NCBI GenBank assembly: GCA_016764435.1
Contig: JAESRX010000063.1
Coordinates: 32,232 to 96,231, forward strand
DNA length: 64,000 nt
Reading direction: 5' to 3'
DNA from: Flavobacteriaceae bacterium
Lineage (GTDB): Bacteria > Bacteroidota > Bacteroidia > Flavobacteriales > Flavobacteriaceae
How positions within the stretch are numbered: the first letter of the stretch is position 1; each line of letters opens with the position of its first letter. The notes under the pieces were generated by a model. That model worked only from the letters and a program-made list of their open reading frames with translations. It was not told the origin of the DNA and searched no databases. Shown one piece after another: positions 1 through 64,000 of the stretch. Made by a program: the position numbers and the translations under genes.

Positions 1-71
1 TGAAGGTTTTCGCCATTAGCGATCCATTTCTTTATGTTTTTTGCTATCTGTGGCGTGAATTCAAAATGCAT
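1..71 (-). CDS. N-terminal fragment of a protein running off the window edge ([23 protein letters not shown]...); possibly magnesium transporter MgtE by synteny with rsmA
   Basis: Open minus-strand frame starting ATG at 71, overlapping the 3' end of rsmA by 11 bp. Only 23 codons are visible; the MgtE guess rests on common rsmA-mgtE adjacency in Flavobacteriia. Confidence 0.35.
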
Positions 72-837
72 CCTTTTGAATTTTAGCTGTTAATTCTATA
101 AAAGCGCCTACGCTCAGTTGTTCTGGGCGTTTAGAAAACACTTCTTCTGCACGTAATTCATCAGAAAGATTGAAAACTTTCAGGCTGTTTCTCAATGTTT
201 TTCTACGTTGATTAAAACCAGTTTTTACTACACGATAAAATAATTTTTCATCTACTGGTAAAGAGTAATCCTTTTTACGAACCATTCTTAAAACTCCAGA
301 ATCCACTTTTGGTGGTGGATTAAAAACGCTTGGAGGAACGGTAAATAAATATTCGATATCGTAAAAAGCCTGGGCTATTACAGAGAGAATTCCATATTTT
401 TTACTTCCTTCTTTTTCTGCGATTCGTTCGGCTACTTCCTTCTGAAACATTCCTGTTAATTCAGGGATGAAATCTCTGTAGTCGAGTGTTTTAAATACGA
501 TTTGTGTAGAAATATTATAAGGGAAGTTTCCTGTGATAGCACATTGTTCTCCATTAAATATCTCAGTTAAATCTGTTTTTAAAAAATCTTTAGAATGGAT
601 ACGACCCGCTAAATTTAGATAATTACTCTCTAAATAGGCTACAGATTCGGTATCAATTTCTATGACTGAAGTCGTGTATTTTTTTTGCAATAAATATTTG
701 GTAAGTACTCCCATTCCTGGGCCTATTTCCAAGACCTTATCGTAACCAACTTCGGTTAAAGTGTTTGCTATTTTTTTTGCGATAGTTTCATCGGTTAAAA
801 AATGCTGTCCTAAATGTTTTTTTGCTCTTACTGACAT
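61..837 (-). CDS. rsmA: 16S rRNA (adenine(1518)-N(6)/adenine(1519)-N(6))-dimethyltransferase RsmA/KsgA
   Basis: 258 aa; N-terminal [14 protein letters not shown] motif [12 protein letters not shown], catalytic NFPYNIS motif, C-terminal [12 protein letters not shown]. Confidence 0.97.
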
Positions 838-1158
838 TTATATAAATTCTTGGATTACTTGTAATTCTGTTCTAAAAGCTACGTATTTACCGGAAAACTT
901 TTGTTCGGTTTCCTTTTGTAGACTCGGAGCGTCTTCCTGTTGGTAGGCGCGCAATGTTTCCAAACTGTCCGTAGTGTATTGTAGTGAGTAGGTTACGCCT
1001 CCCATTTCTTCTTCTATCATCACTTGACTCAGTAGCGCCTTGCTGAACTTTCCTGTTTTTAAAATTGCTGGGATATGGGTGTTACGCATCCAATCTAGCC
1101 ATTCCTTCTCTACATTTTTCTCAATATTTACCGTAACGCTATAAATATACATGGGCAT
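838..1158 (-). CDS. DUF4286-family small protein
   Basis: 106 aa, MYIYSVTVNIEKNVEKEWLDWM...; pattern of small DUF4286 proteins adjacent to rsmA in Flavobacteriia. Confidence 0.75.
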   Translation of the reverse strand: MPMYIYSVTVNIEKNVEKEWLDWMRNTHIPAILKTGKFSKALLSQVMIEEEMGGVTYSLQYTTDSLETLRAYQQEDAPSLQKETEQKFSGKYVAFRTELQVIQEFI

Positions 1159-1263
1159 GTGTTTTAAAGTGCAAAGGTAGCGGTTTTTATTGACTGTGAG
1201 TCCTTTGTTTTTTGACTCTTTTTTATGCTGTTAATTCCTGATTTTATAAGACGATTTGGGAGC

Positions 1264-3036
1264 TTATTGAATGTTGTCGCCTCTAATTTCTCTGTATTTT
1301 TTTCGTGCTTCCACTAGAAATATACTCGAGGGATAATTGAATATAATCTCCTCAAAATAGTTACTTGCCTCTGTGGGATTGTTTAATTTATCTAAATAAA
1401 TAAGGCCTATGTTGTAGACTGCATCATCTACCAGTATGTCTGTTTTGTCTATTTCTATTAGTTTTTTGTAGTAACTAATGGCTTGTTCGTAGTGCTTTCT
1501 TGTGACTTCTATTTGGGCAAGTTTAAATAAAGCTTCGTCTTCAATTGAGTGCCCTTTATGGTCTATTAATAATTGTTTTAATAAGGTATAGGCTTCCTCT
1601 TTTCTGTTTTGAAAATTGAGTAAATCTGCTGTGGCATATATTTTTAATGCGGTAGGAATACTGTCTTGGGTGCTGTTGTCTAAAATAAGCAGGTTTAAGT
1701 CGAGGGCATCATTTGAAATACGTTGTGAGGTGGATTCTTTCAATATTTTTAATTGGGATTGTGCCCATTTAAAATCACCTTTATAGTAAGACGTTCTGGC
1801 TATTTTAAAACGTGCATACTGTGCTATTACATGATTTTTTAATTTTGATTGCACTTGAGTATAGTAGATAAGTGCCTTGCTATATTTCCCGGTAAATACA
1901 AATAGATCCGCAAGCCTTAATTTTATAGTGGCTGCTTGGAACTTGTTTAGAGGCAAGCTCAGTGCGTGTTGTAAAATAGCACGTGCTTTTGCGGGGTCGT
2001 TTTTTACATAGGTTAAATAGTTGGCATAGGCCATTTGCACATCTAAGGTGGTTATGCTGTTTCCGTAGCTGTCTAATAATGCGCTGAATTTTGAATTAAT
2101 AGACTCAGAATTAGGAGCAGTTATCATGTTAATTTGCAGTAAAAATAATTTGGCGCTTAACTGGTCTATCTGAGAATTACTATTGTCTAAAATGTACGTG
2201 AAACAGTGTGTTGCGGTGGCATGATCACGGGCATTAAAGGCTATTTTCCCCAATTCAAGAATAGGGTTTAAAGTCTTCTTATTTCTCTTGTAGAGTGCCT
2301 TTTCCTGAAGGAGTGCCTTTGAATAATCGCGTTGCTGTATAAAAAGCCAACTCAATAGTTCATTCCACGTGTTTTGAGGTGTTTTTTGTGCACGGATTAA
2401 AACTGATTTTTTAAATAATAAATTTGCGGACTCTTGGGAATCCTTTGTGATGTATTTCCCTAAGTAATTCTTAATTTGATTTATGTTTTTATCATCTATC
2501 GCGTCTAAATAGGTATTAAACATTAATTCCAAGGCGCCTTTCTCTCCGTAAATTTTAGCAATTTGTAGGTTGTAGTTAGCGTTTGGATTCTTTTCCATTG
2601 TTTTTTTATAGGCTTCTAAAGCATAATCTAGGAGGAGGCAGTCTTGAAATGTACGTGCAATCATGTAGCCTTCAGTTGACTTTTTTTGGATAGAAGCAAT
2701 CGCTTTACGATAGTATTTATCGGCTTTTTCTTGTTGGTGTTGTAATTGATAATTATAGCCTAAATGTATTTGTAAATAATGGTTGCGACGTGATGTGCGC
2801 ATGTTTTTCTCTATCAGGGCTGTTGCCTTGTCATACTGTTCACTTTGCTGATAAGATTGGATGAGGTATTTTAAATAGCTGTAATTATGTTCGTTATTTA
2901 TGAGTAGGGTTTCGAAAATAGTCGCTGCTTTTTCGTACGCTCCAGTCCTGAAATATTGATAGGCTAATTGCTGGTCTTGAGCAAACAAAACGACGGATTG
3001 GATAAGGATAAAAAATAAGACGATTCGTTTACGCAT
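1264..3036 (-). CDS. Secreted/periplasmic tetratricopeptide-repeat protein
   Basis: 590 aa; signal peptide MRKRIVLFFILIQSVVLFAQ; repeated TPR-like motifs (AYQYFRTGAYEKAATIFETLL, HYEQAISYYKKLIEID). Confidence 0.85.
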   Translation of the reverse strand: MRKRIVLFFILIQSVVLFAQDQQLAYQYFRTGAYEKAATIFETLLINNEHNYSYLKYLIQSYQQSEQYDKATALIEKNMRTSRRNHYLQIHLGYNYQLQHQQEKADKYYRKAIASIQKKSTEGYMIARTFQDCLLLDYALEAYKKTMEKNPNANYNLQIAKIYGEKGALELMFNTYLDAIDDKNINQIKNYLGKYITKDSQESANLLFKKSVLIRAQKTPQNTWNELLSWLFIQQRDYSKALLQEKALYKRNKKTLNPILELGKIAFNARDHATATHCFTYILDNSNSQIDQLSAKLFLLQINMITAPNSESINSKFSALLDSYGNSITTLDVQMAYANYLTYVKNDPAKARAILQHALSLPLNKFQAATIKLRLADLFVFTGKYSKALIYYTQVQSKLKNHVIAQYARFKIARTSYYKGDFKWAQSQLKILKESTSQRISNDALDLNLLILDNSTQDSIPTALKIYATADLLNFQNRKEEAYTLLKQLLIDHKGHSIEDEALFKLAQIEVTRKHYEQAISYYKKLIEIDKTDILVDDAVYNIGLIYLDKLNNPTEASNYFEEIIFNYPSSIFLVEARKKYREIRGDNIQ

Positions 3037-3211
3037 TTTTTTTCTTTAAAACGAATGTACAGAAACTGTGCTTGGTATCAAAGAGAAATGAGGGATTAAG
3101 AAATGAGGGACACGCAGTTGTAAGCTGTTTTTTGATGATTTATTGTTACAAAATGAATCCCAAGTTATGTCTTTAGCAAGTGTTTTAAATATCCAATATG
3201 ATGAGAGAAAT

Positions 3212-3386
3212 TAGCATAAAATCGAAAAAATAAAAAGCCATCAATTTCCTTATTATACTGCTCAATACTTATGCGTTCGTTGCTCTTAATACCTTTGTTT
3301 AGAATAGCTTCTAACTACTTAAAAAGGGGTTCGTTTACTGGAAGTAATTTTTGTATAAATTTAAATTTTCGTTGGTTTATATCCAT
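3212..3386 (-). pseudogene. Degenerate antitoxin-like small ORF remnant (MDINQRKFKFIQKLLPVNEPLFK*LEAILNKGIKSNERISIEQYNKEID...)
   Basis: Manual minus-strand translation shows a continuous antitoxin-like reading frame broken by one in-frame TAG (plus strand 3315-3317). The layout resembles small Bacteroidota antitoxins (MxIQxxKxxFIQxxLxLxxE...LExILKK). Confidence 0.4.
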
Positions 3387-3480
3387 AATAGCCATCATTT
3401 TATAATAACATTAGATACGCTTTTTGTACTAAAGTTTTTTTACCTATCCTAGATAGCTTTCAAATAGGACTAAAATAAAA

Positions 3481-3510
3481 ACACGGTTTTCAAGAAGATG
3501 AAAACCGTGT
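3481..3510 (-). terminator. Rho-independent terminator downstream of serS
   Basis: Inverted repeat acacggtttt-N10-aaaaccgtgt; on the minus strand it is followed by a T-rich tract (ttttattttag). Confidence 0.8.
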
Positions 3511-3536
3511 TAAATTATTTTTTTTAGCTTTAAAAT

Positions 3537-4811
3537 CTAGCTAATCATATCAAATCCACAATAAGGAATCAATACTTTAGGTATTTTAATTCCTTCTGGT
3601 GTTTGGTAGTTTTCTAATAAGGCCGCTAAAATCCTAGGCAATGCTAAGCTACTCCCATTTAAGGTATGTGCTAACTGGCTTTTTCCAGCCGCATCTTTAT
3701 AACGTAATTTTAAACGATTGGCTTGGAAGGTTTCAAAGTTAGAGACAGAGCTTACTTCTAACCAGCGGTCTTGGGCGGTTGAAAACACTTCAAAATCGTA
3801 GGTCATTACTGCAGTAAATCCTAAATCACCTCCGCACAAACGTAAAATACGGTATGGTAACTCTAGTTCTTGTAAGAGACTCTTAATATGTGCTACCATT
3901 CCATCTAAAGCGGTCGCAGATGTAGAGGGATGCTCCACACGTACGATTTCTACTTTATCGAATTGATGTAACCTGTTCAATCCACGTACATGTGCTCCGT
4001 AAGAACCAGCTTCACGTCTAAAACAAGGAGTGTAGGCTGTTTTGAGTACAGGAAATTCTTCTTCTTTTAACAAGACATCTCTAAAAATGTTTGTCACAGG
4101 AACTTCAGCGGTAGGGATTAAATATAAATTATCTATTCCACAGTGGTACATTTGACCTTCTTTGTCTGGTAATTGTCCCGTTCCTATTCCAGAAGCTTCG
4201 TTTACTAAATGTGGTACTTGTGTTTCTTCGTATCCAGCATCACAGTTTTTATCTAAGAAATAGGCAATTAAAGCACGCTGTAATCTAGCGCCCTTACCTT
4301 TATAAACAGGAAAACCTGCTCCGGTAATTTTCACGCCTAATTCAAAATCTATGATGTCGTATTTTTTTGCGAGGTCCCAGTGTGGCATCGCATCTTTGTG
4401 CAATGTAGGAATGTCCCCTTCACTAAAAATAGTTTCATTATCATCTTCTGAATTTCCTGCAGGAACTAATGCATTTGGGATGTTTGGAATTTGATATAAT
4501 AACTCCGTAACTTTATCACCCGCTTCTTGTAACTTTTCAGTCAGTTGTTTAGATTCTTCTTTTAATTGAACCGTTTTTTCTTTTAAAAGTGTTGCTTTTT
4601 GACGTTCACCAGATTTAAATAGCATTCCAATATCTTTGGATAATTTATTAGATTCGGACAATACATTGTCTAATAAAGCCTGTGATGCACGTCTGGTTTC
4701 ATCGGCGGTTATAACTTCATCAATAATAGCTGTTGCGTTTTTAAAATTACGCTTTGCCAAACCGATTAATACGGCTTCTTTGTTTTCTCTAATAAATGCT
4801 ACTTGTAACAT
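3537..4811 (-). CDS. serS: Serine--tRNA ligase
   Basis: 424 aa; class II motifs TACFRREAGSYG-type (TPCFRREAGSYGAHVRGLNRLHQFDKVE), C-terminal LNGSSLALPRILAALLENYQ. Confidence 0.98.
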   Translation of the reverse strand: MLQVAFIRENKEAVLIGLAKRNFKNATAIIDEVITADETRRASQALLDNVLSESNKLSKDIGMLFKSGERQKATLLKEKTVQLKEESKQLTEKLQEAGDKVTELLYQIPNIPNALVPAGNSEDDNETIFSEGDIPTLHKDAMPHWDLAKKYDIIDFELGVKITGAGFPVYKGKGARLQRALIAYFLDKNCDAGYEETQVPHLVNEASGIGTGQLPDKEGQMYHCGIDNLYLIPTAEVPVTNIFRDVLLKEEEFPVLKTAYTPCFRREAGSYGAHVRGLNRLHQFDKVEIVRVEHPSTSATALDGMVAHIKSLLQELELPYRILRLCGGDLGFTAVMTYDFEVFSTAQDRWLEVSSVSNFETFQANRLKLRYKDAAGKSQLAHTLNGSSLALPRILAALLENYQTPEGIKIPKVLIPYCGFDMIS

Positions 4812-4878
4812 GGTTTTTTTCTTTGTGTAAGCGACAAATTTAAGAAAAGTAATACTAGAAATGCTACATGTTCTCCGC

Positions 4879-5406
4879 TTATTTTAAATGAATGTCCTCT
4901 TTGAGTTCAGAAATTAGATGAGGAACTTGTTTTATCTGAAATTTAAGCGCTAGTTTTAAACGATTTTTTGTAATCATTTTAGCCGTAAAATCACTGTTTT
5001 CTACCTTGTAAAACCCTGTTTGTCCTTTACAGTAGCAAAATCTTCCGAAAAGAATTTGAGTAGCTACTAAAGGGAGGTCTATCGTATTTATTTCTGAGAA
5101 ATTTTCAGGAAAATCAATGTAAATAATCTCGGAATAATGGGCATCTGCCAGATTTCCAGGAACTTTTTTGATAAATTCGAACTTAAAAAGACTTCCTTTG
5201 CTTTCTTCCAATGCTACGTAACCAATGTTAAAAGCATCTTTTTTTAAGACTGCTTTTTTATGTGGAATTATAGAAATAGTACTTCGGCCATTTGTTAATT
5301 GTGTTTGGCTAACTTGATGGATCTCTTTGGATAATTTAAGTATGTTTTTTTGAGGAGTACAGGAAAAACTGAGGCAAATAAGAACACTACTGAGGAATAT
5401 TTTCAT
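4879..5406 (-). CDS. Hypothetical lipoprotein
   Basis: ORF extends to 5433, but the internal ATG at 5406 gives MKIFLSSVLICLSFSC, a classic lipobox signal peptide. Function not recognised. Confidence 0.7.
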   Translation of the reverse strand: MKIFLSSVLICLSFSCTPQKNILKLSKEIHQVSQTQLTNGRSTISIIPHKKAVLKKDAFNIGYVALEESKGSLFKFEFIKKVPGNLADAHYSEIIYIDFPENFSEINTIDLPLVATQILFGRFCYCKGQTGFYKVENSDFTAKMITKNRLKLALKFQIKQVPHLISELKEDIHLK

Positions 5407-5433
5407 GAGTATTTTTCTGATAAAATTAGGCAA

Positions 5434-6372
5434 TTAAGTTTTAGGAATGCTTGCTATTATTTCTAAGGCTGTTTTTTTATCGTTTAAGAGTTGGTTTTTT
5501 AGTTGTACTACGGAGTCAAATTTTTGTTCATCTCTTAAGTAATCAAGTAAGTGGATGCGTATTTTACGGCCGTATAAATCATCTTTAAAATTAAAAAAAT
5601 GAGTTTCTATAGTTTGGTGTTTTCCATTTACTGTAGGTCTGTATCCAATGTTTGTCATTCCGTATACCCAAGCTCCGTTTAGGTAAGATTTGGAGATGTA
5701 CGCTCCCGTTTTTGGGATTAATTTATACGCTTCCGCAATGTGAAGATTTGCGGTGGGATAGCCTATTTTTTCACCTAAATTATGTCCTTTTACTACGGTA
5801 CCGCTTAACATATAATTATAGCCTAGATAGGTGTTTGCCTTTTGGATATTTCCATTTTCAAGTGCGGTGCGTATTTTTGTAGAACTGATAGAAATACGGT
5901 CGATGTCTAAGGCCTCTATTTTGTCAACTTTAAAACCGTAGGTGTGTCCATATTCGGTTAGTTGTTCAAAATTACCTTCCCTGTTTTTTCCAAATTGATG
6001 ATCATAGCCTATAAGTAGGCGTGAAATATTTAAGGTATTTACTAAGATTTTACGAACAAAATCTAAGGCGGTAAGTCTTGAGAATTCTTTATTAAAAGGG
6101 ATGATCACCAGGTTTTTTAAACCCGTTTTTTCAAGGAGTTCGGCACGCTCATCTATTGTGTTTAATAGTTTGATTCCCGCTTCTTTTTGTAAGACCATTC
6201 GTGGGTGAGGGAAAAAGGAAAGAAGCACCGAAGGACGGTTCTTTTTACGGGCCGTTTTGAGTAGTTTTTTGATGACTTTTTGATGGCCAATATGGACACC
6301 GTCAAAAGTACCAATAGTTATAATGGTTTTATCTTCTGTCTTAAAATGTTCTAGTCCGTGAAATGTTTTCAA
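5434..6372 (-). CDS. ribF: Bifunctional riboflavin kinase/FAD synthetase
   Basis: 312 aa; ITIGTFDGVHIGHQKVIKKL nucleotidyltransferase motif; flavokinase GEKIGYPTANL and ETHFFNFKDDLYGRKIRI. Confidence 0.97.
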   Translation of the reverse strand: MKTFHGLEHFKTEDKTIITIGTFDGVHIGHQKVIKKLLKTARKKNRPSVLLSFFPHPRMVLQKEAGIKLLNTIDERAELLEKTGLKNLVIIPFNKEFSRLTALDFVRKILVNTLNISRLLIGYDHQFGKNREGNFEQLTEYGHTYGFKVDKIEALDIDRISISSTKIRTALENGNIQKANTYLGYNYMLSGTVVKGHNLGEKIGYPTANLHIAEAYKLIPKTGAYISKSYLNGAWVYGMTNIGYRPTVNGKHQTIETHFFNFKDDLYGRKIRIHLLDYLRDEQKFDSVVQLKNQLLNDKKTALEIIASIPKT

Positions 6373-6489
6373 GGTGGATTTGTAAAGTTTTCACAAAACT
6401 AAGCATTGTTTTTAACTGTTCAAGGAAATTAAATAACAATTATTTGTATAACATTTGTCAGATTACTCTGATTTAATAAAAAAATATTT

Positions 6490-6497
6490 TATTTTTG
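6490..6497 (+). promoter_or_regulatory. Putative Bacteroidota -7 element (TATTTTTG) for the metalloprotease gene
   Basis: Matches TAnnTTTG 23 bp upstream of the ATG at 6520; -33 element not clear. Confidence 0.4.
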
Positions 6498-6519
6498 TTT
6501 CTACCCAAACGCCCAATTC

Positions 6520-9500
6520 ATGAAATTAAGTTACTTCAAAATCATAGGTTTATGTGTATTTAATGTATTCTCCCTTACAGTTTTAACTGCGCAGGAGAGT
6601 GTGAATGTATGGCATAAGATCGAGTCATCTGAAAGAGAGAGTTCTTCCGAAAACGCAGAAAAGAGAGATGTGTATGCGTTTAATTCGAAGGTGTTTGCCA
6701 CCTTTTTGAAGAAACCGATCCCTAAAAGAGAGATGCTTAAAGTTTCAGGTGTTATTATTTCTTTTCCTGATGGTTCAGGTAGCTTGGATTCATATCGCAT
6801 TAAGGAAGCGTCTATTATGCATCCGGATTTACAAGCTCAGTTTCCGCAGATACGGTCTTTTATTGGAGAGAGTACCAGTAAAAAAGGGAATAGTATTCGT
6901 TTCAGTCATTCGTCACTGGGAATACATGCGATGATCTTTAGAGACGGGAAATCTGTTGAATTAATTAATCCATTAGCGCAGCTTAATTATTACGAAGTAG
7001 TCTCAAAAAAAAACAGTAAAGATACAAATGATTTTCAATGTTTGGTGGAGGAAAATCTATCAGTAGCACCTTCTAAAGAATTGATTGAGAGCGGTGTGAA
7101 ATCGGTGAGTGATGGTCTTCTTAGAACTTTCAAGCTAGCGTTGGCCTGTACTCAGGAATATTCAAATTTTCACTTGACAAATCAAAGTATTGCGAGTAAT
7201 GAGACGGATATTGTGAAAAAAACGGCGGTTTTGGCAGCTATAAATAAGACGATGACCCGTGTAAATGGAATTTTTGAACGCGATTTGTCTGTAACCATGC
7301 AATTGGTTTCGAATCAATTGGACTTGATCTTTTTAAAGGAAGATGATGGCTTTACAAATGATGACGTTACGAGTTTGATAAACGAGAGTCAGACTATTAT
7401 TAATAATGTTATAGGTTTTTCAAATTATGACATTGGCCATACTTTTAGTACAAGTGAAGGTGGATTGGCAGAACTTAAATCAACCTGTACGGTGTATAAG
7501 GCGAAAGGGGTAACTGGGAGTCTAAATCCTATTTCTGATAGCTTTGACGTTGATTATGTGACACATGAAATGGGCCATCAATTTGGTGCTTCTCATACGT
7601 TTAATGGGGATGCTCCTAATTGTGATAACGGAAATAGAGCCTATGCTACAGCTGTGGAGCCTGGGAGTGGAACTACTATTATGTCATATGCGGGGATTTG
7701 TTCTCCTATAAATGTTCAGATGAACGTAGATGCGTATTTTCATGCGGTGAGTATTGCACAAATATATGCAAATATTACAGGGTCAAGTTCTTGTGCTAGT
7801 GTTGGCGGGACTAATAATAGCGCGCCAGTAGTGGAGGCAGGAAAGTCTTATGTAATTCCAGTAGGGACACCGTTTGTATTGGCAGCAGTAGCGAGTGATG
7901 CAGATCAAGATCCATTAACGTATGTGTGGGATCAAATAGATACAGGTTTAGTGGTGGAATTTCCAACACCGTCTTCTACGGTAACAGGACCTTTATTTCG
8001 GTCTTTCCCTCCAACAATCAATTCGAAACGTTATTTTCCGAAACTAGAAACAGTGGTAACGGGAGCACTTTCGTCTACATGGGAAGTGTTACCTTCAGTG
8101 TCTAGAGAAATGAATTTTGGCGTACTGGTTAGGGATAACAACTTAAATGGAGGGCAGACAGCCTATGATACTACTAAAATTTCTGTTACAGATACCGCAG
8201 GACCTTTTATAATGACTTCTCAAACCCAAGCTGAAACATGGCAAGAGGGAGAGGTTAAAACAATCACTTGGAACGTAGCAAATACCACTGGGAACCTCAT
8301 AAATTGTTTGGAAGTAACTATTTTATTGTCTACAGATGGAGGATTTACATTTCCTATTACATTGGCTCAAAATGTTCCGAATAATGGTTCGTATGATATT
8401 ATTGTACCCAAAGAGACTTCCTTTAAAGGACGTATTAAAGTAAAGGCCTCTAATTCTATTTTTTATACGATGAATACAGCAGCCATTAGTATTCAGGCTT
8501 CTGAGTTCGTATTAGAGTTTATAAAAAAGGAACAGAATGTATGTGAAGGAGCTTCTGTCGATTATAATTTTACTTATAAGGCGTTTTCTAGTTTTAATGA
8601 AACCACTACGTTTAGTACTGAAAAACTTCCTACTGGAATGACCGCAGTATTTAGTCCTTCGAAGGCTACGACATCTAATACACCTGTTGTCATGACTATT
8701 TCGGGAGCCTCAGAAGCGTCGTTAGGCAGCCATGATATTCAAGTAGTAGGAACCGCAGCAACAACATCTAAAAAGACGAAGGTGGTTTTGAATGTCTATT
8801 CGAGTGTGCTCAATACCCCTATATTAACGAGTCCTTCTGATACGAGTTTTGGACTGATAGATCCTGTGATGTCGACCTGGCAATCGGATACGAATGTCAC
8901 AAGTTATGAGTACCAATTAAGTATGGATACTAATTTTACGGAAGTATATTATACGGAAATTGTTTCTGCTACCATGGTGACAAACCCGGCTTTAGCCTAT
9001 AATACGGCGTATTTTTGGAGAGTAAAAGCAATAAATAAGTGTGGGAAGAGTGATTTTTCAAGTATTTACTCCTTTACGACAGCGGATATTAAATGTGCGA
9101 CTACGGAATATATGGGAGTAGATATTGATATCCCAGATAAAAATAGCACCGGGATTAGTTCGGTGATTGTCGTTGAAGACCAATTTGAAATTACAGATGT
9201 CAATGTAACAATAAGTATAAGCCATAGTTATACAGGAGATTTATCGGTGAGCCTTGTAGGACCTAACAATGTTCCAATAGAGCTCGTTTCAAATGTGGGA
9301 GCGAATGGTATCGGTTTTGAATTGACTGTTTTTGATGATGAACAAGAAAAAGGAATTACAGAAGGGTTTTCTCCCTATACAGGGTCTTTTAGACCTCTAA
9401 AACCATTGTCTGAATTTGATGGACTTATTTCTTCAGGAGAGTGGACGTTAAAAGTGATTGATGCGGTGTCAGGAGATATAGGAAAGTTAACGGATTGGAA

Positions 9501-10323
9501 GTTGGATATATGTGGCTTAGCACTTGATGATGCCGATGGTGATGGTGTACAGGATGAAATTGACGATTGTCCCAATACGCCTCCTGGAGTTGGGGTAAAT
9601 GCTAGTGGATGTCCGTTTGATTTACCAGTAAATAACTTTAGGGTGTTAGCTAAAGGAGAAACATGTGCAGGGAAAGGAAATGGAATGCTTAGTATAACTA
9701 CAGTCGAAACGCATAATTATGCATTGACTATCGCGGGAAGTACTATTAATTTTACAGACACAATAGAAGTTGTTAATTTGGCTCCGGGTGATTATCAATA
9801 TTGTATAAGTATTCCAGATGAAGGCGGTTATGAACAGTGTTTTTCAGTACGTATAGAGTCCGGAGGTTCCTTGTCAGGAAAAGCAGTCTTGAGTAAGAAA
9901 ACCAGTGTAGTCACGGTGGAAGTTTATAGTGGTACACCTCCTTTTAGTATTTATATAAATGAGGCATTTGTAAAAGAGAGTTTTGAATCGGAAATATTGG
10001 TATTTGTAAAACAGGGTGATATAGTTACGGTGAAGTCTAGTATCGCCTGTGAAGGTGAATTTTCTCAAGAATTTGAGGTTTTTAATCCGACTACAGTCTA
10101 TCCAAATCCAACGTTTGATATTGCAAATGTGAACCTTTATGAGCATTTGTTAACACGTGTTACAGCGACTATTTACAATGCTCAGATGCAATTAGTGGCC
10201 GTTCAGGACTGTCAGGTGAGAGAAGGGAATATAGCAGTGAATTTGGCAGGATTTCCGAGTGGTGTTTATATCGTAACTATTGCATCGACAAAATCAGTTT
10301 CCTTTAAATTATTAAAAAAATAG
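6520..10323 (+). CDS. Secreted reprolysin-like zinc metalloprotease with P-domain, TSP3-like segment and T9SS type A sorting domain
   Basis: 1267 aa; zinc motif HEMGHQFGASH (nt 7564-7596); proprotein convertase P-domain (VTISISHSYTGDLSVSLVGPNN...GEWTLKVIDAVSGDIGKLTDWKLDIC); DADGDGVQDEIDDCPNTP; C-terminal VYPNPTFDIANV...GVYIVTIASTKSVSFKLLKK. Confidence 0.93.
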   Translation: MKLSYFKIIGLCVFNVFSLTVLTAQESVNVWHKIESSERESSSENAEKRDVYAFNSKVFATFLKKPIPKREMLKVSGVIISFPDGSGSLDSYRIKEASIMHPDLQAQFPQIRSFIGESTSKKGNSIRFSHSSLGIHAMIFRDGKSVELINPLAQLNYYEVVSKKNSKDTNDFQCLVEENLSVAPSKELIESGVKSVSDGLLRTFKLALACTQEYSNFHLTNQSIASNETDIVKKTAVLAAINKTMTRVNGIFERDLSVTMQLVSNQLDLIFLKEDDGFTNDDVTSLINESQTIINNVIGFSNYDIGHTFSTSEGGLAELKSTCTVYKAKGVTGSLNPISDSFDVDYVTHEMGHQFGASHTFNGDAPNCDNGNRAYATAVEPGSGTTIMSYAGICSPINVQMNVDAYFHAVSIAQIYANITGSSSCASVGGTNNSAPVVEAGKSYVIPVGTPFVLAAVASDADQDPLTYVWDQIDTGLVVEFPTPSSTVTGPLFRSFPPTINSKRYFPKLETVVTGALSSTWEVLPSVSREMNFGVLVRDNNLNGGQTAYDTTKISVTDTAGPFIMTSQTQAETWQEGEVKTITWNVANTTGNLINCLEVTILLSTDGGFTFPITLAQNVPNNGSYDIIVPKETSFKGRIKVKASNSIFYTMNTAAISIQASEFVLEFIKKEQNVCEGASVDYNFTYKAFSSFNETTTFSTEKLPTGMTAVFSPSKATTSNTPVVMTISGASEASLGSHDIQVVGTAATTSKKTKVVLNVYSSVLNTPILTSPSDTSFGLIDPVMSTWQSDTNVTSYEYQLSMDTNFTEVYYTEIVSATMVTNPALAYNTAYFWRVKAINKCGKSDFSSIYSFTTADIKCATTEYMGVDIDIPDKNSTGISSVIVVEDQFEITDVNVTISISHSYTGDLSVSLVGPNNVPIELVSNVGANGIGFELTVFDDEQEKGITEGFSPYTGSFRPLKPLSEFDGLISSGEWTLKVIDAVSGDIGKLTDWKLDICGLALDDADGDGVQDEIDDCPNTPPGVGVNASGCPFDLPVNNFRVLAKGETCAGKGNGMLSITTVETHNYALTIAGSTINFTDTIEVVNLAPGDYQYCISIPDEGGYEQCFSVRIESGGSLSGKAVLSKKTSVVTVEVYSGTPPFSIYINEAFVKESFESEILVFVKQGDIVTVKSSIACEGEFSQEFEVFNPTTVYPNPTFDIANVNLYEHLLTRVTATIYNAQMQLVAVQDCQVREGNIAVNLAGFPSGVYIVTIASTKSVSFKLLKK

Positions 10324-10329
10324 CGCAGG

Positions 10330-11025
10330 ATGAGAAATAGTATATTTATTAGTTTGTTATTGATCTGTATCTCCTGTGGAGGTGGTTCTAAAGGTGGCGA
10401 AAAAAAGTCCAATAAAGCACCTAATATTCCTGGGTTAATTTATCCTCAGAGTAATATGTTATGTATAAATAATGTCGTAACTTTTAGGTGGAAGGCCTCT
10501 GAAGACCCTGAAGGAGATGCCTTGAAATACGAGCTTCAAGTGGCTGAAAATAGTAACTTTTCTACGCTATTACATACGGAAAAACTCACAGGAGTTTCTA
10601 GAACCTTTTCTTTGGATAAAGGCGCTATCTATTATTGGAGAGTTCGCGCTATCGACGCGACGGATGCGTCAAGTAATTTTAGCGTTGCGTATCAGTTTTA
10701 TACGGAAGGGATAGGGGTTTCTAATTATGTTCCTTTTTTGCCTAAATTGGTGAAACCTACATTAAATCAAGTGGTGAATACACAAAATGTTACACAAAAC
10801 GTTATACTCGAGTGGGAAGCGGCAGATGTAGATGTAAATGACACCCTAACTTACGATGTGTATTTTGGAGAGACTCTTAGTCCTAATATTGTGGTAGCTG
10901 GACATCCAACTAAAAAGTATACACAAGCTGTTTCAGCTGCTAAAACGTACTACTGGAGAGTGGAAGTGATGGATAATGCAGGAGGAAGGTCTATTGGTAA
11001 AACATGGTTGTTTAAGACGGACTAA
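10330..11025 (+). CDS. Lipoprotein with two fibronectin type III-like domains
   Basis: 231 aa; lipobox LLLICISC; two repeats (WKASEDPEGDALKYELQVA...YYWRVRAID and WEAADVDVNDTLTYDVYFG...YYWRVEVMD). Starts 6 bp after the metalloprotease stop, so probably cotranscribed. Confidence 0.8.
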   Translation: MRNSIFISLLLICISCGGGSKGGEKKSNKAPNIPGLIYPQSNMLCINNVVTFRWKASEDPEGDALKYELQVAENSNFSTLLHTEKLTGVSRTFSLDKGAIYYWRVRAIDATDASSNFSVAYQFYTEGIGVSNYVPFLPKLVKPTLNQVVNTQNVTQNVILEWEAADVDVNDTLTYDVYFGETLSPNIVVAGHPTKKYTQAVSAAKTYYWRVEVMDNAGGRSIGKTWLFKTD

Positions 11026-11128
11026 GGAGGCGGGTTATTGTTTTATAATGTGTGGTGTAATTGCTGGTGATGATTGTGTGGTTTTATACTGTAAAACAAT
11101 CAATATATGCACAAAAAGTGATGTTTTT

Positions 11129-11157
11129 TTTGATTTCTCGTAAATAATTGTATTTTG
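11129..11157 (+). promoter_or_regulatory. Putative Bacteroidota promoter (TTTG-N18-TATTTTG) for the TonB-dependent receptor
   Basis: TTTG at 11129-11132 and TATTTTG at 11151-11157 (one base short of TAnnTTTG). Lies inside the upstream part of the called ORF, supporting a true start at 11190. Confidence 0.45.
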
Positions 11158-11189
11158 CGATGTTGTTAATTAAAAATTCACAGAACATT

Positions 11190-13931
11190 ATGAAAAATTT
11201 TTTGAGTATTGTTTTGGTTCTTTTTCTTGGTTCCACGATGATTGCACAGACGGCAATATCAGGAACCGTAAAAGAAGCAAAATCGGGGCAACCTATTCCC
11301 GGAGCCAACATTAAGGTTGTTGGTAAATCACTAGGTACCACTACAGATTTTGATGGTAATTTCACATTTAATGTAAAATTAGAAGTGCCTTTTAAAGTGG
11401 AGGTCTCCCTTATGGGCTATGCACCTTCAGTGATAGAAGTTCTTAAAAAGAACCAAGTACTTCATTTTAAATTAAAAGAACTAGCGACTGCCCTAGATGA
11501 GGTTGTAGTCTCTGCTTCAAGAACACCAGAACGGATTTTAGAATCACCAGTGACTATTGAAAGAATGGATGCTAGAGCCATTAAAAATACTGCTTCAGCT
11601 TCTTTTTATGATGGTTTGGAAAACTTAAAAGGGGTGGATGTAAATACCTCTAGTTTGACATTTAAATCTATTAATACAAGAGGGTTTGCTGCATTTTCAA
11701 ATTCTAGATTTGTGCAATTGGTGGATGGAATGGATAATTCTTCTCCTGCCTTGAACTTTGTACTAGGAAATTTATTAGGTCTGTCAGAGTTGGATGTGAA
11801 GTCTGTGGAATTAATGCCAGGAGCCTCATCAGCACTTTATGGAGCCAATGCTTTTAACGGGATTTTATTTATGACGAGTAAAAATCCGTTTGACCATGCA
11901 GGGATTAGTGCGTATTTAAAAACAGGAATTACCTCACAAAAAGCGGCTGGAGACAATCAGTTTTATGATGTCGGTATTCGAATGGCCCATAAGTTTAGTG
12001 ATAAGTTTGCGGCAAAAGCAGTATTTTCTTATCTGGAAGGTACGGAGTGGCATGCTACTAATTACGAGGATTTTGATAATTATGGAGCTACACGTCTAGA
12101 TCCTGGATATGATGGTTTAAATGTATATGGAGATGAAGTCTCTAAATTATTTGATTTTGATTTTCAAGCGGGATTGCCTTCAGGTGTCCTGGGATCTGCT
12201 ACGATCTCTAGAACAGGGTATAAGGAAGTGGATATTATGGACTACAAGGCTTCCTCTATGAAAGCTAATTTTTCCTTACATTATAGACCTATGGCAGATG
12301 ATTTAGAAATCAGCTATGTGGCTAAATTTGGGCAAGGAAATACTATTTATCAAGGAGCAAATAGGTACTCGTTAGACCGATTCTTTATGCAGCAACATAA
12401 ACTAGAAATTTCGAATGCTAACTTTTTTGTAAGGGCCTATGTAACTTCAGAAGATGCTGGAAAGTCTTTTGATTCAAGGTTTGCAGCTATTAATGTAAAT
12501 AGAAGTTGGAAGGGTGATGTAGACTGGTTTACGGAATATGTAAGTACTTATATCGGTAGTAAATTATATGGAGGCGTTAGTAATGAGCAAGCACATGCAA
12601 CAGCCAGGAATGTAGCAGATACGGGGAGGTTATTACCAGGTAGTGATGGATTTAAGGCCGCGTTAGATAAAGTTAGAAATGATGGAAATTTAACAACAGG
12701 AGCCAAGTTTATAGATGAAACAAAATTATACCATACAGATGCTAATTATAACTTTAGTCATTTGATTGATTTTATAGACATTCAAATCGGAGGATCTTAT
12801 AGAGAGTATTCGTTAAATTCAGAAGGAACTATTTTTACAGATTATGATGGGCCTATTAATTATCATGAATATGGAGCTTATATGCAAGTTCAAAAGAAAA
12901 TGATAAACGACCGTTTAAAATTTACAGGTTCTTTACGCTATGACGAAGCGCAAAATTTTGAAGGACATGTGTCTCCAAGATTATCACTTTCTTATTCCTT
13001 AGGGAAAGAAAAAACAAGAAATTTAAGGGCTTCCTTTCAAACAGGGTTTAGGTATCCAACGACTCAGGATCAGTACATAGGATTGGATGTAGGACGTGCC
13101 TTGCTTGTAGGGTCAGCGCCAGATAATTTAGCGCGTTATACTTCGAATCCTATTAATGTTAGTGACGAAGGACAGTTGGCTGGTTTTCCTTCCACGGTTC
13201 AGCTAACAGGAACACAGGCTTATGAAAACTCTTTTACATTGAGTTCTGTTTTGAAGAAAGCGCCAGTTAAATCTAAAGTATCGCATGTGAAGCCAGAAAA
13301 AGTAATGGCCTTCGAAATTGGATATCGTGCAAAATTCGGAAGAATTGCCTTAGATATGAGTGGGTATTTTAATGAATATGAAGATTTTATTGGGAATACC
13401 ACCGTGTTAGCACCTTTATATGGTGTTGTAGGAGAGCCTCTTTCATATCTAGCATTGAAAAATGAAGATGTGCAAGCTGTCCAATTGTATACAAATACCA
13501 ACGCTACTATTTCGTCTTATGGAGGAACCATAGGGGCAGATACAAAGATTTTTGGAGGCTATGCCATCGCATTGAATTATACCTTGTCTAAATTTGATTT
13601 TGACCAAGCATCAGACCCCGATTATGAAGCCTCTTTTAATACACCGGAGCACAAAGTGAAATTTTCTTTTGGGAATCCTCATTTGTTTGACAACTTTGGA
13701 TTCAACGTAAATGTGCGTTGGAACGATGAGTATTTATGGGAATCTACTTTTGCAGATGCTATTATTCCAGCCAATACAGTATTGGATGCTCAGGTAAATT
13801 ATTCATTACCTAAATGGAAATCTACTTTTAAAGTTGGTGGAGCAAATATAGGAGGGAATGAGTATATGAGTGCGCCAGGTGTTGGTAGTATTGGGTCTCA
13901 GTATTATATTTCTTGGACGATTAATCCTTAA
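11190..13931 (+). CDS. TonB-dependent outer membrane receptor with carboxypeptidase-like regulatory domain
   Basis: ATG at 11190 gives signal peptide MKNFLSIVLVLFLGSTMIAQ; ISGTVKEAKSGQPIPGANIKVVG CarboxypepD_reg domain; plug LDEVVVSASRTPERILESPVTIERMDARAI; beta-barrel to C-terminus. Confidence 0.92.
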   Translation: MKNFLSIVLVLFLGSTMIAQTAISGTVKEAKSGQPIPGANIKVVGKSLGTTTDFDGNFTFNVKLEVPFKVEVSLMGYAPSVIEVLKKNQVLHFKLKELATALDEVVVSASRTPERILESPVTIERMDARAIKNTASASFYDGLENLKGVDVNTSSLTFKSINTRGFAAFSNSRFVQLVDGMDNSSPALNFVLGNLLGLSELDVKSVELMPGASSALYGANAFNGILFMTSKNPFDHAGISAYLKTGITSQKAAGDNQFYDVGIRMAHKFSDKFAAKAVFSYLEGTEWHATNYEDFDNYGATRLDPGYDGLNVYGDEVSKLFDFDFQAGLPSGVLGSATISRTGYKEVDIMDYKASSMKANFSLHYRPMADDLEISYVAKFGQGNTIYQGANRYSLDRFFMQQHKLEISNANFFVRAYVTSEDAGKSFDSRFAAINVNRSWKGDVDWFTEYVSTYIGSKLYGGVSNEQAHATARNVADTGRLLPGSDGFKAALDKVRNDGNLTTGAKFIDETKLYHTDANYNFSHLIDFIDIQIGGSYREYSLNSEGTIFTDYDGPINYHEYGAYMQVQKKMINDRLKFTGSLRYDEAQNFEGHVSPRLSLSYSLGKEKTRNLRASFQTGFRYPTTQDQYIGLDVGRALLVGSAPDNLARYTSNPINVSDEGQLAGFPSTVQLTGTQAYENSFTLSSVLKKAPVKSKVSHVKPEKVMAFEIGYRAKFGRIALDMSGYFNEYEDFIGNTTVLAPLYGVVGEPLSYLALKNEDVQAVQLYTNTNATISSYGGTIGADTKIFGGYAIALNYTLSKFDFDQASDPDYEASFNTPEHKVKFSFGNPHLFDNFGFNVNVRWNDEYLWESTFADAIIPANTVLDAQVNYSLPKWKSTFKVGGANIGGNEYMSAPGVGSIGSQYYISWTINP

Positions 13932-13936
13932 AAAAT

Positions 13937-15469
13937 TTGAAAATGAAAATAAATAAAATATCAATAGCAATAGTAGCATTGTGCAGCCTTACTTTTATAG
14001 GCTGTAATGATGAAGATTATGTAGTCTTACCAGAACAGGAAGGAATTACAGATCCTGAAGTGGACACTACGGTGTATACGAGTGGAACCGCAGATTTTTC
14101 AACCTTTATTAGTGTTGGGAACTCGATAACTGCAGGGTATTCAGATGGAGCGTTATTTAAATCGGGGCAGGAAAATTCTTTCCCCAATATATTAGCTGGT
14201 CAGTTTTCTTTGGCTGGAGGAGGGGATTTTTCTCAACCATTAATGAACGATGATATAGGAGGGTTATTACTAGGAGGAAATCAAATTCAAGAAAATAGAT
14301 TCTATTTGAATTTTGATGCTGTAAACGGAAATGGTCCTGTTCGATTAAGTGGCACACCTACTACAGAAGTAAGTAATATACTTTCGGGCCCATTTAATAA
14401 TATGGGAGTTCCTGGAGCTAAAAGTTTTCATTTAGGTTTTTCAGGATATGGTAATATTATGGGATTAACTCCTGAAAATGCGTATGCGAATCCATATTAT
14501 GTAAGAATGGCGACCACTCCTGGAGCTACGGTTATAGGAGATGCGATGTCGCAAAGTCCAACGTTCTTTTCTTTATGGATAGGAAATAACGATGTGTTAA
14601 GTTATGCGCTTTCTGGAGGTACAGGAGTGGATCAATTAGGCAATGATAACCTAGCTTTATATAAAAAAAATGACATTACAGATCCGGAAATTTTTGAAAA
14701 CACCTATAGAAACTTATTGGAAGCGTTAACCAGTGAAGGAGCGAAAGGAATTGTATCTACTGTTCCTAAAGTTACGAGTATTCCCTACTTTACAACGGTG
14801 CCTTACAATGCTATTCCGTTGGATGCCGCAACAGCCACTATGTTAAATCAAGCATTTGCAACTTATAATGGAGGATTACAGGCGATGGTAGCTAATTCAC
14901 TTTTAACTGCTGAGGAGGCAGATAGAAGAAATATTTCTTTTGTTGAAGGGCAAAATTCTGTTCTGATTTTTGATGAAGACTTGACGGATTTAACGATCTA
15001 TAATTCGGGACTAACTAATATGAGGATGGCTACGGGAGAGGATCTAATCGTCTTACCTGCAATGAATTTTTTAGGAACCTTAGTAGGGGACAATCCTAGT
15101 TTAATTAATGGAGTATCAGTTCCTTTATCGGATGAGTGGGTGTTAACACCAGAAGAGCAAGAAAAGGTAAATACGGCACAAGTTGCTTATAATGAATCTA
15201 TAAAAATATTGGCAGTTCAATATGATGTGGTCTTATTTGATGCCACAAGTTTATTTACGGAATTGATAGAAACAGGGATTACTCAAGATGAAATTACCAC
15301 TACAGGTAAGTTCGCTACTGGAGGTGGATTTTCTTTAGATGGAGTACATCCATCACCAAGAGGAGCCGCAATACTTGCAAACGGAATGATGGACGCAATC
15401 AATACGGCCTATGGATCCAATCTGCCAAGGGTGAATGTAGGAAACTACAAAGGCGTATACGTCGATTAG
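13937..15469 (+). CDS. SGNH/GDSL-hydrolase-family lipoprotein paired with the TonB-dependent receptor
   Basis: 510 aa; lipobox SLTFIGC; block I FISVGNSITAGYSDG, WIGNNDVL block, C-terminal LDGVHPSPRGAAILA (Asp-His dyad). Confidence 0.85.
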   Translation: MKMKINKISIAIVALCSLTFIGCNDEDYVVLPEQEGITDPEVDTTVYTSGTADFSTFISVGNSITAGYSDGALFKSGQENSFPNILAGQFSLAGGGDFSQPLMNDDIGGLLLGGNQIQENRFYLNFDAVNGNGPVRLSGTPTTEVSNILSGPFNNMGVPGAKSFHLGFSGYGNIMGLTPENAYANPYYVRMATTPGATVIGDAMSQSPTFFSLWIGNNDVLSYALSGGTGVDQLGNDNLALYKKNDITDPEIFENTYRNLLEALTSEGAKGIVSTVPKVTSIPYFTTVPYNAIPLDAATATMLNQAFATYNGGLQAMVANSLLTAEEADRRNISFVEGQNSVLIFDEDLTDLTIYNSGLTNMRMATGEDLIVLPAMNFLGTLVGDNPSLINGVSVPLSDEWVLTPEEQEKVNTAQVAYNESIKILAVQYDVVLFDATSLFTELIETGITQDEITTTGKFATGGGFSLDGVHPSPRGAAILANGMMDAINTAYGSNLPRVNVGNYKGVYVD

Positions 15470-15510
15470 AAATCTTATTTTTTCTTGAGAATACCCTAAT
15501 AAAACTTAGG

Positions 15511-15546
15511 AAAACAAGCGCCTTATCTAAATAAGGCGCTTGTTTT
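15511..15546 (+). terminator. Strong rho-independent terminator between the SGNH gene and atpD
   Basis: Perfect 16-bp inverted repeat aaaacaagcgccttat-ctaa-ataaggcgcttgtttt. Confidence 0.9.
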
Positions 15547-15588
15547 ATAAAAAAACGGTTTTTTTTAAAGTTTTTAACCCAAAAAAAT

Positions 15589-15596
15589 TATCTTTG
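15589..15596 (+). promoter_or_regulatory. Putative -7 element (TATCTTTG) of the atpDC promoter
   Basis: TAnnTTTG match between the terminator and atpD, about 60 bp upstream of the ATG. Confidence 0.5.
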
Positions 15597-15645
15597 CTGC
15601 TTAAATAGGAGAAATCCAGATTGAAATTAAATAACTAAACAATAA

Positions 15646-17166
<1,521 letters not shown>

Positions 17167-17220
17167 TAATTAGTTCCGATTTATTTGAATAAATAAATCA
17201 GAATTTAAAACGTATAAATT

Positions 17221-17499
17221 ATGTTTTTAGAAATAGTAACACCGGAAGCAGTAATTTTTAATTCAGATGTAGTGTCTGTGTTAGTTCCAGGAGTGAATGG
17301 GAAATTTCAATTATTGAAAAATCACGCAGCTATCGTATCTTTATTGGTAGGGGGTTCTGTGATTATTAAAGGAGATGAAATTCAGATTGAAAAGGAATTT
17401 GAATCTAAATTTACCATTTCAAATAATGTCTATTCACTAGCTATTAATAGTGGAACGATAGAAATGAAAGATGATAAAATAATTATCCTAGCGGATTAA
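17221..17499 (+). CDS. atpC: F1F0 ATP synthase subunit epsilon
   Basis: 92 aa; MFLEIVTPEAVIFNSDVVSVLVPGVNGKFQLLKNHAAIVSLL; directly follows atpD. Confidence 0.95.
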   Translation: MFLEIVTPEAVIFNSDVVSVLVPGVNGKFQLLKNHAAIVSLLVGGSVIIKGDEIQIEKEFESKFTISNNVYSLAINSGTIEMKDDKIIILAD

Positions 17500-17521
17500 T
17501 TATTTTAAAATAATAGTATTG

Positions 17522-17552
17522 AAAAAAGCACTGCCATTGGTAGTGCTTTTTT
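17522..17552 (+). terminator. Rho-independent terminator of atpDC
   Basis: aaaaaagcactgcc-att-ggtagtgctttttt hairpin (one G-T pair) ending in a T-run. Confidence 0.85.
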
Positions 17553-18087
17553 GTTTTTGGGGCAACGCAGACAACGCAATAGGGGCGTAGCCGTTGTGTC
17601 ATCATTTGACTCTAGGAAGAGGAACGGAGCTTATTAGAACTTACTAGAAGGCGATAAGTGATGTTCTTATAAAAACATTAAATGATTCCTTTTCTGTATA
17701 AATACTCTTTTTCAGGGTGTTGATAGTTAAGAGTGTCAGGGCTATTTACTACCTGTTTATCTACGGGATGAGCCATGGAATAACGTAGGGGTTAGAGGGA
17801 AGTTCGGCTATTTTTTAGTTAGCTTCGATTTTTTTTCAAAAGTTAAACACTCCTTAAAAAGGAGGAATTTCACAGCTGTTTTTAAAAAAACATCCCGATG
17901 AGAAGGGAGTATTTCAATCATGATTTTTCTATTTTGTGTTTTTTTATAAATTTTATTTCTTAGTTTTAGGGGTGTTTTACGTGTTAATTAACACTTGCAG
18001 ATTGGATTTAATATGGATTCTTCAATATTATGCAATTATTCTTCTTTTTGTTGAGATGCTTGGTTCTTCGTTTTTTTTAATAAAATC

Positions 18088-18119
18088 GTTGAAAGTTTTA
18101 TTTATTTAACTTATGTTTG
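18088..18119 (+). promoter_or_regulatory. Putative promoter of sprCDBF-like cassette 1 (GTTG-N20-TATGTTTG)
   Basis: TATGTTTG (18112-18119) matches TAnnTTTG, with GTTG at 18088-18091; about 70 bp upstream of the sprC-like ATG. Confidence 0.5.
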
Positions 18120-18191
18120 TAGTAAGCCTAACTATTATTTTCTCCAATAGGTTAAAAAAAATTTAAGACTAAACTAACTAATTTAACCCTA

Positions 18192-21179
18192 ATGGAGAGA
18201 GCCAACCCCCCTGTGCTTCTTTGTGTCTGTGTCATGTTTTTTGTCACGCACATATGTTATACGCAACAATTGGCACAGCCAATATTGGGGTTTGAGTATG
18301 CGTGTGCATCACCTTCTTTTAATCAATATAATATTGAAGTTATTTCTTCTGAAGGAGGATTTGAGACTTTTAATAAGTTTGTCATTGAATTGTCAGATGC
18401 TACTGGGAACTTTGATAGCCCCGTAATTTTAAAAGAAGTTGCTTCTAAAAATTCAGTACTCAATTTTGAAACTTCATTTTCCTTTCCAACGGAAACCTAC
18501 GGTAAAGATTACCAGATACGTGTTCGGTCTACACATCCAGAAAGTATAAGCCCCGCTTCCGTGGTGTTTGCGGCCTATTATCTTTCGAATACTCCTTTGA
18601 TTTTAGAAAATTATAAAGACGTTTACCTCTGTGACAAAACGATCGTAACTCTAAGTCTAAATACCGCAGAGTTTAGTTCCTATAATTGGTATTTGAACGG
18701 TTCCTATTTGCTAACAGCAGGAGCTAGTATTGAAGTGAAAAAAGAGGGATTGTACTATGCCGAAGTTGATTTTGGTATCTGTAGCGGAGGGGCCTCCATT
18801 TCTAATTTGATAAGAGTTACGTTTATGGAACCATTGGACATCCAAATACATGGGGAAAGTACTGTCTCTATGTGTTCTGGGGATTCGTACCTATTAAAAT
18901 CTACGATTACAGATCTGTCCAATGACTATTATTGGTATAAAGACGGGGAATTGATTAAAGGAATTTCGACGAAAGCAATTACATATCTACTCATTGGAGA
19001 TCAGTTGTTTGGAGACTATACACTAGAAGTCGTGAATATGGCAGGATGTGTGTCGGTTTCTGAGCCGGTTACCGTTGTAAATGTAAATTCAACATTCACG
19101 GTAACTACCATTGGTCAGACGGAAAATATTATTGTTTTCCCTGGTGAGACAGCAACACTAGAAATAACTACGAATGCCACGTCTTACCTTGTGAAATGGT
19201 ATAAGAATAATGAATTATTAGTCGCAGCTACAAGTACTTCCCTACTTGTTTCTGAGGAAGGAATATATAAAGCTGTGGTCTCTGTTGTAGAAGGGTCCTG
19301 TGTGATAGACGTTAGTTCCGATGATTTTAAAGTGTATACTCCAAGTAATTATTTTTTAGAAATAGAAACCGAGGCGTCTTATGCCTCTTGTATCTCGGAT
19401 TCGATTAAATTACAAGTAGCCACGATACACTATGAAATTAGTACAGGGGAAAAATTGGTTCTCAATGTCGAAGATTATTCCATGTTTAATTATCAGTGGT
19501 TGTTCCAAGGAACTACTTTGTCCGGAGAAAATAACCCGAGTATGGAGGTGTTATCTTTTGAAAACAGTGGAGAGTATCAGTTAAAAATTTATGATAAAAA
19601 TGAGATATCGGGGGGGTCCAACCTTTTAAATGTGAATTTGAAATTACCAAATGTAGCCCTCTTAGGGGAAGCGTTAGTATATCTATGTTCGGATGAAGAG
19701 TACACTTTTGAAGCGAGTATTAAGAACCTTGATTATACCTATACGTGGTATAAAAATGAGTCAGAAATAAAGTCATTACCTCCTTATAGCCCTATGTATA
19801 CTGTAGATACAGATGTTTATGGTGAATATAGAGTGGAAGTGAAAAATCAAGCAGGCTGTACGAGTAGTTCAAATACTGTTGCATTATTAAATGCATTTGT
19901 TTCGTTTTATGTGACGGCTATTAATTCCAGTGCTCCGATTGTTGTGTATTCAGGAGAAACAAAAACACTTGAAATTACTACTACAGCGACCAATCCTATC
20001 ATTAGGTGGTATAAAGACGGAAATGAGATTCCTGGCGCTACGTCATTGAGTTTGGCTGTTTCTACTCCAGGTGAATATAGAGCAATGGTTACGGTTTCTG
20101 AGAGCTGTACTCAGTCTGTGTATTCAGATTATTTCAAGGTTATTATTCCTGAAAATTATAAAGTTACCCTGATTGCAGATACTAATTATGTCTCGTGTGA
20201 GTCCACTGCTGTAACCTTGAAGATAGAAGAGCTAGTGATACTACAAGAAAGTGGTATTTCAGTACTCGTAGCCATAGCGGATTATGCTAAGTTTTCCTTT
20301 TCATGGAGTTTAAATGGAACATTGATAGCCGGAGAAAATGAGCCGACTTTAGTCTTGGATTCTTGGGGAGATAACGGAAGCTATCAGTTGCGAATAATGG
20401 ATAATTCAGCGATTACAGCTTTGTCAAATGACCTTCTTATAAAAATGAAATTAGCCCCAGTAGAAATATTTTCAGAAACGCCTAGTGCTACGAAATGTGA
20501 AGAAAGTGCTATTAAATTATATACAGAAGAAAAAGAATTTTATACCTATCAATGGTATTTAAATAGCAACCCTTTGACAGGGGAAACGGCAGTTTCTATG
20601 GTTGCTATTGAGCAAGGAGACTATTACCTAAGTGTAAAACGTGATAATTGTACGATCAGTTCAAATAGTATTACTGTAAAATTTAAAGGAGCAGCTAGTA
20701 TTCATATTAGTCCTTCAGAGTCACTATTTATAAAAGGAGGAACATCAGTAGATGTTGTTGCTTCGGGTGGAGAAAGTTACCAGTGGAAAAATGAGCAAGG
20801 AGATATTCTTTCGGAAACAGCGATGTTGTCGGTGAGTGAGGAAGGAAAGTATGCGGTAGTTGCTAAAATAGGTAACTGTGAATTCACTAAAATAGTTGAG
20901 GTTTTCTTTATCACTAGTGTTTTAGTGCCAAATATAATTAGTCCTAATGGAGATGGGGTGAACGATACTTGGAATTTACCTCCTAGTTATGCCTTTAATA
21001 AATCTGTTGAAATTATCATCTATAATGCTAATGGAGCTATTGTTTATAAGACTAAAAACTATCAAAATACGTGGCCTCAAGGGACCATTAATAATGTGCC
21101 ATCATACAGCTTGTTTTATTATGTAATCAAACAAGAAGGACAGGTGTTTAAAAAAGGCACCATAACTATTATAAAATAA
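18192..21179 (+). CDS. sprC: SprC-like secreted Ig/PKD-like repeat protein with T9SS type B (gliding motility-associated) C-terminal domain, copy 1
   Basis: 995 aa; signal peptide; repeated YxWYKxGxxI...GxYxxxV Ig-like modules; C-terminal VPNIISPNGDGVNDTWNLP...VEIIIYNANGAIVYKT...FYYVIKQEGQVFKKGTITIIK. Position matches sprC of the Flavobacterium johnsoniae sprCDBF operon. Confidence 0.82.
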   Translation: MERANPPVLLCVCVMFFVTHICYTQQLAQPILGFEYACASPSFNQYNIEVISSEGGFETFNKFVIELSDATGNFDSPVILKEVASKNSVLNFETSFSFPTETYGKDYQIRVRSTHPESISPASVVFAAYYLSNTPLILENYKDVYLCDKTIVTLSLNTAEFSSYNWYLNGSYLLTAGASIEVKKEGLYYAEVDFGICSGGASISNLIRVTFMEPLDIQIHGESTVSMCSGDSYLLKSTITDLSNDYYWYKDGELIKGISTKAITYLLIGDQLFGDYTLEVVNMAGCVSVSEPVTVVNVNSTFTVTTIGQTENIIVFPGETATLEITTNATSYLVKWYKNNELLVAATSTSLLVSEEGIYKAVVSVVEGSCVIDVSSDDFKVYTPSNYFLEIETEASYASCISDSIKLQVATIHYEISTGEKLVLNVEDYSMFNYQWLFQGTTLSGENNPSMEVLSFENSGEYQLKIYDKNEISGGSNLLNVNLKLPNVALLGEALVYLCSDEEYTFEASIKNLDYTYTWYKNESEIKSLPPYSPMYTVDTDVYGEYRVEVKNQAGCTSSSNTVALLNAFVSFYVTAINSSAPIVVYSGETKTLEITTTATNPIIRWYKDGNEIPGATSLSLAVSTPGEYRAMVTVSESCTQSVYSDYFKVIIPENYKVTLIADTNYVSCESTAVTLKIEELVILQESGISVLVAIADYAKFSFSWSLNGTLIAGENEPTLVLDSWGDNGSYQLRIMDNSAITALSNDLLIKMKLAPVEIFSETPSATKCEESAIKLYTEEKEFYTYQWYLNSNPLTGETAVSMVAIEQGDYYLSVKRDNCTISSNSITVKFKGAASIHISPSESLFIKGGTSVDVVASGGESYQWKNEQGDILSETAMLSVSEEGKYAVVAKIGNCEFTKIVEVFFITSVLVPNIISPNGDGVNDTWNLPPSYAFNKSVEIIIYNANGAIVYKTKNYQNTWPQGTINNVPSYSLFYYVIKQEGQVFKKGTITIIK

Positions 21180-21187
21180 TTTTATTC

Positions 21188-23332
21188 ATGTTTAAATTGC
21201 GCTTACCAGTTCTTTTATTTTTGTTCTTTTCTAGTAACGTCATCGGACAGTCAAATGCTTATGTGGCATTAGACATAGCGACGCATAACCTTGTTAAACA
21301 CAACAGGTATTTACGCAACCCTACATTTTCAATTATTGGCGAAAAATCGTCAAGAATTAGTTTGTACAATCGTAGACAGTGGGTGGATTTTGATAATTCT
21401 CCTGCACTATATATGTTAAATTATTCAGGCTTGGTTTCTGAAAAAGTTGGCGTTGGGATTCAAATATATCAACAAAACGTTGGGGTTCTTAAAAATTTCG
21501 GAGTCATGGCCAATTATGCATATCGGCTAAAATTTAGTGAAAAAATGGCCGTGACTTTAGGGTTTAATGCCTCTTACCTTATCAGTGGGATAAATGGAGA
21601 GAAAGTATTTATAGAAAATCCGGATCCTGCGTTACAAGCCATGGACGATCATTCTCTATTCTTATTTATGCCGGGGATTAATTTTACCATAGGGAGATTT
21701 GAGCTAGGGTTGTATGCGGAAAACATTGTTGATTACAATTTTAAAACAAGTGAAACACTCACGGAATTTAAAGATAAAACCTATACAGGACATCTGATGT
21801 ATACGCACCCATTTAAAAACACTACAGGTGTTTTACAAGATATGGAGTTGCAAATTATGGCCATAAATAGAAATACCCCTTACCGAGGAAATGTACTTTC
21901 GGGAAATTTACTGTTAGACATGCCGAAACTTGGCTGGTTTCAAGGGGGGTACAACGATTTTTATGGGTATTCTGTAGGCTTAGGTGTACATGTTACAAAA
22001 AATATTTCTTTTGGATATTTAGTAGAAAGAGGAGTCAGTAAAGGTCTTAAAAATTTAGGGAGTACACATGAAATTACCATTGCTTATTCTTTTGATCCTC
22101 AGAAAAGAAAATCGCTTTCAGCGCGTAACAAGGAACTAAAAGAGAATGCCCTACTAGAAGAAGATCTTCAAAAATTAAAAAAAGACATAGACGATTTAAA
22201 AGTGAACCAAGTGGGCGCTAATATTTCGAGACTTGAAAAATTGAAAGAGTTACAATCCAAGAAAGAGAGGGAGGCTGGAGTCAATAAGAGTCAGTTGCGA
22301 ATTATAAAAGGAGAGGTAAGTCCGAATACTCATGACGCCTCTGGTGTTGCATATCAGTACTTAGGAAAAGTACCAGGTGTGGATAAAGGGTATTATGTGG
22401 TGACCAAGGTGTTCTCGGATACATTATTAGCGAAGAAAGCCGTAGAGAAACTGAATATTAAGCCCACTAAATCAGCCTATTTTTTTAATTCTAATAATGG
22501 ATATTCCTACGTATATCTGGATGTTTTTTTAAGTTGGGAAAAGGTAAAAGAAATTGTAAAATCTCGTTATGATGATAGTTATGATAACCATTTATGGATC
22601 ATGGACGTGGCTGAAGACAAGAAAAAAAGCACCGTTTTAACTCCCAAGCCTAGCGCTAAAACAGCCCCTGTTTCTAAAACTCATATTTCGACAGTAATTA
22701 AAGAAAAACAGCAAGAAGAAGCACCTTTATTAAACCCTCATAAAATTAGTAAGGCAAGGAAACCTCCAAAAAATTTACCGGTAGATATTACGGATGTTGC
22801 AAGTGGCTACTATTTGATTGCAAGTGTGTTTTCCGTGGAGACTAATGCCTCTAATTTTTTAAAGAAGTTAAAGGAAAAAGGATTGGATGCTCGGTTTTTT
22901 GTAAATCCAAAAAACAATTACCGATATGTGTATTTGAAGTATTCAAAAGAGAAAGCGGCAATGCTAAAATCGTATTATTCAAATGTAAACGATCGTTATT
23001 TCGAGGATATGTGGGTGATGCATGTTGTCTCAAAGAAAAAGAGAGTTATTGCCAATAGTAAACCTCTGGTAAAAATGAAAATTCAAGGGGTAGCTAGTGG
23101 GTATTATATCGTTGTTGGTGTTTTTTCAAAACAGCATAACGCAACTAGGTTCTTGGATAAGCTAAAGAAAAACGGCTTTGATGCGCGCTTTTTTGTAAAC
23201 CCTAAAAATAATTACCAATACATTTATATAGAACACTCCATTGATAGGGCAAGTATCGCCAAGTCATATACTTCGAATTTGAACAATACTTATTTTAAAG
23301 AAAAATGGATCTGTAGTATTGAAAATAACTAA
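21188..23332 (+). CDS. sprD: SprD-like PorP/SprF-type outer membrane barrel fused to a coiled coil and three SPOR-like repeats, copy 1
   Basis: 714 aa; PorP/SprF-like N-terminus (NLVKHNRYLRNPTFSIIGEKSSRISLYNRRQWVDFDNSPALYMLNYSG); Lys/Glu-rich heptad segment; three repeats of GYYxVxxVFSxxxxAxxFLxKLKxxGxxARFFVNPKNNYxYVYL. Confidence 0.82.
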   Translation: MFKLRLPVLLFLFFSSNVIGQSNAYVALDIATHNLVKHNRYLRNPTFSIIGEKSSRISLYNRRQWVDFDNSPALYMLNYSGLVSEKVGVGIQIYQQNVGVLKNFGVMANYAYRLKFSEKMAVTLGFNASYLISGINGEKVFIENPDPALQAMDDHSLFLFMPGINFTIGRFELGLYAENIVDYNFKTSETLTEFKDKTYTGHLMYTHPFKNTTGVLQDMELQIMAINRNTPYRGNVLSGNLLLDMPKLGWFQGGYNDFYGYSVGLGVHVTKNISFGYLVERGVSKGLKNLGSTHEITIAYSFDPQKRKSLSARNKELKENALLEEDLQKLKKDIDDLKVNQVGANISRLEKLKELQSKKEREAGVNKSQLRIIKGEVSPNTHDASGVAYQYLGKVPGVDKGYYVVTKVFSDTLLAKKAVEKLNIKPTKSAYFFNSNNGYSYVYLDVFLSWEKVKEIVKSRYDDSYDNHLWIMDVAEDKKKSTVLTPKPSAKTAPVSKTHISTVIKEKQQEEAPLLNPHKISKARKPPKNLPVDITDVASGYYLIASVFSVETNASNFLKKLKEKGLDARFFVNPKNNYRYVYLKYSKEKAAMLKSYYSNVNDRYFEDMWVMHVVSKKKRVIANSKPLVKMKIQGVASGYYIVVGVFSKQHNATRFLDKLKKNGFDARFFVNPKNNYQYIYIEHSIDRASIAKSYTSNLNNTYFKEKWICSIENN
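22372..23320 (+). repeat. Three SPOR-like repeats encoded in the sprD-like gene, copy 1
   Basis: Units starting at approximately DKGYYVVTKVFS, ASGYYLIASVFS and ASGYYIVVGVFS; units 2 and 3 share DARFFVNPKNNY exactly. Confidence 0.75.
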
Positions 23333-23371
23333 AGTCCCAGCTACTTATTAACCCTGTATTAATTGCTAATA

Positions 23372-26300
23372 ATGAAAAAGATATTAATAATATTTAAGGA
23401 TATGAAGTTTGTGAAATTGCTTGCATTTTTATGTGTTTATATTTGTTTGAACCCTATTACTTTAACCGCTCAGACGGCAGTGCCTTTTGAAATTAGGTAT
23501 AATTCTAAACTCAGAGGTGAGTTAACTTTAATTTCGAATAGTATTGTAAACAGGGACAATGGTCCTGGAGAGACATCTAATGATCCTTATAATGGTGGCA
23601 ATTCGAATGATTGGTCCAATATGAAATATATTGATGTAGACGATGATCCTACTACTTTTTCATCCAGTAAATCAAATTTAGTAATCGCTAATCAGGACTG
23701 TATAAATATAAAATATGCAGGCTTATACTGGGGCGCTATTTATCAAGATGAGGAACGAAACCCAGCGTATACAAGTGTAAAATTTAAACTTCCAGGGGTT
23801 GGGGATTATCATGATATTAATGCGGATACCATTATTTTTGATGATCAAGATACGTATTACCCAGATCCGTATGCTTGTTTTGCAGATGTGACAGCTTTAG
23901 TACAGACATTAGAATCTCCTGTTGGTGAATATACTGTGGCAAATATTTTTGCAAATCAAGGGAAATCAGGTGAAGGAAGTCCTTATGGAGGTTCTTCTGG
24001 AGGTTGGACCTTGGTAATCGTTTACGAAGACCCAATGCTTAGTAATAAAAATGTGACAATTTTTGATGGCTTCTCGGGTGTAGAAAAAGGAGTTGCAGCA
24101 AGTGTTTCTGTTTCTGGATTTACAACCATTCCTAAAGGTCCTGTAAATGCGCGTATTGGAGTTTCTTGTTTAGAGGGGGAAATTCAGTTAAAAGGAGATA
24201 AATACGAGATAAGTACGGGGGCTAATTACCCGAATTTTACAGCATTGTCTGATGCTGAAAATCCTTCAGATAACTTTTTTAATAGTTCCATTACTATTGA
24301 TGGATCTCATTACTTAGATAGAGTTCCTAATAGTATTAATAATTTAGGTTGGGATACAGACCTGTTTCAGGTTTTTAATCCTTCAAATTTAGTCATAGGA
24401 AATCAAGAAACATCCGCCACGTTACGCCTCGAAACGGTTCAAGATAGGTATTATGTGTTCTATACTTCATTTTCAGTGGAAATAATAGAGCCACAAATAA
24501 CGGTATTGAAGACCGTTGATGATGGGACTAATGATTTGGAAGGGTCTGATGTTGTCTTAGGACAGCGTCTTTGGTATCAGTTGAGATTTCAGAATACAGG
24601 AAATGATGATGCCATCAATATGACCATGGTAGATACTCTTCCTATTAATGTTGACCTCGATGAATCGTCCATGGTATTGCCTCCTGGTGTAACTTATACA
24701 TACATACAACCCACAGGATTGAGTGGAGGTATCTTAACATTTACAATCCCTAATGAGATTGTAACTAAAGGCGCTACGTATTATGACATTCGCTTTAAAG
24801 TCGCTATTTCTGATGAATGTAATGACTTACGGGATGCTTGTGAAAATAGAATAGAAAATATTTCCTATTCTTATTATACCGGAAAGGATAGTGGAACAGA
24901 GATAAGTGATGATCCTAGTTTTTACGGATTGGATGCTTGTAATTTTGGAATTACAGGATCTACTAATTTTTTAGTAGATGTGAACGCATGTACTTTTGAT
25001 AGAAATGAAGTGATGTGTGGTTCGTCCCTTGATTTAACAGCAGGTAGTGATTTTATTGCCTATGTTTGGAAGGATGCTTCAGGGAATATAATAGGAGATA
25101 CTCAAACGATAACGGTTACAAATATAGGTGTATATACAGTTGATAAAACAGCAGCTGCACCTTGTGTAAATGCAAAAGAAACGATTACAGTAGTCCCTTT
25201 TGGAGAACAGACAAATCCATTGATTAGCCCAGATGGTAGTGGAGGTTATTTGTATGTAGATGAGGTTCTTGTTTGTCCAAATGACGGACGTAAATTATCG
25301 GAAATATACTTATGTGGGACAGATGATTCTCGGGATATTGTCACCAATATTGCGGGAGCAGAAGCGATTAAATGGCAGAAATTATCGGAAGAACAAGAAG
25401 GGAATGCCTATCCAAACTGTCCTAATACCGAAGGAAGTAGTGTGTGGACTACCGTAGATTCAACCAATAATTTTAAGGTGGTAGCCGCGGGAGAATATCG
25501 ATTGGAACTTGTTTTTCCTGGGGGTTGTTTTGTTCGGTATTATTTTAATGTATTTAAATCTACCGTAGAACCTGCTATTTCTAAAAAGAATATCAATTGT
25601 GGAAAAGAGGGGTTTATCGCTATTTATAATATCGATACTTCTTTGTATGAATTCAGTGTTGTTTTAGAAGGGCAACCTGCAGGAAATTTTACGAGTCAAC
25701 ACACATATCCTATTAATGTAGCAGGTGATTATACCGTGTATTTTCGTCAAATAGGAGTGAGTTTATCCGCGTGTGTTCCTAAAATTGAAAGCATTCATAT
25801 TTCTGAAAAAACGATACATACCACCATCACAGCATCTCCTATTTTATGCGAGACGGGTAAAGGGGCTATTCGTGTTCAAGTAAATGATGTTCCTGGAGAT
25901 TACCTGATGGAATTACAAACCATGGCTGGAGAAGTTATAGGGAATTATGGACCAAGTCCTCTAAATGATAATTTGTTCGATAATTTGGATGCAGGATTCT
26001 ACCAAGTGATTGTTACAACTCCGGAGTGTTCTGATCGTATTGAAAATATTGAAATAAAACCACCAGTTCCATTAGAATTTACAGCGGCACTGGCTCAGAG
26101 TATTACGTGTATCGATGGAATTATTAAAGTGAATTCTTCGGGAGGTCTAGTACCTCATTACTATGCCATTCATAGTTATATCTTAGAAGGAACAGCTACA
26201 TGGACCGTAATTTCTTCGTCAGAATATAAGTATCAAACAAACCAACTGTTTGATATTAGTAACCCTGGGGTTTATAGGTTTATTATGGTTGATAGTAATT

Positions 26301-29300
26301 TGTGTACAGCCATTTCTAATGAGGTTGAAATCAAGATAGAACCAAAAATATCTTATGATCTGGAGATAACAGATGTAGTTTGTTTTGGGGATGATACAGG
26401 ACTTGTTACGATAAGTCCCACAGGAAATCTAAACGGAAATGAATTGACCTTCGCACTGGATGATGGTATTGTAGGAAATGGAGTTTTTGATGCCATTCTT
26501 TCCGATGGAAGTTATGACGATGCTTCTTTTACTTCTATAATGTCTTTTATTGGCTTGCCTACAGGAAACTATACCTTGATCATGAGGGTTTCAAAAGGAA
26601 CGTCTACGTGTGATTTTCCTGAAGTATTTACTATTGGAGCACCTTCAGCAGGGATTACAGGAAAGTTACATATAGTTCAAGAATATACGTGTAAAAAATT
26701 AGGTGAAATAGCCGTGGCTATTACGGGAGATACGGCTATTTCTGGAGGGACACCTCCTTATGTGTATGCTATTGATGGCGTGAGTTTTACAAGCGATAAT
26801 ACGTTTTCAGACTTAACTAATGGAACGTATGTGGTCACTGTAAAGGACAGTGAGAACTGTGTTTTTCTGACCAATTCAATCATATTAGAGGCACTAAATC
26901 CTCCTACAGACTTAAATTTTGAAACAACCGCAATTAAGTGTCCTTCTTTAGAAACGGAGATTACAGTATCGGTAATTAATGGAAATCCACCATTTGAGTA
27001 CGAAATTATTTCGCCTTCAAGTGCTGTAATTCATAATGGAAATAATAAGGTGTTTACAGGGATATTAGAAGGCACTTATACGATAAGGGTAACGGATGCC
27101 AAAGGATGTGAATATGAAAAAGATAAGACTATAAATGCAATCAGTCAAATAGCCATAAAAGGAAATGTTACTGCTTCCGTTCAATGTAAAGGATCTACGT
27201 CTGGAGCAGCAGAATTTACCGTTTCTGGCTATAAAAAAACCTACAGTTATCGTGTTAATGGCGGAGCTGTGACTAGTGACCAAAGTACTGCAACTATAAA
27301 CTTATCAAATCTACTAGCAGGGAATTATGAAGTAACTGTTATTGATGAAGATACAGCGTGTACAGACACGTATACGGTCACGGTAGATGAACCCGAATTT
27401 CCTCTTATCTTAGAGTTATTACCTACACTTATTACGTGTAATAGTAATGCAACTATTAAGGCTTTTGTAACTGGTGGCTGGGGAGCATTTAACTATAAAT
27501 TGCAGACACAAGCAGGTGTTGTACATACAGATTATAGTAGTGATTCTTTATTTCTAAATGTATTAGAGGGCGAGTATACGGTACTGGTTAGAGACGCGAA
27601 TGGATGTGTTGTTTCTAAAGATATAAGTATAAAAGCAGCCATAAGTCCTACGGTGAGTATTGTTTCGAATACCGGATGTTATACCGCTATGGGAACCATT
27701 GTAATCACTGCTTCAGGTACAGGCGTGGCTCCATTAAAATATGCTATTGATGGAGGGAGTTACCAGAGTTCTGCGACCTTTTCAGGGATTACTCCTGGAG
27801 AGCATCAAGTATCGATCATAGATGGAGATGGATGTAAAGCCGTTTCTAATTTACTTAATTTTTCTCCAGAACTTATTATGAGTGTACAGTATTTACCTAT
27901 TATATCTTGTGAAAACACGACAGAAGTAGCTATTACCGCGAATGGTGGAAATGGAGTTTATACGTATGCAATAGTAGCATCGGGTATTTTGCCCTCGGAA
28001 ACAGATTACGGAATAGCATCTTCGATTACTGTTACAGGAATAGGGAGCTACGATGTCTATGTTAAAGACGGTAAACAATGTAGTGTTATGACTACAATTA
28101 ATGTCACTAAAAAGGATGAATTAGAAATTTCATACACGGCTACAGCTGTTTTTTGTAACGGTGATTTTGTAAAAATCACAGCGATAGGAATAGGAGGAGA
28201 AGCTCCTTATTTTTATCAATTAGAAAATGTTTCAGGAACTATTTTTAATAGCTTTCAGACACAAACAGTATTTAATACTGTTGTTGCAGGAAATTACCTT
28301 CTTAGAATAAAGGACGCTAATAATTGTGAAGAAACAGTCCCTGTCGTAATTTCAGAGCCTGAATATTTGGTGGCCTCTGCAGGTGTTTCGGAATTAGTTT
28401 CGTGTAATAAAGACCTCTATGCAGCAGTACATATTACAAATCCTCAAGGAGGAACCCCTTTTTCATTACCAGATTTATACCGTTATAGTTTTGACGGAGG
28501 GATTAGTTATACGATCTCAAACACTCAAAATTTGCCTTCAGGGACACATACTGTTTATATAAAAGATGCAAATGGCTGTGTTTTTCCGATGGAAGTTATT
28601 GTCGCAGCTAAAATAGCGGGACCTAGTTATCTTACTGCATTGACGTATAATTGTGTTGGAGAAGGGATTTTTGAAATTTTACCAGAAGATGTTATTCCAC
28701 TTTTTAGCTATACATATACCCTAGATGGAGGCGCTGAGTTTCTTCCAAATACAGGGATAGGACATGTGTTTTCTAACGTAAGCGTTGGGGATCATACGGT
28801 GACTATGAATTTTACGCCACTGGCTACACCTACGAAAAATGTAGTATTGAATGAAGATTTTGGTGCAGGAGAAAATACATCTCTTAGTAATGTAAGCCCT
28901 GTTTATTGTTATGAGCCTCAGGACGGAACAGGTGCTTGTTATTTTGGCCCTTCCATTAATGAGGGTGAATATTGTGTAACAAAAGAAGTGACTTCTCCAT
29001 CGTTGTCATGGCGTAGTCCAAATGATATTTCAGGAATGGCCAATGGTCGATTTTTAGTGGTTAATGTAGTTGGAGATGCTGGAGATAATGGTGTTATCTA
29101 TCAGAAATCAGTTTCAGGTATTCATCCGAATAAAGATATTACCATTTCTTTAGCGGTGTATAATCTTTTAAAAATGGGAGCTGTAGGAACGGATCCTTCT
29201 ATTACCATACAGCTGACTGATAGTAGCGGGACAGTATTACTTGATGCTGCAGGGGATCCTGTAGCGTTTAATGTAGGAGAGGTTCCTAAGAATAATCATG

Positions 29301-32300
29301 CAGATGATTGGCATCAGTATACGGTTTCTTTGAATCCTGGGTTAATTACTGATTTGAATATTGTGATACGAACAGATGCGGGAGTGACTGAAGGGAATGA
29401 CATTGCGATAGATGCTATTATTGCTTATCAAGAACCAGATCAATGTGCTACAGAAACTTCCGTAACCTTTACTGTAGAGGACGCTAAAGAATTTAAGGCG
29501 GTCACTAATAGTATTGAGGAAACGACCTGTAATGGGGGAACTGACGGAGGTATAGCGATTGAACTGAGTAATTTTAATCCAACCTATGGATATAAATATC
29601 GTATAGATGGACTAGGAGATTGGATAGGACCTAAGTTTTCGAATTTACTAACTGTTGATGGATTGACTTCTGGGAGTCATAGCATAGAAATCGTCTATTT
29701 GAATATTGATGGATCTCAGGACTGTAAGAAAACCATTACCGAAATTATAGGGGAGCCTTCTGCAGTGGTTGTAAGTGCGGGTATTAAAGTAAATCTAACC
29801 TGTAGAAATATTAGCACTACGCAAGCAACGATTGAAGCAAGTGCTGTAGGTGGGTCAGGTCCTTATCAGTATCAATTAGAAACGGTAGCAGGACTGGTGT
29901 TAACAAGCTTTCAAAAATCACCGTTCTTTACAAATCTAGCGGCAGGATCTTATATGGTCCGAGCGAGAGATGTTTTTGGATGTGAAGATCTAATTGCTGT
30001 TCCAGTAGAAGTATTGACTCCTAAGGAAATTGTATTTACAGCAGTACCAGGCGCTTGTTATCAAGGAGATTCTAAAGGAACTATTACGGTTTCAGTAGTG
30101 GATGGAAATGGAAATTATCAATTCAGTATCAATGGGAATGCATTTCAAGTGCCAACTCCTGTAACGTCCTTAAATTATACGTTTGAGAATTTAGTTTCAG
30201 GAACTTATGAAGTGTTGGTTAAAGACCAATACGGATGTATGGAAAGTGTTTCTGTAACTATAAATTCAGTCCTAAGAGCGAGGGCTTTATTAGTGAATGA
30301 TATAGATTGTATCGCACCTACAATGGGTGAAATAACAGTGGAAGCTTATGGTGGTGATGGAAGCTATAGTTATCAATGGTCAAAAGACGGTGGTGTTACT
30401 TGGAACAATTCGAACTTTGCAGGAAATAAATTTACAAACACCGCTGCGGGTACTTATGTTTTTAAAGTAACCGATGGGGCTAATTGTTCGGGATTGACTA
30501 AAAGTATTGTTCTTAGCCCAGCCGTTGCTCCAGAGTTTACTTTAACAGCGATAGATATTGCATGTAATGGAAATAGTACGGGAGAAATTTCAGTAAATAT
30601 TGATACCAATATAGGATTGCCTCCATATGCGGTTAGTGTACGTAATGTTCTTACAGGCATCGTATATGGAAGTCAAACAACAGGATTGCCAGGAGGTAAT
30701 TATGAAGTTACAGTGACAGATCTCAAAGGATGTTTTTCTAAAGAAGATATTACGATAGAAGAACCAAGTATTATAGATGGGAAGATTCAAAGTACCGATA
30801 TAAAATGTGAACATCCAGACGATGTTTTGGGAACAATATCCATAGATGCTGGAGGAACCGGAACGGCACCTTATACGTACCGTGTGTATAATAACGGACT
30901 TTTGTTTGATCAGACGGTAGATACTGCTCTTTTAGGAACTACGAGTTATACCTTTACAGGCTTGGAATTTGGGTTTTATAAAATTGTTATTCTTGATAGC
31001 AATGGTTGTGAAAATATTTCGGAGGTTACCATTGGAACTGCACCAAATATTCTAGTCACTCTAGCGAGTACTGCGACTTGTGCTACAGGAAGTATTAAAG
31101 TACAGGTAAATACCACGAGTGGTTCTTTAAGTACAGGGCCTTATTATTTTGCAATCTATCCAGTTGCTACTAGCCCTCCTTCGGGAGCGGGTTGGTTCGT
31201 AGGGGTACCAGGAGTCTTAGGTAATGGAGACCCTACAGAAGAGTATACTTTTAATGGCTTAAGTCCAGGGGTTAGGTATACATTTATGGTGTATAATGAC
31301 ACGACCAAGTGTTCTTACATCCAAGAAGCGGATGAATTAATAAGTCCGGTGTCTACCTTAGAATCTACCATTAATACGCTTACGAATGTTACTTGTACAG
31401 GCGGGTCTGATGGAATTGTTAATTTTACGATTTCAAATTATGAAGCTTCTGCTACGCAAGTAGATTATCAAATCTTCGAAACAATAACAATTAGTCCCGT
31501 TCCTGGACTGTCTGGGTCTTTCACAGGACTAGGAGGTGCTGATGCATCAGCAAGTCTATCGGGATTAGGATCAGGAGACTACTTTATACAATTTACAGAA
31601 GTGGATGGAGGAAACCCTGGATGTATTACAAGTTCGGAACCATTTTCAATTAAAGCGTCTGAAAATTTACTGGAAATAGAAGCTAAATCTACTAAAAATC
31701 AAACCTGTAATGACTTAGGGATTGTTACAGCAGTCGCTCGTTATGGAACAGGACCTTACACGTATAAAATACAATTAAGTACAGAATCAGACCCAACGGT
31801 TACAACGTGGGGGAGTAATAATACAACGGGGATATTTAAAGTGCCGGCTGGGACTTATAAGGTATTTGTCTTAGATGCTTTTAATTGTATTCAAGGAACG
31901 GATGAAGTTGTTGTAACAGTTGATAGTATACCTGAGATAACCTTTAGTATTAATGATGCTAGTTGTCCAAAAGAAGGAGCATTTGAAGTTACAGTTAGTC
32001 TACTTGTTGCGGGAGTTCCGCCGTATAGTATTCGTGTAAACGAAGGCCCTTTTCAACCCGTCTCTTTGCCTTTTACGATACTTAATTTAAGTTCAGGAAT
32101 AGATCAACTCATTGAAATACAAGACCAGAATGCTTGTGGAAGTGTTCAAGTATTTTCGATTGCACCACCGCTTGAATTTAATGCGGAGATTACTAAATTA
32201 CTAGATTGTTCTATTTCTCCTCATGCGGAGATTACTATTAGTGATATTGTAGGCTCTGGTAAATACACGTATGAAATTAATGGTGTGGCTATAGGTGCAA

Positions 32301-35300
32301 ACGACCTAATTGCAGGAACGGATTTAGAGCTTCCTATAACGGTTTGGACAGGTGCAAATATGGAAAGTGAGTATATAATTACAGTGACAGATACTCAAAC
32401 GAATTGCGCTGTTGTGAAATCATTATTTGTAGCCGATGCATTAAAACCTATAGTTGCTTCTTCTTTAGCTGTTCATGCATCATGTAAGGGAGCTGCTGAT
32501 GGAAGCATTTTTGTGACGGCAGTTGATAATGGCATTGGTCCATTTACATTTGCTATTACAGCACCAAGTGCAATAACACCGGATATAGTGAGCGATTATA
32601 CGGCGACCTTTAATAATCTACAAGGGACTGTCGATGGTATTAACTATACCGTTACGATCACTGCAGCAAATGGCTGTACTACAGAAAAAATAATTAAAAT
32701 TAAGGAACCTTCGCCTGTGAGTATTGATGCGGTGAATATAAGTCCGTTTGGATGTAGTGATGGGAATACCCCTGAAGCTGCAAATATCACAGTCTCCACT
32801 ATTACTGGAGGGAGCGGTGTATATCCTAGGGTGGTGTTTGTGAATTCAGATGGAGATGTCGTACAGGATGGAGGAAGTAATGTATTGAGTATTGTGTATA
32901 ATGTTGCTTCTAATACATATAGTGTTGCTATGGGAAGTACTTCTCCGGGGGTATTTACAATCCATGTTTATGACAGCAATGGATGTGAGGCAACGACCAC
33001 TGAAACGATTCTTCTTTTTGATCGAATTATAACGGCTTCTATTGCTATAAATGATGCTATTTCTTGTGTAAATGCAGGAGAGGATATTCAGCTGATAGTT
33101 GTTTCCTCTGGAGCTGATAATTCATTGTTTGAATTCTCTGATGATGCTGGATTGACATGGCAAGGAAGTCCTGTTTTTAATGATTTAGCAGTAGGGAATC
33201 ATCAATTTATTATTAGACATAAAATTACAAAATGTGAATTTCCTATGAGTCATGAAGTTTTCAATCCGAATGTCTTTACGCCGAAAGTAACGGTAGAAAG
33301 CCGTGTAGTTTGTAAAGGTTCTATTACTGGTGAAGTTACCTTTGAAATAGAAGATGCTACATATTTAGGTGGTTTCAATTGGGAAATTTTTGATACCAAA
33401 GGATCTTTGTCAGATGATAGTGATGATGTTTCTGTAGGTACAGGAGTTGAGTCGAGTAATGGACCAACAGATCCGATTTTTATAGGGGAAGGTTCGTATT
33501 ATGTACGCATTACCCAATACAATTTTCCGAATTGTAATAATCGATCTTATTTTACGGTGACAGCACCGGAAGAAGAATTATCGGGAAGCTATTTAAGCAA
33601 TGCCATTACGTGTAGTGGTGATGATGGTAGTATTCGAATTAAGGCTCAAGGAGGTTGGGAAAATTATGAGTATTATGTAGGAATAGGCGCTCCTAGTACT
33701 GAAAGTTGGACTGTCTCGAATTCCTTTGATGGATTGTCAGTAGGAACGTATCAAGTATGGATTAGAGATGTTTTAGGTTGTGAAAAACAAGTATTTCCAG
33801 ACGTAGTATTGGTGGACCCATCTCCTATTACCGCTTCGTTAATAGTGAAAAACTATAATTGTGAAGGATCTAATGGAGAAATTGAGGTAACGAATGTGTC
33901 TGGAGGTGAAGGGAAAAATTATAAGTACCAATTATTCTTAGACGGTGCCGCTGTAGGAGCAGCACAAATAAGTCCTGTTTTTACAGGTTTAGTTGCAGGT
34001 AATTATCATGTTGATATTACAGATTTTTGGTCTTGTACAGGAAGTACAGGGGGTACTATAACATTATATGATGTATTAGCGCCAACAATTGTTATTCAAA
34101 AAGAAATAGATTGTACAGGAGCTCCAGAAGGAGAATTAATCGTTTCGATGACGGGAGGATCAGGTGCTTTTAAATTTGTAATGACCTTACCTGATGGGAC
34201 TACTTTAACAAATACCACAGGTGTGTTTGATGATTTAGGACTTATAGGTATCTATACGATTCGTATTACAGATACTATTACTTTGTGTAGTTCTTCTATT
34301 GAAGAAACGTTGAAAAAACCTTCTACGGTGGTGTTATTACCTACATCTTGGACAGATGTAAAATGTAATGGAGGGAGTGATGGAACAATTACCATTAATC
34401 TAGCGCAACCGAGCACTGGTAGTAATGATGAACCTGTGTACACGTATGAAATTACAGGCCCCGTAAATGTAGGTCCTCAAAACAGTAATGTATTTAGTGG
34501 CTTGCCTTCGGGAATGTATACTGTAAAAGCCATTTCAGTAAAGGGATGTGAAGCCATTCAAAATAATATTGAAATCACAGAGCCTAGCTTATTGTCCGTA
34601 AAAGTTGTGGCGACCACATTTGGGTGTACTCCTGATAATTTGACCAATAGGGTTCAATTAACAGTGTCTGCAACTGGAGGAATACCTGATTATTTGTACA
34701 GTATAAATGGAGTTGATTTTACCAGTTCACCTATTTTTTACATAGTTGACACAGGGCTTGTTCAGAATATTACAGTTACAGTAAAGGATGCTAATGTATG
34801 TATTGCTAATTCGGGTTCTTTGACAATTAACCCTTTACTAGCTATTACAAAGGTTACAGTAGTACAAAAGAAACCTATTTCTTGTTTGAATCCAGAACAA
34901 GTAACGATTACAGTTCTAGGAGGATCCGGTAATTTCACCTTTGAATTACTGCCAGATGGTCCGAGTCAGGGACCGGTAGTAAGTGATACTGCAGATTTTG
35001 AGCTCCCTAGTGAAGGTAATTATACCTTTAAGGTTATTGATAATGATACGGGATGTTATTTTGTAGCAATGCCTTATGATGTGGCGCTCTATAATACCAT
35101 TACAGTAGAAGCAACGGCGACAGGTGCCGTTAAGTGTTTAGAGGATGCCAATGGGATATTGGAATTTAAAGTTCTTAATTATACGGGTAACTTCACCTGG
35201 TTTGTAAATGATTCTTCGGGTGCTGAAATAGTAACAGGTACGGGGAATACAATGAATAATCCAATAGTGGTACCTGGTTTAATTGCTGCAAATTATTCGG

Positions 35301-37588
35301 TACGAGTTGTAGCTACAGATCCTGCCTTTTGTGCGGCTACGAGTAATGTGATTACTATAGAGTCACCAAATAATGCATTGAATTTGAAGTTGGAGTTATT
35401 GCATAAAGTAACGTGTAACCCAGGAAGTGATGGAGAAATTAGAGCCATTGCAACTGGTGGATGGGGCGGTTACGAATTCCAGCTGGCATTGGAAGGAACT
35501 ATTATTGTTCCTTTTGGGACTGACCATGTATTTGGAGAGTTAGTCGCAGGAGATTATACGGTGACGCTTCGCGATTTAAATGGTTGTAGTAAAGCGATAA
35601 AAAATATTAAGATCGCTTCTCCTTTGCTTATTACAGCGAATGCTTCTTCCAATTCAATACGATGTAATGGAGATTTAACAGGAGAAATTGAAGTGGTTGC
35701 AACTGGTGGTCAAGGACCTGGTACTTATGTGTATAGTTTAGTAGATTCCAGTGGGAATACTACTGCTTTTCAATCAGATAATGTATTTAAGAATCTAGCC
35801 TCTGGTACTTATACCGTATTGGTTAGTGACGATTTATCCTGTGATGTTATCACAGCGCCCGTAACCATTAAATCACCACCGATAGTCAATGCGTCTGCAA
35901 CGTTAATTACAGCGCTTTCTTGTACTGTTCCTGCCCAAATTAAGGTGGAGGGCTCCGGAGGAGATGGGGGACCATACACCTATAGTGAAGATGGAATTGT
36001 GTATGATACAACCAATGTATTTACGCTGGATCCTACAAGTGTAGTCACCTATCAATATTTCGTAAAAGATGCAAGTGCTTGTGTCTCTTCCGTGTCCAAT
36101 GGAATTACGATATCTCCTATTGAACCTTTAAAAATAGACCTTGATATGCAGTATGGGTCAATCGTTTGTTTTGGAGCGACAAATGCTGTTATTTCTGCGA
36201 TCACTTCGGGAGGATTAGGAAATTATATGTATGAATTATTAGACGGAGGAGGGGTTTCTATTAAAGGACCACAAAGCGCGGGTCTCTTTGAAGAATTAGG
36301 GGCAGGTACCTATAAAATTAGAGTGACGAGTTTAGATTGTTTGGAGACTTCAATAGCCGTAACAATTTTGAATCCTGACCCGATAGTAATGACAAAAAAT
36401 GTAGATTTTCAGGGTGTTTCTTGTTTTGGGGAAGAAGATGGAATCATTACTATATACGCAACAGGGGGAACAGGGAAACTTCTGTACAGTATCGATCAGA
36501 ATAAATATGTAACCAGTAATGTATTTAGTGGATTGGCAAAAGGAATCTATACAGTATCCGTGATCGATGAAAACGGATGTCATCCAGGCTATGTAACTGG
36601 AGAGATAAAAGAACCTAAAAACTTAGAGTTTTTGGACGCTAAAGTAAAAGAAGAAAAATGTATTAATGATAAAGATGGAGTCATTGAACTAGTGATTGAA
36701 GGAGGAACAAAACCATATTTTACTAAGTTAGGATTGGGAGGTGTTTATGAGCAAGATAAAATGATCTATTCCGGTTTAGAAGGAGGGGTAACATACCTGT
36801 TTTATGTAAAAGATAGTAATGGATGTGAGAATTCTTATTCTAAAGATTTAAAGAAACCTGTAGCCTTAGATTTTGAGGTAAATAGCGTGTTTTTATGTGA
36901 TGGAAATGTTCAAATTACGGCTTCTGTAGCTGCGGAATATAAAAATAAAGTTACCTATTCAATGATGATAGGAACTTATTCTGAGGTGAATAATACAGGA
37001 CTGTTCCTTGTTACGAATATTATCAAGGATCAAAAGGCACATGTGATGGTTCAACACGATAATGGTTGTGCATCTGATGTTTTAGAGGTAGATGTCGCTA
37101 AGATACTTCCGCTCTTTGTTACCGTAAGTGAAACATTTGTGAATACCATTACGGCTGTAGGGACAGGCGGATTACCTCCTTATCAATATCGGATTAATGG
37201 AGAGGATTATGGCAGTTCAAATAAATTTATAATTTCGGAAACAGGGCAGTACACAATAGGTATTATAGATGCTAGAGGCTGTGTGTCTAGTGCATTGATT
37301 GATATGGAATATGTATCCGTTGTTTTTCCTGATTTCTTTACGCCAGATGGAGATGGGACCAATGATTATTGGTATCCGAAAAATCTAAAAGCGTATCCTA
37401 ATATCACCGTTTCTATATTTGATCGTTATTCTAGATTGATCGCTAAATTTAAAGGGGTTCAGATAGGATGGGATGGAAAATATAGAGGGAAACCATTGCC
37501 TTCAGGGGATTACTGGTATGTAATTGACCTGGATGGAACACAGGGAGACAAGAGGGATCTAATGGGGAATTTTACACTTTATCGCTAA
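23372..37588 (+). CDS. sprB: Giant SprB-like gliding/surface adhesin with T9SS type B sorting domain, copy 1
   Basis: About 4738 aa (ORF call 4741 aa from an upstream TTG; ATG at 23372). Signal peptide, LYWGAI N-terminal domain, DUF11-like domain (TVLKTVDDGTNDLEGSDVVLGQRLWYQLRFQNTGNDDAINMTMVDTLP), about 43 SprB-type modules, C-terminal FPDFFTPDGDGTNDYWYPKNLKAYPNITVSIFDRYSRLIAKF...GDYWYVIDLDG. Confidence 0.9.
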   Translation: MKKILIIFKDMKFVKLLAFLCVYICLNPITLTAQTAVPFEIRYNSKLRGELTLISNSIVNRDNGPGETSNDPYNGGNSNDWSNMKYIDVDDDPTTFSSSKSNLVIANQDCINIKYAGLYWGAIYQDEERNPAYTSVKFKLPGVGDYHDINADTIIFDDQDTYYPDPYACFADVTALVQTLESPVGEYTVANIFANQGKSGEGSPYGGSSGGWTLVIVYEDPMLSNKNVTIFDGFSGVEKGVAASVSVSGFTTIPKGPVNARIGVSCLEGEIQLKGDKYEISTGANYPNFTALSDAENPSDNFFNSSITIDGSHYLDRVPNSINNLGWDTDLFQVFNPSNLVIGNQETSATLRLETVQDRYYVFYTSFSVEIIEPQITVLKTVDDGTNDLEGSDVVLGQRLWYQLRFQNTGNDDAINMTMVDTLPINVDLDESSMVLPPGVTYTYIQPTGLSGGILTFTIPNEIVTKGATYYDIRFKVAISDECNDLRDACENRIENISYSYYTGKDSGTEISDDPSFYGLDACNFGITGSTNFLVDVNACTFDRNEVMCGSSLDLTAGSDFIAYVWKDASGNIIGDTQTITVTNIGVYTVDKTAAAPCVNAKETITVVPFGEQTNPLISPDGSGGYLYVDEVLVCPNDGRKLSEIYLCGTDDSRDIVTNIAGAEAIKWQKLSEEQEGNAYPNCPNTEGSSVWTTVDSTNNFKVVAAGEYRLELVFPGGCFVRYYFNVFKSTVEPAISKKNINCGKEGFIAIYNIDTSLYEFSVVLEGQPAGNFTSQHTYPINVAGDYTVYFRQIGVSLSACVPKIESIHISEKTIHTTITASPILCETGKGAIRVQVNDVPGDYLMELQTMAGEVIGNYGPSPLNDNLFDNLDAGFYQVIVTTPECSDRIENIEIKPPVPLEFTAALAQSITCIDGIIKVNSSGGLVPHYYAIHSYILEGTATWTVISSSEYKYQTNQLFDISNPGVYRFIMVDSNLCTAISNEVEIKIEPKISYDLEITDVVCFGDDTGLVTISPTGNLNGNELTFALDDGIVGNGVFDAILSDGSYDDASFTSIMSFIGLPTGNYTLIMRVSKGTSTCDFPEVFTIGAPSAGITGKLHIVQEYTCKKLGEIAVAITGDTAISGGTPPYVYAIDGVSFTSDNTFSDLTNGTYVVTVKDSENCVFLTNSIILEALNPPTDLNFETTAIKCPSLETEITVSVINGNPPFEYEIISPSSAVIHNGNNKVFTGILEGTYTIRVTDAKGCEYEKDKTINAISQIAIKGNVTASVQCKGSTSGAAEFTVSGYKKTYSYRVNGGAVTSDQSTATINLSNLLAGNYEVTVIDEDTACTDTYTVTVDEPEFPLILELLPTLITCNSNATIKAFVTGGWGAFNYKLQTQAGVVHTDYSSDSLFLNVLEGEYTVLVRDANGCVVSKDISIKAAISPTVSIVSNTGCYTAMGTIVITASGTGVAPLKYAIDGGSYQSSATFSGITPGEHQVSIIDGDGCKAVSNLLNFSPELIMSVQYLPIISCENTTEVAITANGGNGVYTYAIVASGILPSETDYGIASSITVTGIGSYDVYVKDGKQCSVMTTINVTKKDELEISYTATAVFCNGDFVKITAIGIGGEAPYFYQLENVSGTIFNSFQTQTVFNTVVAGNYLLRIKDANNCEETVPVVISEPEYLVASAGVSELVSCNKDLYAAVHITNPQGGTPFSLPDLYRYSFDGGISYTISNTQNLPSGTHTVYIKDANGCVFPMEVIVAAKIAGPSYLTALTYNCVGEGIFEILPEDVIPLFSYTYTLDGGAEFLPNTGIGHVFSNVSVGDHTVTMNFTPLATPTKNVVLNEDFGAGENTSLSNVSPVYCYEPQDGTGACYFGPSINEGEYCVTKEVTSPSLSWRSPNDISGMANGRFLVVNVVGDAGDNGVIYQKSVSGIHPNKDITISLAVYNLLKMGAVGTDPSITIQLTDSSGTVLLDAAGDPVAFNVGEVPKNNHADDWHQYTVSLNPGLITDLNIVIRTDAGVTEGNDIAIDAIIAYQEPDQCATETSVTFTVEDAKEFKAVTNSIEETTCNGGTDGGIAIELSNFNPTYGYKYRIDGLGDWIGPKFSNLLTVDGLTSGSHSIEIVYLNIDGSQDCKKTITEIIGEPSAVVVSAGIKVNLTCRNISTTQATIEASAVGGSGPYQYQLETVAGLVLTSFQKSPFFTNLAAGSYMVRARDVFGCEDLIAVPVEVLTPKEIVFTAVPGACYQGDSKGTITVSVVDGNGNYQFSINGNAFQVPTPVTSLNYTFENLVSGTYEVLVKDQYGCMESVSVTINSVLRARALLVNDIDCIAPTMGEITVEAYGGDGSYSYQWSKDGGVTWNNSNFAGNKFTNTAAGTYVFKVTDGANCSGLTKSIVLSPAVAPEFTLTAIDIACNGNSTGEISVNIDTNIGLPPYAVSVRNVLTGIVYGSQTTGLPGGNYEVTVTDLKGCFSKEDITIEEPSIIDGKIQSTDIKCEHPDDVLGTISIDAGGTGTAPYTYRVYNNGLLFDQTVDTALLGTTSYTFTGLEFGFYKIVILDSNGCENISEVTIGTAPNILVTLASTATCATGSIKVQVNTTSGSLSTGPYYFAIYPVATSPPSGAGWFVGVPGVLGNGDPTEEYTFNGLSPGVRYTFMVYNDTTKCSYIQEADELISPVSTLESTINTLTNVTCTGGSDGIVNFTISNYEASATQVDYQIFETITISPVPGLSGSFTGLGGADASASLSGLGSGDYFIQFTEVDGGNPGCITSSEPFSIKASENLLEIEAKSTKNQTCNDLGIVTAVARYGTGPYTYKIQLSTESDPTVTTWGSNNTTGIFKVPAGTYKVFVLDAFNCIQGTDEVVVTVDSIPEITFSINDASCPKEGAFEVTVSLLVAGVPPYSIRVNEGPFQPVSLPFTILNLSSGIDQLIEIQDQNACGSVQVFSIAPPLEFNAEITKLLDCSISPHAEITISDIVGSGKYTYEINGVAIGANDLIAGTDLELPITVWTGANMESEYIITVTDTQTNCAVVKSLFVADALKPIVASSLAVHASCKGAADGSIFVTAVDNGIGPFTFAITAPSAITPDIVSDYTATFNNLQGTVDGINYTVTITAANGCTTEKIIKIKEPSPVSIDAVNISPFGCSDGNTPEAANITVSTITGGSGVYPRVVFVNSDGDVVQDGGSNVLSIVYNVASNTYSVAMGSTSPGVFTIHVYDSNGCEATTTETILLFDRIITASIAINDAISCVNAGEDIQLIVVSSGADNSLFEFSDDAGLTWQGSPVFNDLAVGNHQFIIRHKITKCEFPMSHEVFNPNVFTPKVTVESRVVCKGSITGEVTFEIEDATYLGGFNWEIFDTKGSLSDDSDDVSVGTGVESSNGPTDPIFIGEGSYYVRITQYNFPNCNNRSYFTVTAPEEELSGSYLSNAITCSGDDGSIRIKAQGGWENYEYYVGIGAPSTESWTVSNSFDGLSVGTYQVWIRDVLGCEKQVFPDVVLVDPSPITASLIVKNYNCEGSNGEIEVTNVSGGEGKNYKYQLFLDGAAVGAAQISPVFTGLVAGNYHVDITDFWSCTGSTGGTITLYDVLAPTIVIQKEIDCTGAPEGELIVSMTGGSGAFKFVMTLPDGTTLTNTTGVFDDLGLIGIYTIRITDTITLCSSSIEETLKKPSTVVLLPTSWTDVKCNGGSDGTITINLAQPSTGSNDEPVYTYEITGPVNVGPQNSNVFSGLPSGMYTVKAISVKGCEAIQNNIEITEPSLLSVKVVATTFGCTPDNLTNRVQLTVSATGGIPDYLYSINGVDFTSSPIFYIVDTGLVQNITVTVKDANVCIANSGSLTINPLLAITKVTVVQKKPISCLNPEQVTITVLGGSGNFTFELLPDGPSQGPVVSDTADFELPSEGNYTFKVIDNDTGCYFVAMPYDVALYNTITVEATATGAVKCLEDANGILEFKVLNYTGNFTWFVNDSSGAEIVTGTGNTMNNPIVVPGLIAANYSVRVVATDPAFCAATSNVITIESPNNALNLKLELLHKVTCNPGSDGEIRAIATGGWGGYEFQLALEGTIIVPFGTDHVFGELVAGDYTVTLRDLNGCSKAIKNIKIASPLLITANASSNSIRCNGDLTGEIEVVATGGQGPGTYVYSLVDSSGNTTAFQSDNVFKNLASGTYTVLVSDDLSCDVITAPVTIKSPPIVNASATLITALSCTVPAQIKVEGSGGDGGPYTYSEDGIVYDTTNVFTLDPTSVVTYQYFVKDASACVSSVSNGITISPIEPLKIDLDMQYGSIVCFGATNAVISAITSGGLGNYMYELLDGGGVSIKGPQSAGLFEELGAGTYKIRVTSLDCLETSIAVTILNPDPIVMTKNVDFQGVSCFGEEDGIITIYATGGTGKLLYSIDQNKYVTSNVFSGLAKGIYTVSVIDENGCHPGYVTGEIKEPKNLEFLDAKVKEEKCINDKDGVIELVIEGGTKPYFTKLGLGGVYEQDKMIYSGLEGGVTYLFYVKDSNGCENSYSKDLKKPVALDFEVNSVFLCDGNVQITASVAAEYKNKVTYSMMIGTYSEVNNTGLFLVTNIIKDQKAHVMVQHDNGCASDVLEVDVAKILPLFVTVSETFVNTITAVGTGGLPPYQYRINGEDYGSSNKFIISETGQYTIGIIDARGCVSSALIDMEYVSVVFPDFFTPDGDGTNDYWYPKNLKAYPNITVSIFDRYSRLIAKFKGVQIGWDGKYRGKPLPSGDYWYVIDLDGTQGDKRDLMGNFTLYR
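25585..37310 (+). repeat. Array of about 43 divergent SprB-type modules (copy 1)
   Basis: Recurring protein pattern xxxCxGxxxGxIxVxxxGGxxPYxYxxx...FxxLxxGxYxVxVxDxxGC. Count made by eye; diverged at DNA level. Confidence 0.85.
28835..29449 (+). other. Non-SprB insertion domain inside SprB-like copy 1 (galactose-binding/jelly-roll-like candidate)
   Basis: VVLNEDFGAGENTSLSNVSPVYCYEPQDGTGACYFGPSINEGEYCV...NGRFLVVNVVGD...ITISLAVYNLLKMG...LNIVIRTDAGVTEGNDIAIDAIIAYQEPDQC interrupts the regular module pattern. Confidence 0.6.
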
Positions 37589-37606
37589 TAGTAAATAGAA
37601 AATTTT

Positions 37607-38539
37607 ATGAAGAAGCTAACACTTTTAATGGTTATATTGAGTTCTTTTTTAAGTAGAGGACAGGAGTTTACCATGCCTTTACTAAGTCAGTATATGGCAG
37701 AAAACCCCTATGTGATTTCTCCGGCATTTGCAGGAATCGGTCCTTATTATCAACTTAGACTAAGTGGTTTGGAGCAATGGGTAGGAGTGACAGATGCTCC
37801 GGGTACTCAGACACTTTCTTTAGATGGTCGTTTTACAGATGTCGATGGGATAGGTCTGTTGTTTTTTAATGATAGAAACGGTAATACAAAGCAGTACGGA
37901 GGCTTGATTAGCTATGCACATCATTTAACACTGAATGATTATCGCAATCAATTTCTTTCCTTTGGACTGTCGTATCGTTTTACGCAATTTAAAATAGATG
38001 TTTCAAAATTTAAGGAGAGTGATCCTTCCATTTATGGAGATAAATCCACGTTTAATTCAAATTTTGATATTGGTGTACTCTATAGATTTGAACGATTTTA
38101 TATGGCTTTAAATACCTCTAATATCTTAAATAAGAGCGCAAGAGCTTTTGCGGATAGTGAACCGCTGAAGCTTCGTAATTATTCAGTTTATACCGGGTAT
38201 AAGTTTGATAGAAATTCGAAAAATCAGTATGAAGTTTCTGTTTTTGGTCGTTATTTCGAAAGTGATGATAGATTTAGTACCGACTTGAATGTCAAATATA
38301 GAAGACGTACTAAAGAAGATTACTTTTGGGCAGGATGTAGTGTTAGAGTGATTAATGAGCAGCTGTTCAAGCCTGTTAGTGTGACGCCGATGCTTGGTTT
38401 GAAAAAGAATAATTTTTATGTTTCTTATGGGTTTGAATTGAATGTAAATGAAATTGCTCAATACAACCTAGGGACACATTTGATCACTTTAGGAATAGAT
38501 TTCTTATACAATCCTAGTGGTAGGAAATGTACATATTAG
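37607..38539 (+). CDS. sprF: PorP/SprF-family T9SS outer membrane protein, copy 1
   Basis: 310 aa; QEFTMPLLSQYMAENPYVISPAFAGIGPYYQLRLSGLEQWVGVTDAPGTQTLSLDGRF; 18 bp downstream of the sprB-like gene. Confidence 0.93.
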   Translation: MKKLTLLMVILSSFLSRGQEFTMPLLSQYMAENPYVISPAFAGIGPYYQLRLSGLEQWVGVTDAPGTQTLSLDGRFTDVDGIGLLFFNDRNGNTKQYGGLISYAHHLTLNDYRNQFLSFGLSYRFTQFKIDVSKFKESDPSIYGDKSTFNSNFDIGVLYRFERFYMALNTSNILNKSARAFADSEPLKLRNYSVYTGYKFDRNSKNQYEVSVFGRYFESDDRFSTDLNVKYRRRTKEDYFWAGCSVRVINEQLFKPVSVTPMLGLKKNNFYVSYGFELNVNEIAQYNLGTHLITLGIDFLYNPSGRKCTY

Positions 38540-38619
38540 GCTTTTATATGTTTGTCACTTTTTAAAATAGAAATAGGTTTTATGTAGACAGTAAAATACA
38601 ACGAATACAAGGCGCTGGA

Positions 38620-38639
38620 AAAGGTGTTATAACACCTTT
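38620..38639. repeat. Perfect 20-bp palindrome downstream of sprF-like copy 1
   Basis: AAAGGTGTTATAACACCTTT is its own reverse complement. Confidence 0.9.
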
Positions 38640-39258
38640 AAAATGTTAATTTTATGGAATAAAAACAGTTAGAATACCTAGCGTCCTGTGTGCTCTTTTC
38701 TTAGATGATTTAATTGATGCATACTCAAGGAGTATGGTAGAAAAAACTGGATATTCAGTGTTTTTTTAAAAAAACAGTTAAAGAATGGACGTTGAGATGC
38801 GTTCATTGAGTACTTGTAATTGAGGTTATTGGCTCTTTTTTAGAGGGTTTATTAAGTGGTGGAGCTCTTGTTTTTTAATAAAGTTTATCTAAGAATAATA
38901 AACCTTACTACACGGTTATTTGAACGATAGTAAATTATAAAAAGTAATTATGAGTCTCGTATAATCTTCCACTTAAAAATAGTGTGGTGGGCCTATTTTA
39001 TAAAGAGGATTAATCCCTCGTTTTTTTAGATATTAATTAAGTGTATTTGTAAAAATTCAGCAATATAATGAGTTTTTATTAAGAAAATATAGTTGTTGTT
39101 AACTTGTTGTTTTGTAATTGATTAATGGGTTTAGCTCTTGCTCTAGGGCTGAGTTAGGAGTTGCGGTTCCAATATATATTGTGTTAAAAGCTTGTGGTAC
39201 AAATTGTTGATTAGGTGTATTTTTTTATAAAAACTGCTTATTTATAATTATTTTAACT

Positions 39259-39266
39259 TATATTTG
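39259..39266 (+). promoter_or_regulatory. Putative -7 element (TATATTTG) of sprCDBF-like cassette 2
   Basis: TAnnTTTG match embedded in TTTAACTTATATTTGTA, close to TTTAACTTATGTTTGTA upstream of cassette 1. Confidence 0.5.
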
Positions 39267-39341
39267 TATGTAACAGGTAGCATTTATGATTACGTAATAG
39301 TGCCTGTGTTTAGTAAAGATAATAGATTAACTTAACCCCAT

Positions 39342-42320
39342 ATGAAAAGAGCCAATCCCCTCTCGATTCTTTGTCTATGCTTCATGTTTTTCATGGTGCG
39401 TATTGGTATTGCGCAAGAATTAGCGCAGCCAACTCTTGGATTTTCTTATGCATGTGCGTCAGAAAACTTCAATGAGTTTAACGTTGAGGTATCCTCTGTT
39501 GTAGGAGGGTTCAATAGCGATAATGTGTTTGTTGTAGAAATTTCTGATGGAAAGGGGAGTTTTGAGAACGCAGTGGTTTTACGCCAAGTTTCAGATAAAA
39601 ATTTCACTTTAAATTTTTCCACGTCTTTTGCTTTACCATCCTCTACCTTTGGTGAAAACCATATGATTAGAGTGAGGGCTACAAGTCCTGCTATGACGAG
39701 TCCATTGTCTGAAAAATTTGCAGCCTATTTTATTTCTAACACTCCTTTGGTACTAGAAAATTATCAAGATATATATTTATGTGAAGGTACTTCAACGAAT
39801 ATTACTATTGAAAATACGCAGTTCACTTCTTTTAATTGGTATTTAGATGGCGCATATTATGCGACTGCGGGTCCCTCTATAAGTATTAAAAAAGAAGGAC
39901 TTTATTATGCATCCGTAGATTTTGGTATCTGTAGTGGAGGACTTGCTGTTTCAAACCTGATAAGAGTTACTACGATAGCCCCTATATTACCTGAAATTTC
40001 AGGAGCCGATTCTATTCCTTTATGTTCAGGAGAAAGTTATGAATTACTGTCTAGTATTACTTCAATAGAAAATAATTACTACTGGTATAAAGATGGAAGT
40101 TTAATATTAGGTTTGCCTGTAAAGTCCAGTTCATTGACTGTCAGTGGAGATAATATGTACGGGAGCTACTCCTTAGAAATTGAAACTGCAATAGGATGTG
40201 TTTCTCATTCAGAATCTGTGGAGATAACGAACGCAAATACGGACTTTGAAGTGACTGCTTTAGGACCGCTTGATAATATTATTGTTTTCAATGGAAATCC
40301 CCATAAATTAGAGATTTCTATGATAGCGAGTGCTACGGCAATAAACTGGTATAAAGATGATGTGTTGTTTCTTGAAAACGGTGCCGCATCTATCCAAGTT
40401 ACCGATGAGGGACAGTATAAAGCACTGGTATCTATTCCCGGTGATCCTTGTGGAGCAGAAGTTAGTTCTCCTATTTTTAAAGTTTATAATCCAAGTAAAT
40501 ATTTTGTAAGTATTGGTTTGCCTACAAATTATACTTCCTGTTCTTTTTCTAAAACAACAATTAGAATTAAATCCTTGGAATATGGAATTAGTTCCGGTCA
40601 AAAATTTAAGTTTAATGATTTTGATGCTTCTTTATTTAGCTACCGCTGGATGTATAGCGGGGAAGAAGTTGCTGGAGGGAATACATCTTCGTTACTTGTA
40701 GATGATGTCGTAAAAGTAGGTGCGTATAAATTGGTGATTTCTGACGCAAATGGGGTTAAAGCAGTTTCCAATGCTGTTAAAGTAAATTTAAAACTTTCTT
40801 CGGTACAGATTAAGGGGCCAGAAGTGGTGCATTTATGTGCCAATGATTCCTATACTTTTGAAGCAGCTATAGATGATGCTAACTTTACTTATATATGGTT
40901 TAAAAATGAGGTAGAAATTGGAGGGATTCCAAGTTACACGCCTTCTTATACGGTTTCTAACGATGTCCATGGAGATTACCGTGTAGAAGTGCGTACAAAT
41001 GGAGGTTGTACTACGGTGTCAAATACGATTAGCTTATTAAGTGCCGCTGTATCTTTTAATGTTATTGCAAATGATGCAACATTACCTATTATATTATATA
41101 GTGGACTAACAGAAACACTGACCATTTCAACAACGGCTGTATATCCCTCGATTACTTGGTATAAAGATGGTTATGAGATTCCAGGAAGTAATTCCTTGAG
41201 TTTGTCCATTTCAAGTCCTGGTGAATATAGGGCTAAAGTAGAAGTGATAGGAGCCTGTGGACAAACAGTGTATTCAGATTATTTTTCTGTAATAAGCCCA
41301 CAAAATTATGAGGTATCTATCAAAACTGGTGTGAATTACACTTCCTGTGATGTGTCTCAAACGCTTTTGAGTTTAAAGGAGTTAAGGATTCGTATTGCAA
41401 CAGATAAAACAATTTTAATCAGTGCTTTAGATTACGATAAATTTACATTTCAATGGTGGCATAATGGAGTGCTAATACCTGGAGAGACAGCGTCGAGTAT
41501 CCTAGTGAACGATTGGAAAAAATCAGGGACTTATACCCTTCAAGTTACCGCTATAGATGCCGTAACTTTTATGTCTATTGGATTGGATATCGAACTAGAA
41601 TTACCGATGGCAGATATTAAGTCTGAAAATGTGGGAGATGTTATTTGTAAAGGAACTACAGTCGTTCTTTCTACAACAGTAAGAGAAGGATGTACTTATC
41701 AATGGTATCTGGATGGAAGTCCATTAACCGGTGAAAATTCAAACGTATTGGAGGTGCTAGAAGAAGGAGCTTATTTTGTAGCAGTTCTCAAAAATAGCTG
41801 CCAGAGTACTTCTGATTTATTAGAAATAGACTTTAAGGATGAAGATAGTATTCAAATCAGTCCTGAAGGTGTCATTTTTATCACACAAGGCGAAACTAAA
41901 AACATTACGGCCTCTGGAGCTTCTACCTATGAGTGGCAAAACGAAAACGGAGAAGTTCTATCAACTACAGATGTATTATCAGTATATGAACCTGGAATAT
42001 ATGCTGTGATTGCACAGGTTGGGGACTGTGAATTTGTAAAAATAGTGGAAGTCGCTTATAAAACAAGTACTACGATACCAAATATAATTAGCCCGAATGA
42101 TGACGGGATAAATGACACGTGGGTTTTACCTTATGGGTATTCTTTTAATGATCAAGTTGAAATTATTATTTATAATGCCAACGGAATTATTGTGTTCAGA
42201 ACTACAAATTATCAAAATAATTGGCCAGAAAGCAATGTAGTTGGGAATTCAATTTTTTATTACATCATTAAAGAAAAAGGTCAAGTCGTTGCAAAAGGAT
42301 CAATAACTATTATTAAATAA
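39342..42320 (+). CDS. sprC: SprC-like secreted Ig/PKD-like repeat protein with T9SS type B C-terminal domain, copy 2
   Basis: 992 aa; collinear with 18192..21179 (MKRANPLSILCLCFMFFMVRIG against MERANPPVLLCVCVMFFVTHIC; C-terminal IPNIISPNDDGINDTWVLP). Confidence 0.82.
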   Translation: MKRANPLSILCLCFMFFMVRIGIAQELAQPTLGFSYACASENFNEFNVEVSSVVGGFNSDNVFVVEISDGKGSFENAVVLRQVSDKNFTLNFSTSFALPSSTFGENHMIRVRATSPAMTSPLSEKFAAYFISNTPLVLENYQDIYLCEGTSTNITIENTQFTSFNWYLDGAYYATAGPSISIKKEGLYYASVDFGICSGGLAVSNLIRVTTIAPILPEISGADSIPLCSGESYELLSSITSIENNYYWYKDGSLILGLPVKSSSLTVSGDNMYGSYSLEIETAIGCVSHSESVEITNANTDFEVTALGPLDNIIVFNGNPHKLEISMIASATAINWYKDDVLFLENGAASIQVTDEGQYKALVSIPGDPCGAEVSSPIFKVYNPSKYFVSIGLPTNYTSCSFSKTTIRIKSLEYGISSGQKFKFNDFDASLFSYRWMYSGEEVAGGNTSSLLVDDVVKVGAYKLVISDANGVKAVSNAVKVNLKLSSVQIKGPEVVHLCANDSYTFEAAIDDANFTYIWFKNEVEIGGIPSYTPSYTVSNDVHGDYRVEVRTNGGCTTVSNTISLLSAAVSFNVIANDATLPIILYSGLTETLTISTTAVYPSITWYKDGYEIPGSNSLSLSISSPGEYRAKVEVIGACGQTVYSDYFSVISPQNYEVSIKTGVNYTSCDVSQTLLSLKELRIRIATDKTILISALDYDKFTFQWWHNGVLIPGETASSILVNDWKKSGTYTLQVTAIDAVTFMSIGLDIELELPMADIKSENVGDVICKGTTVVLSTTVREGCTYQWYLDGSPLTGENSNVLEVLEEGAYFVAVLKNSCQSTSDLLEIDFKDEDSIQISPEGVIFITQGETKNITASGASTYEWQNENGEVLSTTDVLSVYEPGIYAVIAQVGDCEFVKIVEVAYKTSTTIPNIISPNDDGINDTWVLPYGYSFNDQVEIIIYNANGIIVFRTTNYQNNWPESNVVGNSIFYYIIKEKGQVVAKGSITIIK

Positions 42321-42326
42321 TATCTT

Positions 42327-44414
42327 ATGTCTAAATATTACTGGACACTACTTTTTTGTGGATTTTTAACCTTTAGTACAATGGCTCAAACAGGGGTCGT
42401 TTCTTTACTAAATGTGCCAACTCATAATTTAATGAAATTCAATAGGAATTTAGTAAATCCTTCCTTTTCCTTGGTCGGAGAAAAGGCTTCCCATATTTCT
42501 ATTTATAATAGAAGACAGTGGATAGAGTTTGACAATTCTCCAGAAATATTTATGCTTAATTATTCTGGAATAGTTTCAGATAAAGTGGGTGTCGGAATTA
42601 ATTTGTACCAACAAAATTCTGGTGTGATGAAAAATTTCGGGGTAACCGCTAATTATGCATATCGTGTTAAAATGAGTCCTAAAATTGCCTTGACATTAGG
42701 GTTTAATACGGCTTATTACACAAGTGGACTTAATAGCAGTGCTATTTCAACTGGAGAGCCAGACCCGGCATTACAAGCCTTGGATAATAACGCTGTTTTT
42801 AAATTTATGCCAGGGGGGAACTTAACGATTGGTAAATTTGACATTGGACTGTACGCAGAAAACTTAGTAGGTTATGACTTGAAAACTGGAGAGTCTTTAT
42901 CTGATTTTGATATAGACAGTAAAACCTTTGTTGGTCATTTAATATATACCCAGCCATTACAAATCACCAATGGCTTGTTCGCAAAAAGTAGTATTCGAGT
43001 TTCTGCGAGTAACAGACGTTCTCCAGAGCGTGGTGATGATCTTTCCGGAAACCTTTTGTTTGATGTACCAAAAATAGGATGGATACAAGGAGGATATAAT
43101 GAGTTTTATGGATACTCATTGGGACTAGGAATAAACGTATCTAAAAATATATCGTTTGGATATATGATAGAAAAAGGGGTGTCAGAAGGAATTAAGAATT
43201 TCGGTAGTACGCATGAGTTTATTTTAGCCTACTCATTTGAGCCTAGAAGACAGGGAATACAACTTTCTAAGGAAAAAGAAACCGAGAAGAAAGAAATCAA
43301 AGTCAACGAAATAGAAAAATTAAAAAAAGAAGTTGAGGAACTCAAAAAACAACAGAAAGAGTCTGCTTTAAAAAGATTAGAAGCGCTAAAAAGTAAACAG
43401 CCTAGTAACGGTATACGTATTGTTACAAATAAAAAACCGGTGGATACGGCCGAAGTGAATCCTACGTTAAATTATACCAATGGAATTCCTTATCAGTATT
43501 TAGGAAAACTTCCGACGGTCAAAAATGGTTATTATATAGTGACCAGTATTTTTAATAACGAGGAGGCTGCTAAAAATAAGGTGATGCTATTGCAAGCTAA
43601 GAACCGTAAATCCGCTTATTTTAAAAGCAGAAAAAACGGAAATTATTATGTGTATCTAGATACTTTTTTAAGTTGGAATAAAGCAAAAGAGACCGTGCGT
43701 GGAGCCTATAATAATAGCTATAAAGGTAATCTTTGGATCATGGATGTTTCTGGTAATTTACTCTTAGGAAAAAAAGAAGTTAGCCCCAAGAAAAAAACGG
43801 TAGATACTCCTCTTCCTACAAAAGTTCCTGTGGTTAAGAAATTAGAAAAAATACGCAATGTTGCAATGGAAATTTCGGAGGTTCCTACAGGGAATTATTT
43901 AATAGCAAGTGTGTTCTCTAAAAAGAGTAACACCAATAGGTTTGTGACTAAATTACAGGAAAAAGGAATAAATGCAGCTTATTTTATCAATCCTAAAAAC
44001 AACTATCACTATGTCTATCTAGCTCATAATATAGATAAAAATGTAGTGAGGAAATCTTATTATTCACATGTTAATAATACCTATTTTGAGGAAATGTGGA
44101 TTATGACTATTCGAGCTCCTAAAAATAATTTGTTTACAAAAAAACACCAGAAAAACATTATTATTTCTAATGTACCACAGGGATATTACTTAGTAGTGAA
44201 TGTGTTTAAAAAGGAGAATAATTTCACTAAGTTTATAGCTAAACTAAAGAAATTAGGATTGAACCCTAATTATATTTCCAATCCTAGCAATGGATTTCGC
44301 TATGTATATTTAAAATATTCGAAAAACAAATCTATTATAACAACGGCTTACTTTTCAAATATGAGTAACTCCTATACTGGAGAGAAATGGATAATGAAAG
44401 TGAAAAACAAGTAA
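42327..44414 (+). CDS. sprD: SprD-like PorP/SprF-type barrel with coiled coil and three SPOR-like repeats, copy 2
   Basis: 695 aa; NLMKFNRNLVNPSFSLVGEKASHISIYNRRQWIEFDNSPEIFMLNYSG; three C-terminal repeats (NGYYIVTSIFN, TGNYLIASVFS, QGYYLVVNVFK). Confidence 0.82.
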   Translation: MSKYYWTLLFCGFLTFSTMAQTGVVSLLNVPTHNLMKFNRNLVNPSFSLVGEKASHISIYNRRQWIEFDNSPEIFMLNYSGIVSDKVGVGINLYQQNSGVMKNFGVTANYAYRVKMSPKIALTLGFNTAYYTSGLNSSAISTGEPDPALQALDNNAVFKFMPGGNLTIGKFDIGLYAENLVGYDLKTGESLSDFDIDSKTFVGHLIYTQPLQITNGLFAKSSIRVSASNRRSPERGDDLSGNLLFDVPKIGWIQGGYNEFYGYSLGLGINVSKNISFGYMIEKGVSEGIKNFGSTHEFILAYSFEPRRQGIQLSKEKETEKKEIKVNEIEKLKKEVEELKKQQKESALKRLEALKSKQPSNGIRIVTNKKPVDTAEVNPTLNYTNGIPYQYLGKLPTVKNGYYIVTSIFNNEEAAKNKVMLLQAKNRKSAYFKSRKNGNYYVYLDTFLSWNKAKETVRGAYNNSYKGNLWIMDVSGNLLLGKKEVSPKKKTVDTPLPTKVPVVKKLEKIRNVAMEISEVPTGNYLIASVFSKKSNTNRFVTKLQEKGINAAYFINPKNNYHYVYLAHNIDKNVVRKSYYSHVNNTYFEEMWIMTIRAPKNNLFTKKHQKNIIISNVPQGYYLVVNVFKKENNFTKFIAKLKKLGLNPNYISNPSNGFRYVYLKYSKNKSIITTAYFSNMSNSYTGEKWIMKVKNK

Positions 44415-44445
44415 GTATTGACTATTAACCTGACCCCTAATAATT

Positions 44446-47400
44446 ATGAAAAATATAGTTTCTTCCCCGAACTATGTGCACTATTCTAAAATAGTATTTT
44501 TTCTGACGTTTATACTTTGTATAAAATATTCAGGAATGCTTGCGCAAACCTCAGTTCCGTTTACGATCAGATATTCAGAGAAATTACGAGGTGATCTCAC
44601 CCTGATTTCTAATAATATTTTGAATAGAAATGAAGGAGCTGGAAGAAGTTCCAATGATCCTTATAATGGATACAGGACAAATGATGTATTCAATATGGGG
44701 TATATAGATGTTGATACTGATGCCTCCACATTTTCTTCGAGTAAAGCTACTTTAGATATTGCAAACAGCACCTGTTTAAATGTGAAATTTGCAGGGTTAT
44801 ATTGGGGAGCTATCTACAAGGAAGCAATAAGAGAAAAAGACTACAATCAAGTAAAATTTAAACTTCCTGGAGCTGCTAATTATATAGACATTATAGCAGA
44901 TGATGTTATTTTTGATACGCAAGGAACCTTCCATCCAGATCCTTATGCGTGTTTTGCGGATGTTACAGGATATGTACAATCGTTGGGGTCTCCGGTAGGT
45001 GAATATACAGTGGCAAATGTACGTGCAAGTCTTGGATGGAGTGAAATGTATTTTGGTGGAACAGCCCCCTTAGGTGGTGCCTCAGCAGGGTGGACTTTAG
45101 TAATTGTTTATGAAGATCCATTAATATCTAATAAAAATGTAACCATATTTGATGGGTTTTCAGGGATAAATAAAGATATTGTTAATCCTGTAGATATTTA
45201 TGTTTCTGGGTTTACGGTGATTCCAACCGGGCCTGTAAAAGCACGTATTGGAGTTTCTTGTTTAGAGGGAGATCGTGGTTTAGGAGGAGATAGTTATAGT
45301 ATTAGTTCTGATGGAAATAACCCTGTATTTAGGGTGCTTTCAGATGCTGTAAATATAGAGACTAATTTTTTTAATAGCTCTATTTCTATTGATGGTACAC
45401 ACGTTGTAAATAAAGTCCCAAATAGTATTAATAACCTAGGTTGGGATACGGATTTGTTCGAAGTGAATAACCCTGCAAATTCTGTAATTGGAAACGATGA
45501 AACTGCCGCCACACTACGCCTGCAGACCAATAAAGATTCTTATTTTGTTTTTCAAACTTCTTTCGCAATAGAAATTATAGAACCTAAAATTACCGTTATC
45601 AAAACGGTGGATGATGGTGCATCAAGTCTTGCTGGGGCAAATGTTACCCTAGGGGATAGTATGTGGTACCAATTGAGGTTTCAAAACACTGGAAATGACA
45701 GCGCTACTAATACTACGATAAAAGATTTATTACCTATTAATGTAGACCTAGATGAATCTTCCATAATTCTACCTTGGGGGGTCAATTATACTTATATAGC
45801 TCCAACAGCTACTTCCGGTGGAATTATAATGTTTACAATAGATGATTCAATTGTTACTAAAGGGGCCACTTTTTACGATATTCGATTTAAAGTGACGGTT
45901 ACAGATCAATGTAATGACTTGAGAGATGCTTGTGAGAATAGGATAGAAAATGTTGCATTTGCTTACTATACGGGACTGGATAGTGGTACTCAAATTAGTG
46001 ATGACCCTAGTTTTTATGGATTAGATAATTGTGATTTTGGCCTTTCTGGAGCTACTAATTTTTTAGTGGACGTGGCTGGATGTACCTTTGAAAGAACGGA
46101 AGTAATATGTGGGGATTCCTTAGATATAACAGCAGGAAATGGATTTGTGGCTTATGAATGGAAAAATGCAGCCGGAATAGTTGTAGGAAATTCTAAAACA
46201 CTAACTGTCACTAATCAAGGAGTGTACACTGTTTATAAAACGGCCAATGCTCCCTGTGTAGACGCAACAGAAACAGTGATTGTTGTTCCTTTTGGTATTC
46301 AAAAAAATCCATTAATTAGCCAAGATGGAGGTGGAGATTATAAGTATGTGGATGCCGTGAAAATTTGTCCTAATGATGGACGGGAATTATCGGAAATATA
46401 TTTGTGTGGAACGGATGATTATCGTGTTATTGTTACCAATATAGCGAGTGCTAATCAGATCTTATGGGAGAAGTTGGATCCTTTAGAAGAAGGAACCTCT
46501 GATGTGAACTGTCCTAATACCACTATCACCAGTAAATGGACTACTATAGACACAACGAATAATTTTACTGCGGATACAGCAGGAGAATATCGCTTGAGAA
46601 TTGTATATCCTGGAGGGTGTTTTAGTAACTATTACTTTAATGTATTTAAGTCTACTGTACAGCCTATTATCGTTAATAAAAATATAAACTGTGGGAATGA
46701 TGGTATGATTACTATCAATAATATAGATGCTTCCTTATACGAATTTAGTGTAGTATTGGATGGACAACCCGCAGGTTTTTTTAGTAGTGTAAATTCCTAC
46801 CCTATTTCTGTGCCTGGGAATTACACGGTATATTTTAGAACTATTGGAGCGCTTCCAACTGCATGTGTCCCGAAAATTGAAGGGATTGTTATTGCAACAA
46901 AAACGATAAGCACCATTATCTCAGTGAACCATATTCTATGTCCTACGGACACGGGTGGAATTCGTGTTCAAGTGAATAATGTCCCAGGGGATTATCAAAT
47001 AGAATTGCATACCATGGCCGGTGCTCTGATAGGAACTTATGGTCCAGATCCATTGAATGATTATTTATTCGATAATTTGGCTGGAGGATATTATCGTGTT
47101 AGAGTAACAACCCCAGAATGTACGGAGGTAATTACGGATATTCAAGTGAAAGCCGAGCTTCCATTACAATTAACGGCAGTGGTTTCACAAAATATAACAT
47201 GTAAGGAAGGAAACATTCAGATGAGTTCTTCTGGAGGACAAACACCACATAACTATGCGATTCATAGTTATAAATTAAAGGACGATGCTTTTTGGACCAT
47301 TATAAACCCAGTAGATTATGCCTATCAATCCAGTCAAATCTTTGATATCCCTACCGTTAATGGTGCTGGGGAATATAGATATGTAGTAGTGGATAGAAAC

Positions 47401-50400
47401 TTGTGTACTGCAGTGTCTAATATTGTTAAGATAACACTTGAATTGGATGTGGATTATACAATTGACACCACGGATATCGCCTGTTTTGGTGATAGTACAG
47501 GAGTCATTTCATTTGTACTAAACGATAAATCAAAAAACTTAAGTTATGCCCTAGATGATGGCATTCCTGGGAATGGTTTTTTAGATGCGATTATAGCGGG
47601 AAGTGATCCTACGGATTATGACCTAACTGCTTTTAATACCTCAGGTGTTTTTACAAATCTGCCAGCAGGAACGTATACTTTAATCATTAAGAGAGGGAAT
47701 AATAGTAAGGCTTGTTTTTATCCGAAAACTGTTGTGCTGACGGAACCGATAGACCCTTTAACAGGAACATTAGCAGCTTCACAGCCTCTAACGTGTAATC
47801 AACTGGGTGAGGTGACCGTTGACGCTATCGGAGGAACACCTCCGTATCAATACGCTATCGATGGAATAAATTTTGTAAATACAAATGTATTTACAGGATT
47901 GTTTAGTGGATCTAATACGGTGACTATCATAGACGCGAATGGATGTATTACGACTACAAATGCGGTCGTATTTGATGTCTTGAATAAACCTACAGATCTT
48001 AGCATTACAACAACTCAAATAACCTGTCCTAGTTTAAGTTCAGACCTAACAGTGGCCTCAGTTATTGGAGGAACGTTACCTTTTGTTTATGAGATTATAG
48101 CTCCTGCGGGGGCGGTTGTTAACAATGGGAATGATCCTGTATTTACGAATCTATCCGTAGGTACGTATCGCATAAAAGTAACGGATGCATTAGGCTGTAG
48201 TTATGAAGAGGATTATACCATAATACCTGTTTCAGAAATTGCAATTGTAGGAATAGTAGATACTGAGGTTATTTGTAAAGGAACCGCTACAGGGAATGCT
48301 ACTTTTACGGTGAGTGGATTTACGACTTCTTATAGTTATTCGCTGAATGGAAACCCTGAAATAATTGGGAAAAATAGTACTTCTATTGTGTTGCCGAATC
48401 TGTTTACAGGGAATTATACCATTGTGATTACTGATGAAACAACCCTTTGTACAGACACCGCTACGGTGACCATTACTGAACCGGTACTGGCTTTAACAAT
48501 GAGTTTAACGGCAAGTCCAATTACCTGTAATACCAATGCTGCCATCACGGTAACGGCTAATGGAGGTTGGGGAGCTTTAGAGTATCAATTAGAAGATGCC
48601 GCCGGCGTAGTACTTACGGCTTATGGAACAACGAAGCTGTTTACAAATGTTCTAGCGGGTGATTATAGTGTTTTTGTAAGAGATGCGAATGGTTGTGTCC
48701 TTCAAGAAAATATCACCATAGATGCTGTAGTCGTTCCAACGATCAGTATCGTGGCCTCTACAGAATGTTTTACATCAACAGGGAATATTAGCATCACAGC
48801 TACAGGAACCGGAACGGCTCCATTACAATATGCCTTAAATGGTGGTAACTATCAAAATGGCAATGTGTTTTCCAATATTTTACCAGGAAATCATTCTATA
48901 ACAGTAAAAGATATGTATGGTTGTGAAGCCACGTCGAATGTGATTACTGTTTTTAATGAGCTTACGTTGAGTACTCAGTTTTCAAGTATAAATGGCTGTA
49001 TGAATACTACAGATGTAACGATCACTGCTTATGGAGGTGATGGCGTATATACCTATACTATTCTCCCGACAGGGGTGCTTCCAACTCCAGGAGATTATGT
49101 AGCCACAGCTATTATTACCCTAAATGCACCGGGTGATTATGTGGTGTATGTAAAGGATGGTAAAGGATGTGAAACCTTTGAAACCATTACGGTTTTAAAA
49201 GATCCTCCATTAACGATTACCGCGTCTAGTACCCCTATTTTATGTAATGGAGATCTAAGTGTTATCACAGTGATTGCTGGGGGTGGGCAAGCTCCTTATG
49301 AATACCAATTAGAAGATGTTTTAGGAGCTGTCATCACAAATTATCAAGCAAGCCCTGTTTTTAATAACTTACCAGTTAAAGATTATGTTGTAAGAGTAAA
49401 GGATGCAAGAGACTGTGAGGTCTTTGTAACTGTAATTATTTCAGAGCCTGATTATTTGTTAGCCTCTGCAGGTGTTACGGAACTTGTATCTTGTAATAAT
49501 GATATGGATGCAGAAGTTCGCATTACAAATGCGCAAGGAGGAACTCCTTTTCCAATTCCAAATTTATACCGCTATAGTTTTGACGGAGGTCTCACATATA
49601 CGACGTCTAATATTTCAAATTTACCTTCAGGAACACATACGGTGTATGTACAAGATGCGAATGGATGTACTTTTTCCATGGAAGTTATTGTAGCAGCAAA
49701 GATAACGGCGCCAGACTATATGCCAAGTCTTACCTATGATTGTGATGGAAATGGAATTTATACGGTTACTGCTGTAGATCCAATACCATTATATAGTTAT
49801 ACCTTTAATATAGATGGAGGTGCTGCTGTACCTGCGGATATTACAGTGCCTACTTATGGAGGACCTACAGGAATTTCTTTCCCAAATATTCCTGTTGGAA
49901 CGCATACTGTAACTATGAATTTCACCCCCTTAGCTACGCCTACTAAAAGTGTACTGCTAGAGGAGTCTTTTGGGATTGGTGCAAACACATCTATTTCTAA
50001 TATTGACCCAGTATATTGTTATGAACCACAGGACGGAACTGGTGGATGTTTTTTTGGGCCAGCTATTAATGATGGAGAGTATAGTGTCACACAAAAAGTA
50101 GCCTTTCCTTTTGGTTCTTGGCGCAATCCAAACGATCATTCTGGAATGGTTAATGGCCGGTTTTTAGCCATAAATGTGGGAGGAGCCGCTGGTACTACAG
50201 GTATTATTTATGAAAAAGAAGTCAAAGATATTATTCCGAATAGAGACATCACCATATCCTTATACGCTTTCAATTTATTAAGACAAGGATCTGGCGGAGG
50301 AGACCCTTCCATTAATGTACAATTAGTGGATTCTTTTGGTACCGTTTTAGCAACGTCACCTGTATCACCAGTAATCCCTAAAAATACAAATGCGGATGAT

Positions 50401-53400
50401 TGGCACGAGTTTAAAATAACGTTAAATCCGGGAGCAAATACAAATTTAAGTATTGTAATTCGAACAAATTCAGCCGTAATTATGGGGAACGATATCGCTA
50501 TAGATGATATCTTTGCTTTCCAAGAACCGGAACAATGTCCAAGTACTACAGCAATGACTTTTACTGTAGAAGCAGGGAAGGAATTTAAAGTGATGACAAC
50601 GACAGTTACAGATGTTACTTGTAACGGAGGGAGTGACGGAAGCATAAGTGTTCAAGTCAGTAATTTTGATCCAGTTTTAGGGTATCAATTCAGTACAGAT
50701 GGTGGTACCACTTGGAGTGCTTCTCAGTTAGCTAATATAATCACTGTAAACGGACTCAATGCAGGATCACATGCTATAGAAATCGCCTATATTACAGATG
50801 GTTTAGGGACAAGAGATTGTGCGAAAACGCTTACTGAAATTATTGGAGAACCGACAGCTGTACTTGCAAGTGCAAGTATTATAGAAAAATTGACATGTAC
50901 GAATGCAGGAGCTACTATTACGGCAAGTGCTATAGGTGGAGGAGGTTCTTATGAATATCAATTAGAAGATACGGCAGGGCTTCCTATCGTAGCCTTTAAA
51001 ACGTCTCCTGTTTTTGAAAATCTAATGGCAGGATCTTATATCATTAGAGTAAGAGATGTATTCGGATGTGAAGATGTTATAGATGTACAAATTGATATTG
51101 AATTACCTACACCTATTTTATATACAACTACTCAAACCAATTGTTATACAGGATATGGGAATGGAAGTATCACGGTGAATGTTACCGCAGGAAATGGAAA
51201 TTATCAGTTTGGTATAAATGGGAGTGCTTTTCAAACACCAAGCCCAGCTACTGGAACTAGTTATACTTTTTTAAACTTAATTTCAGGGAATTACACCATT
51301 GCAATACGTGATCAATTTGATTGTTCCGTTACTTCGGTAGTAACGATAGATTCTCAATTAATAGGAGCCGCTATATTAGTAAATGATATTGATTGTAATG
51401 TACCTACCAATGGTGAAATTTTAATAAATGCCAATGGTGGAGCTGGAGGAAACACTTATGAATGGTCTAATGATGGTGGAGGAATTTGGAATGCGAGTAA
51501 TTTTGTAGGAAATTTGTTTACCATTGGAATAGCGGGGGATTATATTTTTAAAATAACCGATGCTTCTGCTTGTTTTGTAATCACCAATCCGATTACCTTA
51601 ACTCCTGCGATCAATCCTGATTTTACACTCCTTGCAACGGATATCAAATGTAACGGAGACCTCAGTGGAGTGATTGATATTACGATTGATGTAACTAAAG
51701 GCTTAGCTCCATACACTACAAATATAATTAATACAACAAGTGCTACGGGCTATGGAACACAAACAACAGGATTGCCAGCTGGTGATTATGAGGTTACTAT
51801 AACCGATGCCAAAGGCTGTTCAACTACAAATTTAGTTTCCATTATAGAACCCACAGCAATCAACGGGAATATCTCTAAAATTGATATTTCTTGTGCGAAT
51901 CCATTCGATGTAAAGGGAGTCATATCTGTTGATGCCGGTGGAACTGGAACCGGTCCTTATACTTACCAAGTGTATAACAATGATTACTCTTTTAACCAAA
52001 CAATAGATACTGCCGTACTAGGGCTTACTAATTATACCTTTACAAGTTTAGATTTTGGGCAGTATAAAGTGGTGATTATTGATGCAAATGGTTGTGAAAG
52101 TATTTCAGACATAACCATTGGTACATCTCCAGATATTTTAGTGACTATTGTAGGAGTAGCTACCTGTACTACGGGTAGTATTACTGTACAAGCAAATACA
52201 ACCAGTGGCTCCTTGAGTACAGGGCCTTATTATTTTGCTATTTATCCTATTGCAACTCCTGCTCCGCTTGGTTTCGGTTGGTTTCCTGGAGTAGCGGGAG
52301 TTCTGGCTAGTGGGGCCGCTACAGAAGAATACACTTTTAACGGATTAACACCAGGAGTTACCTATACATTTGTAGTGTATGACGATAGTACAAAATGCAC
52401 CTATATTCAAGAAGCAGATAAATTAATAAACCCTATTTCCACATTAAAATCAACGATTGATACAATAACAGATATTACATGTACTGGGGCTTCAGACGGT
52501 AGGGTAGATTTTACCATTTTTAATTATGAAGCAACAGCTACTCAAGTAGATTATCAAGTATTTCAAACCATTACTATCAATCCAATTTTGGGACAATCAG
52601 GTTCTTTTATTGGACTGACAGGAATACCTGCATCTGATACTTTAACGGGATTTGCTCCAGGTGAATATTTTATTCAATATACAGAAGTCGATGGAGGGAA
52701 CCCAGGCTGTATTACGACATCTGAACCGTTTTTAATCCAACAATCACCTACATTATTAGAAATTACGGCAAGTCTTACTAAAAATGAAAACTGTAACGAA
52801 TTAGGAATAATCACTGCATTAGCGCAATACGGAACGGCTCCTTACGATTATCAAATACAAGCAGCTACGGATGCTGATCCAACCATAGGAACATGGCTTG
52901 GAGGAAACGCTACTGGTATTTTTAATGTGGTTGCGGGTGACTATAAAGTGTTCGTAAAAGATGCCTTAAATTGTATTCAGGGAATTCCTATACTGTTAAC
53001 TGTTCCATTAGATCCATCTCCAGCGATTACGGCGACAGCAGATTATACGGCCTGTCCAGGAGAAGGAAATTTCAGTGTAAATATTACTCTTGATACGGCG
53101 GGGGTTCCTCCGTATAGTATTCAGATTAATGGAGGTGCGAGTCAGGTGATTACGGATCCATTTGATACCTTAACTCCAATCGTAATAACAGGACTTAATT
53201 CCGGCGTAAATACATTTCAAATTACAGATAGTAATGGTTGTAGTGAAGCTGCGGCAGACGTAATAACTATTGTAGCGCCACTTGAGTTTAATGCGAGCAT
53301 CACTAAATTATTAGATTGTTCTGTAGCTCCAAATGCGACCATAACACTTCGGGATGTTATAGGTTCGGGTAATTATACATATCAAATTGATAATTTAGAT

Positions 53401-56400
53401 ACCGCTACTAATTATGTGCTTGCAGGTACAGTACTTCCAGCCCTTCCATTTGATTGGAACGGGGCAGATGTTAGTGGAGAATATGAAATTATAATCACAG
53501 ATACGGCTACTAATTGTACTGCTGTAAAATCAGTATTTATTGTAGCAGATTTAAACCCAATACTACTAACCGTACCTACCACGGTAGATGCCTTGTGTAG
53601 TGGAAGTAATGATGGAAGCATCCGTATTACTGCTCAAGACAATGGTATTGGTCCATTTACATTTTCTATTACAGCACCTTTGCCAATAGTAGCTACTTCA
53701 AACAACGGATTCACCGCTACTTTTGAAAATTTACCAGGCAGCGTTTTAGGTACTAATTATACCATTACTATTACGGGGGCAAATGGATGTACAACGGATC
53801 AAATAGTGACTATTTTTGAACCTACTCCTGTGAGTATTGACCTTCTAACGACCACGCCTTTTGGCTGTACTATTGGGAATACGCCAAATGTTGCAAGTAT
53901 TACTGTGACTACGGTAAGTGGAGGGAATGGTTCTTATACTCGTTATGAATTTGTGAATTCTGATGGGATTACTGTCCAAGATGGTACAAATAATACATTG
54001 AATATTGCATACGATACAGGAACAGCTATTTATAGTGTCGCTATGGGCGCCACTACGCCAGGACTGTTTACTGTAAATGTTTATGATAGTAACGGATGTT
54101 TGGCTACAGATACAGAGACAATTCTTCTTTTTGATGAAATTAGCAATGCAAATATTACTGTTTTAGAAGCTATTTCTTGTGTGAATCTAGGGGAAGATAT
54201 TCAAATAGATGTTATTTCAACGGCAGGAGATCCTACACAGTTTGAGTTTTCTGATGATAATGGAATAACTTGGCAACTCTCCAATGTATTTAATGATCTA
54301 GCCGTAGGAACGCATAATTTTACAATCAGACATTTGATAACAGGATGTACCTATCCTCTAAGTTATACCGTAAACGAACCAAATACATTTACTCCAAAAG
54401 TGACCATTGTGAACCAAGTAATTTGTAAAGGTTCCACTAGCGGTACAGTTACTTTTGAATTGGAAGACACTACCTACCCAGGAGGATTTGATTGGGAGAT
54501 TTTTGACACCAAAGGAACCTTAGCAAACGATGCCGATGATACTTCTGTAGCTACAGGGAATATAGGAACTAATGGTCCAACGCTACCAGTGAACATTGGA
54601 GCCGGATCTTATTATGTAGTCATTACTCAAAATAATATCCCTACATGTAATAACCGTGTGTATTTTACCATTACAGAACCCATTATTGGATTGTCTGGGA
54701 CTTACACAAGTACTAATATTACTTGTATTGGGAATGATGGAACGCTTGTAATTACTCCAACTGGTGGTTGGGCTAACTATGAATATTATGTAGGTGTCGG
54801 CGCCCCAGGAATAGGCAGCTGGACTGTGTCGGATTCGTTTAATGGATTGGCAGTGGCTACTTATCAAGTATGGATTAAAGACATGTCGGGTTGTGAAATT
54901 CAATTGCCTGATGCCATTTTTACGGACCCAGTCCCAATTACTGGAACCTTGCAAATAAACAATGCAAATTGTACTGGGAATAATGGAGAAATAGAAGTAG
55001 TACTTGTAACAGGTGGACAAGGAACTAATTATCAATATCAATTAATTTTAAATGGAATTCCTATTGGAATTCCACAGTCTAGTCCTGTATTTACAGGATT
55101 GGGAGCAGGGAATTATGAGGTGGAAATTTCGGACCAATGGTCTTGTGTTTCGGTCATCCCAGCAGGAATATCTATCCTCTTTGAAACGTTACAACCAAGT
55201 GTTTCTATTGTAAAAGAAATAGACTGTACTGCAATTCCAGGAGGAGAAATTACTACGAGTGTTACCGGAGGGTCTGGGAATTACACGTATACGATAACCC
55301 AACCAGACGCCACGGTTATTCCAAGCGTTACTGGGATATTTGTAGGGTTAACGCAGGTAGGAGTGTATACGATTACTATTACAGATATTACGACAAATTG
55401 TACGGCTATGATTACGGAAACGTTAGTAGCACCTTCTAATGTATTCATAGATTCTTTAAATTTCACCGATGCTATATGTACTGGTGATGCGAACGGAACC
55501 ATCACCGTAAATTTAGCAGCAACGATTCCAGGAATTAATGACGAGCCACCTTATACCTATCAAATTACAGCACCTATTTTAGGAATAGCGCAAAGTAGTA
55601 ATGTATTTACTGGATTGGTAGCGGGCACGTATACAGTTCTTGTAACTTCTGTAAAAGGATGTACTGATACAAAAGACATAACGATTGGAGAACCCGTAGC
55701 GCTTTCTGTAGTTGCAATAACGGATACTTTTGTTTGTACTCCTACCAATATAACAGGCGTTGTCACCATTATAGCAAATGCTTCAGATGGTACACCAGGA
55801 TATTTATTTAGTATAGACGGCCTTAATTATACAGCCTCTACTACTTTTGAGATTGTTGATACAGGAGTGATTCAAAACATCACCCTATGGGTTAAAGATG
55901 CCAACGGCTGTACGGCAACAGCTACTGTTGCGATCAATCCATTACCTACAGTTACCGCCATTGCAGTGACTCAAAATACGGCCATTTCTTGTGTGAACCC
56001 TGAAAATGTAACCGTTACCGTTACAGGTGGCTCGGGAGATTTCACCTATGAATTGCTACCAATTGGAACAAATTCACAAAGTATTATTAGTCAGTCTGCA
56101 ACATTTGATTTGCCGTCAGTAGGGAGTTATACTTTTAAAGTAATTGATAATAGCACAGGATGTTTTGTGATGAGTATCCCTTATATCGTAGCTCCGTTTG
56201 ATACTATTGCAGTCACGGCTTTGTCGAGTACTCCTATCCAGTGTTTTGGAGATACTAATGGAAGTATCACTTTTGAAGTTCTAAATTATGGAGGTAATTA
56301 TACATGGGATGTTCTGGACGAATGGGGCCTAAGTATTGCCAATAATACAGGAAATGGAACTTTGAATCCTGTTGTGATTCCGAATGTTCCAGGAGGTAAT

Positions 56401-58680
56401 TACACCGTATATATAGTTGCTACGGATCCGGCTTTTTGTGATGCAACCAGTAATGTAATCACGATAGCATCACCGAGTACAGCTTTAACGGTGAACTTAA
56501 GTGTGAGCCATAAGGAGACATGTGATCCAGGTGATGATGGTGAAATTATTGCTTTGGGAGCTTTTGGATGGGGTTCTTATGAATACCAACTCTCACAAGG
56601 AGCAGTTATTTTACAAGCGTTTTCAAATGCAAATGTTTTTAAAGATTTAGATGCCGGAATGTATACCGTTACCGTAAAAGATGCGGCAGGTTGTGAATAT
56701 CCAGAGACTATTCAAATTATTGCACCGAATCCAATGACGGCAACGGCAACACCTAATACCTTAAGTTGTTTTGGTGATTTGGATGGTGAAATAACGGTTT
56801 TTGCCAATGGAGGACAAGGAATTGGAACATATTTATATAGTTTAATAAATGCAGTAGGGAATGCATCAGCGCTTCAAACCTCACCTGTATTTAATAACCT
56901 TGCAGCAGGGACTTATACCGTACTAGTTACAGATAATTTAAATTGTGAAGTGACTACTTTACCAGTTACTATCGTTGTTCCAGACCAGGTGATCGCAGCA
57001 GCGCGTCTGACCAATGTGCTGAGTTGTACTATGGATGCTATTATAGAAATTACCGCTTCAGGTGGAGATGGAGGTCCTTATACATATAGTGTAGACGGAG
57101 TCATTTTTAATGGAGTAAATACATTTAATTTAAACCCTGCAATCATTACTACCTATCAGTTCTTTGTCAGAGATGCTAGTGGATGTACGTCTGCTGTTTC
57201 CAATGGAATTACGGTGAGACCAGTACAGCCTTTAACAATAACGATTGATGGAATTAATGCCAATATCAGTTGTTTTGGTGGTAATAATGCCGTAATAGCA
57301 GCTGTTACTTCTGGAGGTATGGGGAATTATAAGTACGAGTTATTGGATGGCAATGATGTCCTGCTCGATGGCCCTCAAAATTCAAGTATTTTTACAGATT
57401 TAGCTTCCGGAATTTATAAAGTGAGAGTCTCTAGTTTGGACTGTTCAGAAATATCTACTCCTTTTGCAATAACGGACCCTAAACAACTCCAGTTAATTGC
57501 TCCTGCGAGTGTTATAAACATAAGTTGTTTTGGAGAAGAGGACGGAAAGATTACGGTGAATGCTGTTGGAGGAACAGGAAATCTTATTTATAGTATAGAT
57601 CAAAATAAATATGTGACGAATAACGTATTTGAAAACCTTGGTCCTGGAACATATACGGTGACGGTACAAGATCAAAATGGTTGTTATATCAATGAAAGAG
57701 TTACCATTCAGGAGCCTGCATTGTTAGTGATGACCTTTGGACTTATCAATCAAGAAAAATGTATAGATGATAAAGACGCAAGTATAGAAATAGTGATTAC
57801 AGGTGGAACGGCTCCTTATTTCACCAAATTAAATATAGACGGAGTTTTTGTACAAGGAAAATTAATATACGATAACTTATTAGGAGGTTCTACCTATGCT
57901 ATTTATATAGAAGATAGTGCTGGATGTACTCAAAATTTAGTGATTAAATTAGATCCTCCAGTGGATTTGAATTTTGGGACTACCATTGATTATGCCTGTG
58001 ATGGAAATATAAAAATTATTGCCTCCGTAGACGATGAATTTGAAAACGATGTTACCTATACCTTAGTGAGTGCTACCCAATCCTTTTCAAATACTACCGG
58101 TGTTTTTGAGAATTTAACGCCTGATACTTATTTGGCAGAAGCAGAACATACGAATGGGTGTATTCCTTCTCAATCTTTTGTAGAAGTTGTAGAAATGATT
58201 CCTGCAGAAGTAACTTTAGAAGAAACATTTGTAAATACAATTACGGCACATGTAACGTTCGGATTGCCTCCATTTCAATATAGAATAGATGGCGGTGAGT
58301 ATAGAAGTTCTAATGAATTTATTGTCAAGAAAACAGGAACCTATACCGTAGAAGTTAGAGATGCCAGAGGATGTATTTCTACAGCGGATATTTATATAGA
58401 GTTTATTACAGTATTTATTCCAAACTTCTTTACACCAGACGGAGATGGAACAAATGATTATTGGTATCCTCGTAAATTAATGGCATATCCTAATATTCAT
58501 GTCTCTGTATTCGATCGTTATTCTAGATTGATTATTGAATTTAGAGGGCCCCAAGTAGGATGGGATGGTAAATTAAATGGAACTGCACTTCCTTCAGGGG
58601 ATTACTGGTATGTAATAGACTTGGATGGATTGCAAGGTGATAAACGGAAGATGATGGGTAATTTTACACTGTATCGTTAA
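44446..58680 (+). CDS. sprB: Giant SprB-like gliding/surface adhesin with T9SS type B sorting domain, copy 2
   Basis: 4744 aa; collinear with copy 1 from N-terminus to CTD (C-terminal IPNFFTPDGDGTNDYWYPRKLMAYPNIHVSVFDRYSRLIIEF...GDYWYVIDLDGLQGDKRKMMGNFTLYR). Confidence 0.9.
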   Translation: MKNIVSSPNYVHYSKIVFFLTFILCIKYSGMLAQTSVPFTIRYSEKLRGDLTLISNNILNRNEGAGRSSNDPYNGYRTNDVFNMGYIDVDTDASTFSSSKATLDIANSTCLNVKFAGLYWGAIYKEAIREKDYNQVKFKLPGAANYIDIIADDVIFDTQGTFHPDPYACFADVTGYVQSLGSPVGEYTVANVRASLGWSEMYFGGTAPLGGASAGWTLVIVYEDPLISNKNVTIFDGFSGINKDIVNPVDIYVSGFTVIPTGPVKARIGVSCLEGDRGLGGDSYSISSDGNNPVFRVLSDAVNIETNFFNSSISIDGTHVVNKVPNSINNLGWDTDLFEVNNPANSVIGNDETAATLRLQTNKDSYFVFQTSFAIEIIEPKITVIKTVDDGASSLAGANVTLGDSMWYQLRFQNTGNDSATNTTIKDLLPINVDLDESSIILPWGVNYTYIAPTATSGGIIMFTIDDSIVTKGATFYDIRFKVTVTDQCNDLRDACENRIENVAFAYYTGLDSGTQISDDPSFYGLDNCDFGLSGATNFLVDVAGCTFERTEVICGDSLDITAGNGFVAYEWKNAAGIVVGNSKTLTVTNQGVYTVYKTANAPCVDATETVIVVPFGIQKNPLISQDGGGDYKYVDAVKICPNDGRELSEIYLCGTDDYRVIVTNIASANQILWEKLDPLEEGTSDVNCPNTTITSKWTTIDTTNNFTADTAGEYRLRIVYPGGCFSNYYFNVFKSTVQPIIVNKNINCGNDGMITINNIDASLYEFSVVLDGQPAGFFSSVNSYPISVPGNYTVYFRTIGALPTACVPKIEGIVIATKTISTIISVNHILCPTDTGGIRVQVNNVPGDYQIELHTMAGALIGTYGPDPLNDYLFDNLAGGYYRVRVTTPECTEVITDIQVKAELPLQLTAVVSQNITCKEGNIQMSSSGGQTPHNYAIHSYKLKDDAFWTIINPVDYAYQSSQIFDIPTVNGAGEYRYVVVDRNLCTAVSNIVKITLELDVDYTIDTTDIACFGDSTGVISFVLNDKSKNLSYALDDGIPGNGFLDAIIAGSDPTDYDLTAFNTSGVFTNLPAGTYTLIIKRGNNSKACFYPKTVVLTEPIDPLTGTLAASQPLTCNQLGEVTVDAIGGTPPYQYAIDGINFVNTNVFTGLFSGSNTVTIIDANGCITTTNAVVFDVLNKPTDLSITTTQITCPSLSSDLTVASVIGGTLPFVYEIIAPAGAVVNNGNDPVFTNLSVGTYRIKVTDALGCSYEEDYTIIPVSEIAIVGIVDTEVICKGTATGNATFTVSGFTTSYSYSLNGNPEIIGKNSTSIVLPNLFTGNYTIVITDETTLCTDTATVTITEPVLALTMSLTASPITCNTNAAITVTANGGWGALEYQLEDAAGVVLTAYGTTKLFTNVLAGDYSVFVRDANGCVLQENITIDAVVVPTISIVASTECFTSTGNISITATGTGTAPLQYALNGGNYQNGNVFSNILPGNHSITVKDMYGCEATSNVITVFNELTLSTQFSSINGCMNTTDVTITAYGGDGVYTYTILPTGVLPTPGDYVATAIITLNAPGDYVVYVKDGKGCETFETITVLKDPPLTITASSTPILCNGDLSVITVIAGGGQAPYEYQLEDVLGAVITNYQASPVFNNLPVKDYVVRVKDARDCEVFVTVIISEPDYLLASAGVTELVSCNNDMDAEVRITNAQGGTPFPIPNLYRYSFDGGLTYTTSNISNLPSGTHTVYVQDANGCTFSMEVIVAAKITAPDYMPSLTYDCDGNGIYTVTAVDPIPLYSYTFNIDGGAAVPADITVPTYGGPTGISFPNIPVGTHTVTMNFTPLATPTKSVLLEESFGIGANTSISNIDPVYCYEPQDGTGGCFFGPAINDGEYSVTQKVAFPFGSWRNPNDHSGMVNGRFLAINVGGAAGTTGIIYEKEVKDIIPNRDITISLYAFNLLRQGSGGGDPSINVQLVDSFGTVLATSPVSPVIPKNTNADDWHEFKITLNPGANTNLSIVIRTNSAVIMGNDIAIDDIFAFQEPEQCPSTTAMTFTVEAGKEFKVMTTTVTDVTCNGGSDGSISVQVSNFDPVLGYQFSTDGGTTWSASQLANIITVNGLNAGSHAIEIAYITDGLGTRDCAKTLTEIIGEPTAVLASASIIEKLTCTNAGATITASAIGGGGSYEYQLEDTAGLPIVAFKTSPVFENLMAGSYIIRVRDVFGCEDVIDVQIDIELPTPILYTTTQTNCYTGYGNGSITVNVTAGNGNYQFGINGSAFQTPSPATGTSYTFLNLISGNYTIAIRDQFDCSVTSVVTIDSQLIGAAILVNDIDCNVPTNGEILINANGGAGGNTYEWSNDGGGIWNASNFVGNLFTIGIAGDYIFKITDASACFVITNPITLTPAINPDFTLLATDIKCNGDLSGVIDITIDVTKGLAPYTTNIINTTSATGYGTQTTGLPAGDYEVTITDAKGCSTTNLVSIIEPTAINGNISKIDISCANPFDVKGVISVDAGGTGTGPYTYQVYNNDYSFNQTIDTAVLGLTNYTFTSLDFGQYKVVIIDANGCESISDITIGTSPDILVTIVGVATCTTGSITVQANTTSGSLSTGPYYFAIYPIATPAPLGFGWFPGVAGVLASGAATEEYTFNGLTPGVTYTFVVYDDSTKCTYIQEADKLINPISTLKSTIDTITDITCTGASDGRVDFTIFNYEATATQVDYQVFQTITINPILGQSGSFIGLTGIPASDTLTGFAPGEYFIQYTEVDGGNPGCITTSEPFLIQQSPTLLEITASLTKNENCNELGIITALAQYGTAPYDYQIQAATDADPTIGTWLGGNATGIFNVVAGDYKVFVKDALNCIQGIPILLTVPLDPSPAITATADYTACPGEGNFSVNITLDTAGVPPYSIQINGGASQVITDPFDTLTPIVITGLNSGVNTFQITDSNGCSEAAADVITIVAPLEFNASITKLLDCSVAPNATITLRDVIGSGNYTYQIDNLDTATNYVLAGTVLPALPFDWNGADVSGEYEIIITDTATNCTAVKSVFIVADLNPILLTVPTTVDALCSGSNDGSIRITAQDNGIGPFTFSITAPLPIVATSNNGFTATFENLPGSVLGTNYTITITGANGCTTDQIVTIFEPTPVSIDLLTTTPFGCTIGNTPNVASITVTTVSGGNGSYTRYEFVNSDGITVQDGTNNTLNIAYDTGTAIYSVAMGATTPGLFTVNVYDSNGCLATDTETILLFDEISNANITVLEAISCVNLGEDIQIDVISTAGDPTQFEFSDDNGITWQLSNVFNDLAVGTHNFTIRHLITGCTYPLSYTVNEPNTFTPKVTIVNQVICKGSTSGTVTFELEDTTYPGGFDWEIFDTKGTLANDADDTSVATGNIGTNGPTLPVNIGAGSYYVVITQNNIPTCNNRVYFTITEPIIGLSGTYTSTNITCIGNDGTLVITPTGGWANYEYYVGVGAPGIGSWTVSDSFNGLAVATYQVWIKDMSGCEIQLPDAIFTDPVPITGTLQINNANCTGNNGEIEVVLVTGGQGTNYQYQLILNGIPIGIPQSSPVFTGLGAGNYEVEISDQWSCVSVIPAGISILFETLQPSVSIVKEIDCTAIPGGEITTSVTGGSGNYTYTITQPDATVIPSVTGIFVGLTQVGVYTITITDITTNCTAMITETLVAPSNVFIDSLNFTDAICTGDANGTITVNLAATIPGINDEPPYTYQITAPILGIAQSSNVFTGLVAGTYTVLVTSVKGCTDTKDITIGEPVALSVVAITDTFVCTPTNITGVVTIIANASDGTPGYLFSIDGLNYTASTTFEIVDTGVIQNITLWVKDANGCTATATVAINPLPTVTAIAVTQNTAISCVNPENVTVTVTGGSGDFTYELLPIGTNSQSIISQSATFDLPSVGSYTFKVIDNSTGCFVMSIPYIVAPFDTIAVTALSSTPIQCFGDTNGSITFEVLNYGGNYTWDVLDEWGLSIANNTGNGTLNPVVIPNVPGGNYTVYIVATDPAFCDATSNVITIASPSTALTVNLSVSHKETCDPGDDGEIIALGAFGWGSYEYQLSQGAVILQAFSNANVFKDLDAGMYTVTVKDAAGCEYPETIQIIAPNPMTATATPNTLSCFGDLDGEITVFANGGQGIGTYLYSLINAVGNASALQTSPVFNNLAAGTYTVLVTDNLNCEVTTLPVTIVVPDQVIAAARLTNVLSCTMDAIIEITASGGDGGPYTYSVDGVIFNGVNTFNLNPAIITTYQFFVRDASGCTSAVSNGITVRPVQPLTITIDGINANISCFGGNNAVIAAVTSGGMGNYKYELLDGNDVLLDGPQNSSIFTDLASGIYKVRVSSLDCSEISTPFAITDPKQLQLIAPASVINISCFGEEDGKITVNAVGGTGNLIYSIDQNKYVTNNVFENLGPGTYTVTVQDQNGCYINERVTIQEPALLVMTFGLINQEKCIDDKDASIEIVITGGTAPYFTKLNIDGVFVQGKLIYDNLLGGSTYAIYIEDSAGCTQNLVIKLDPPVDLNFGTTIDYACDGNIKIIASVDDEFENDVTYTLVSATQSFSNTTGVFENLTPDTYLAEAEHTNGCIPSQSFVEVVEMIPAEVTLEETFVNTITAHVTFGLPPFQYRIDGGEYRSSNEFIVKKTGTYTVEVRDARGCISTADIYIEFITVFIPNFFTPDGDGTNDYWYPRKLMAYPNIHVSVFDRYSRLIIEFRGPQVGWDGKLNGTALPSGDYWYVIDLDGLQGDKRKMMGNFTLYR
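46675..58400 (+). repeat. Array of about 43 divergent SprB-type modules (copy 2)
   Basis: Same module pattern and order as copy 1; count by eye. Confidence 0.85.
49946..50538 (+). other. Non-SprB insertion domain inside SprB-like copy 2
   Basis: SVLLEESFGIGANTSISNIDPVYCYEPQDGTGGCFFGPAINDGEYSV...NGRFLAINVGGAAG...LSIVIRTNSAVIMGNDIAIDDIFAFQEPEQC; same position as in copy 1. Confidence 0.6.
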
Positions 58681-58698
58681 TTTTAAGAAGAAGTTATT

Positions 58699-59631
58699 AT
58701 GAAAAAAATAGTACTCTTGGCATGTGTATTTAGTGTCCTTCTATGTAGAGGGCAGGAATTTAATATGCCATTATTAAGCCAGTATATGGCAGAAAACCCC
58801 TATGTAATATCTCCCACCTTTGCGGGGATAGGTCCTTATTTTCAGTTGCGAGTAAGTGGACTGGAACAATGGGTAGGAGTGAGTAATGCACCAGGGACGC
58901 AATCCGTATCTTTGGATGGACGTTTTGGAGATGTAGATGGCGTAGGAATACTCCTATTTAATGATGAAAATGGAAATACAAGACAGTATGGAGGGCTTTT
59001 AAGTTACGCCCATCATTTAACATTAAACGATTATAGAAATCAGTTTTTGTCCTTTGGAATTTCATATCGTTTTACACAGTTTAAAATAGATGTTTCTAAA
59101 TTTAACGGGGATGATCCTTCTGTATATGGAGATAAATCTACGTTTAATTCAAATTTTGATGTGGGTGTTTTATACCGTTTCGAATCCTTTTATTTTAGTT
59201 TGAATGCCTCGAATATATTAGATAAAAGTGCCAGAGCATTTGCGGACAGCGAGCCTGTAAAACTTAGAAATTATTCTATTTATACGGGATTCAAGTTTTT
59301 AGAGAATCCATACCATCAGTTAGAAGTTTCCTTATTTGGACGCTATTTTGAAAGTGATGGACGTTCGAGTACCGATGTCAATGTAAAATACAGAAAAATA
59401 AAAGGAGATGACTATGTTTGGGCTGGAGCCAGTGTTAGATTGCTCAACGATTTAGGGTTTAAACCTGCGAGTTTTACGCCGATGATAGGTTTTAAGCGTG
59501 ATAACTTTTATGTTTCTTATGGATTTGAAATTACCTTAGGAGATATCATCCAATACAACGTAGGGACTCATTTAATCACCTTAGGAGTTGATTTCTTATA
59601 CAATCCTAGTAGTAGGAAATGTACGCAGTAG
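58699..59631 (+). CDS. sprF: PorP/SprF-family T9SS outer membrane protein, copy 2
   Basis: 310 aa, same length as copy 1 and closely similar throughout; 18 bp downstream of the sprB-like gene. Confidence 0.93.
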   Translation: MKKIVLLACVFSVLLCRGQEFNMPLLSQYMAENPYVISPTFAGIGPYFQLRVSGLEQWVGVSNAPGTQSVSLDGRFGDVDGVGILLFNDENGNTRQYGGLLSYAHHLTLNDYRNQFLSFGISYRFTQFKIDVSKFNGDDPSVYGDKSTFNSNFDVGVLYRFESFYFSLNASNILDKSARAFADSEPVKLRNYSIYTGFKFLENPYHQLEVSLFGRYFESDGRSSTDVNVKYRKIKGDDYVWAGASVRLLNDLGFKPASFTPMIGFKRDNFYVSYGFEITLGDIIQYNVGTHLITLGVDFLYNPSSRKCTQ

Positions 59632-59736
59632 TAGTCCTGAAAACAGCTGTTAATTACTTCTTGTTACTTATTGCTGATTCCCTCGTTTTAAGGAGGGAAA
59701 CGCAGTCTGTCTTATATTATAAAAGAGATCATTGGT

Positions 59737-60957
59737 CTAATTACTCTCACCTAAATCATCGTATTCCTGATACAAAAAGTCATTGTAAGGGAAACGAGAG
59801 ATGTGAATATCTTTAACAGCATCAAAAACCTTTTCTTTAAAAGCTTCCAAGTTGTCTTTATTCAAGGCAGAGATAAAAATACAATTATCATCTAAGCTAT
59901 TCATCCATGTTTTTTCCCATTCTTCCAAGGTAAAATGTGCTTTGGTTTTCTTAGTTTCCAAATCAGTTTCGTCGATGGTTTCGTGGGTATAGGCATCAAT
60001 TTTATTAAACACTACAATCGTTGGTTTGTCAGCACTTTTAATGTCGGCTAAAATTCCATTAACGGAATCCATATGGTCCTCAAACGAATGATGAGAGATA
60101 TCTACAACATGTAATAATAAATCGGCTTCTCTAACTTCATCTAAGGTAGATTTAAACGATTCTACCAGCTGCGTAGGTAATTTTCTAATAAATCCAACGG
60201 TATCCGTAAGTAAGAAAGGGATGTTTTTAATAACTACTTTTCTAACGGTAGTATCCAAGGTCGCAAATAATTTATTTTCTGCAAATACCTGACTTTTACT
60301 GACCACATTCATTAAGGTTGATTTCCCTACGTTGGTATATCCAACTAAAGCGACACGCACCATTTTTCCACGGTTTTTTCGTTGCACAGACATTTGACGG
60401 TCTATCACCAGTAGTTTTTTTCTAAGTAAGGTTATTTTGTCTCTAATAATACGCCTGTCAGTTTCAATTTCGGTCTCCCCTGGTCCACGCATTCCTATTC
60501 CCCCTTTTTGTTTGTCCAAGTGGGTCCAAAGTCGGGTTAAACGTGGTAATAAATATTGACATTGCGCCAGTTCTACCTGCGTTCTTGCGTACGAAGTTTG
60601 GGCACGTGCCGCAAAAATATCCAGAATCAAATGAGTACGGTCTAATATTTTACAGTCTAGTATTTTTTCTATATTTCTAAGTTGCCCTGGAGTTAGCTCA
60701 TCATCAAAAATAGCCGTTTCTATCCCGCGCTCCGTCATGTAAGTTAATACTTCCTCCAGTTTTCCTTGACCTATAAAGGTTTTTGGATTCGGTTTTTCCA
60801 TTTTTTGAGTAAAGCGTTTTACAGCCTTACCTCCAGCGGTTAAGGTTAAAAACTCTAATTCGTCTAGGTATTCATTGACTTGTTCTTCGCTTTGCTTCTG
60901 TGTAATTACACCTATTAAGATGGCTTTTTCCGAGCTAACTATTTTTGGATCTATCAT
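59737..60957 (-). CDS. hflX: GTPase HflX
   Basis: ATG at 60957 gives MIDPKIVSSEKAILIGV; GGIGMRGPGETEIETDRRIIRDKI, G1 VGYTNVGKSTLMN, DTVGFIRKLP, FNKID. Confidence 0.97.
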   Translation of the reverse strand: MIDPKIVSSEKAILIGVITQKQSEEQVNEYLDELEFLTLTAGGKAVKRFTQKMEKPNPKTFIGQGKLEEVLTYMTERGIETAIFDDELTPGQLRNIEKILDCKILDRTHLILDIFAARAQTSYARTQVELAQCQYLLPRLTRLWTHLDKQKGGIGMRGPGETEIETDRRIIRDKITLLRKKLLVIDRQMSVQRKNRGKMVRVALVGYTNVGKSTLMNVVSKSQVFAENKLFATLDTTVRKVVIKNIPFLLTDTVGFIRKLPTQLVESFKSTLDEVREADLLLHVVDISHHSFEDHMDSVNGILADIKSADKPTIVVFNKIDAYTHETIDETDLETKKTKAHFTLEEWEKTWMNSLDDNCIFISALNKDNLEAFKEKVFDAVKDIHISRFPYNDFLYQEYDDLGESN

Positions 60958-61034
60958 GGGGCAAAGGTACAAATTGTGTTGATTAATAGGATTAATAAAA
61001 GAATTTAATACATTCGCTCTTTAAGCCAACTAAC

Positions 61035-62006
61035 ATGTCGATGATATTCTCTAAAAAAAAGAAGAAAAAACCCGTAACCATTGGGTTCTATAACCTAGAA
61101 AACTTGTTTGATACTACGGATGATAAAAATACATTTGATGATGATTTTACGCCTGCAGGGAAAAAACAATGGAATTATAGACGTTATCAGAAAAAAATAC
61201 AAAAGTTAAGCAGTGTCATTTCCCAAATTGGTACAGAGAAATCTAAATTACCTCCGCTGTTAATAGGCGTGGTTGAGGTGGAAAATAAAGCCGTATTGTC
61301 GGATTTAGTACATCATAAAAATTTAGCCGATTTTCACTACGGATATGCGCATTACGATTCTCCAGATGAACGTGGGATAGATGTAGCATTGCTCTATCAA
61401 AAAAAGGAATTTGAGTTATTGGAGTCAAAAACCTATCCGCTATTATTAAGCAGACCTAATGGGGAACGTGATTATACTAGGGATGTCCTGTATGTAAAAG
61501 GGCGTTTAAAAGGGGAGTTAATGTATGTTTTAGTCAATCACTGGCCATCTCGAAGATCGGGAGAGGATACTTCTGAAGAAAATAGGCTAAAAGCGGCAAC
61601 ATTAGTGGGGTCTATTGTGGATAGTATTCAATTAGAAGATCCATCGGCCTATATTATGATTATGGGGGATTTTAATGATGATCCGACCAATAAAAGTATC
61701 AAAGAAACCTTATTATCTAATACTAGTTTGTACAATCCAATGGAAAGTCTATTAGAAAAAGGAAAGGGGACACTGACACATAAAAGAACGTGGCATCTAT
61801 TTGATCAAATAATTTTCACCAAAAACTTTATGGTAAAACAGGGTACTGGTTTTTCATTCCGATATGCGGATGTATTTAATAAGAAATTTGTAAAAGTATT
61901 TAAAGGTAAATACAGAGGGAGTCCTTTCAGAACCTATGTAGGAAAATGGTATAAAGGAGGGTTTAGTGATCATTTCCCTGTGTATATCTATTTAAATAAA
62001 GGTTAA
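61035..62006 (+). CDS. Endonuclease/exonuclease/phosphatase-family protein
   Basis: 323 aa; TIGFYNLENLFDT, VEVENKAVLSDL, LVNHWPSRR, IMGDFNDDPTN, C-terminal GGFSDHFPVYIYL. Confidence 0.92.
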   Translation: MSMIFSKKKKKKPVTIGFYNLENLFDTTDDKNTFDDDFTPAGKKQWNYRRYQKKIQKLSSVISQIGTEKSKLPPLLIGVVEVENKAVLSDLVHHKNLADFHYGYAHYDSPDERGIDVALLYQKKEFELLESKTYPLLLSRPNGERDYTRDVLYVKGRLKGELMYVLVNHWPSRRSGEDTSEENRLKAATLVGSIVDSIQLEDPSAYIMIMGDFNDDPTNKSIKETLLSNTSLYNPMESLLEKGKGTLTHKRTWHLFDQIIFTKNFMVKQGTGFSFRYADVFNKKFVKVFKGKYRGSPFRTYVGKWYKGGFSDHFPVYIYLNKG

Positions 62007-62057
62007 AGTCAGCTTTAATCGGTTTTTAAAAAAGCAAAAATAGAAGTCTCCTAGATA

Positions 62058-63149
62058 TTAATCTGGGAGATTTTTTTTGTCATCAATGATAATTCCCATT
62101 TTTTTAGCCCTGGATTTCCAACCTTCTCTTGCTAAGAGTTGTAAATCTGCATGGCTATCACTTTCATCCATGATTTCCAGTCCTAAAAGAGTTTCTATAA
62201 TGTCCTCTTGACTTACTAAACCACTGACTGACCCATACTCATCAACAACTAATGCTACGTGCTCACGTTGTTTGATTAAAGTGTCAAATAAGGCAGGAAT
62301 AGTTAAGTTTCTTTCCGTGACAAAAATTTCTCTTCGAATCGATTTTAAAGGTTGCTCTCCTTTTTTATTAATAATGGCTTGGTATAAATTGTCTTTTAAG
62401 AAATAGCCGGTGATATTATCTGTATGTTCTTTAAAAATAGGGATTCGCGAATATTTTAAGGAGGGGTTTGCATCAAAAAAATCTTGAATGCTCATGTCTT
62501 CATTTGCTATTTGCATCACCGTTCTAGGCGTCATAATACTCTTCACTTTGACGTCCTTAAAATTGATTAGGTTTTTGATAATAATGCTTTCGGATTCTAA
62601 AAAAACACCTTCCTCAGTGGCTATTTCTGCCATGGCACTAAAATCTTCCCGAGACAAAGCACTACCATGCCCTGATTTTCCAATTAATTTAGTGGTTAAT
62701 TGCAATACCCATAATATTCCCGTCCATTTTAACACGAATACCATGGCGGTAAGTGTTTTTGCGGTAAAGCTTGCGAGTTGTTTCCAGTAGGTAGCACCAA
62801 TAGTTTTAGGGATGATTTCTGAAACAATTAAAATTAAAAGGGTCATAATAGCAGATACAATTCCCACAATATTTACGCCTAAAATATCAATATCATAGTC
62901 CAACGATTCTGCATGTACTCCCACTAAAATAGCACCAACGGTATGCGCTAAGGTATTTAAAGTTAAAATAGCGATAATGGGCTTGTCAATATCATTTCTT
63001 AAAGCATCCAATGTTTTCGCATAGCCAATTCCTTCTTTCTTTTTTATATTGATAAATGTAGGATTGATACTCAAAAGTACGGCTTCCAATATAGAGCATA
63101 CAAATGAAATGAAAATAGAAATTGAAGCAATGAGTAATAATGTAGTCAT
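62058..63149 (-). CDS. CNNM-domain/CBS-pair membrane protein (hemolysin/CorC-like family)
   Basis: 363 aa; four hydrophobic segments with SEIIPKTIGA motif; CBS-pair region IMTPRTVMQIANEDMSIQDF...VALVVDEYGSVSGLVSQEDIIETLLGLEI. Confidence 0.92.
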   Translation of the reverse strand: MTTLLLIASISIFISFVCSILEAVLLSINPTFINIKKKEGIGYAKTLDALRNDIDKPIIAILTLNTLAHTVGAILVGVHAESLDYDIDILGVNIVGIVSAIMTLLILIVSEIIPKTIGATYWKQLASFTAKTLTAMVFVLKWTGILWVLQLTTKLIGKSGHGSALSREDFSAMAEIATEEGVFLESESIIIKNLINFKDVKVKSIMTPRTVMQIANEDMSIQDFFDANPSLKYSRIPIFKEHTDNITGYFLKDNLYQAIINKKGEQPLKSIRREIFVTERNLTIPALFDTLIKQREHVALVVDEYGSVSGLVSQEDIIETLLGLEIMDESDSHADLQLLAREGWKSRAKKMGIIIDDKKNLPD

Positions 63150-63188
63150 GAAAAATGAATGTGTTTTTGAATGTGGAAGGTACGAAAA

Positions 63189-63218
63189 AATCGCCTAGAA
63201 ATAGTTTCCTAGGCGATT
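63189..63218 (-). terminator. Rho-independent terminator downstream of the DUF3078-like gene
   Basis: aatcgcctag-N10-ctaggcgatt; on the minus strand followed by ttttt. Confidence 0.8.
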
Positions 63219-63243
63219 CTGTATTGTTTTGTTAGATGGTTTT

Positions 63244-64000
63244 TTAGAATCCGTAATTTACGCCGATTCCAAATACTTCTCTGGTTTGAAACCCTCGGTG
63301 AGCGTTATCGTCATAGACTGTTTGAAAGGTTAAATTTGCAGATAAATACTTGTTAATGGTCATGACCAAATTCATAGTGTAGTCCAAGTCTACATTTTTA
63401 GCCTCCTCTAAATAATTGGTGTATAAGGAGAGTATGTTTTCCATAGAAACATTCTCCATCAAATTTAATTTATAGTATCCAGAGGCGTTAAAACCTAACT
63501 CATATCTGATACTCTTTCCTGGGTCTACGCCAAAATATTTATCATCCATAATACCATTGATAGTTCTTAATTTTTTATCAATAAAAGTGATTTTAGAGGT
63601 CAATGGAGCCAAGTTGAATTTTAAATTATCACTCTTTTTCCAAAGCATACCAGGACCAAAAGTAAGATATCCAGGAGATAATAAGTTAGTGTATTCATCT
63701 CTGATTTCTTTTCCAAAGCTGTCTTTACTGTATTTATACCCTTTAGAAAATTGAGTTTTTAAATTTAAAAAAGCGGAGTAGTACCAGTTACCGGAGGCTT
63801 TTTTACCGTATAATGAATTAAATTCAAACCGGTCATCTGTTTTCTTTTCAAATTCGGAATTGGCTGTTTTTGTCAGTCCGTAAGAAGCAATAATTTTGTT
63901 ATCCCAAGTTACATTTTCTTTGCTGTAATTAAAGTCGTAATTAATACCTAAAGTAGCGGATATGTTATTTTCTCCACCGGTGGTCCAATTAGAAAATGAA
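63244..64000 (-). CDS. DUF3078-family protein, C-terminal part (gene continues beyond the window)
   Basis: Minus-strand frame stays open from 63244 to the window end, not just to 63648 as in the ORF track. Manual translation: SFSNWTTGGENNISATLGINYDFNYSKENVTWDNKIIASYGLTKTANSEFEKKTDDRFEFNSLYGKK...VFGIGVNYGF. Confidence 0.85.
   Translation of the reverse strand, partial: SFSNWTTGGENNISATLGINYDFNYSKENVTWDNKIIASYGLTKTANSEFEKKTDDRFEFNSLYGKKASGNWYYSAFLNLKTQFSKGYKYSKDSFGKEIRDEYTNLLSPGYLTFGPGMLWKKSDNLKFNLAPLTSKITFIDKKLRTINGIMDDKYFGVDPGKSIRYELGFNASGYYKLNLMENVSMENILSLYTNYLEEAKNVDLDYTMNLVMTINKYLSANLTFQTVYDDNAHRGFQTREVFGIGVNYGF

Follow-up and report, generated by a model that had tools for sequence, protein, structure and literature searches.

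The window, a stretch of 64,000 nucleotides from a 110 kb contig, belongs to a marine Flavobacteriaceae genome that is a fragmented MAG (97 contigs, 81% complete). Eight plus strand open reading frames in the window form two collinear four-gene operons, sprC-sprD-sprB-sprF, at 18192-38539 (copy 1, cassette 1) and 39342-59631 (copy 2, cassette 2). Domains were assigned with Pfam and NCBIfam family models. The genes, their flanks and the shorter features are as follows.

15658..17500, + strand: atpD-atpC on the left side, shared by the three relatives
18112..18119, + strand: promoter-like TATGTTTG of cassette 1, Bacteroidota TAnnTTTG type, 80 nt before sprC1
18192..21179, + strand: C1, sprC-like, 995 aa, Ig-like domains with a T9SS sorting domain of type B (CHU_C)
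21188..23332, + strand: D1, sprD-like, 714 aa, PorP/SprF outer-membrane barrel, then three SPOR-like repeats
23363..37588, + strand: B1, sprB-like giant adhesin, 4741 aa with 103 Cys, SprB repeats and a type B sorting domain
37607..38539, + strand: F1, sprF-like PorP/SprF carrier, 310 aa
38510..38536, + strand: F1 C-terminal tail NPSGRKCTY, with Arg306 in place of the first C-X-C cysteine; Cys308 is retained
39259..39266, + strand: promoter-like site TATATTTG, cassette 2, located 83 nt ahead of sprC2
39342..42320, + strand: C2, sprC-like, 992 aa, CHU_C match over the cut-off
42327..44414, + strand: D2, sprD-like, 695 aa, PorP/SprF barrel and SPOR-like repeats
44446..58680, + strand: B2, sprB-like giant adhesin, 4744 aa, 101 Cys, type B sorting domain
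58699..59631, + strand: F2, sprF-like carrier, 310 aa
59602..59628, + strand: F2 C-terminal tail NPSSRKCTQ, Arg306, single Cys308
59737..60972, - strand: right flank, hflX, GTP-bdg_N/GTP-bdg_M/MMR_HSR1

Both copies have C, D, B and F in this order, closely spaced and all on the same strand. The family models placed a type B sorting domain in C, a PorP-like barrel in D, SprB repeats (PF13573) in B1 and B2, which also have a strong type B sorting domain, and a PorP/SprF shuttle directly 3' (F1 and F2). Both C1 and C2 passed the CHU_C cut-off, while their TIGR04131 scores, 33.9 and 25.4 bits, fell under the curated cut-off of 35. An earlier reading of the sequence alone had proposed two complete sprCDBF-like operons in tandem and an HMM search as a check; the gene order, collinearity and expected domains, among them PorP/SprF domains in D and F and SprB repeats in B, bear the proposal out. 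The 39 bp gap that it gave before B1 was reproduced with an ATG at 23372, three codons past the listed TTG (23363) and probably the real start. The operons are nevertheless a variant rather than plain members of the sprCDBF type, since the C-X-C motif is missing from their SprF tails. No tandem repeats were found within either cassette. Elsewhere in the window, at 6520-10323, there is a reprolysin-like metalloprotease with a P-domain and a type A sorting domain. Two other PorP/SprF-type carriers of the same genome (L012 and L017, contigs C26 and C50) have a single cysteine near the C-terminus, and L017 adjoins another SprB-repeat protein.

A protein comparison of the two cassettes, also proposed by the sequence-only reading, gave collinear BLASTP matches from end to end for all four pairs. 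The pairwise amino acid identity was 48% over 995 positions for C, 47% over 717 for D, 56% over 4770 for B and 76% over 309 for F. Self-comparison of the DNA yielded mainly blocks of 70-81% identity, with a few shorter ones higher. Fragmentation of the MAG could raise the suspicion that the two operons are an artefact of assembly or binning, but this can practically be dismissed, since copies that differ by 24-53% in protein are not an assembly duplicate, and DNA blocks of 70-81% indicate that the assembly neither collapsed nor copied the region. Moreover, there is no N within the window, a single contig spans the locus and the flanks are conserved on both sides, with atpD/atpC preceding the operons and hflX following them. 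The cysteines of the adhesin are far better conserved than the protein as a whole, 101 of the 103 in B1 being matched in B2 as against 56% overall identity. A cysteine-rich SprB was considered as a speciality of the genus and dropped, the density being 21-23 per 1000 in all SprB examined.

The genus set consisted of the genome of the window together with NORP129 (G003), NORP150 (G300) and NORP167 (G240), all incomplete MAGs (62-82%), the NORP numbers designating MAGs of North Pond crustal fluids (PMC8819061). In NORP150 one operon of the copy-2 type fills the whole interval between atpC and hflX. The NORP129 operon follows atpC, and the contig that holds it stops 14 nt into the 3' end of hflX. 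Because this contig end crosses a dispersed minisatellite, and hflX on another contig has a different neighbour, the link to hflX, and with it a single operon between atpC and hflX in NORP129, is probable rather than certain. The minisatellite, (AGTGAGT)n with a common flank, occurs in NORP129 both after sprF and after hflX (L069, first 204 nt; L292, about 2708-2860). In NORP167 two sprB fragments overlap at 79%, but sprB also repeats internally and the arrangement fits either one or two operons. The internal direct repeats of the NORP167 sprB (L070, 1-9600) are about 2.3 kb long at 83%.

In the synteny survey that had been suggested for related genomes, a second C-D pair directly after sprF was found in none of 77 named loci outside the genus, some of which stop at contig ends. 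The four-gene doubling was seen only in the genome of the window; what is added in the Aquimarina loci and in G050, G209 and G248 is one more B or B-F unit. Seven Maribacter loci (L125, L126, L157, L163, L168, L188 and L190) have a further SprD-like gene (811-982 aa) several genes past sprF, encoded on the other strand.

The history of the two copies was followed in joined trees. In the C+D tree, copy 1 and NORP129 formed a clade (100/99.7); placing NORP129 with copy 2 was rejected (p-AU 0.013), as was placing it outside both (p-AU 0.002). In the tree of the B C-terminus and F, NORP129 grouped with copy 2, NORP150 and NORP167 (99/97), and the grouping of copy 1 with NORP129 was rejected (p-AU 0.009). 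These p values are somewhat generous because the groups tested were picked after the single-gene trees had been viewed. Judged by the trees, the NORP129 operon is a hybrid, with C+D of the copy-1 group and the B C-terminus and F of the copy-2 group. The hybrid points to a divergence of the copies that predates the split of the genus, and to C-D and B-F, rather than the four genes as a whole, as the units that travel together. The pair would have been born by duplication before the genus diversified, and one copy would later have disappeared from other members, through a deletion or through recombination within sprB. NORP129 would have lost the middle in the latter way, and NORP150 would have retained copy 2 only. 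The large difference between the copies (24-53%) and the orthology of the NORP150 and NORP167 operons to copy 2, not to copy 1, might instead suggest that copy 1 came from another genus member or from a sister lineage and inserted next to the operon already there, with no tandem duplication here. We regard such a transfer as unlikely, because the F protein of copy 1 has the RKC tail found only in the genus and falls within the genus in all trees, and because C-D of the copy-1 type lies at the same locus in NORP129.

Each operon would make two type B substrate-shuttle pairs, SprC-SprD and SprB-SprF. The substrate would exit via the T9SS, and its own PorP/SprF-type barrel would take the C-terminal domain and keep it anchored. 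Pickup and anchoring by the barrel are established for SprB-SprF of Flavobacterium johnsoniae, in which export and anchoring of SprB require SprF and the sorting domain sets the destination of the protein (PMC12618676). We infer that D1 and D2 carry C1 and C2; by analogy with F. johnsoniae, F1 and F2 would carry B1 and B2. Among solved structures, the C-terminal domain of B1 matched the C-terminus of GhpA (PDB 9flp) with E 2.1e-10, whole-length B1 matched nothing at 1e-5, and F1 gave only weak, unrelated-looking matches.

The sequence-only reading had gone further and taken the four proteins of each operon to work as a matched set. Duplication of the entire operon, with order and spacing retained, and the usual specificity of type B CTD-shuttle pairs (PMC12618676) speak for such exclusive sets. 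The idea is nonetheless improbable, since the NORP129 operon, which joins the C+D half of copy 1 to the B C-terminus and F half of copy 2, indicates that the halves are separable. In addition, the sorting domains are 73% identical between B1 and B2 and 67% between C1 and C2, level with the 68% sorting-domain identity at which shuttle crosstalk has been shown in F. johnsoniae (PMC12618676). Mixing between carriers is expected at such identities, and crosstalk between the copies is likely by this analogy.

The TAnnTTTG motif is a promoter element in Bacteroidota. The core TTTAACTTATRTTTGTA, with small variants, lies upstream of every sprC of the genus, that is, of both copies and of those in the three related MAGs, and the element is located 71-84 nt before the sprC start codons. 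This suggests that each copy has its own promoter. Scans for terminators and sigma-70 sites between the cassettes gave no more matches than in shuffles. The alternation of two filaments, which had been suggested earlier, found no backing here, as the same kind of promoter-like site precedes both copies and the window showed no gene for an invertase. A weak 18 nt inverted repeat (16 of 18 matched; 38822-38839 and 39345-39362), with its right arm in codons 2-7 of sprC2, does flank the promoter region of cassette 2 and could be read as a sign of promoter inversion. However, 3 of 60 shuffles reach the same level, no recombinase gene was seen in the window and both promoter-like sites point toward their genes, so that alternate expression of the operons is very improbable.

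In F. johnsoniae, Cys326 of SprF forms a disulfide, described in 2025, with Cys343 of GldK; Cys324 makes the bonding efficient, both cysteines are required for gliding, and the C-X-C of the SprF tail was reported to be invariant in close homologs (PMC12635249). Aligned to C-X-C, Arg306 of F1 and F2 occupies the first cysteine position and Cys308 the second, equivalent to Cys326. All five SprF tails of the genus have a single cysteine, RKC in F1, F2, NORP129 and NORP150 and RRC in NORP167. Outside the genus, the C-X-C tail is present in 74 of 77 named loci of the family and in 38 of 40 further loci, two sets that overlap in species so that the counts are not additive. On this alignment, one of the two cysteines that fasten the carrier is missing throughout the genus, and the bonding one is kept. 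The one-cysteine SprF tails had gone without mention in the earlier reading. Five SprF-like carriers have no tail cysteine at all (L124, L127, L172, L232 and L248), and the first three of these follow B-type proteins about 1063-1084 residues long.

The other partners of the track were compared likewise. PorG was found in two of the four genus genomes, and a DNA pattern search for PorG gave chance matches only. In both genomes its tail reads FGRPPCYAPR (PCYA), while most family members have PCYC or CxxC, and the cysteine that is kept corresponds to Cys225 of F. johnsoniae PorG, the one preferred for GldK (PMC12635249). Single-cysteine PorG tails also occur in G007, G002 and G016 (L213, L216 and L218), genomes with no SprF match at 1e-60. 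The partner cysteine of GldK is kept in all 24 genomes examined, including the four of the genus; a change around this cysteine was considered and dropped, none having been found in the 24. GldJ is intact in NORP129 and NORP150, two of the four genus MAGs, and was not found in the 81% complete assembly of the window. It is suggestive that the tails of both SprF and PorG have lost the exchange cysteine but retain the one that bonds, as two changes in the same direction rather than as statistics.

By homology to the Cys326-Cys343 bond, F1 and F2 would couple to the moving GldJKN track through a disulfide between Cys308 and the conserved GldK cysteine. The second tail cysteine serves efficient and perhaps also reversible bond formation in F. 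johnsoniae, and it is absent here in SprF and PorG. With the exchange cysteine gone, formation of the bond would depend on an external oxidant and its reversal should be difficult, as has been discussed for the single-cysteine PorG of Porphyromonas gingivalis (PMC12635249). Both fibres would ride the same track and would probably be partly interchangeable between F1 and F2. Taken together, two old paralogous sprCDBF operons, duplicated before the genus diversified and coupled to the track by a single cysteine, are a fairly probable account of the locus.

Whether the lineage glides is a separate matter. A gliding lineage with rebuilt coupling, in which SprF and PorG, and with them the adhesins and the secretion driver, are fixed to the track by poorly reversible disulfides made by a separate oxidant and two types of SprB fibre share one track, is a real possibility, though somewhat less likely than not. 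The strongest rival to the account of the locus given above is loss of gliding: both operons would display giant static adhesins, and loss of the second cysteine would reflect decayed track coupling. A single-cysteine SprF may indeed mean no gliding, because F. johnsoniae with the C324A substitution continues to export SprB but no longer spreads (PMC12635249). Static adhesins are known among those of type B (PMC12618676), and other single-cysteine PorG were seen only in the family genomes that lack an SprF match. Yet some adhesins of the C324A mutant still ran helically in a sustained manner (PMC12635249), the bonding cysteine is kept in five of five SprF and both PorG, as is that of GldK, and GldJ is intact in two relatives. 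A non-gliding lineage is accordingly possible but somewhat doubtful.

With giant SprB adhesins but only the bonding cysteine in both SprF and PorG, the genus is a natural counterpart of the F. johnsoniae mutant that stops gliding, and it provides a test by nature of the role of the second cysteine, which could be to make the bond or to undo it, or which could be dispensable. The tandem and hybrid operons reveal which parts co-evolve, C with D and the B sorting domain with F, and are material for tests of shuttle specificity.

The locus resembles sprCDBF of F. johnsoniae in gene order, in domains, in a giant SprB with a type B sorting domain and in the SprF-type carrier directly downstream; it differs in its two tandem copies and in an SprF tail with the equivalent of Cys326 only, not Cys324-X-Cys326. 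It shares tandem expansion at the sprB-sprF end with the C-D-B-F-B'-F' loci (G050, G209, G248 and Aquimarina), but those repeat B-F only and keep CXC tails, whereas here C and D are repeated also. Like PorG of P. gingivalis, whose single tail cysteine is required for T9SS function and was proposed to bond to PorK (PMC12635249), the SprF and PorG of the genus are track partners with one tail cysteine and hence no internal donor disulfide. P. gingivalis, in contrast, is non-gliding and has no gliding adhesin; its PorG cysteine aligns with the second position, while the cysteine retained by the genus is the first one in PorG but the second one in SprF. Finally, the grappling hook protein GhpA of Aureispira is, like B1, a giant surface protein, and its C-terminus is matched by B1, although the B1 match is confined to the sorting domain.

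Follow-up and report, generated by a model that had tools for sequence, protein, structure and literature searches.

SprB is the best-known adhesin of Bacteroidota gliding, and the protein, its repeats and its operon are already known. The published SprB of Flavobacterium johnsoniae has 6497 aa (PMC9870892), and SprB filaments were reported to be ~150 nm long (PMC13104615) or, in another paper, ~200 nm long (PMC12635249). The twin-cysteine C-x-C tail of SprF was reported to be invariant and to be needed for a disulfide to GldK (PMC12635249). Among solved structures, the one clear relative is the Aureispira grappling hook protein GhpA (PDB 9flp-9fly, 9g8b), a T9SS-secreted giant with related Ig-like modules. 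The GhpA monomer is described as spanning the whole filament, in a heptamer, and GhlA has 49 domains in ~180 nm (PMC13319060).

Two collinear SprB paralogs in tandem

We analyzed a 64,000-nucleotide stretch of DNA (the window) from contig C75 of a Flavobacteriaceae genome (G000), an assembly of 97 contigs that is 81% complete. Between atpD (15658-17166), the upstream flank, and an endonuclease/exonuclease/phosphatase gene (61035), the downstream flank, lie two operons in tandem, each ordered sprC-like, sprD-like, sprB, sprF, with all eight genes on the plus strand. The first operon consists of a sprC-like gene (18192..21179) encoding Ig_7 and CHU_C domains, a sprD-like gene (21188..23332) encoding a PorP/SprF barrel and a SPOR domain, sprB copy 1 (copy A; 23372..37588), which encodes 4738 aa from its ATG, and sprF (37607..38539), the carrier or anchor gene. 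The second consists of the sprC-like (39342..42320) and sprD-like (42327..44414) genes, each 48% identical to its counterpart, sprB copy 2 (copy B; 44446..58680; 4744 aa) and sprF (58699..59631). Both giant proteins contain an array of SprB repeats (PF13573; E 9e-72 and 1e-102), the module being ~85 aa long and Ig/FnIII-like, and a CHU_C type IX sorting domain at the C-terminal end (residues 4655-4733). A PorP/SprF-family carrier gene lies directly 3' of sprB, which gives the sprC-sprD-sprB-sprF operon order, and the position-specific central segment matched Flavobacterium SprB proteins as orthologs, one of them F. johnsoniae-sized. The source genome also encodes GldK. The two giant adhesins are paralogs, both of them SprB proteins from an sprCDBF operon that was duplicated in tandem. 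The same genome has a further SprB-repeat protein (L028, contig C50) with an open frame of 1572 aa, which gave the genome's best PF13573 matches, stronger than those of the window's copies.

The SprF tails of the window depart from the reported pattern. They end in RKCTY (copy 1) and RKCTQ (copy 2), so that each has a single cysteine (RKCT) in place of C-x-C, a motif that we found in 120 other SprF-like ORFs at the loci compared. The SprF proteins of three sister species (G001, G002 and G003) likewise have a single cysteine, in a terminal R-[KR]-C-T. The GldK cysteine seems to be kept in the source genome.

The sequence-only reading of this DNA had claimed that the two adhesins are collinear module by module, with ~43 modules in each copy kept in the same order. 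We segmented both arrays with an iterated module HMM grown from Pfam hits and obtained 44 modules in each copy. In the module tree that had been proposed as a check, the nearest relative of every copy 1 module was the copy 2 module at the same position (44/44), and modules did not cluster by protein of origin, which bears the claim out. Neighboring modules, said to be much less alike, are so: identity averaged 0.58 at the same position, 0.25 at other positions and 0.23 between neighbors. A global alignment of the copies gave 57% identity with 26 indels, none larger than 6 residues, in agreement with the view that the arrays were not shuffled; out-of-register shuffling between the copies was ruled out by the 44/44 pairing. 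The same was found when segmentation was avoided, as 205 of 206 80-aa windows of copy 1 matched copy 2 best at the collinear place, with a mean score of 210 compared with 41 at the best non-collinear place. The single SprB of the sister species G002 (4750 aa), used as an outside control for the suggested ortholog comparison, also paired 44/44, and with it included 43 of 44 position triplets were monophyletic in the module tree. The per-module dN/dS that had likewise been suggested gave pN below pS in every module, indicating purifying selection throughout (dN 0.35; dS 1.59, which is near saturation).

The history of the duplication is tangled. Copy 1 is outermost in the sprB and sprF trees, yet it groups with G002 in the sprC and sprD trees. 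In the single operon of G002 (L003/L021), sprC and sprD resemble those of copy A, and sprF and the 3' part of sprB resemble those of copy B; this apparent mosaic is what would remain after a deletion between tandem copies. Elsewhere in the family, G065 (L140), G409 (L141), G074 (L125/L126) and G270 (L138/L139) also have sprB in tandem. In G065 and in G409 the central segments of the two copies have identical scores, a hint of gene conversion, and the tandem copies of G074 and G270 are of unlike size class.

Balanced arms and a seven-module unit

We gathered orthologs through a 433-aa central segment (A1) from the named genomes, the family and Flavobacterium; this segment had been picked as the ortholog marker before the arm rule described below was noticed. 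Modules were counted on each side of the central module of this segment, which carries the motif FAIYP, and the window copies have 43 canonical modules by this count because a degenerate first module before a gap of ~110 aa is omitted. In copy 1, an N-arm of 19 canonical modules (25583..31012) is followed by the central module (31067..31315) and a C-arm of 23 modules (31382..37285), the final four of which have no mirror partner. In copy 2, the N-arm (46675..52098; module index 0-18), the central module (52159..52401; index 19), which is the mirror axis of the array, and the C-arm (52462..58377; index 20-42) follow in the same way, so that both copies are 19/23, copy 2 after one spurious N-terminal hit was dropped. 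The N-arm also holds a non-module insert of ~230 aa (28808-29512 in copy 1; 49918-50601 in copy 2). In the window copies this insert follows the 13th canonical module; most other carriers have it exactly seven modules earlier, behind the 6th.

The relation between the two arms extends across the family. The comparison set held the window copies and 125 relatives, and in 121 of these 127 complete arrays the C-arm has four modules more than the N-arm (C = N + 4). The N/C classes were 9/13 (23 arrays), 12/16 (28), 19/23 (39), 26/30 (21), 33/37 (4), 40/44 (5) and 61/65 (1), with N = 5 + 7k in every balanced class except 9/13, and the canonical totals were mostly 23, 29, 43, 57, 71, 85 or 127, with a range of 23-127. 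Some classes are very stable in length, such as the 2732-2757 aa found in 23 arrays. The 33/37 class includes a 6497-aa SprB of 71 modules, and because this is the published size of F. johnsoniae SprB, the ortholog is almost certainly that protein. Ten arrays were corrected by hand before counting, for spurious or extra N-terminal hits (B, L034, L005, L006, L121, L122, L182 and L200) or for a module that had been missed and showed up as a double pitch (L188, L197 and L200), and L187, L055 and truncated arrays were omitted. Many of the genomes are drafts or MAGs, in which misassembly would be expected to unbalance the arms.

On a tree built from the central and C-terminal parts of SprB, we counted 46 changes in module number, of which 41 were equal in both arms and 5 were unequal; these are parsimony minima on the gene's own tree, where whole-gene transfer is a possible source of some changes. 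The equal changes included 16 of +7/+7, 10 of -7/-7 and 8 of 3/3. What is conserved is the balance C = N + 4 together with a step of seven modules, and not the number of modules.

The six exceptions fall into three groups. A clade of four arrays (L115, L119, L176 and L177) has N = 12 and C = 22 to 28, with the added modules close to the C-terminal base, in the region without a mirror partner, as a free stalk would allow. The N-arm-12 subtype also includes the truncated L180, L174 and G552 (L210/L211); its C-arm grows at the base by about three modules per step and reaches 64 or more, and the subtype is without the non-module insert. L125 (26/14), one of two tandem copies, has recent blocks in mirror placement and seems to have been shortened at its C-terminal end. 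L116 (19/16) makes up the third group.

The unit of seven is also visible inside single proteins. Within-protein module similarity in the 43-module class peaked at lag 7 (p 0.0002) and was raised at lags 14, 21 and 28, and in the 57-module class it was strong at lags 7 (p 0.0002) and 14. Near-identical seven-module units number about three per arm in the 71-module array, where they are ~99% identical in both arms, and five per arm in the 127-module array. Recent units occur in both arms of 16 arrays, the 71- and 127-module ones among them, and in all 16 the unit midpoints lay within two modules of mirror positions, in 12 of them within half a module; in L010, recent units are limited to the N-arm. 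Blocks in the middle of an arm would in part give mirror placement by themselves, and we therefore put more weight on the involvement of both arms and on G003. Recombinational exchange of units between the N-arm and the C-arm was considered unlikely, as these are only ~35% identical, in parallel register.

G003 belongs to the same genus and has a single operon at the same locus on one contig. There, the blocks corresponding to copy 2 index 7-13 (48508..50880) and index 25-31 (53848..55716), which are exact mirrors of each other about index 19, are each present twice (+7, +7). G003 has ambiguous bases, and for this count its frames were joined with X across two such runs, where one module of the second block is hidden. 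G001 has two copies of the first block in one contig and three of the second in another (C74). The duplications in G003 and G001 show that seven-module tandem duplication is still ongoing in the genus of the window, which includes both 43- and 57-module forms, and that the window pair has simply escaped it; their frozen appearance reflects the 19/23 size class, which both copies inherited and still share. A fixed module number was rejected, since sister species differ, and the earlier view that every module is held in place without expansion fails at G003. The related suggestion that module order or filament length may itself be the functional property came near the mark for length, in that arm balance is conserved, and not for a fixed number of modules.

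The two G001 contigs (L001/L002) carry different SprB versions, 72% identical in their overlap, one adjoining atpD and the other the downstream flank; they may come from another tandem pair or from a single gene of great length. Because the contigs differ in the overlap, the view of G001 as one gene in a three-way comparison was dropped.

A fold-back proposal and its rivals

If two arms lie side by side and antiparallel, modules at mirror positions should share deviations in evolutionary rate. On this rationale we calculated pairwise distances per module and correlated what remained of them once the mean across modules was subtracted. The mean along an antidiagonal was highest at i+j = 38 in the 19/23 class, 24 in the 12/16 class and 52 in the 26/30 class, each exactly twice the index of the central module. 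When 60% of the sequences were subsampled, this antidiagonal exceeded every parallel line in 99, 89 and 100% of the draws, respectively. After thinning to sequences more than 40% apart, the antidiagonal stayed in place in two of the three classes and moved to 55 in 26/30; the covariation was weak in the 9/13 class (17 vs. 18). A best-partner test supported mirror pairing in the 19/23 and 26/30 classes (0 of 2000 permutations), with a permutation null that is liberal in that it breaks autocorrelation, and did not support it in the 12/16 class (927 of 2000). In the 19/23 class the outermost N-arm modules pair with index 36 and not with the last four modules, and these four are without covariation partners.

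We propose that SprB is probably a hairpin that folds back on itself, with two antiparallel arms around a central tip and a four-module stalk. The turn would be at the central module, the N-arm and C-arm (19 and 23 modules in the window copies) would lie antiparallel to each other, and the four C-terminal modules, index 39-42 of copy 2 (57517-58377), would form a single-stranded stalk ending in the CHU_C domain held by SprF. The two-stranded rope would repeat every seven modules. Modules inserted in one arm only would stay unpaired and be lost by selection, insertions matched in both arms would survive, and this would be why copies 1 and 2 keep their register at 19/23. Filament length would evolve in quantized steps, each requiring both arms to grow or shrink by the same seven (or three) modules. 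We hold the fuller picture, in which antiparallel arms of seven-module repeats bring the N-terminus near the cell, the tip lies in mid-chain and length is quantized by matched steps, to be likely as well, if a little less surely so. The proposal starts from collinearity, balance, the unit of seven, matched duplications and mirror covariation, all of them observed; physical pairing of the arms, its occurrence within one chain and the role of seven modules as a rope repeat are what we infer.

The figures for GhlA correspond to ~3.7 nm per domain by our own estimate, and at this spacing 71 modules would measure ~260 nm extended and ~140 nm folded. The filament length of ~150 nm fits the folded chain, and that of ~200 nm counts against it. 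An AlphaFold2 model of the central 13 modules had a pLDDT of 82 and a pTM of 0.51. Foldseek and VIA-align gave matches to Ig/FnIII-like modules only, with fibronectin fragments on top (Z about 9.9). The filament-spanning description of the GhpA monomer in its heptamer and the six deviating arrays of 127 also speak against a hairpin, as do the weak covariation in the 9/13 class, the best-partner result in the 12/16 class and the ten module counts corrected by hand.

With the C-terminal end of SprB held by SprF, all chains within a filament should point the same way, and no mirror axis is expected from parallel pairing. This and the match of the ~150 nm filament to a folded chain make it unlikely that the arms pair between chains, in an antiparallel dimer or larger bundle about the same central module, even though mirror covariation and arm balance cannot separate pairing within a chain from pairing between chains and the nearest solved relative is a heptamer. 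Plain common descent, by which slow module turnover explains collinearity and no structural rule is needed, suffices for the window pair, as many ortholog pairs at 57-67% identity are without any indel of 30 aa or more and G002 pairs in full; as the whole explanation it is rather improbable, for it does not account for the matched-arm turnover (41 of 46 changes), the recent blocks in both arms or the mirror covariation.

Recombination centered on a conserved middle of the gene, with tracts of variable length, could also give mirror-like covariation, the arm balance then having another cause. The center of the array is indeed among the best-conserved parts between copies 1 and 2, and the A- and B-like sequence of G002 is mosaic-like. 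Tract ends that vary independently to the left and right should, however, give a broad block rather than a ridge reaching the outermost modules (0-36, 1-36, 5-33); the ridge stops at the stalk, and the matched duplications would stay unexplained, so that we regard this as very unlikely. We give the least credence to the view of the sequence-only reading that function constrains every single module as well as the number of modules: purifying selection acts on all modules and some size classes are stable, but a single genus holds forms of two sizes, the family runs from 23 to 127 modules, and G003 contradicts it. The hairpin is the reading that we prefer. It would explain how a protein of ~6500 aa forms a filament near 150 nm, and the mirror rule, read from genomes, predicts the fold of SprB and places its tip at a named module. 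If true, sprB would also be a rarity among genes, with two separate repeat arrays kept at equal copy number by selection.

Comparison with known systems

In the part of the SprB literature that we covered, we found no description of balanced arms, seven-module unit, hairpin or fold-back, and the two-arm rule is new as far as that literature was searchable. The window shares with F. johnsoniae SprB the gene order, the PF13573 repeats, the CHU_C type B sorting domain and the adjacent sprF, and the arm rule also holds in the F. johnsoniae-sized ortholog, whose arms have 33 and 37 modules. It differs in having two tandem operons and proteins of ~4740 aa with 19/23 modules, and its one-cysteine SprF tails differ from the C-x-C reported as invariant.

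GhpA matched SprB modules by profile (E 1.9e-36) and by fold (E 5e-22); among PDB sequences only the profile picked it up, and copy 2 alone gave no match. It differs in that its monomer is described as filament-spanning within a heptamer. Higher-order repeats, for example those of alpha satellite arrays, consist of a multi-module unit repeated as a block. SprB resembles alpha satellite arrays in its near-identical block copies within long arrays, and differs from them in having two separate protein-coding arrays within a single gene that remain equal in copy number.
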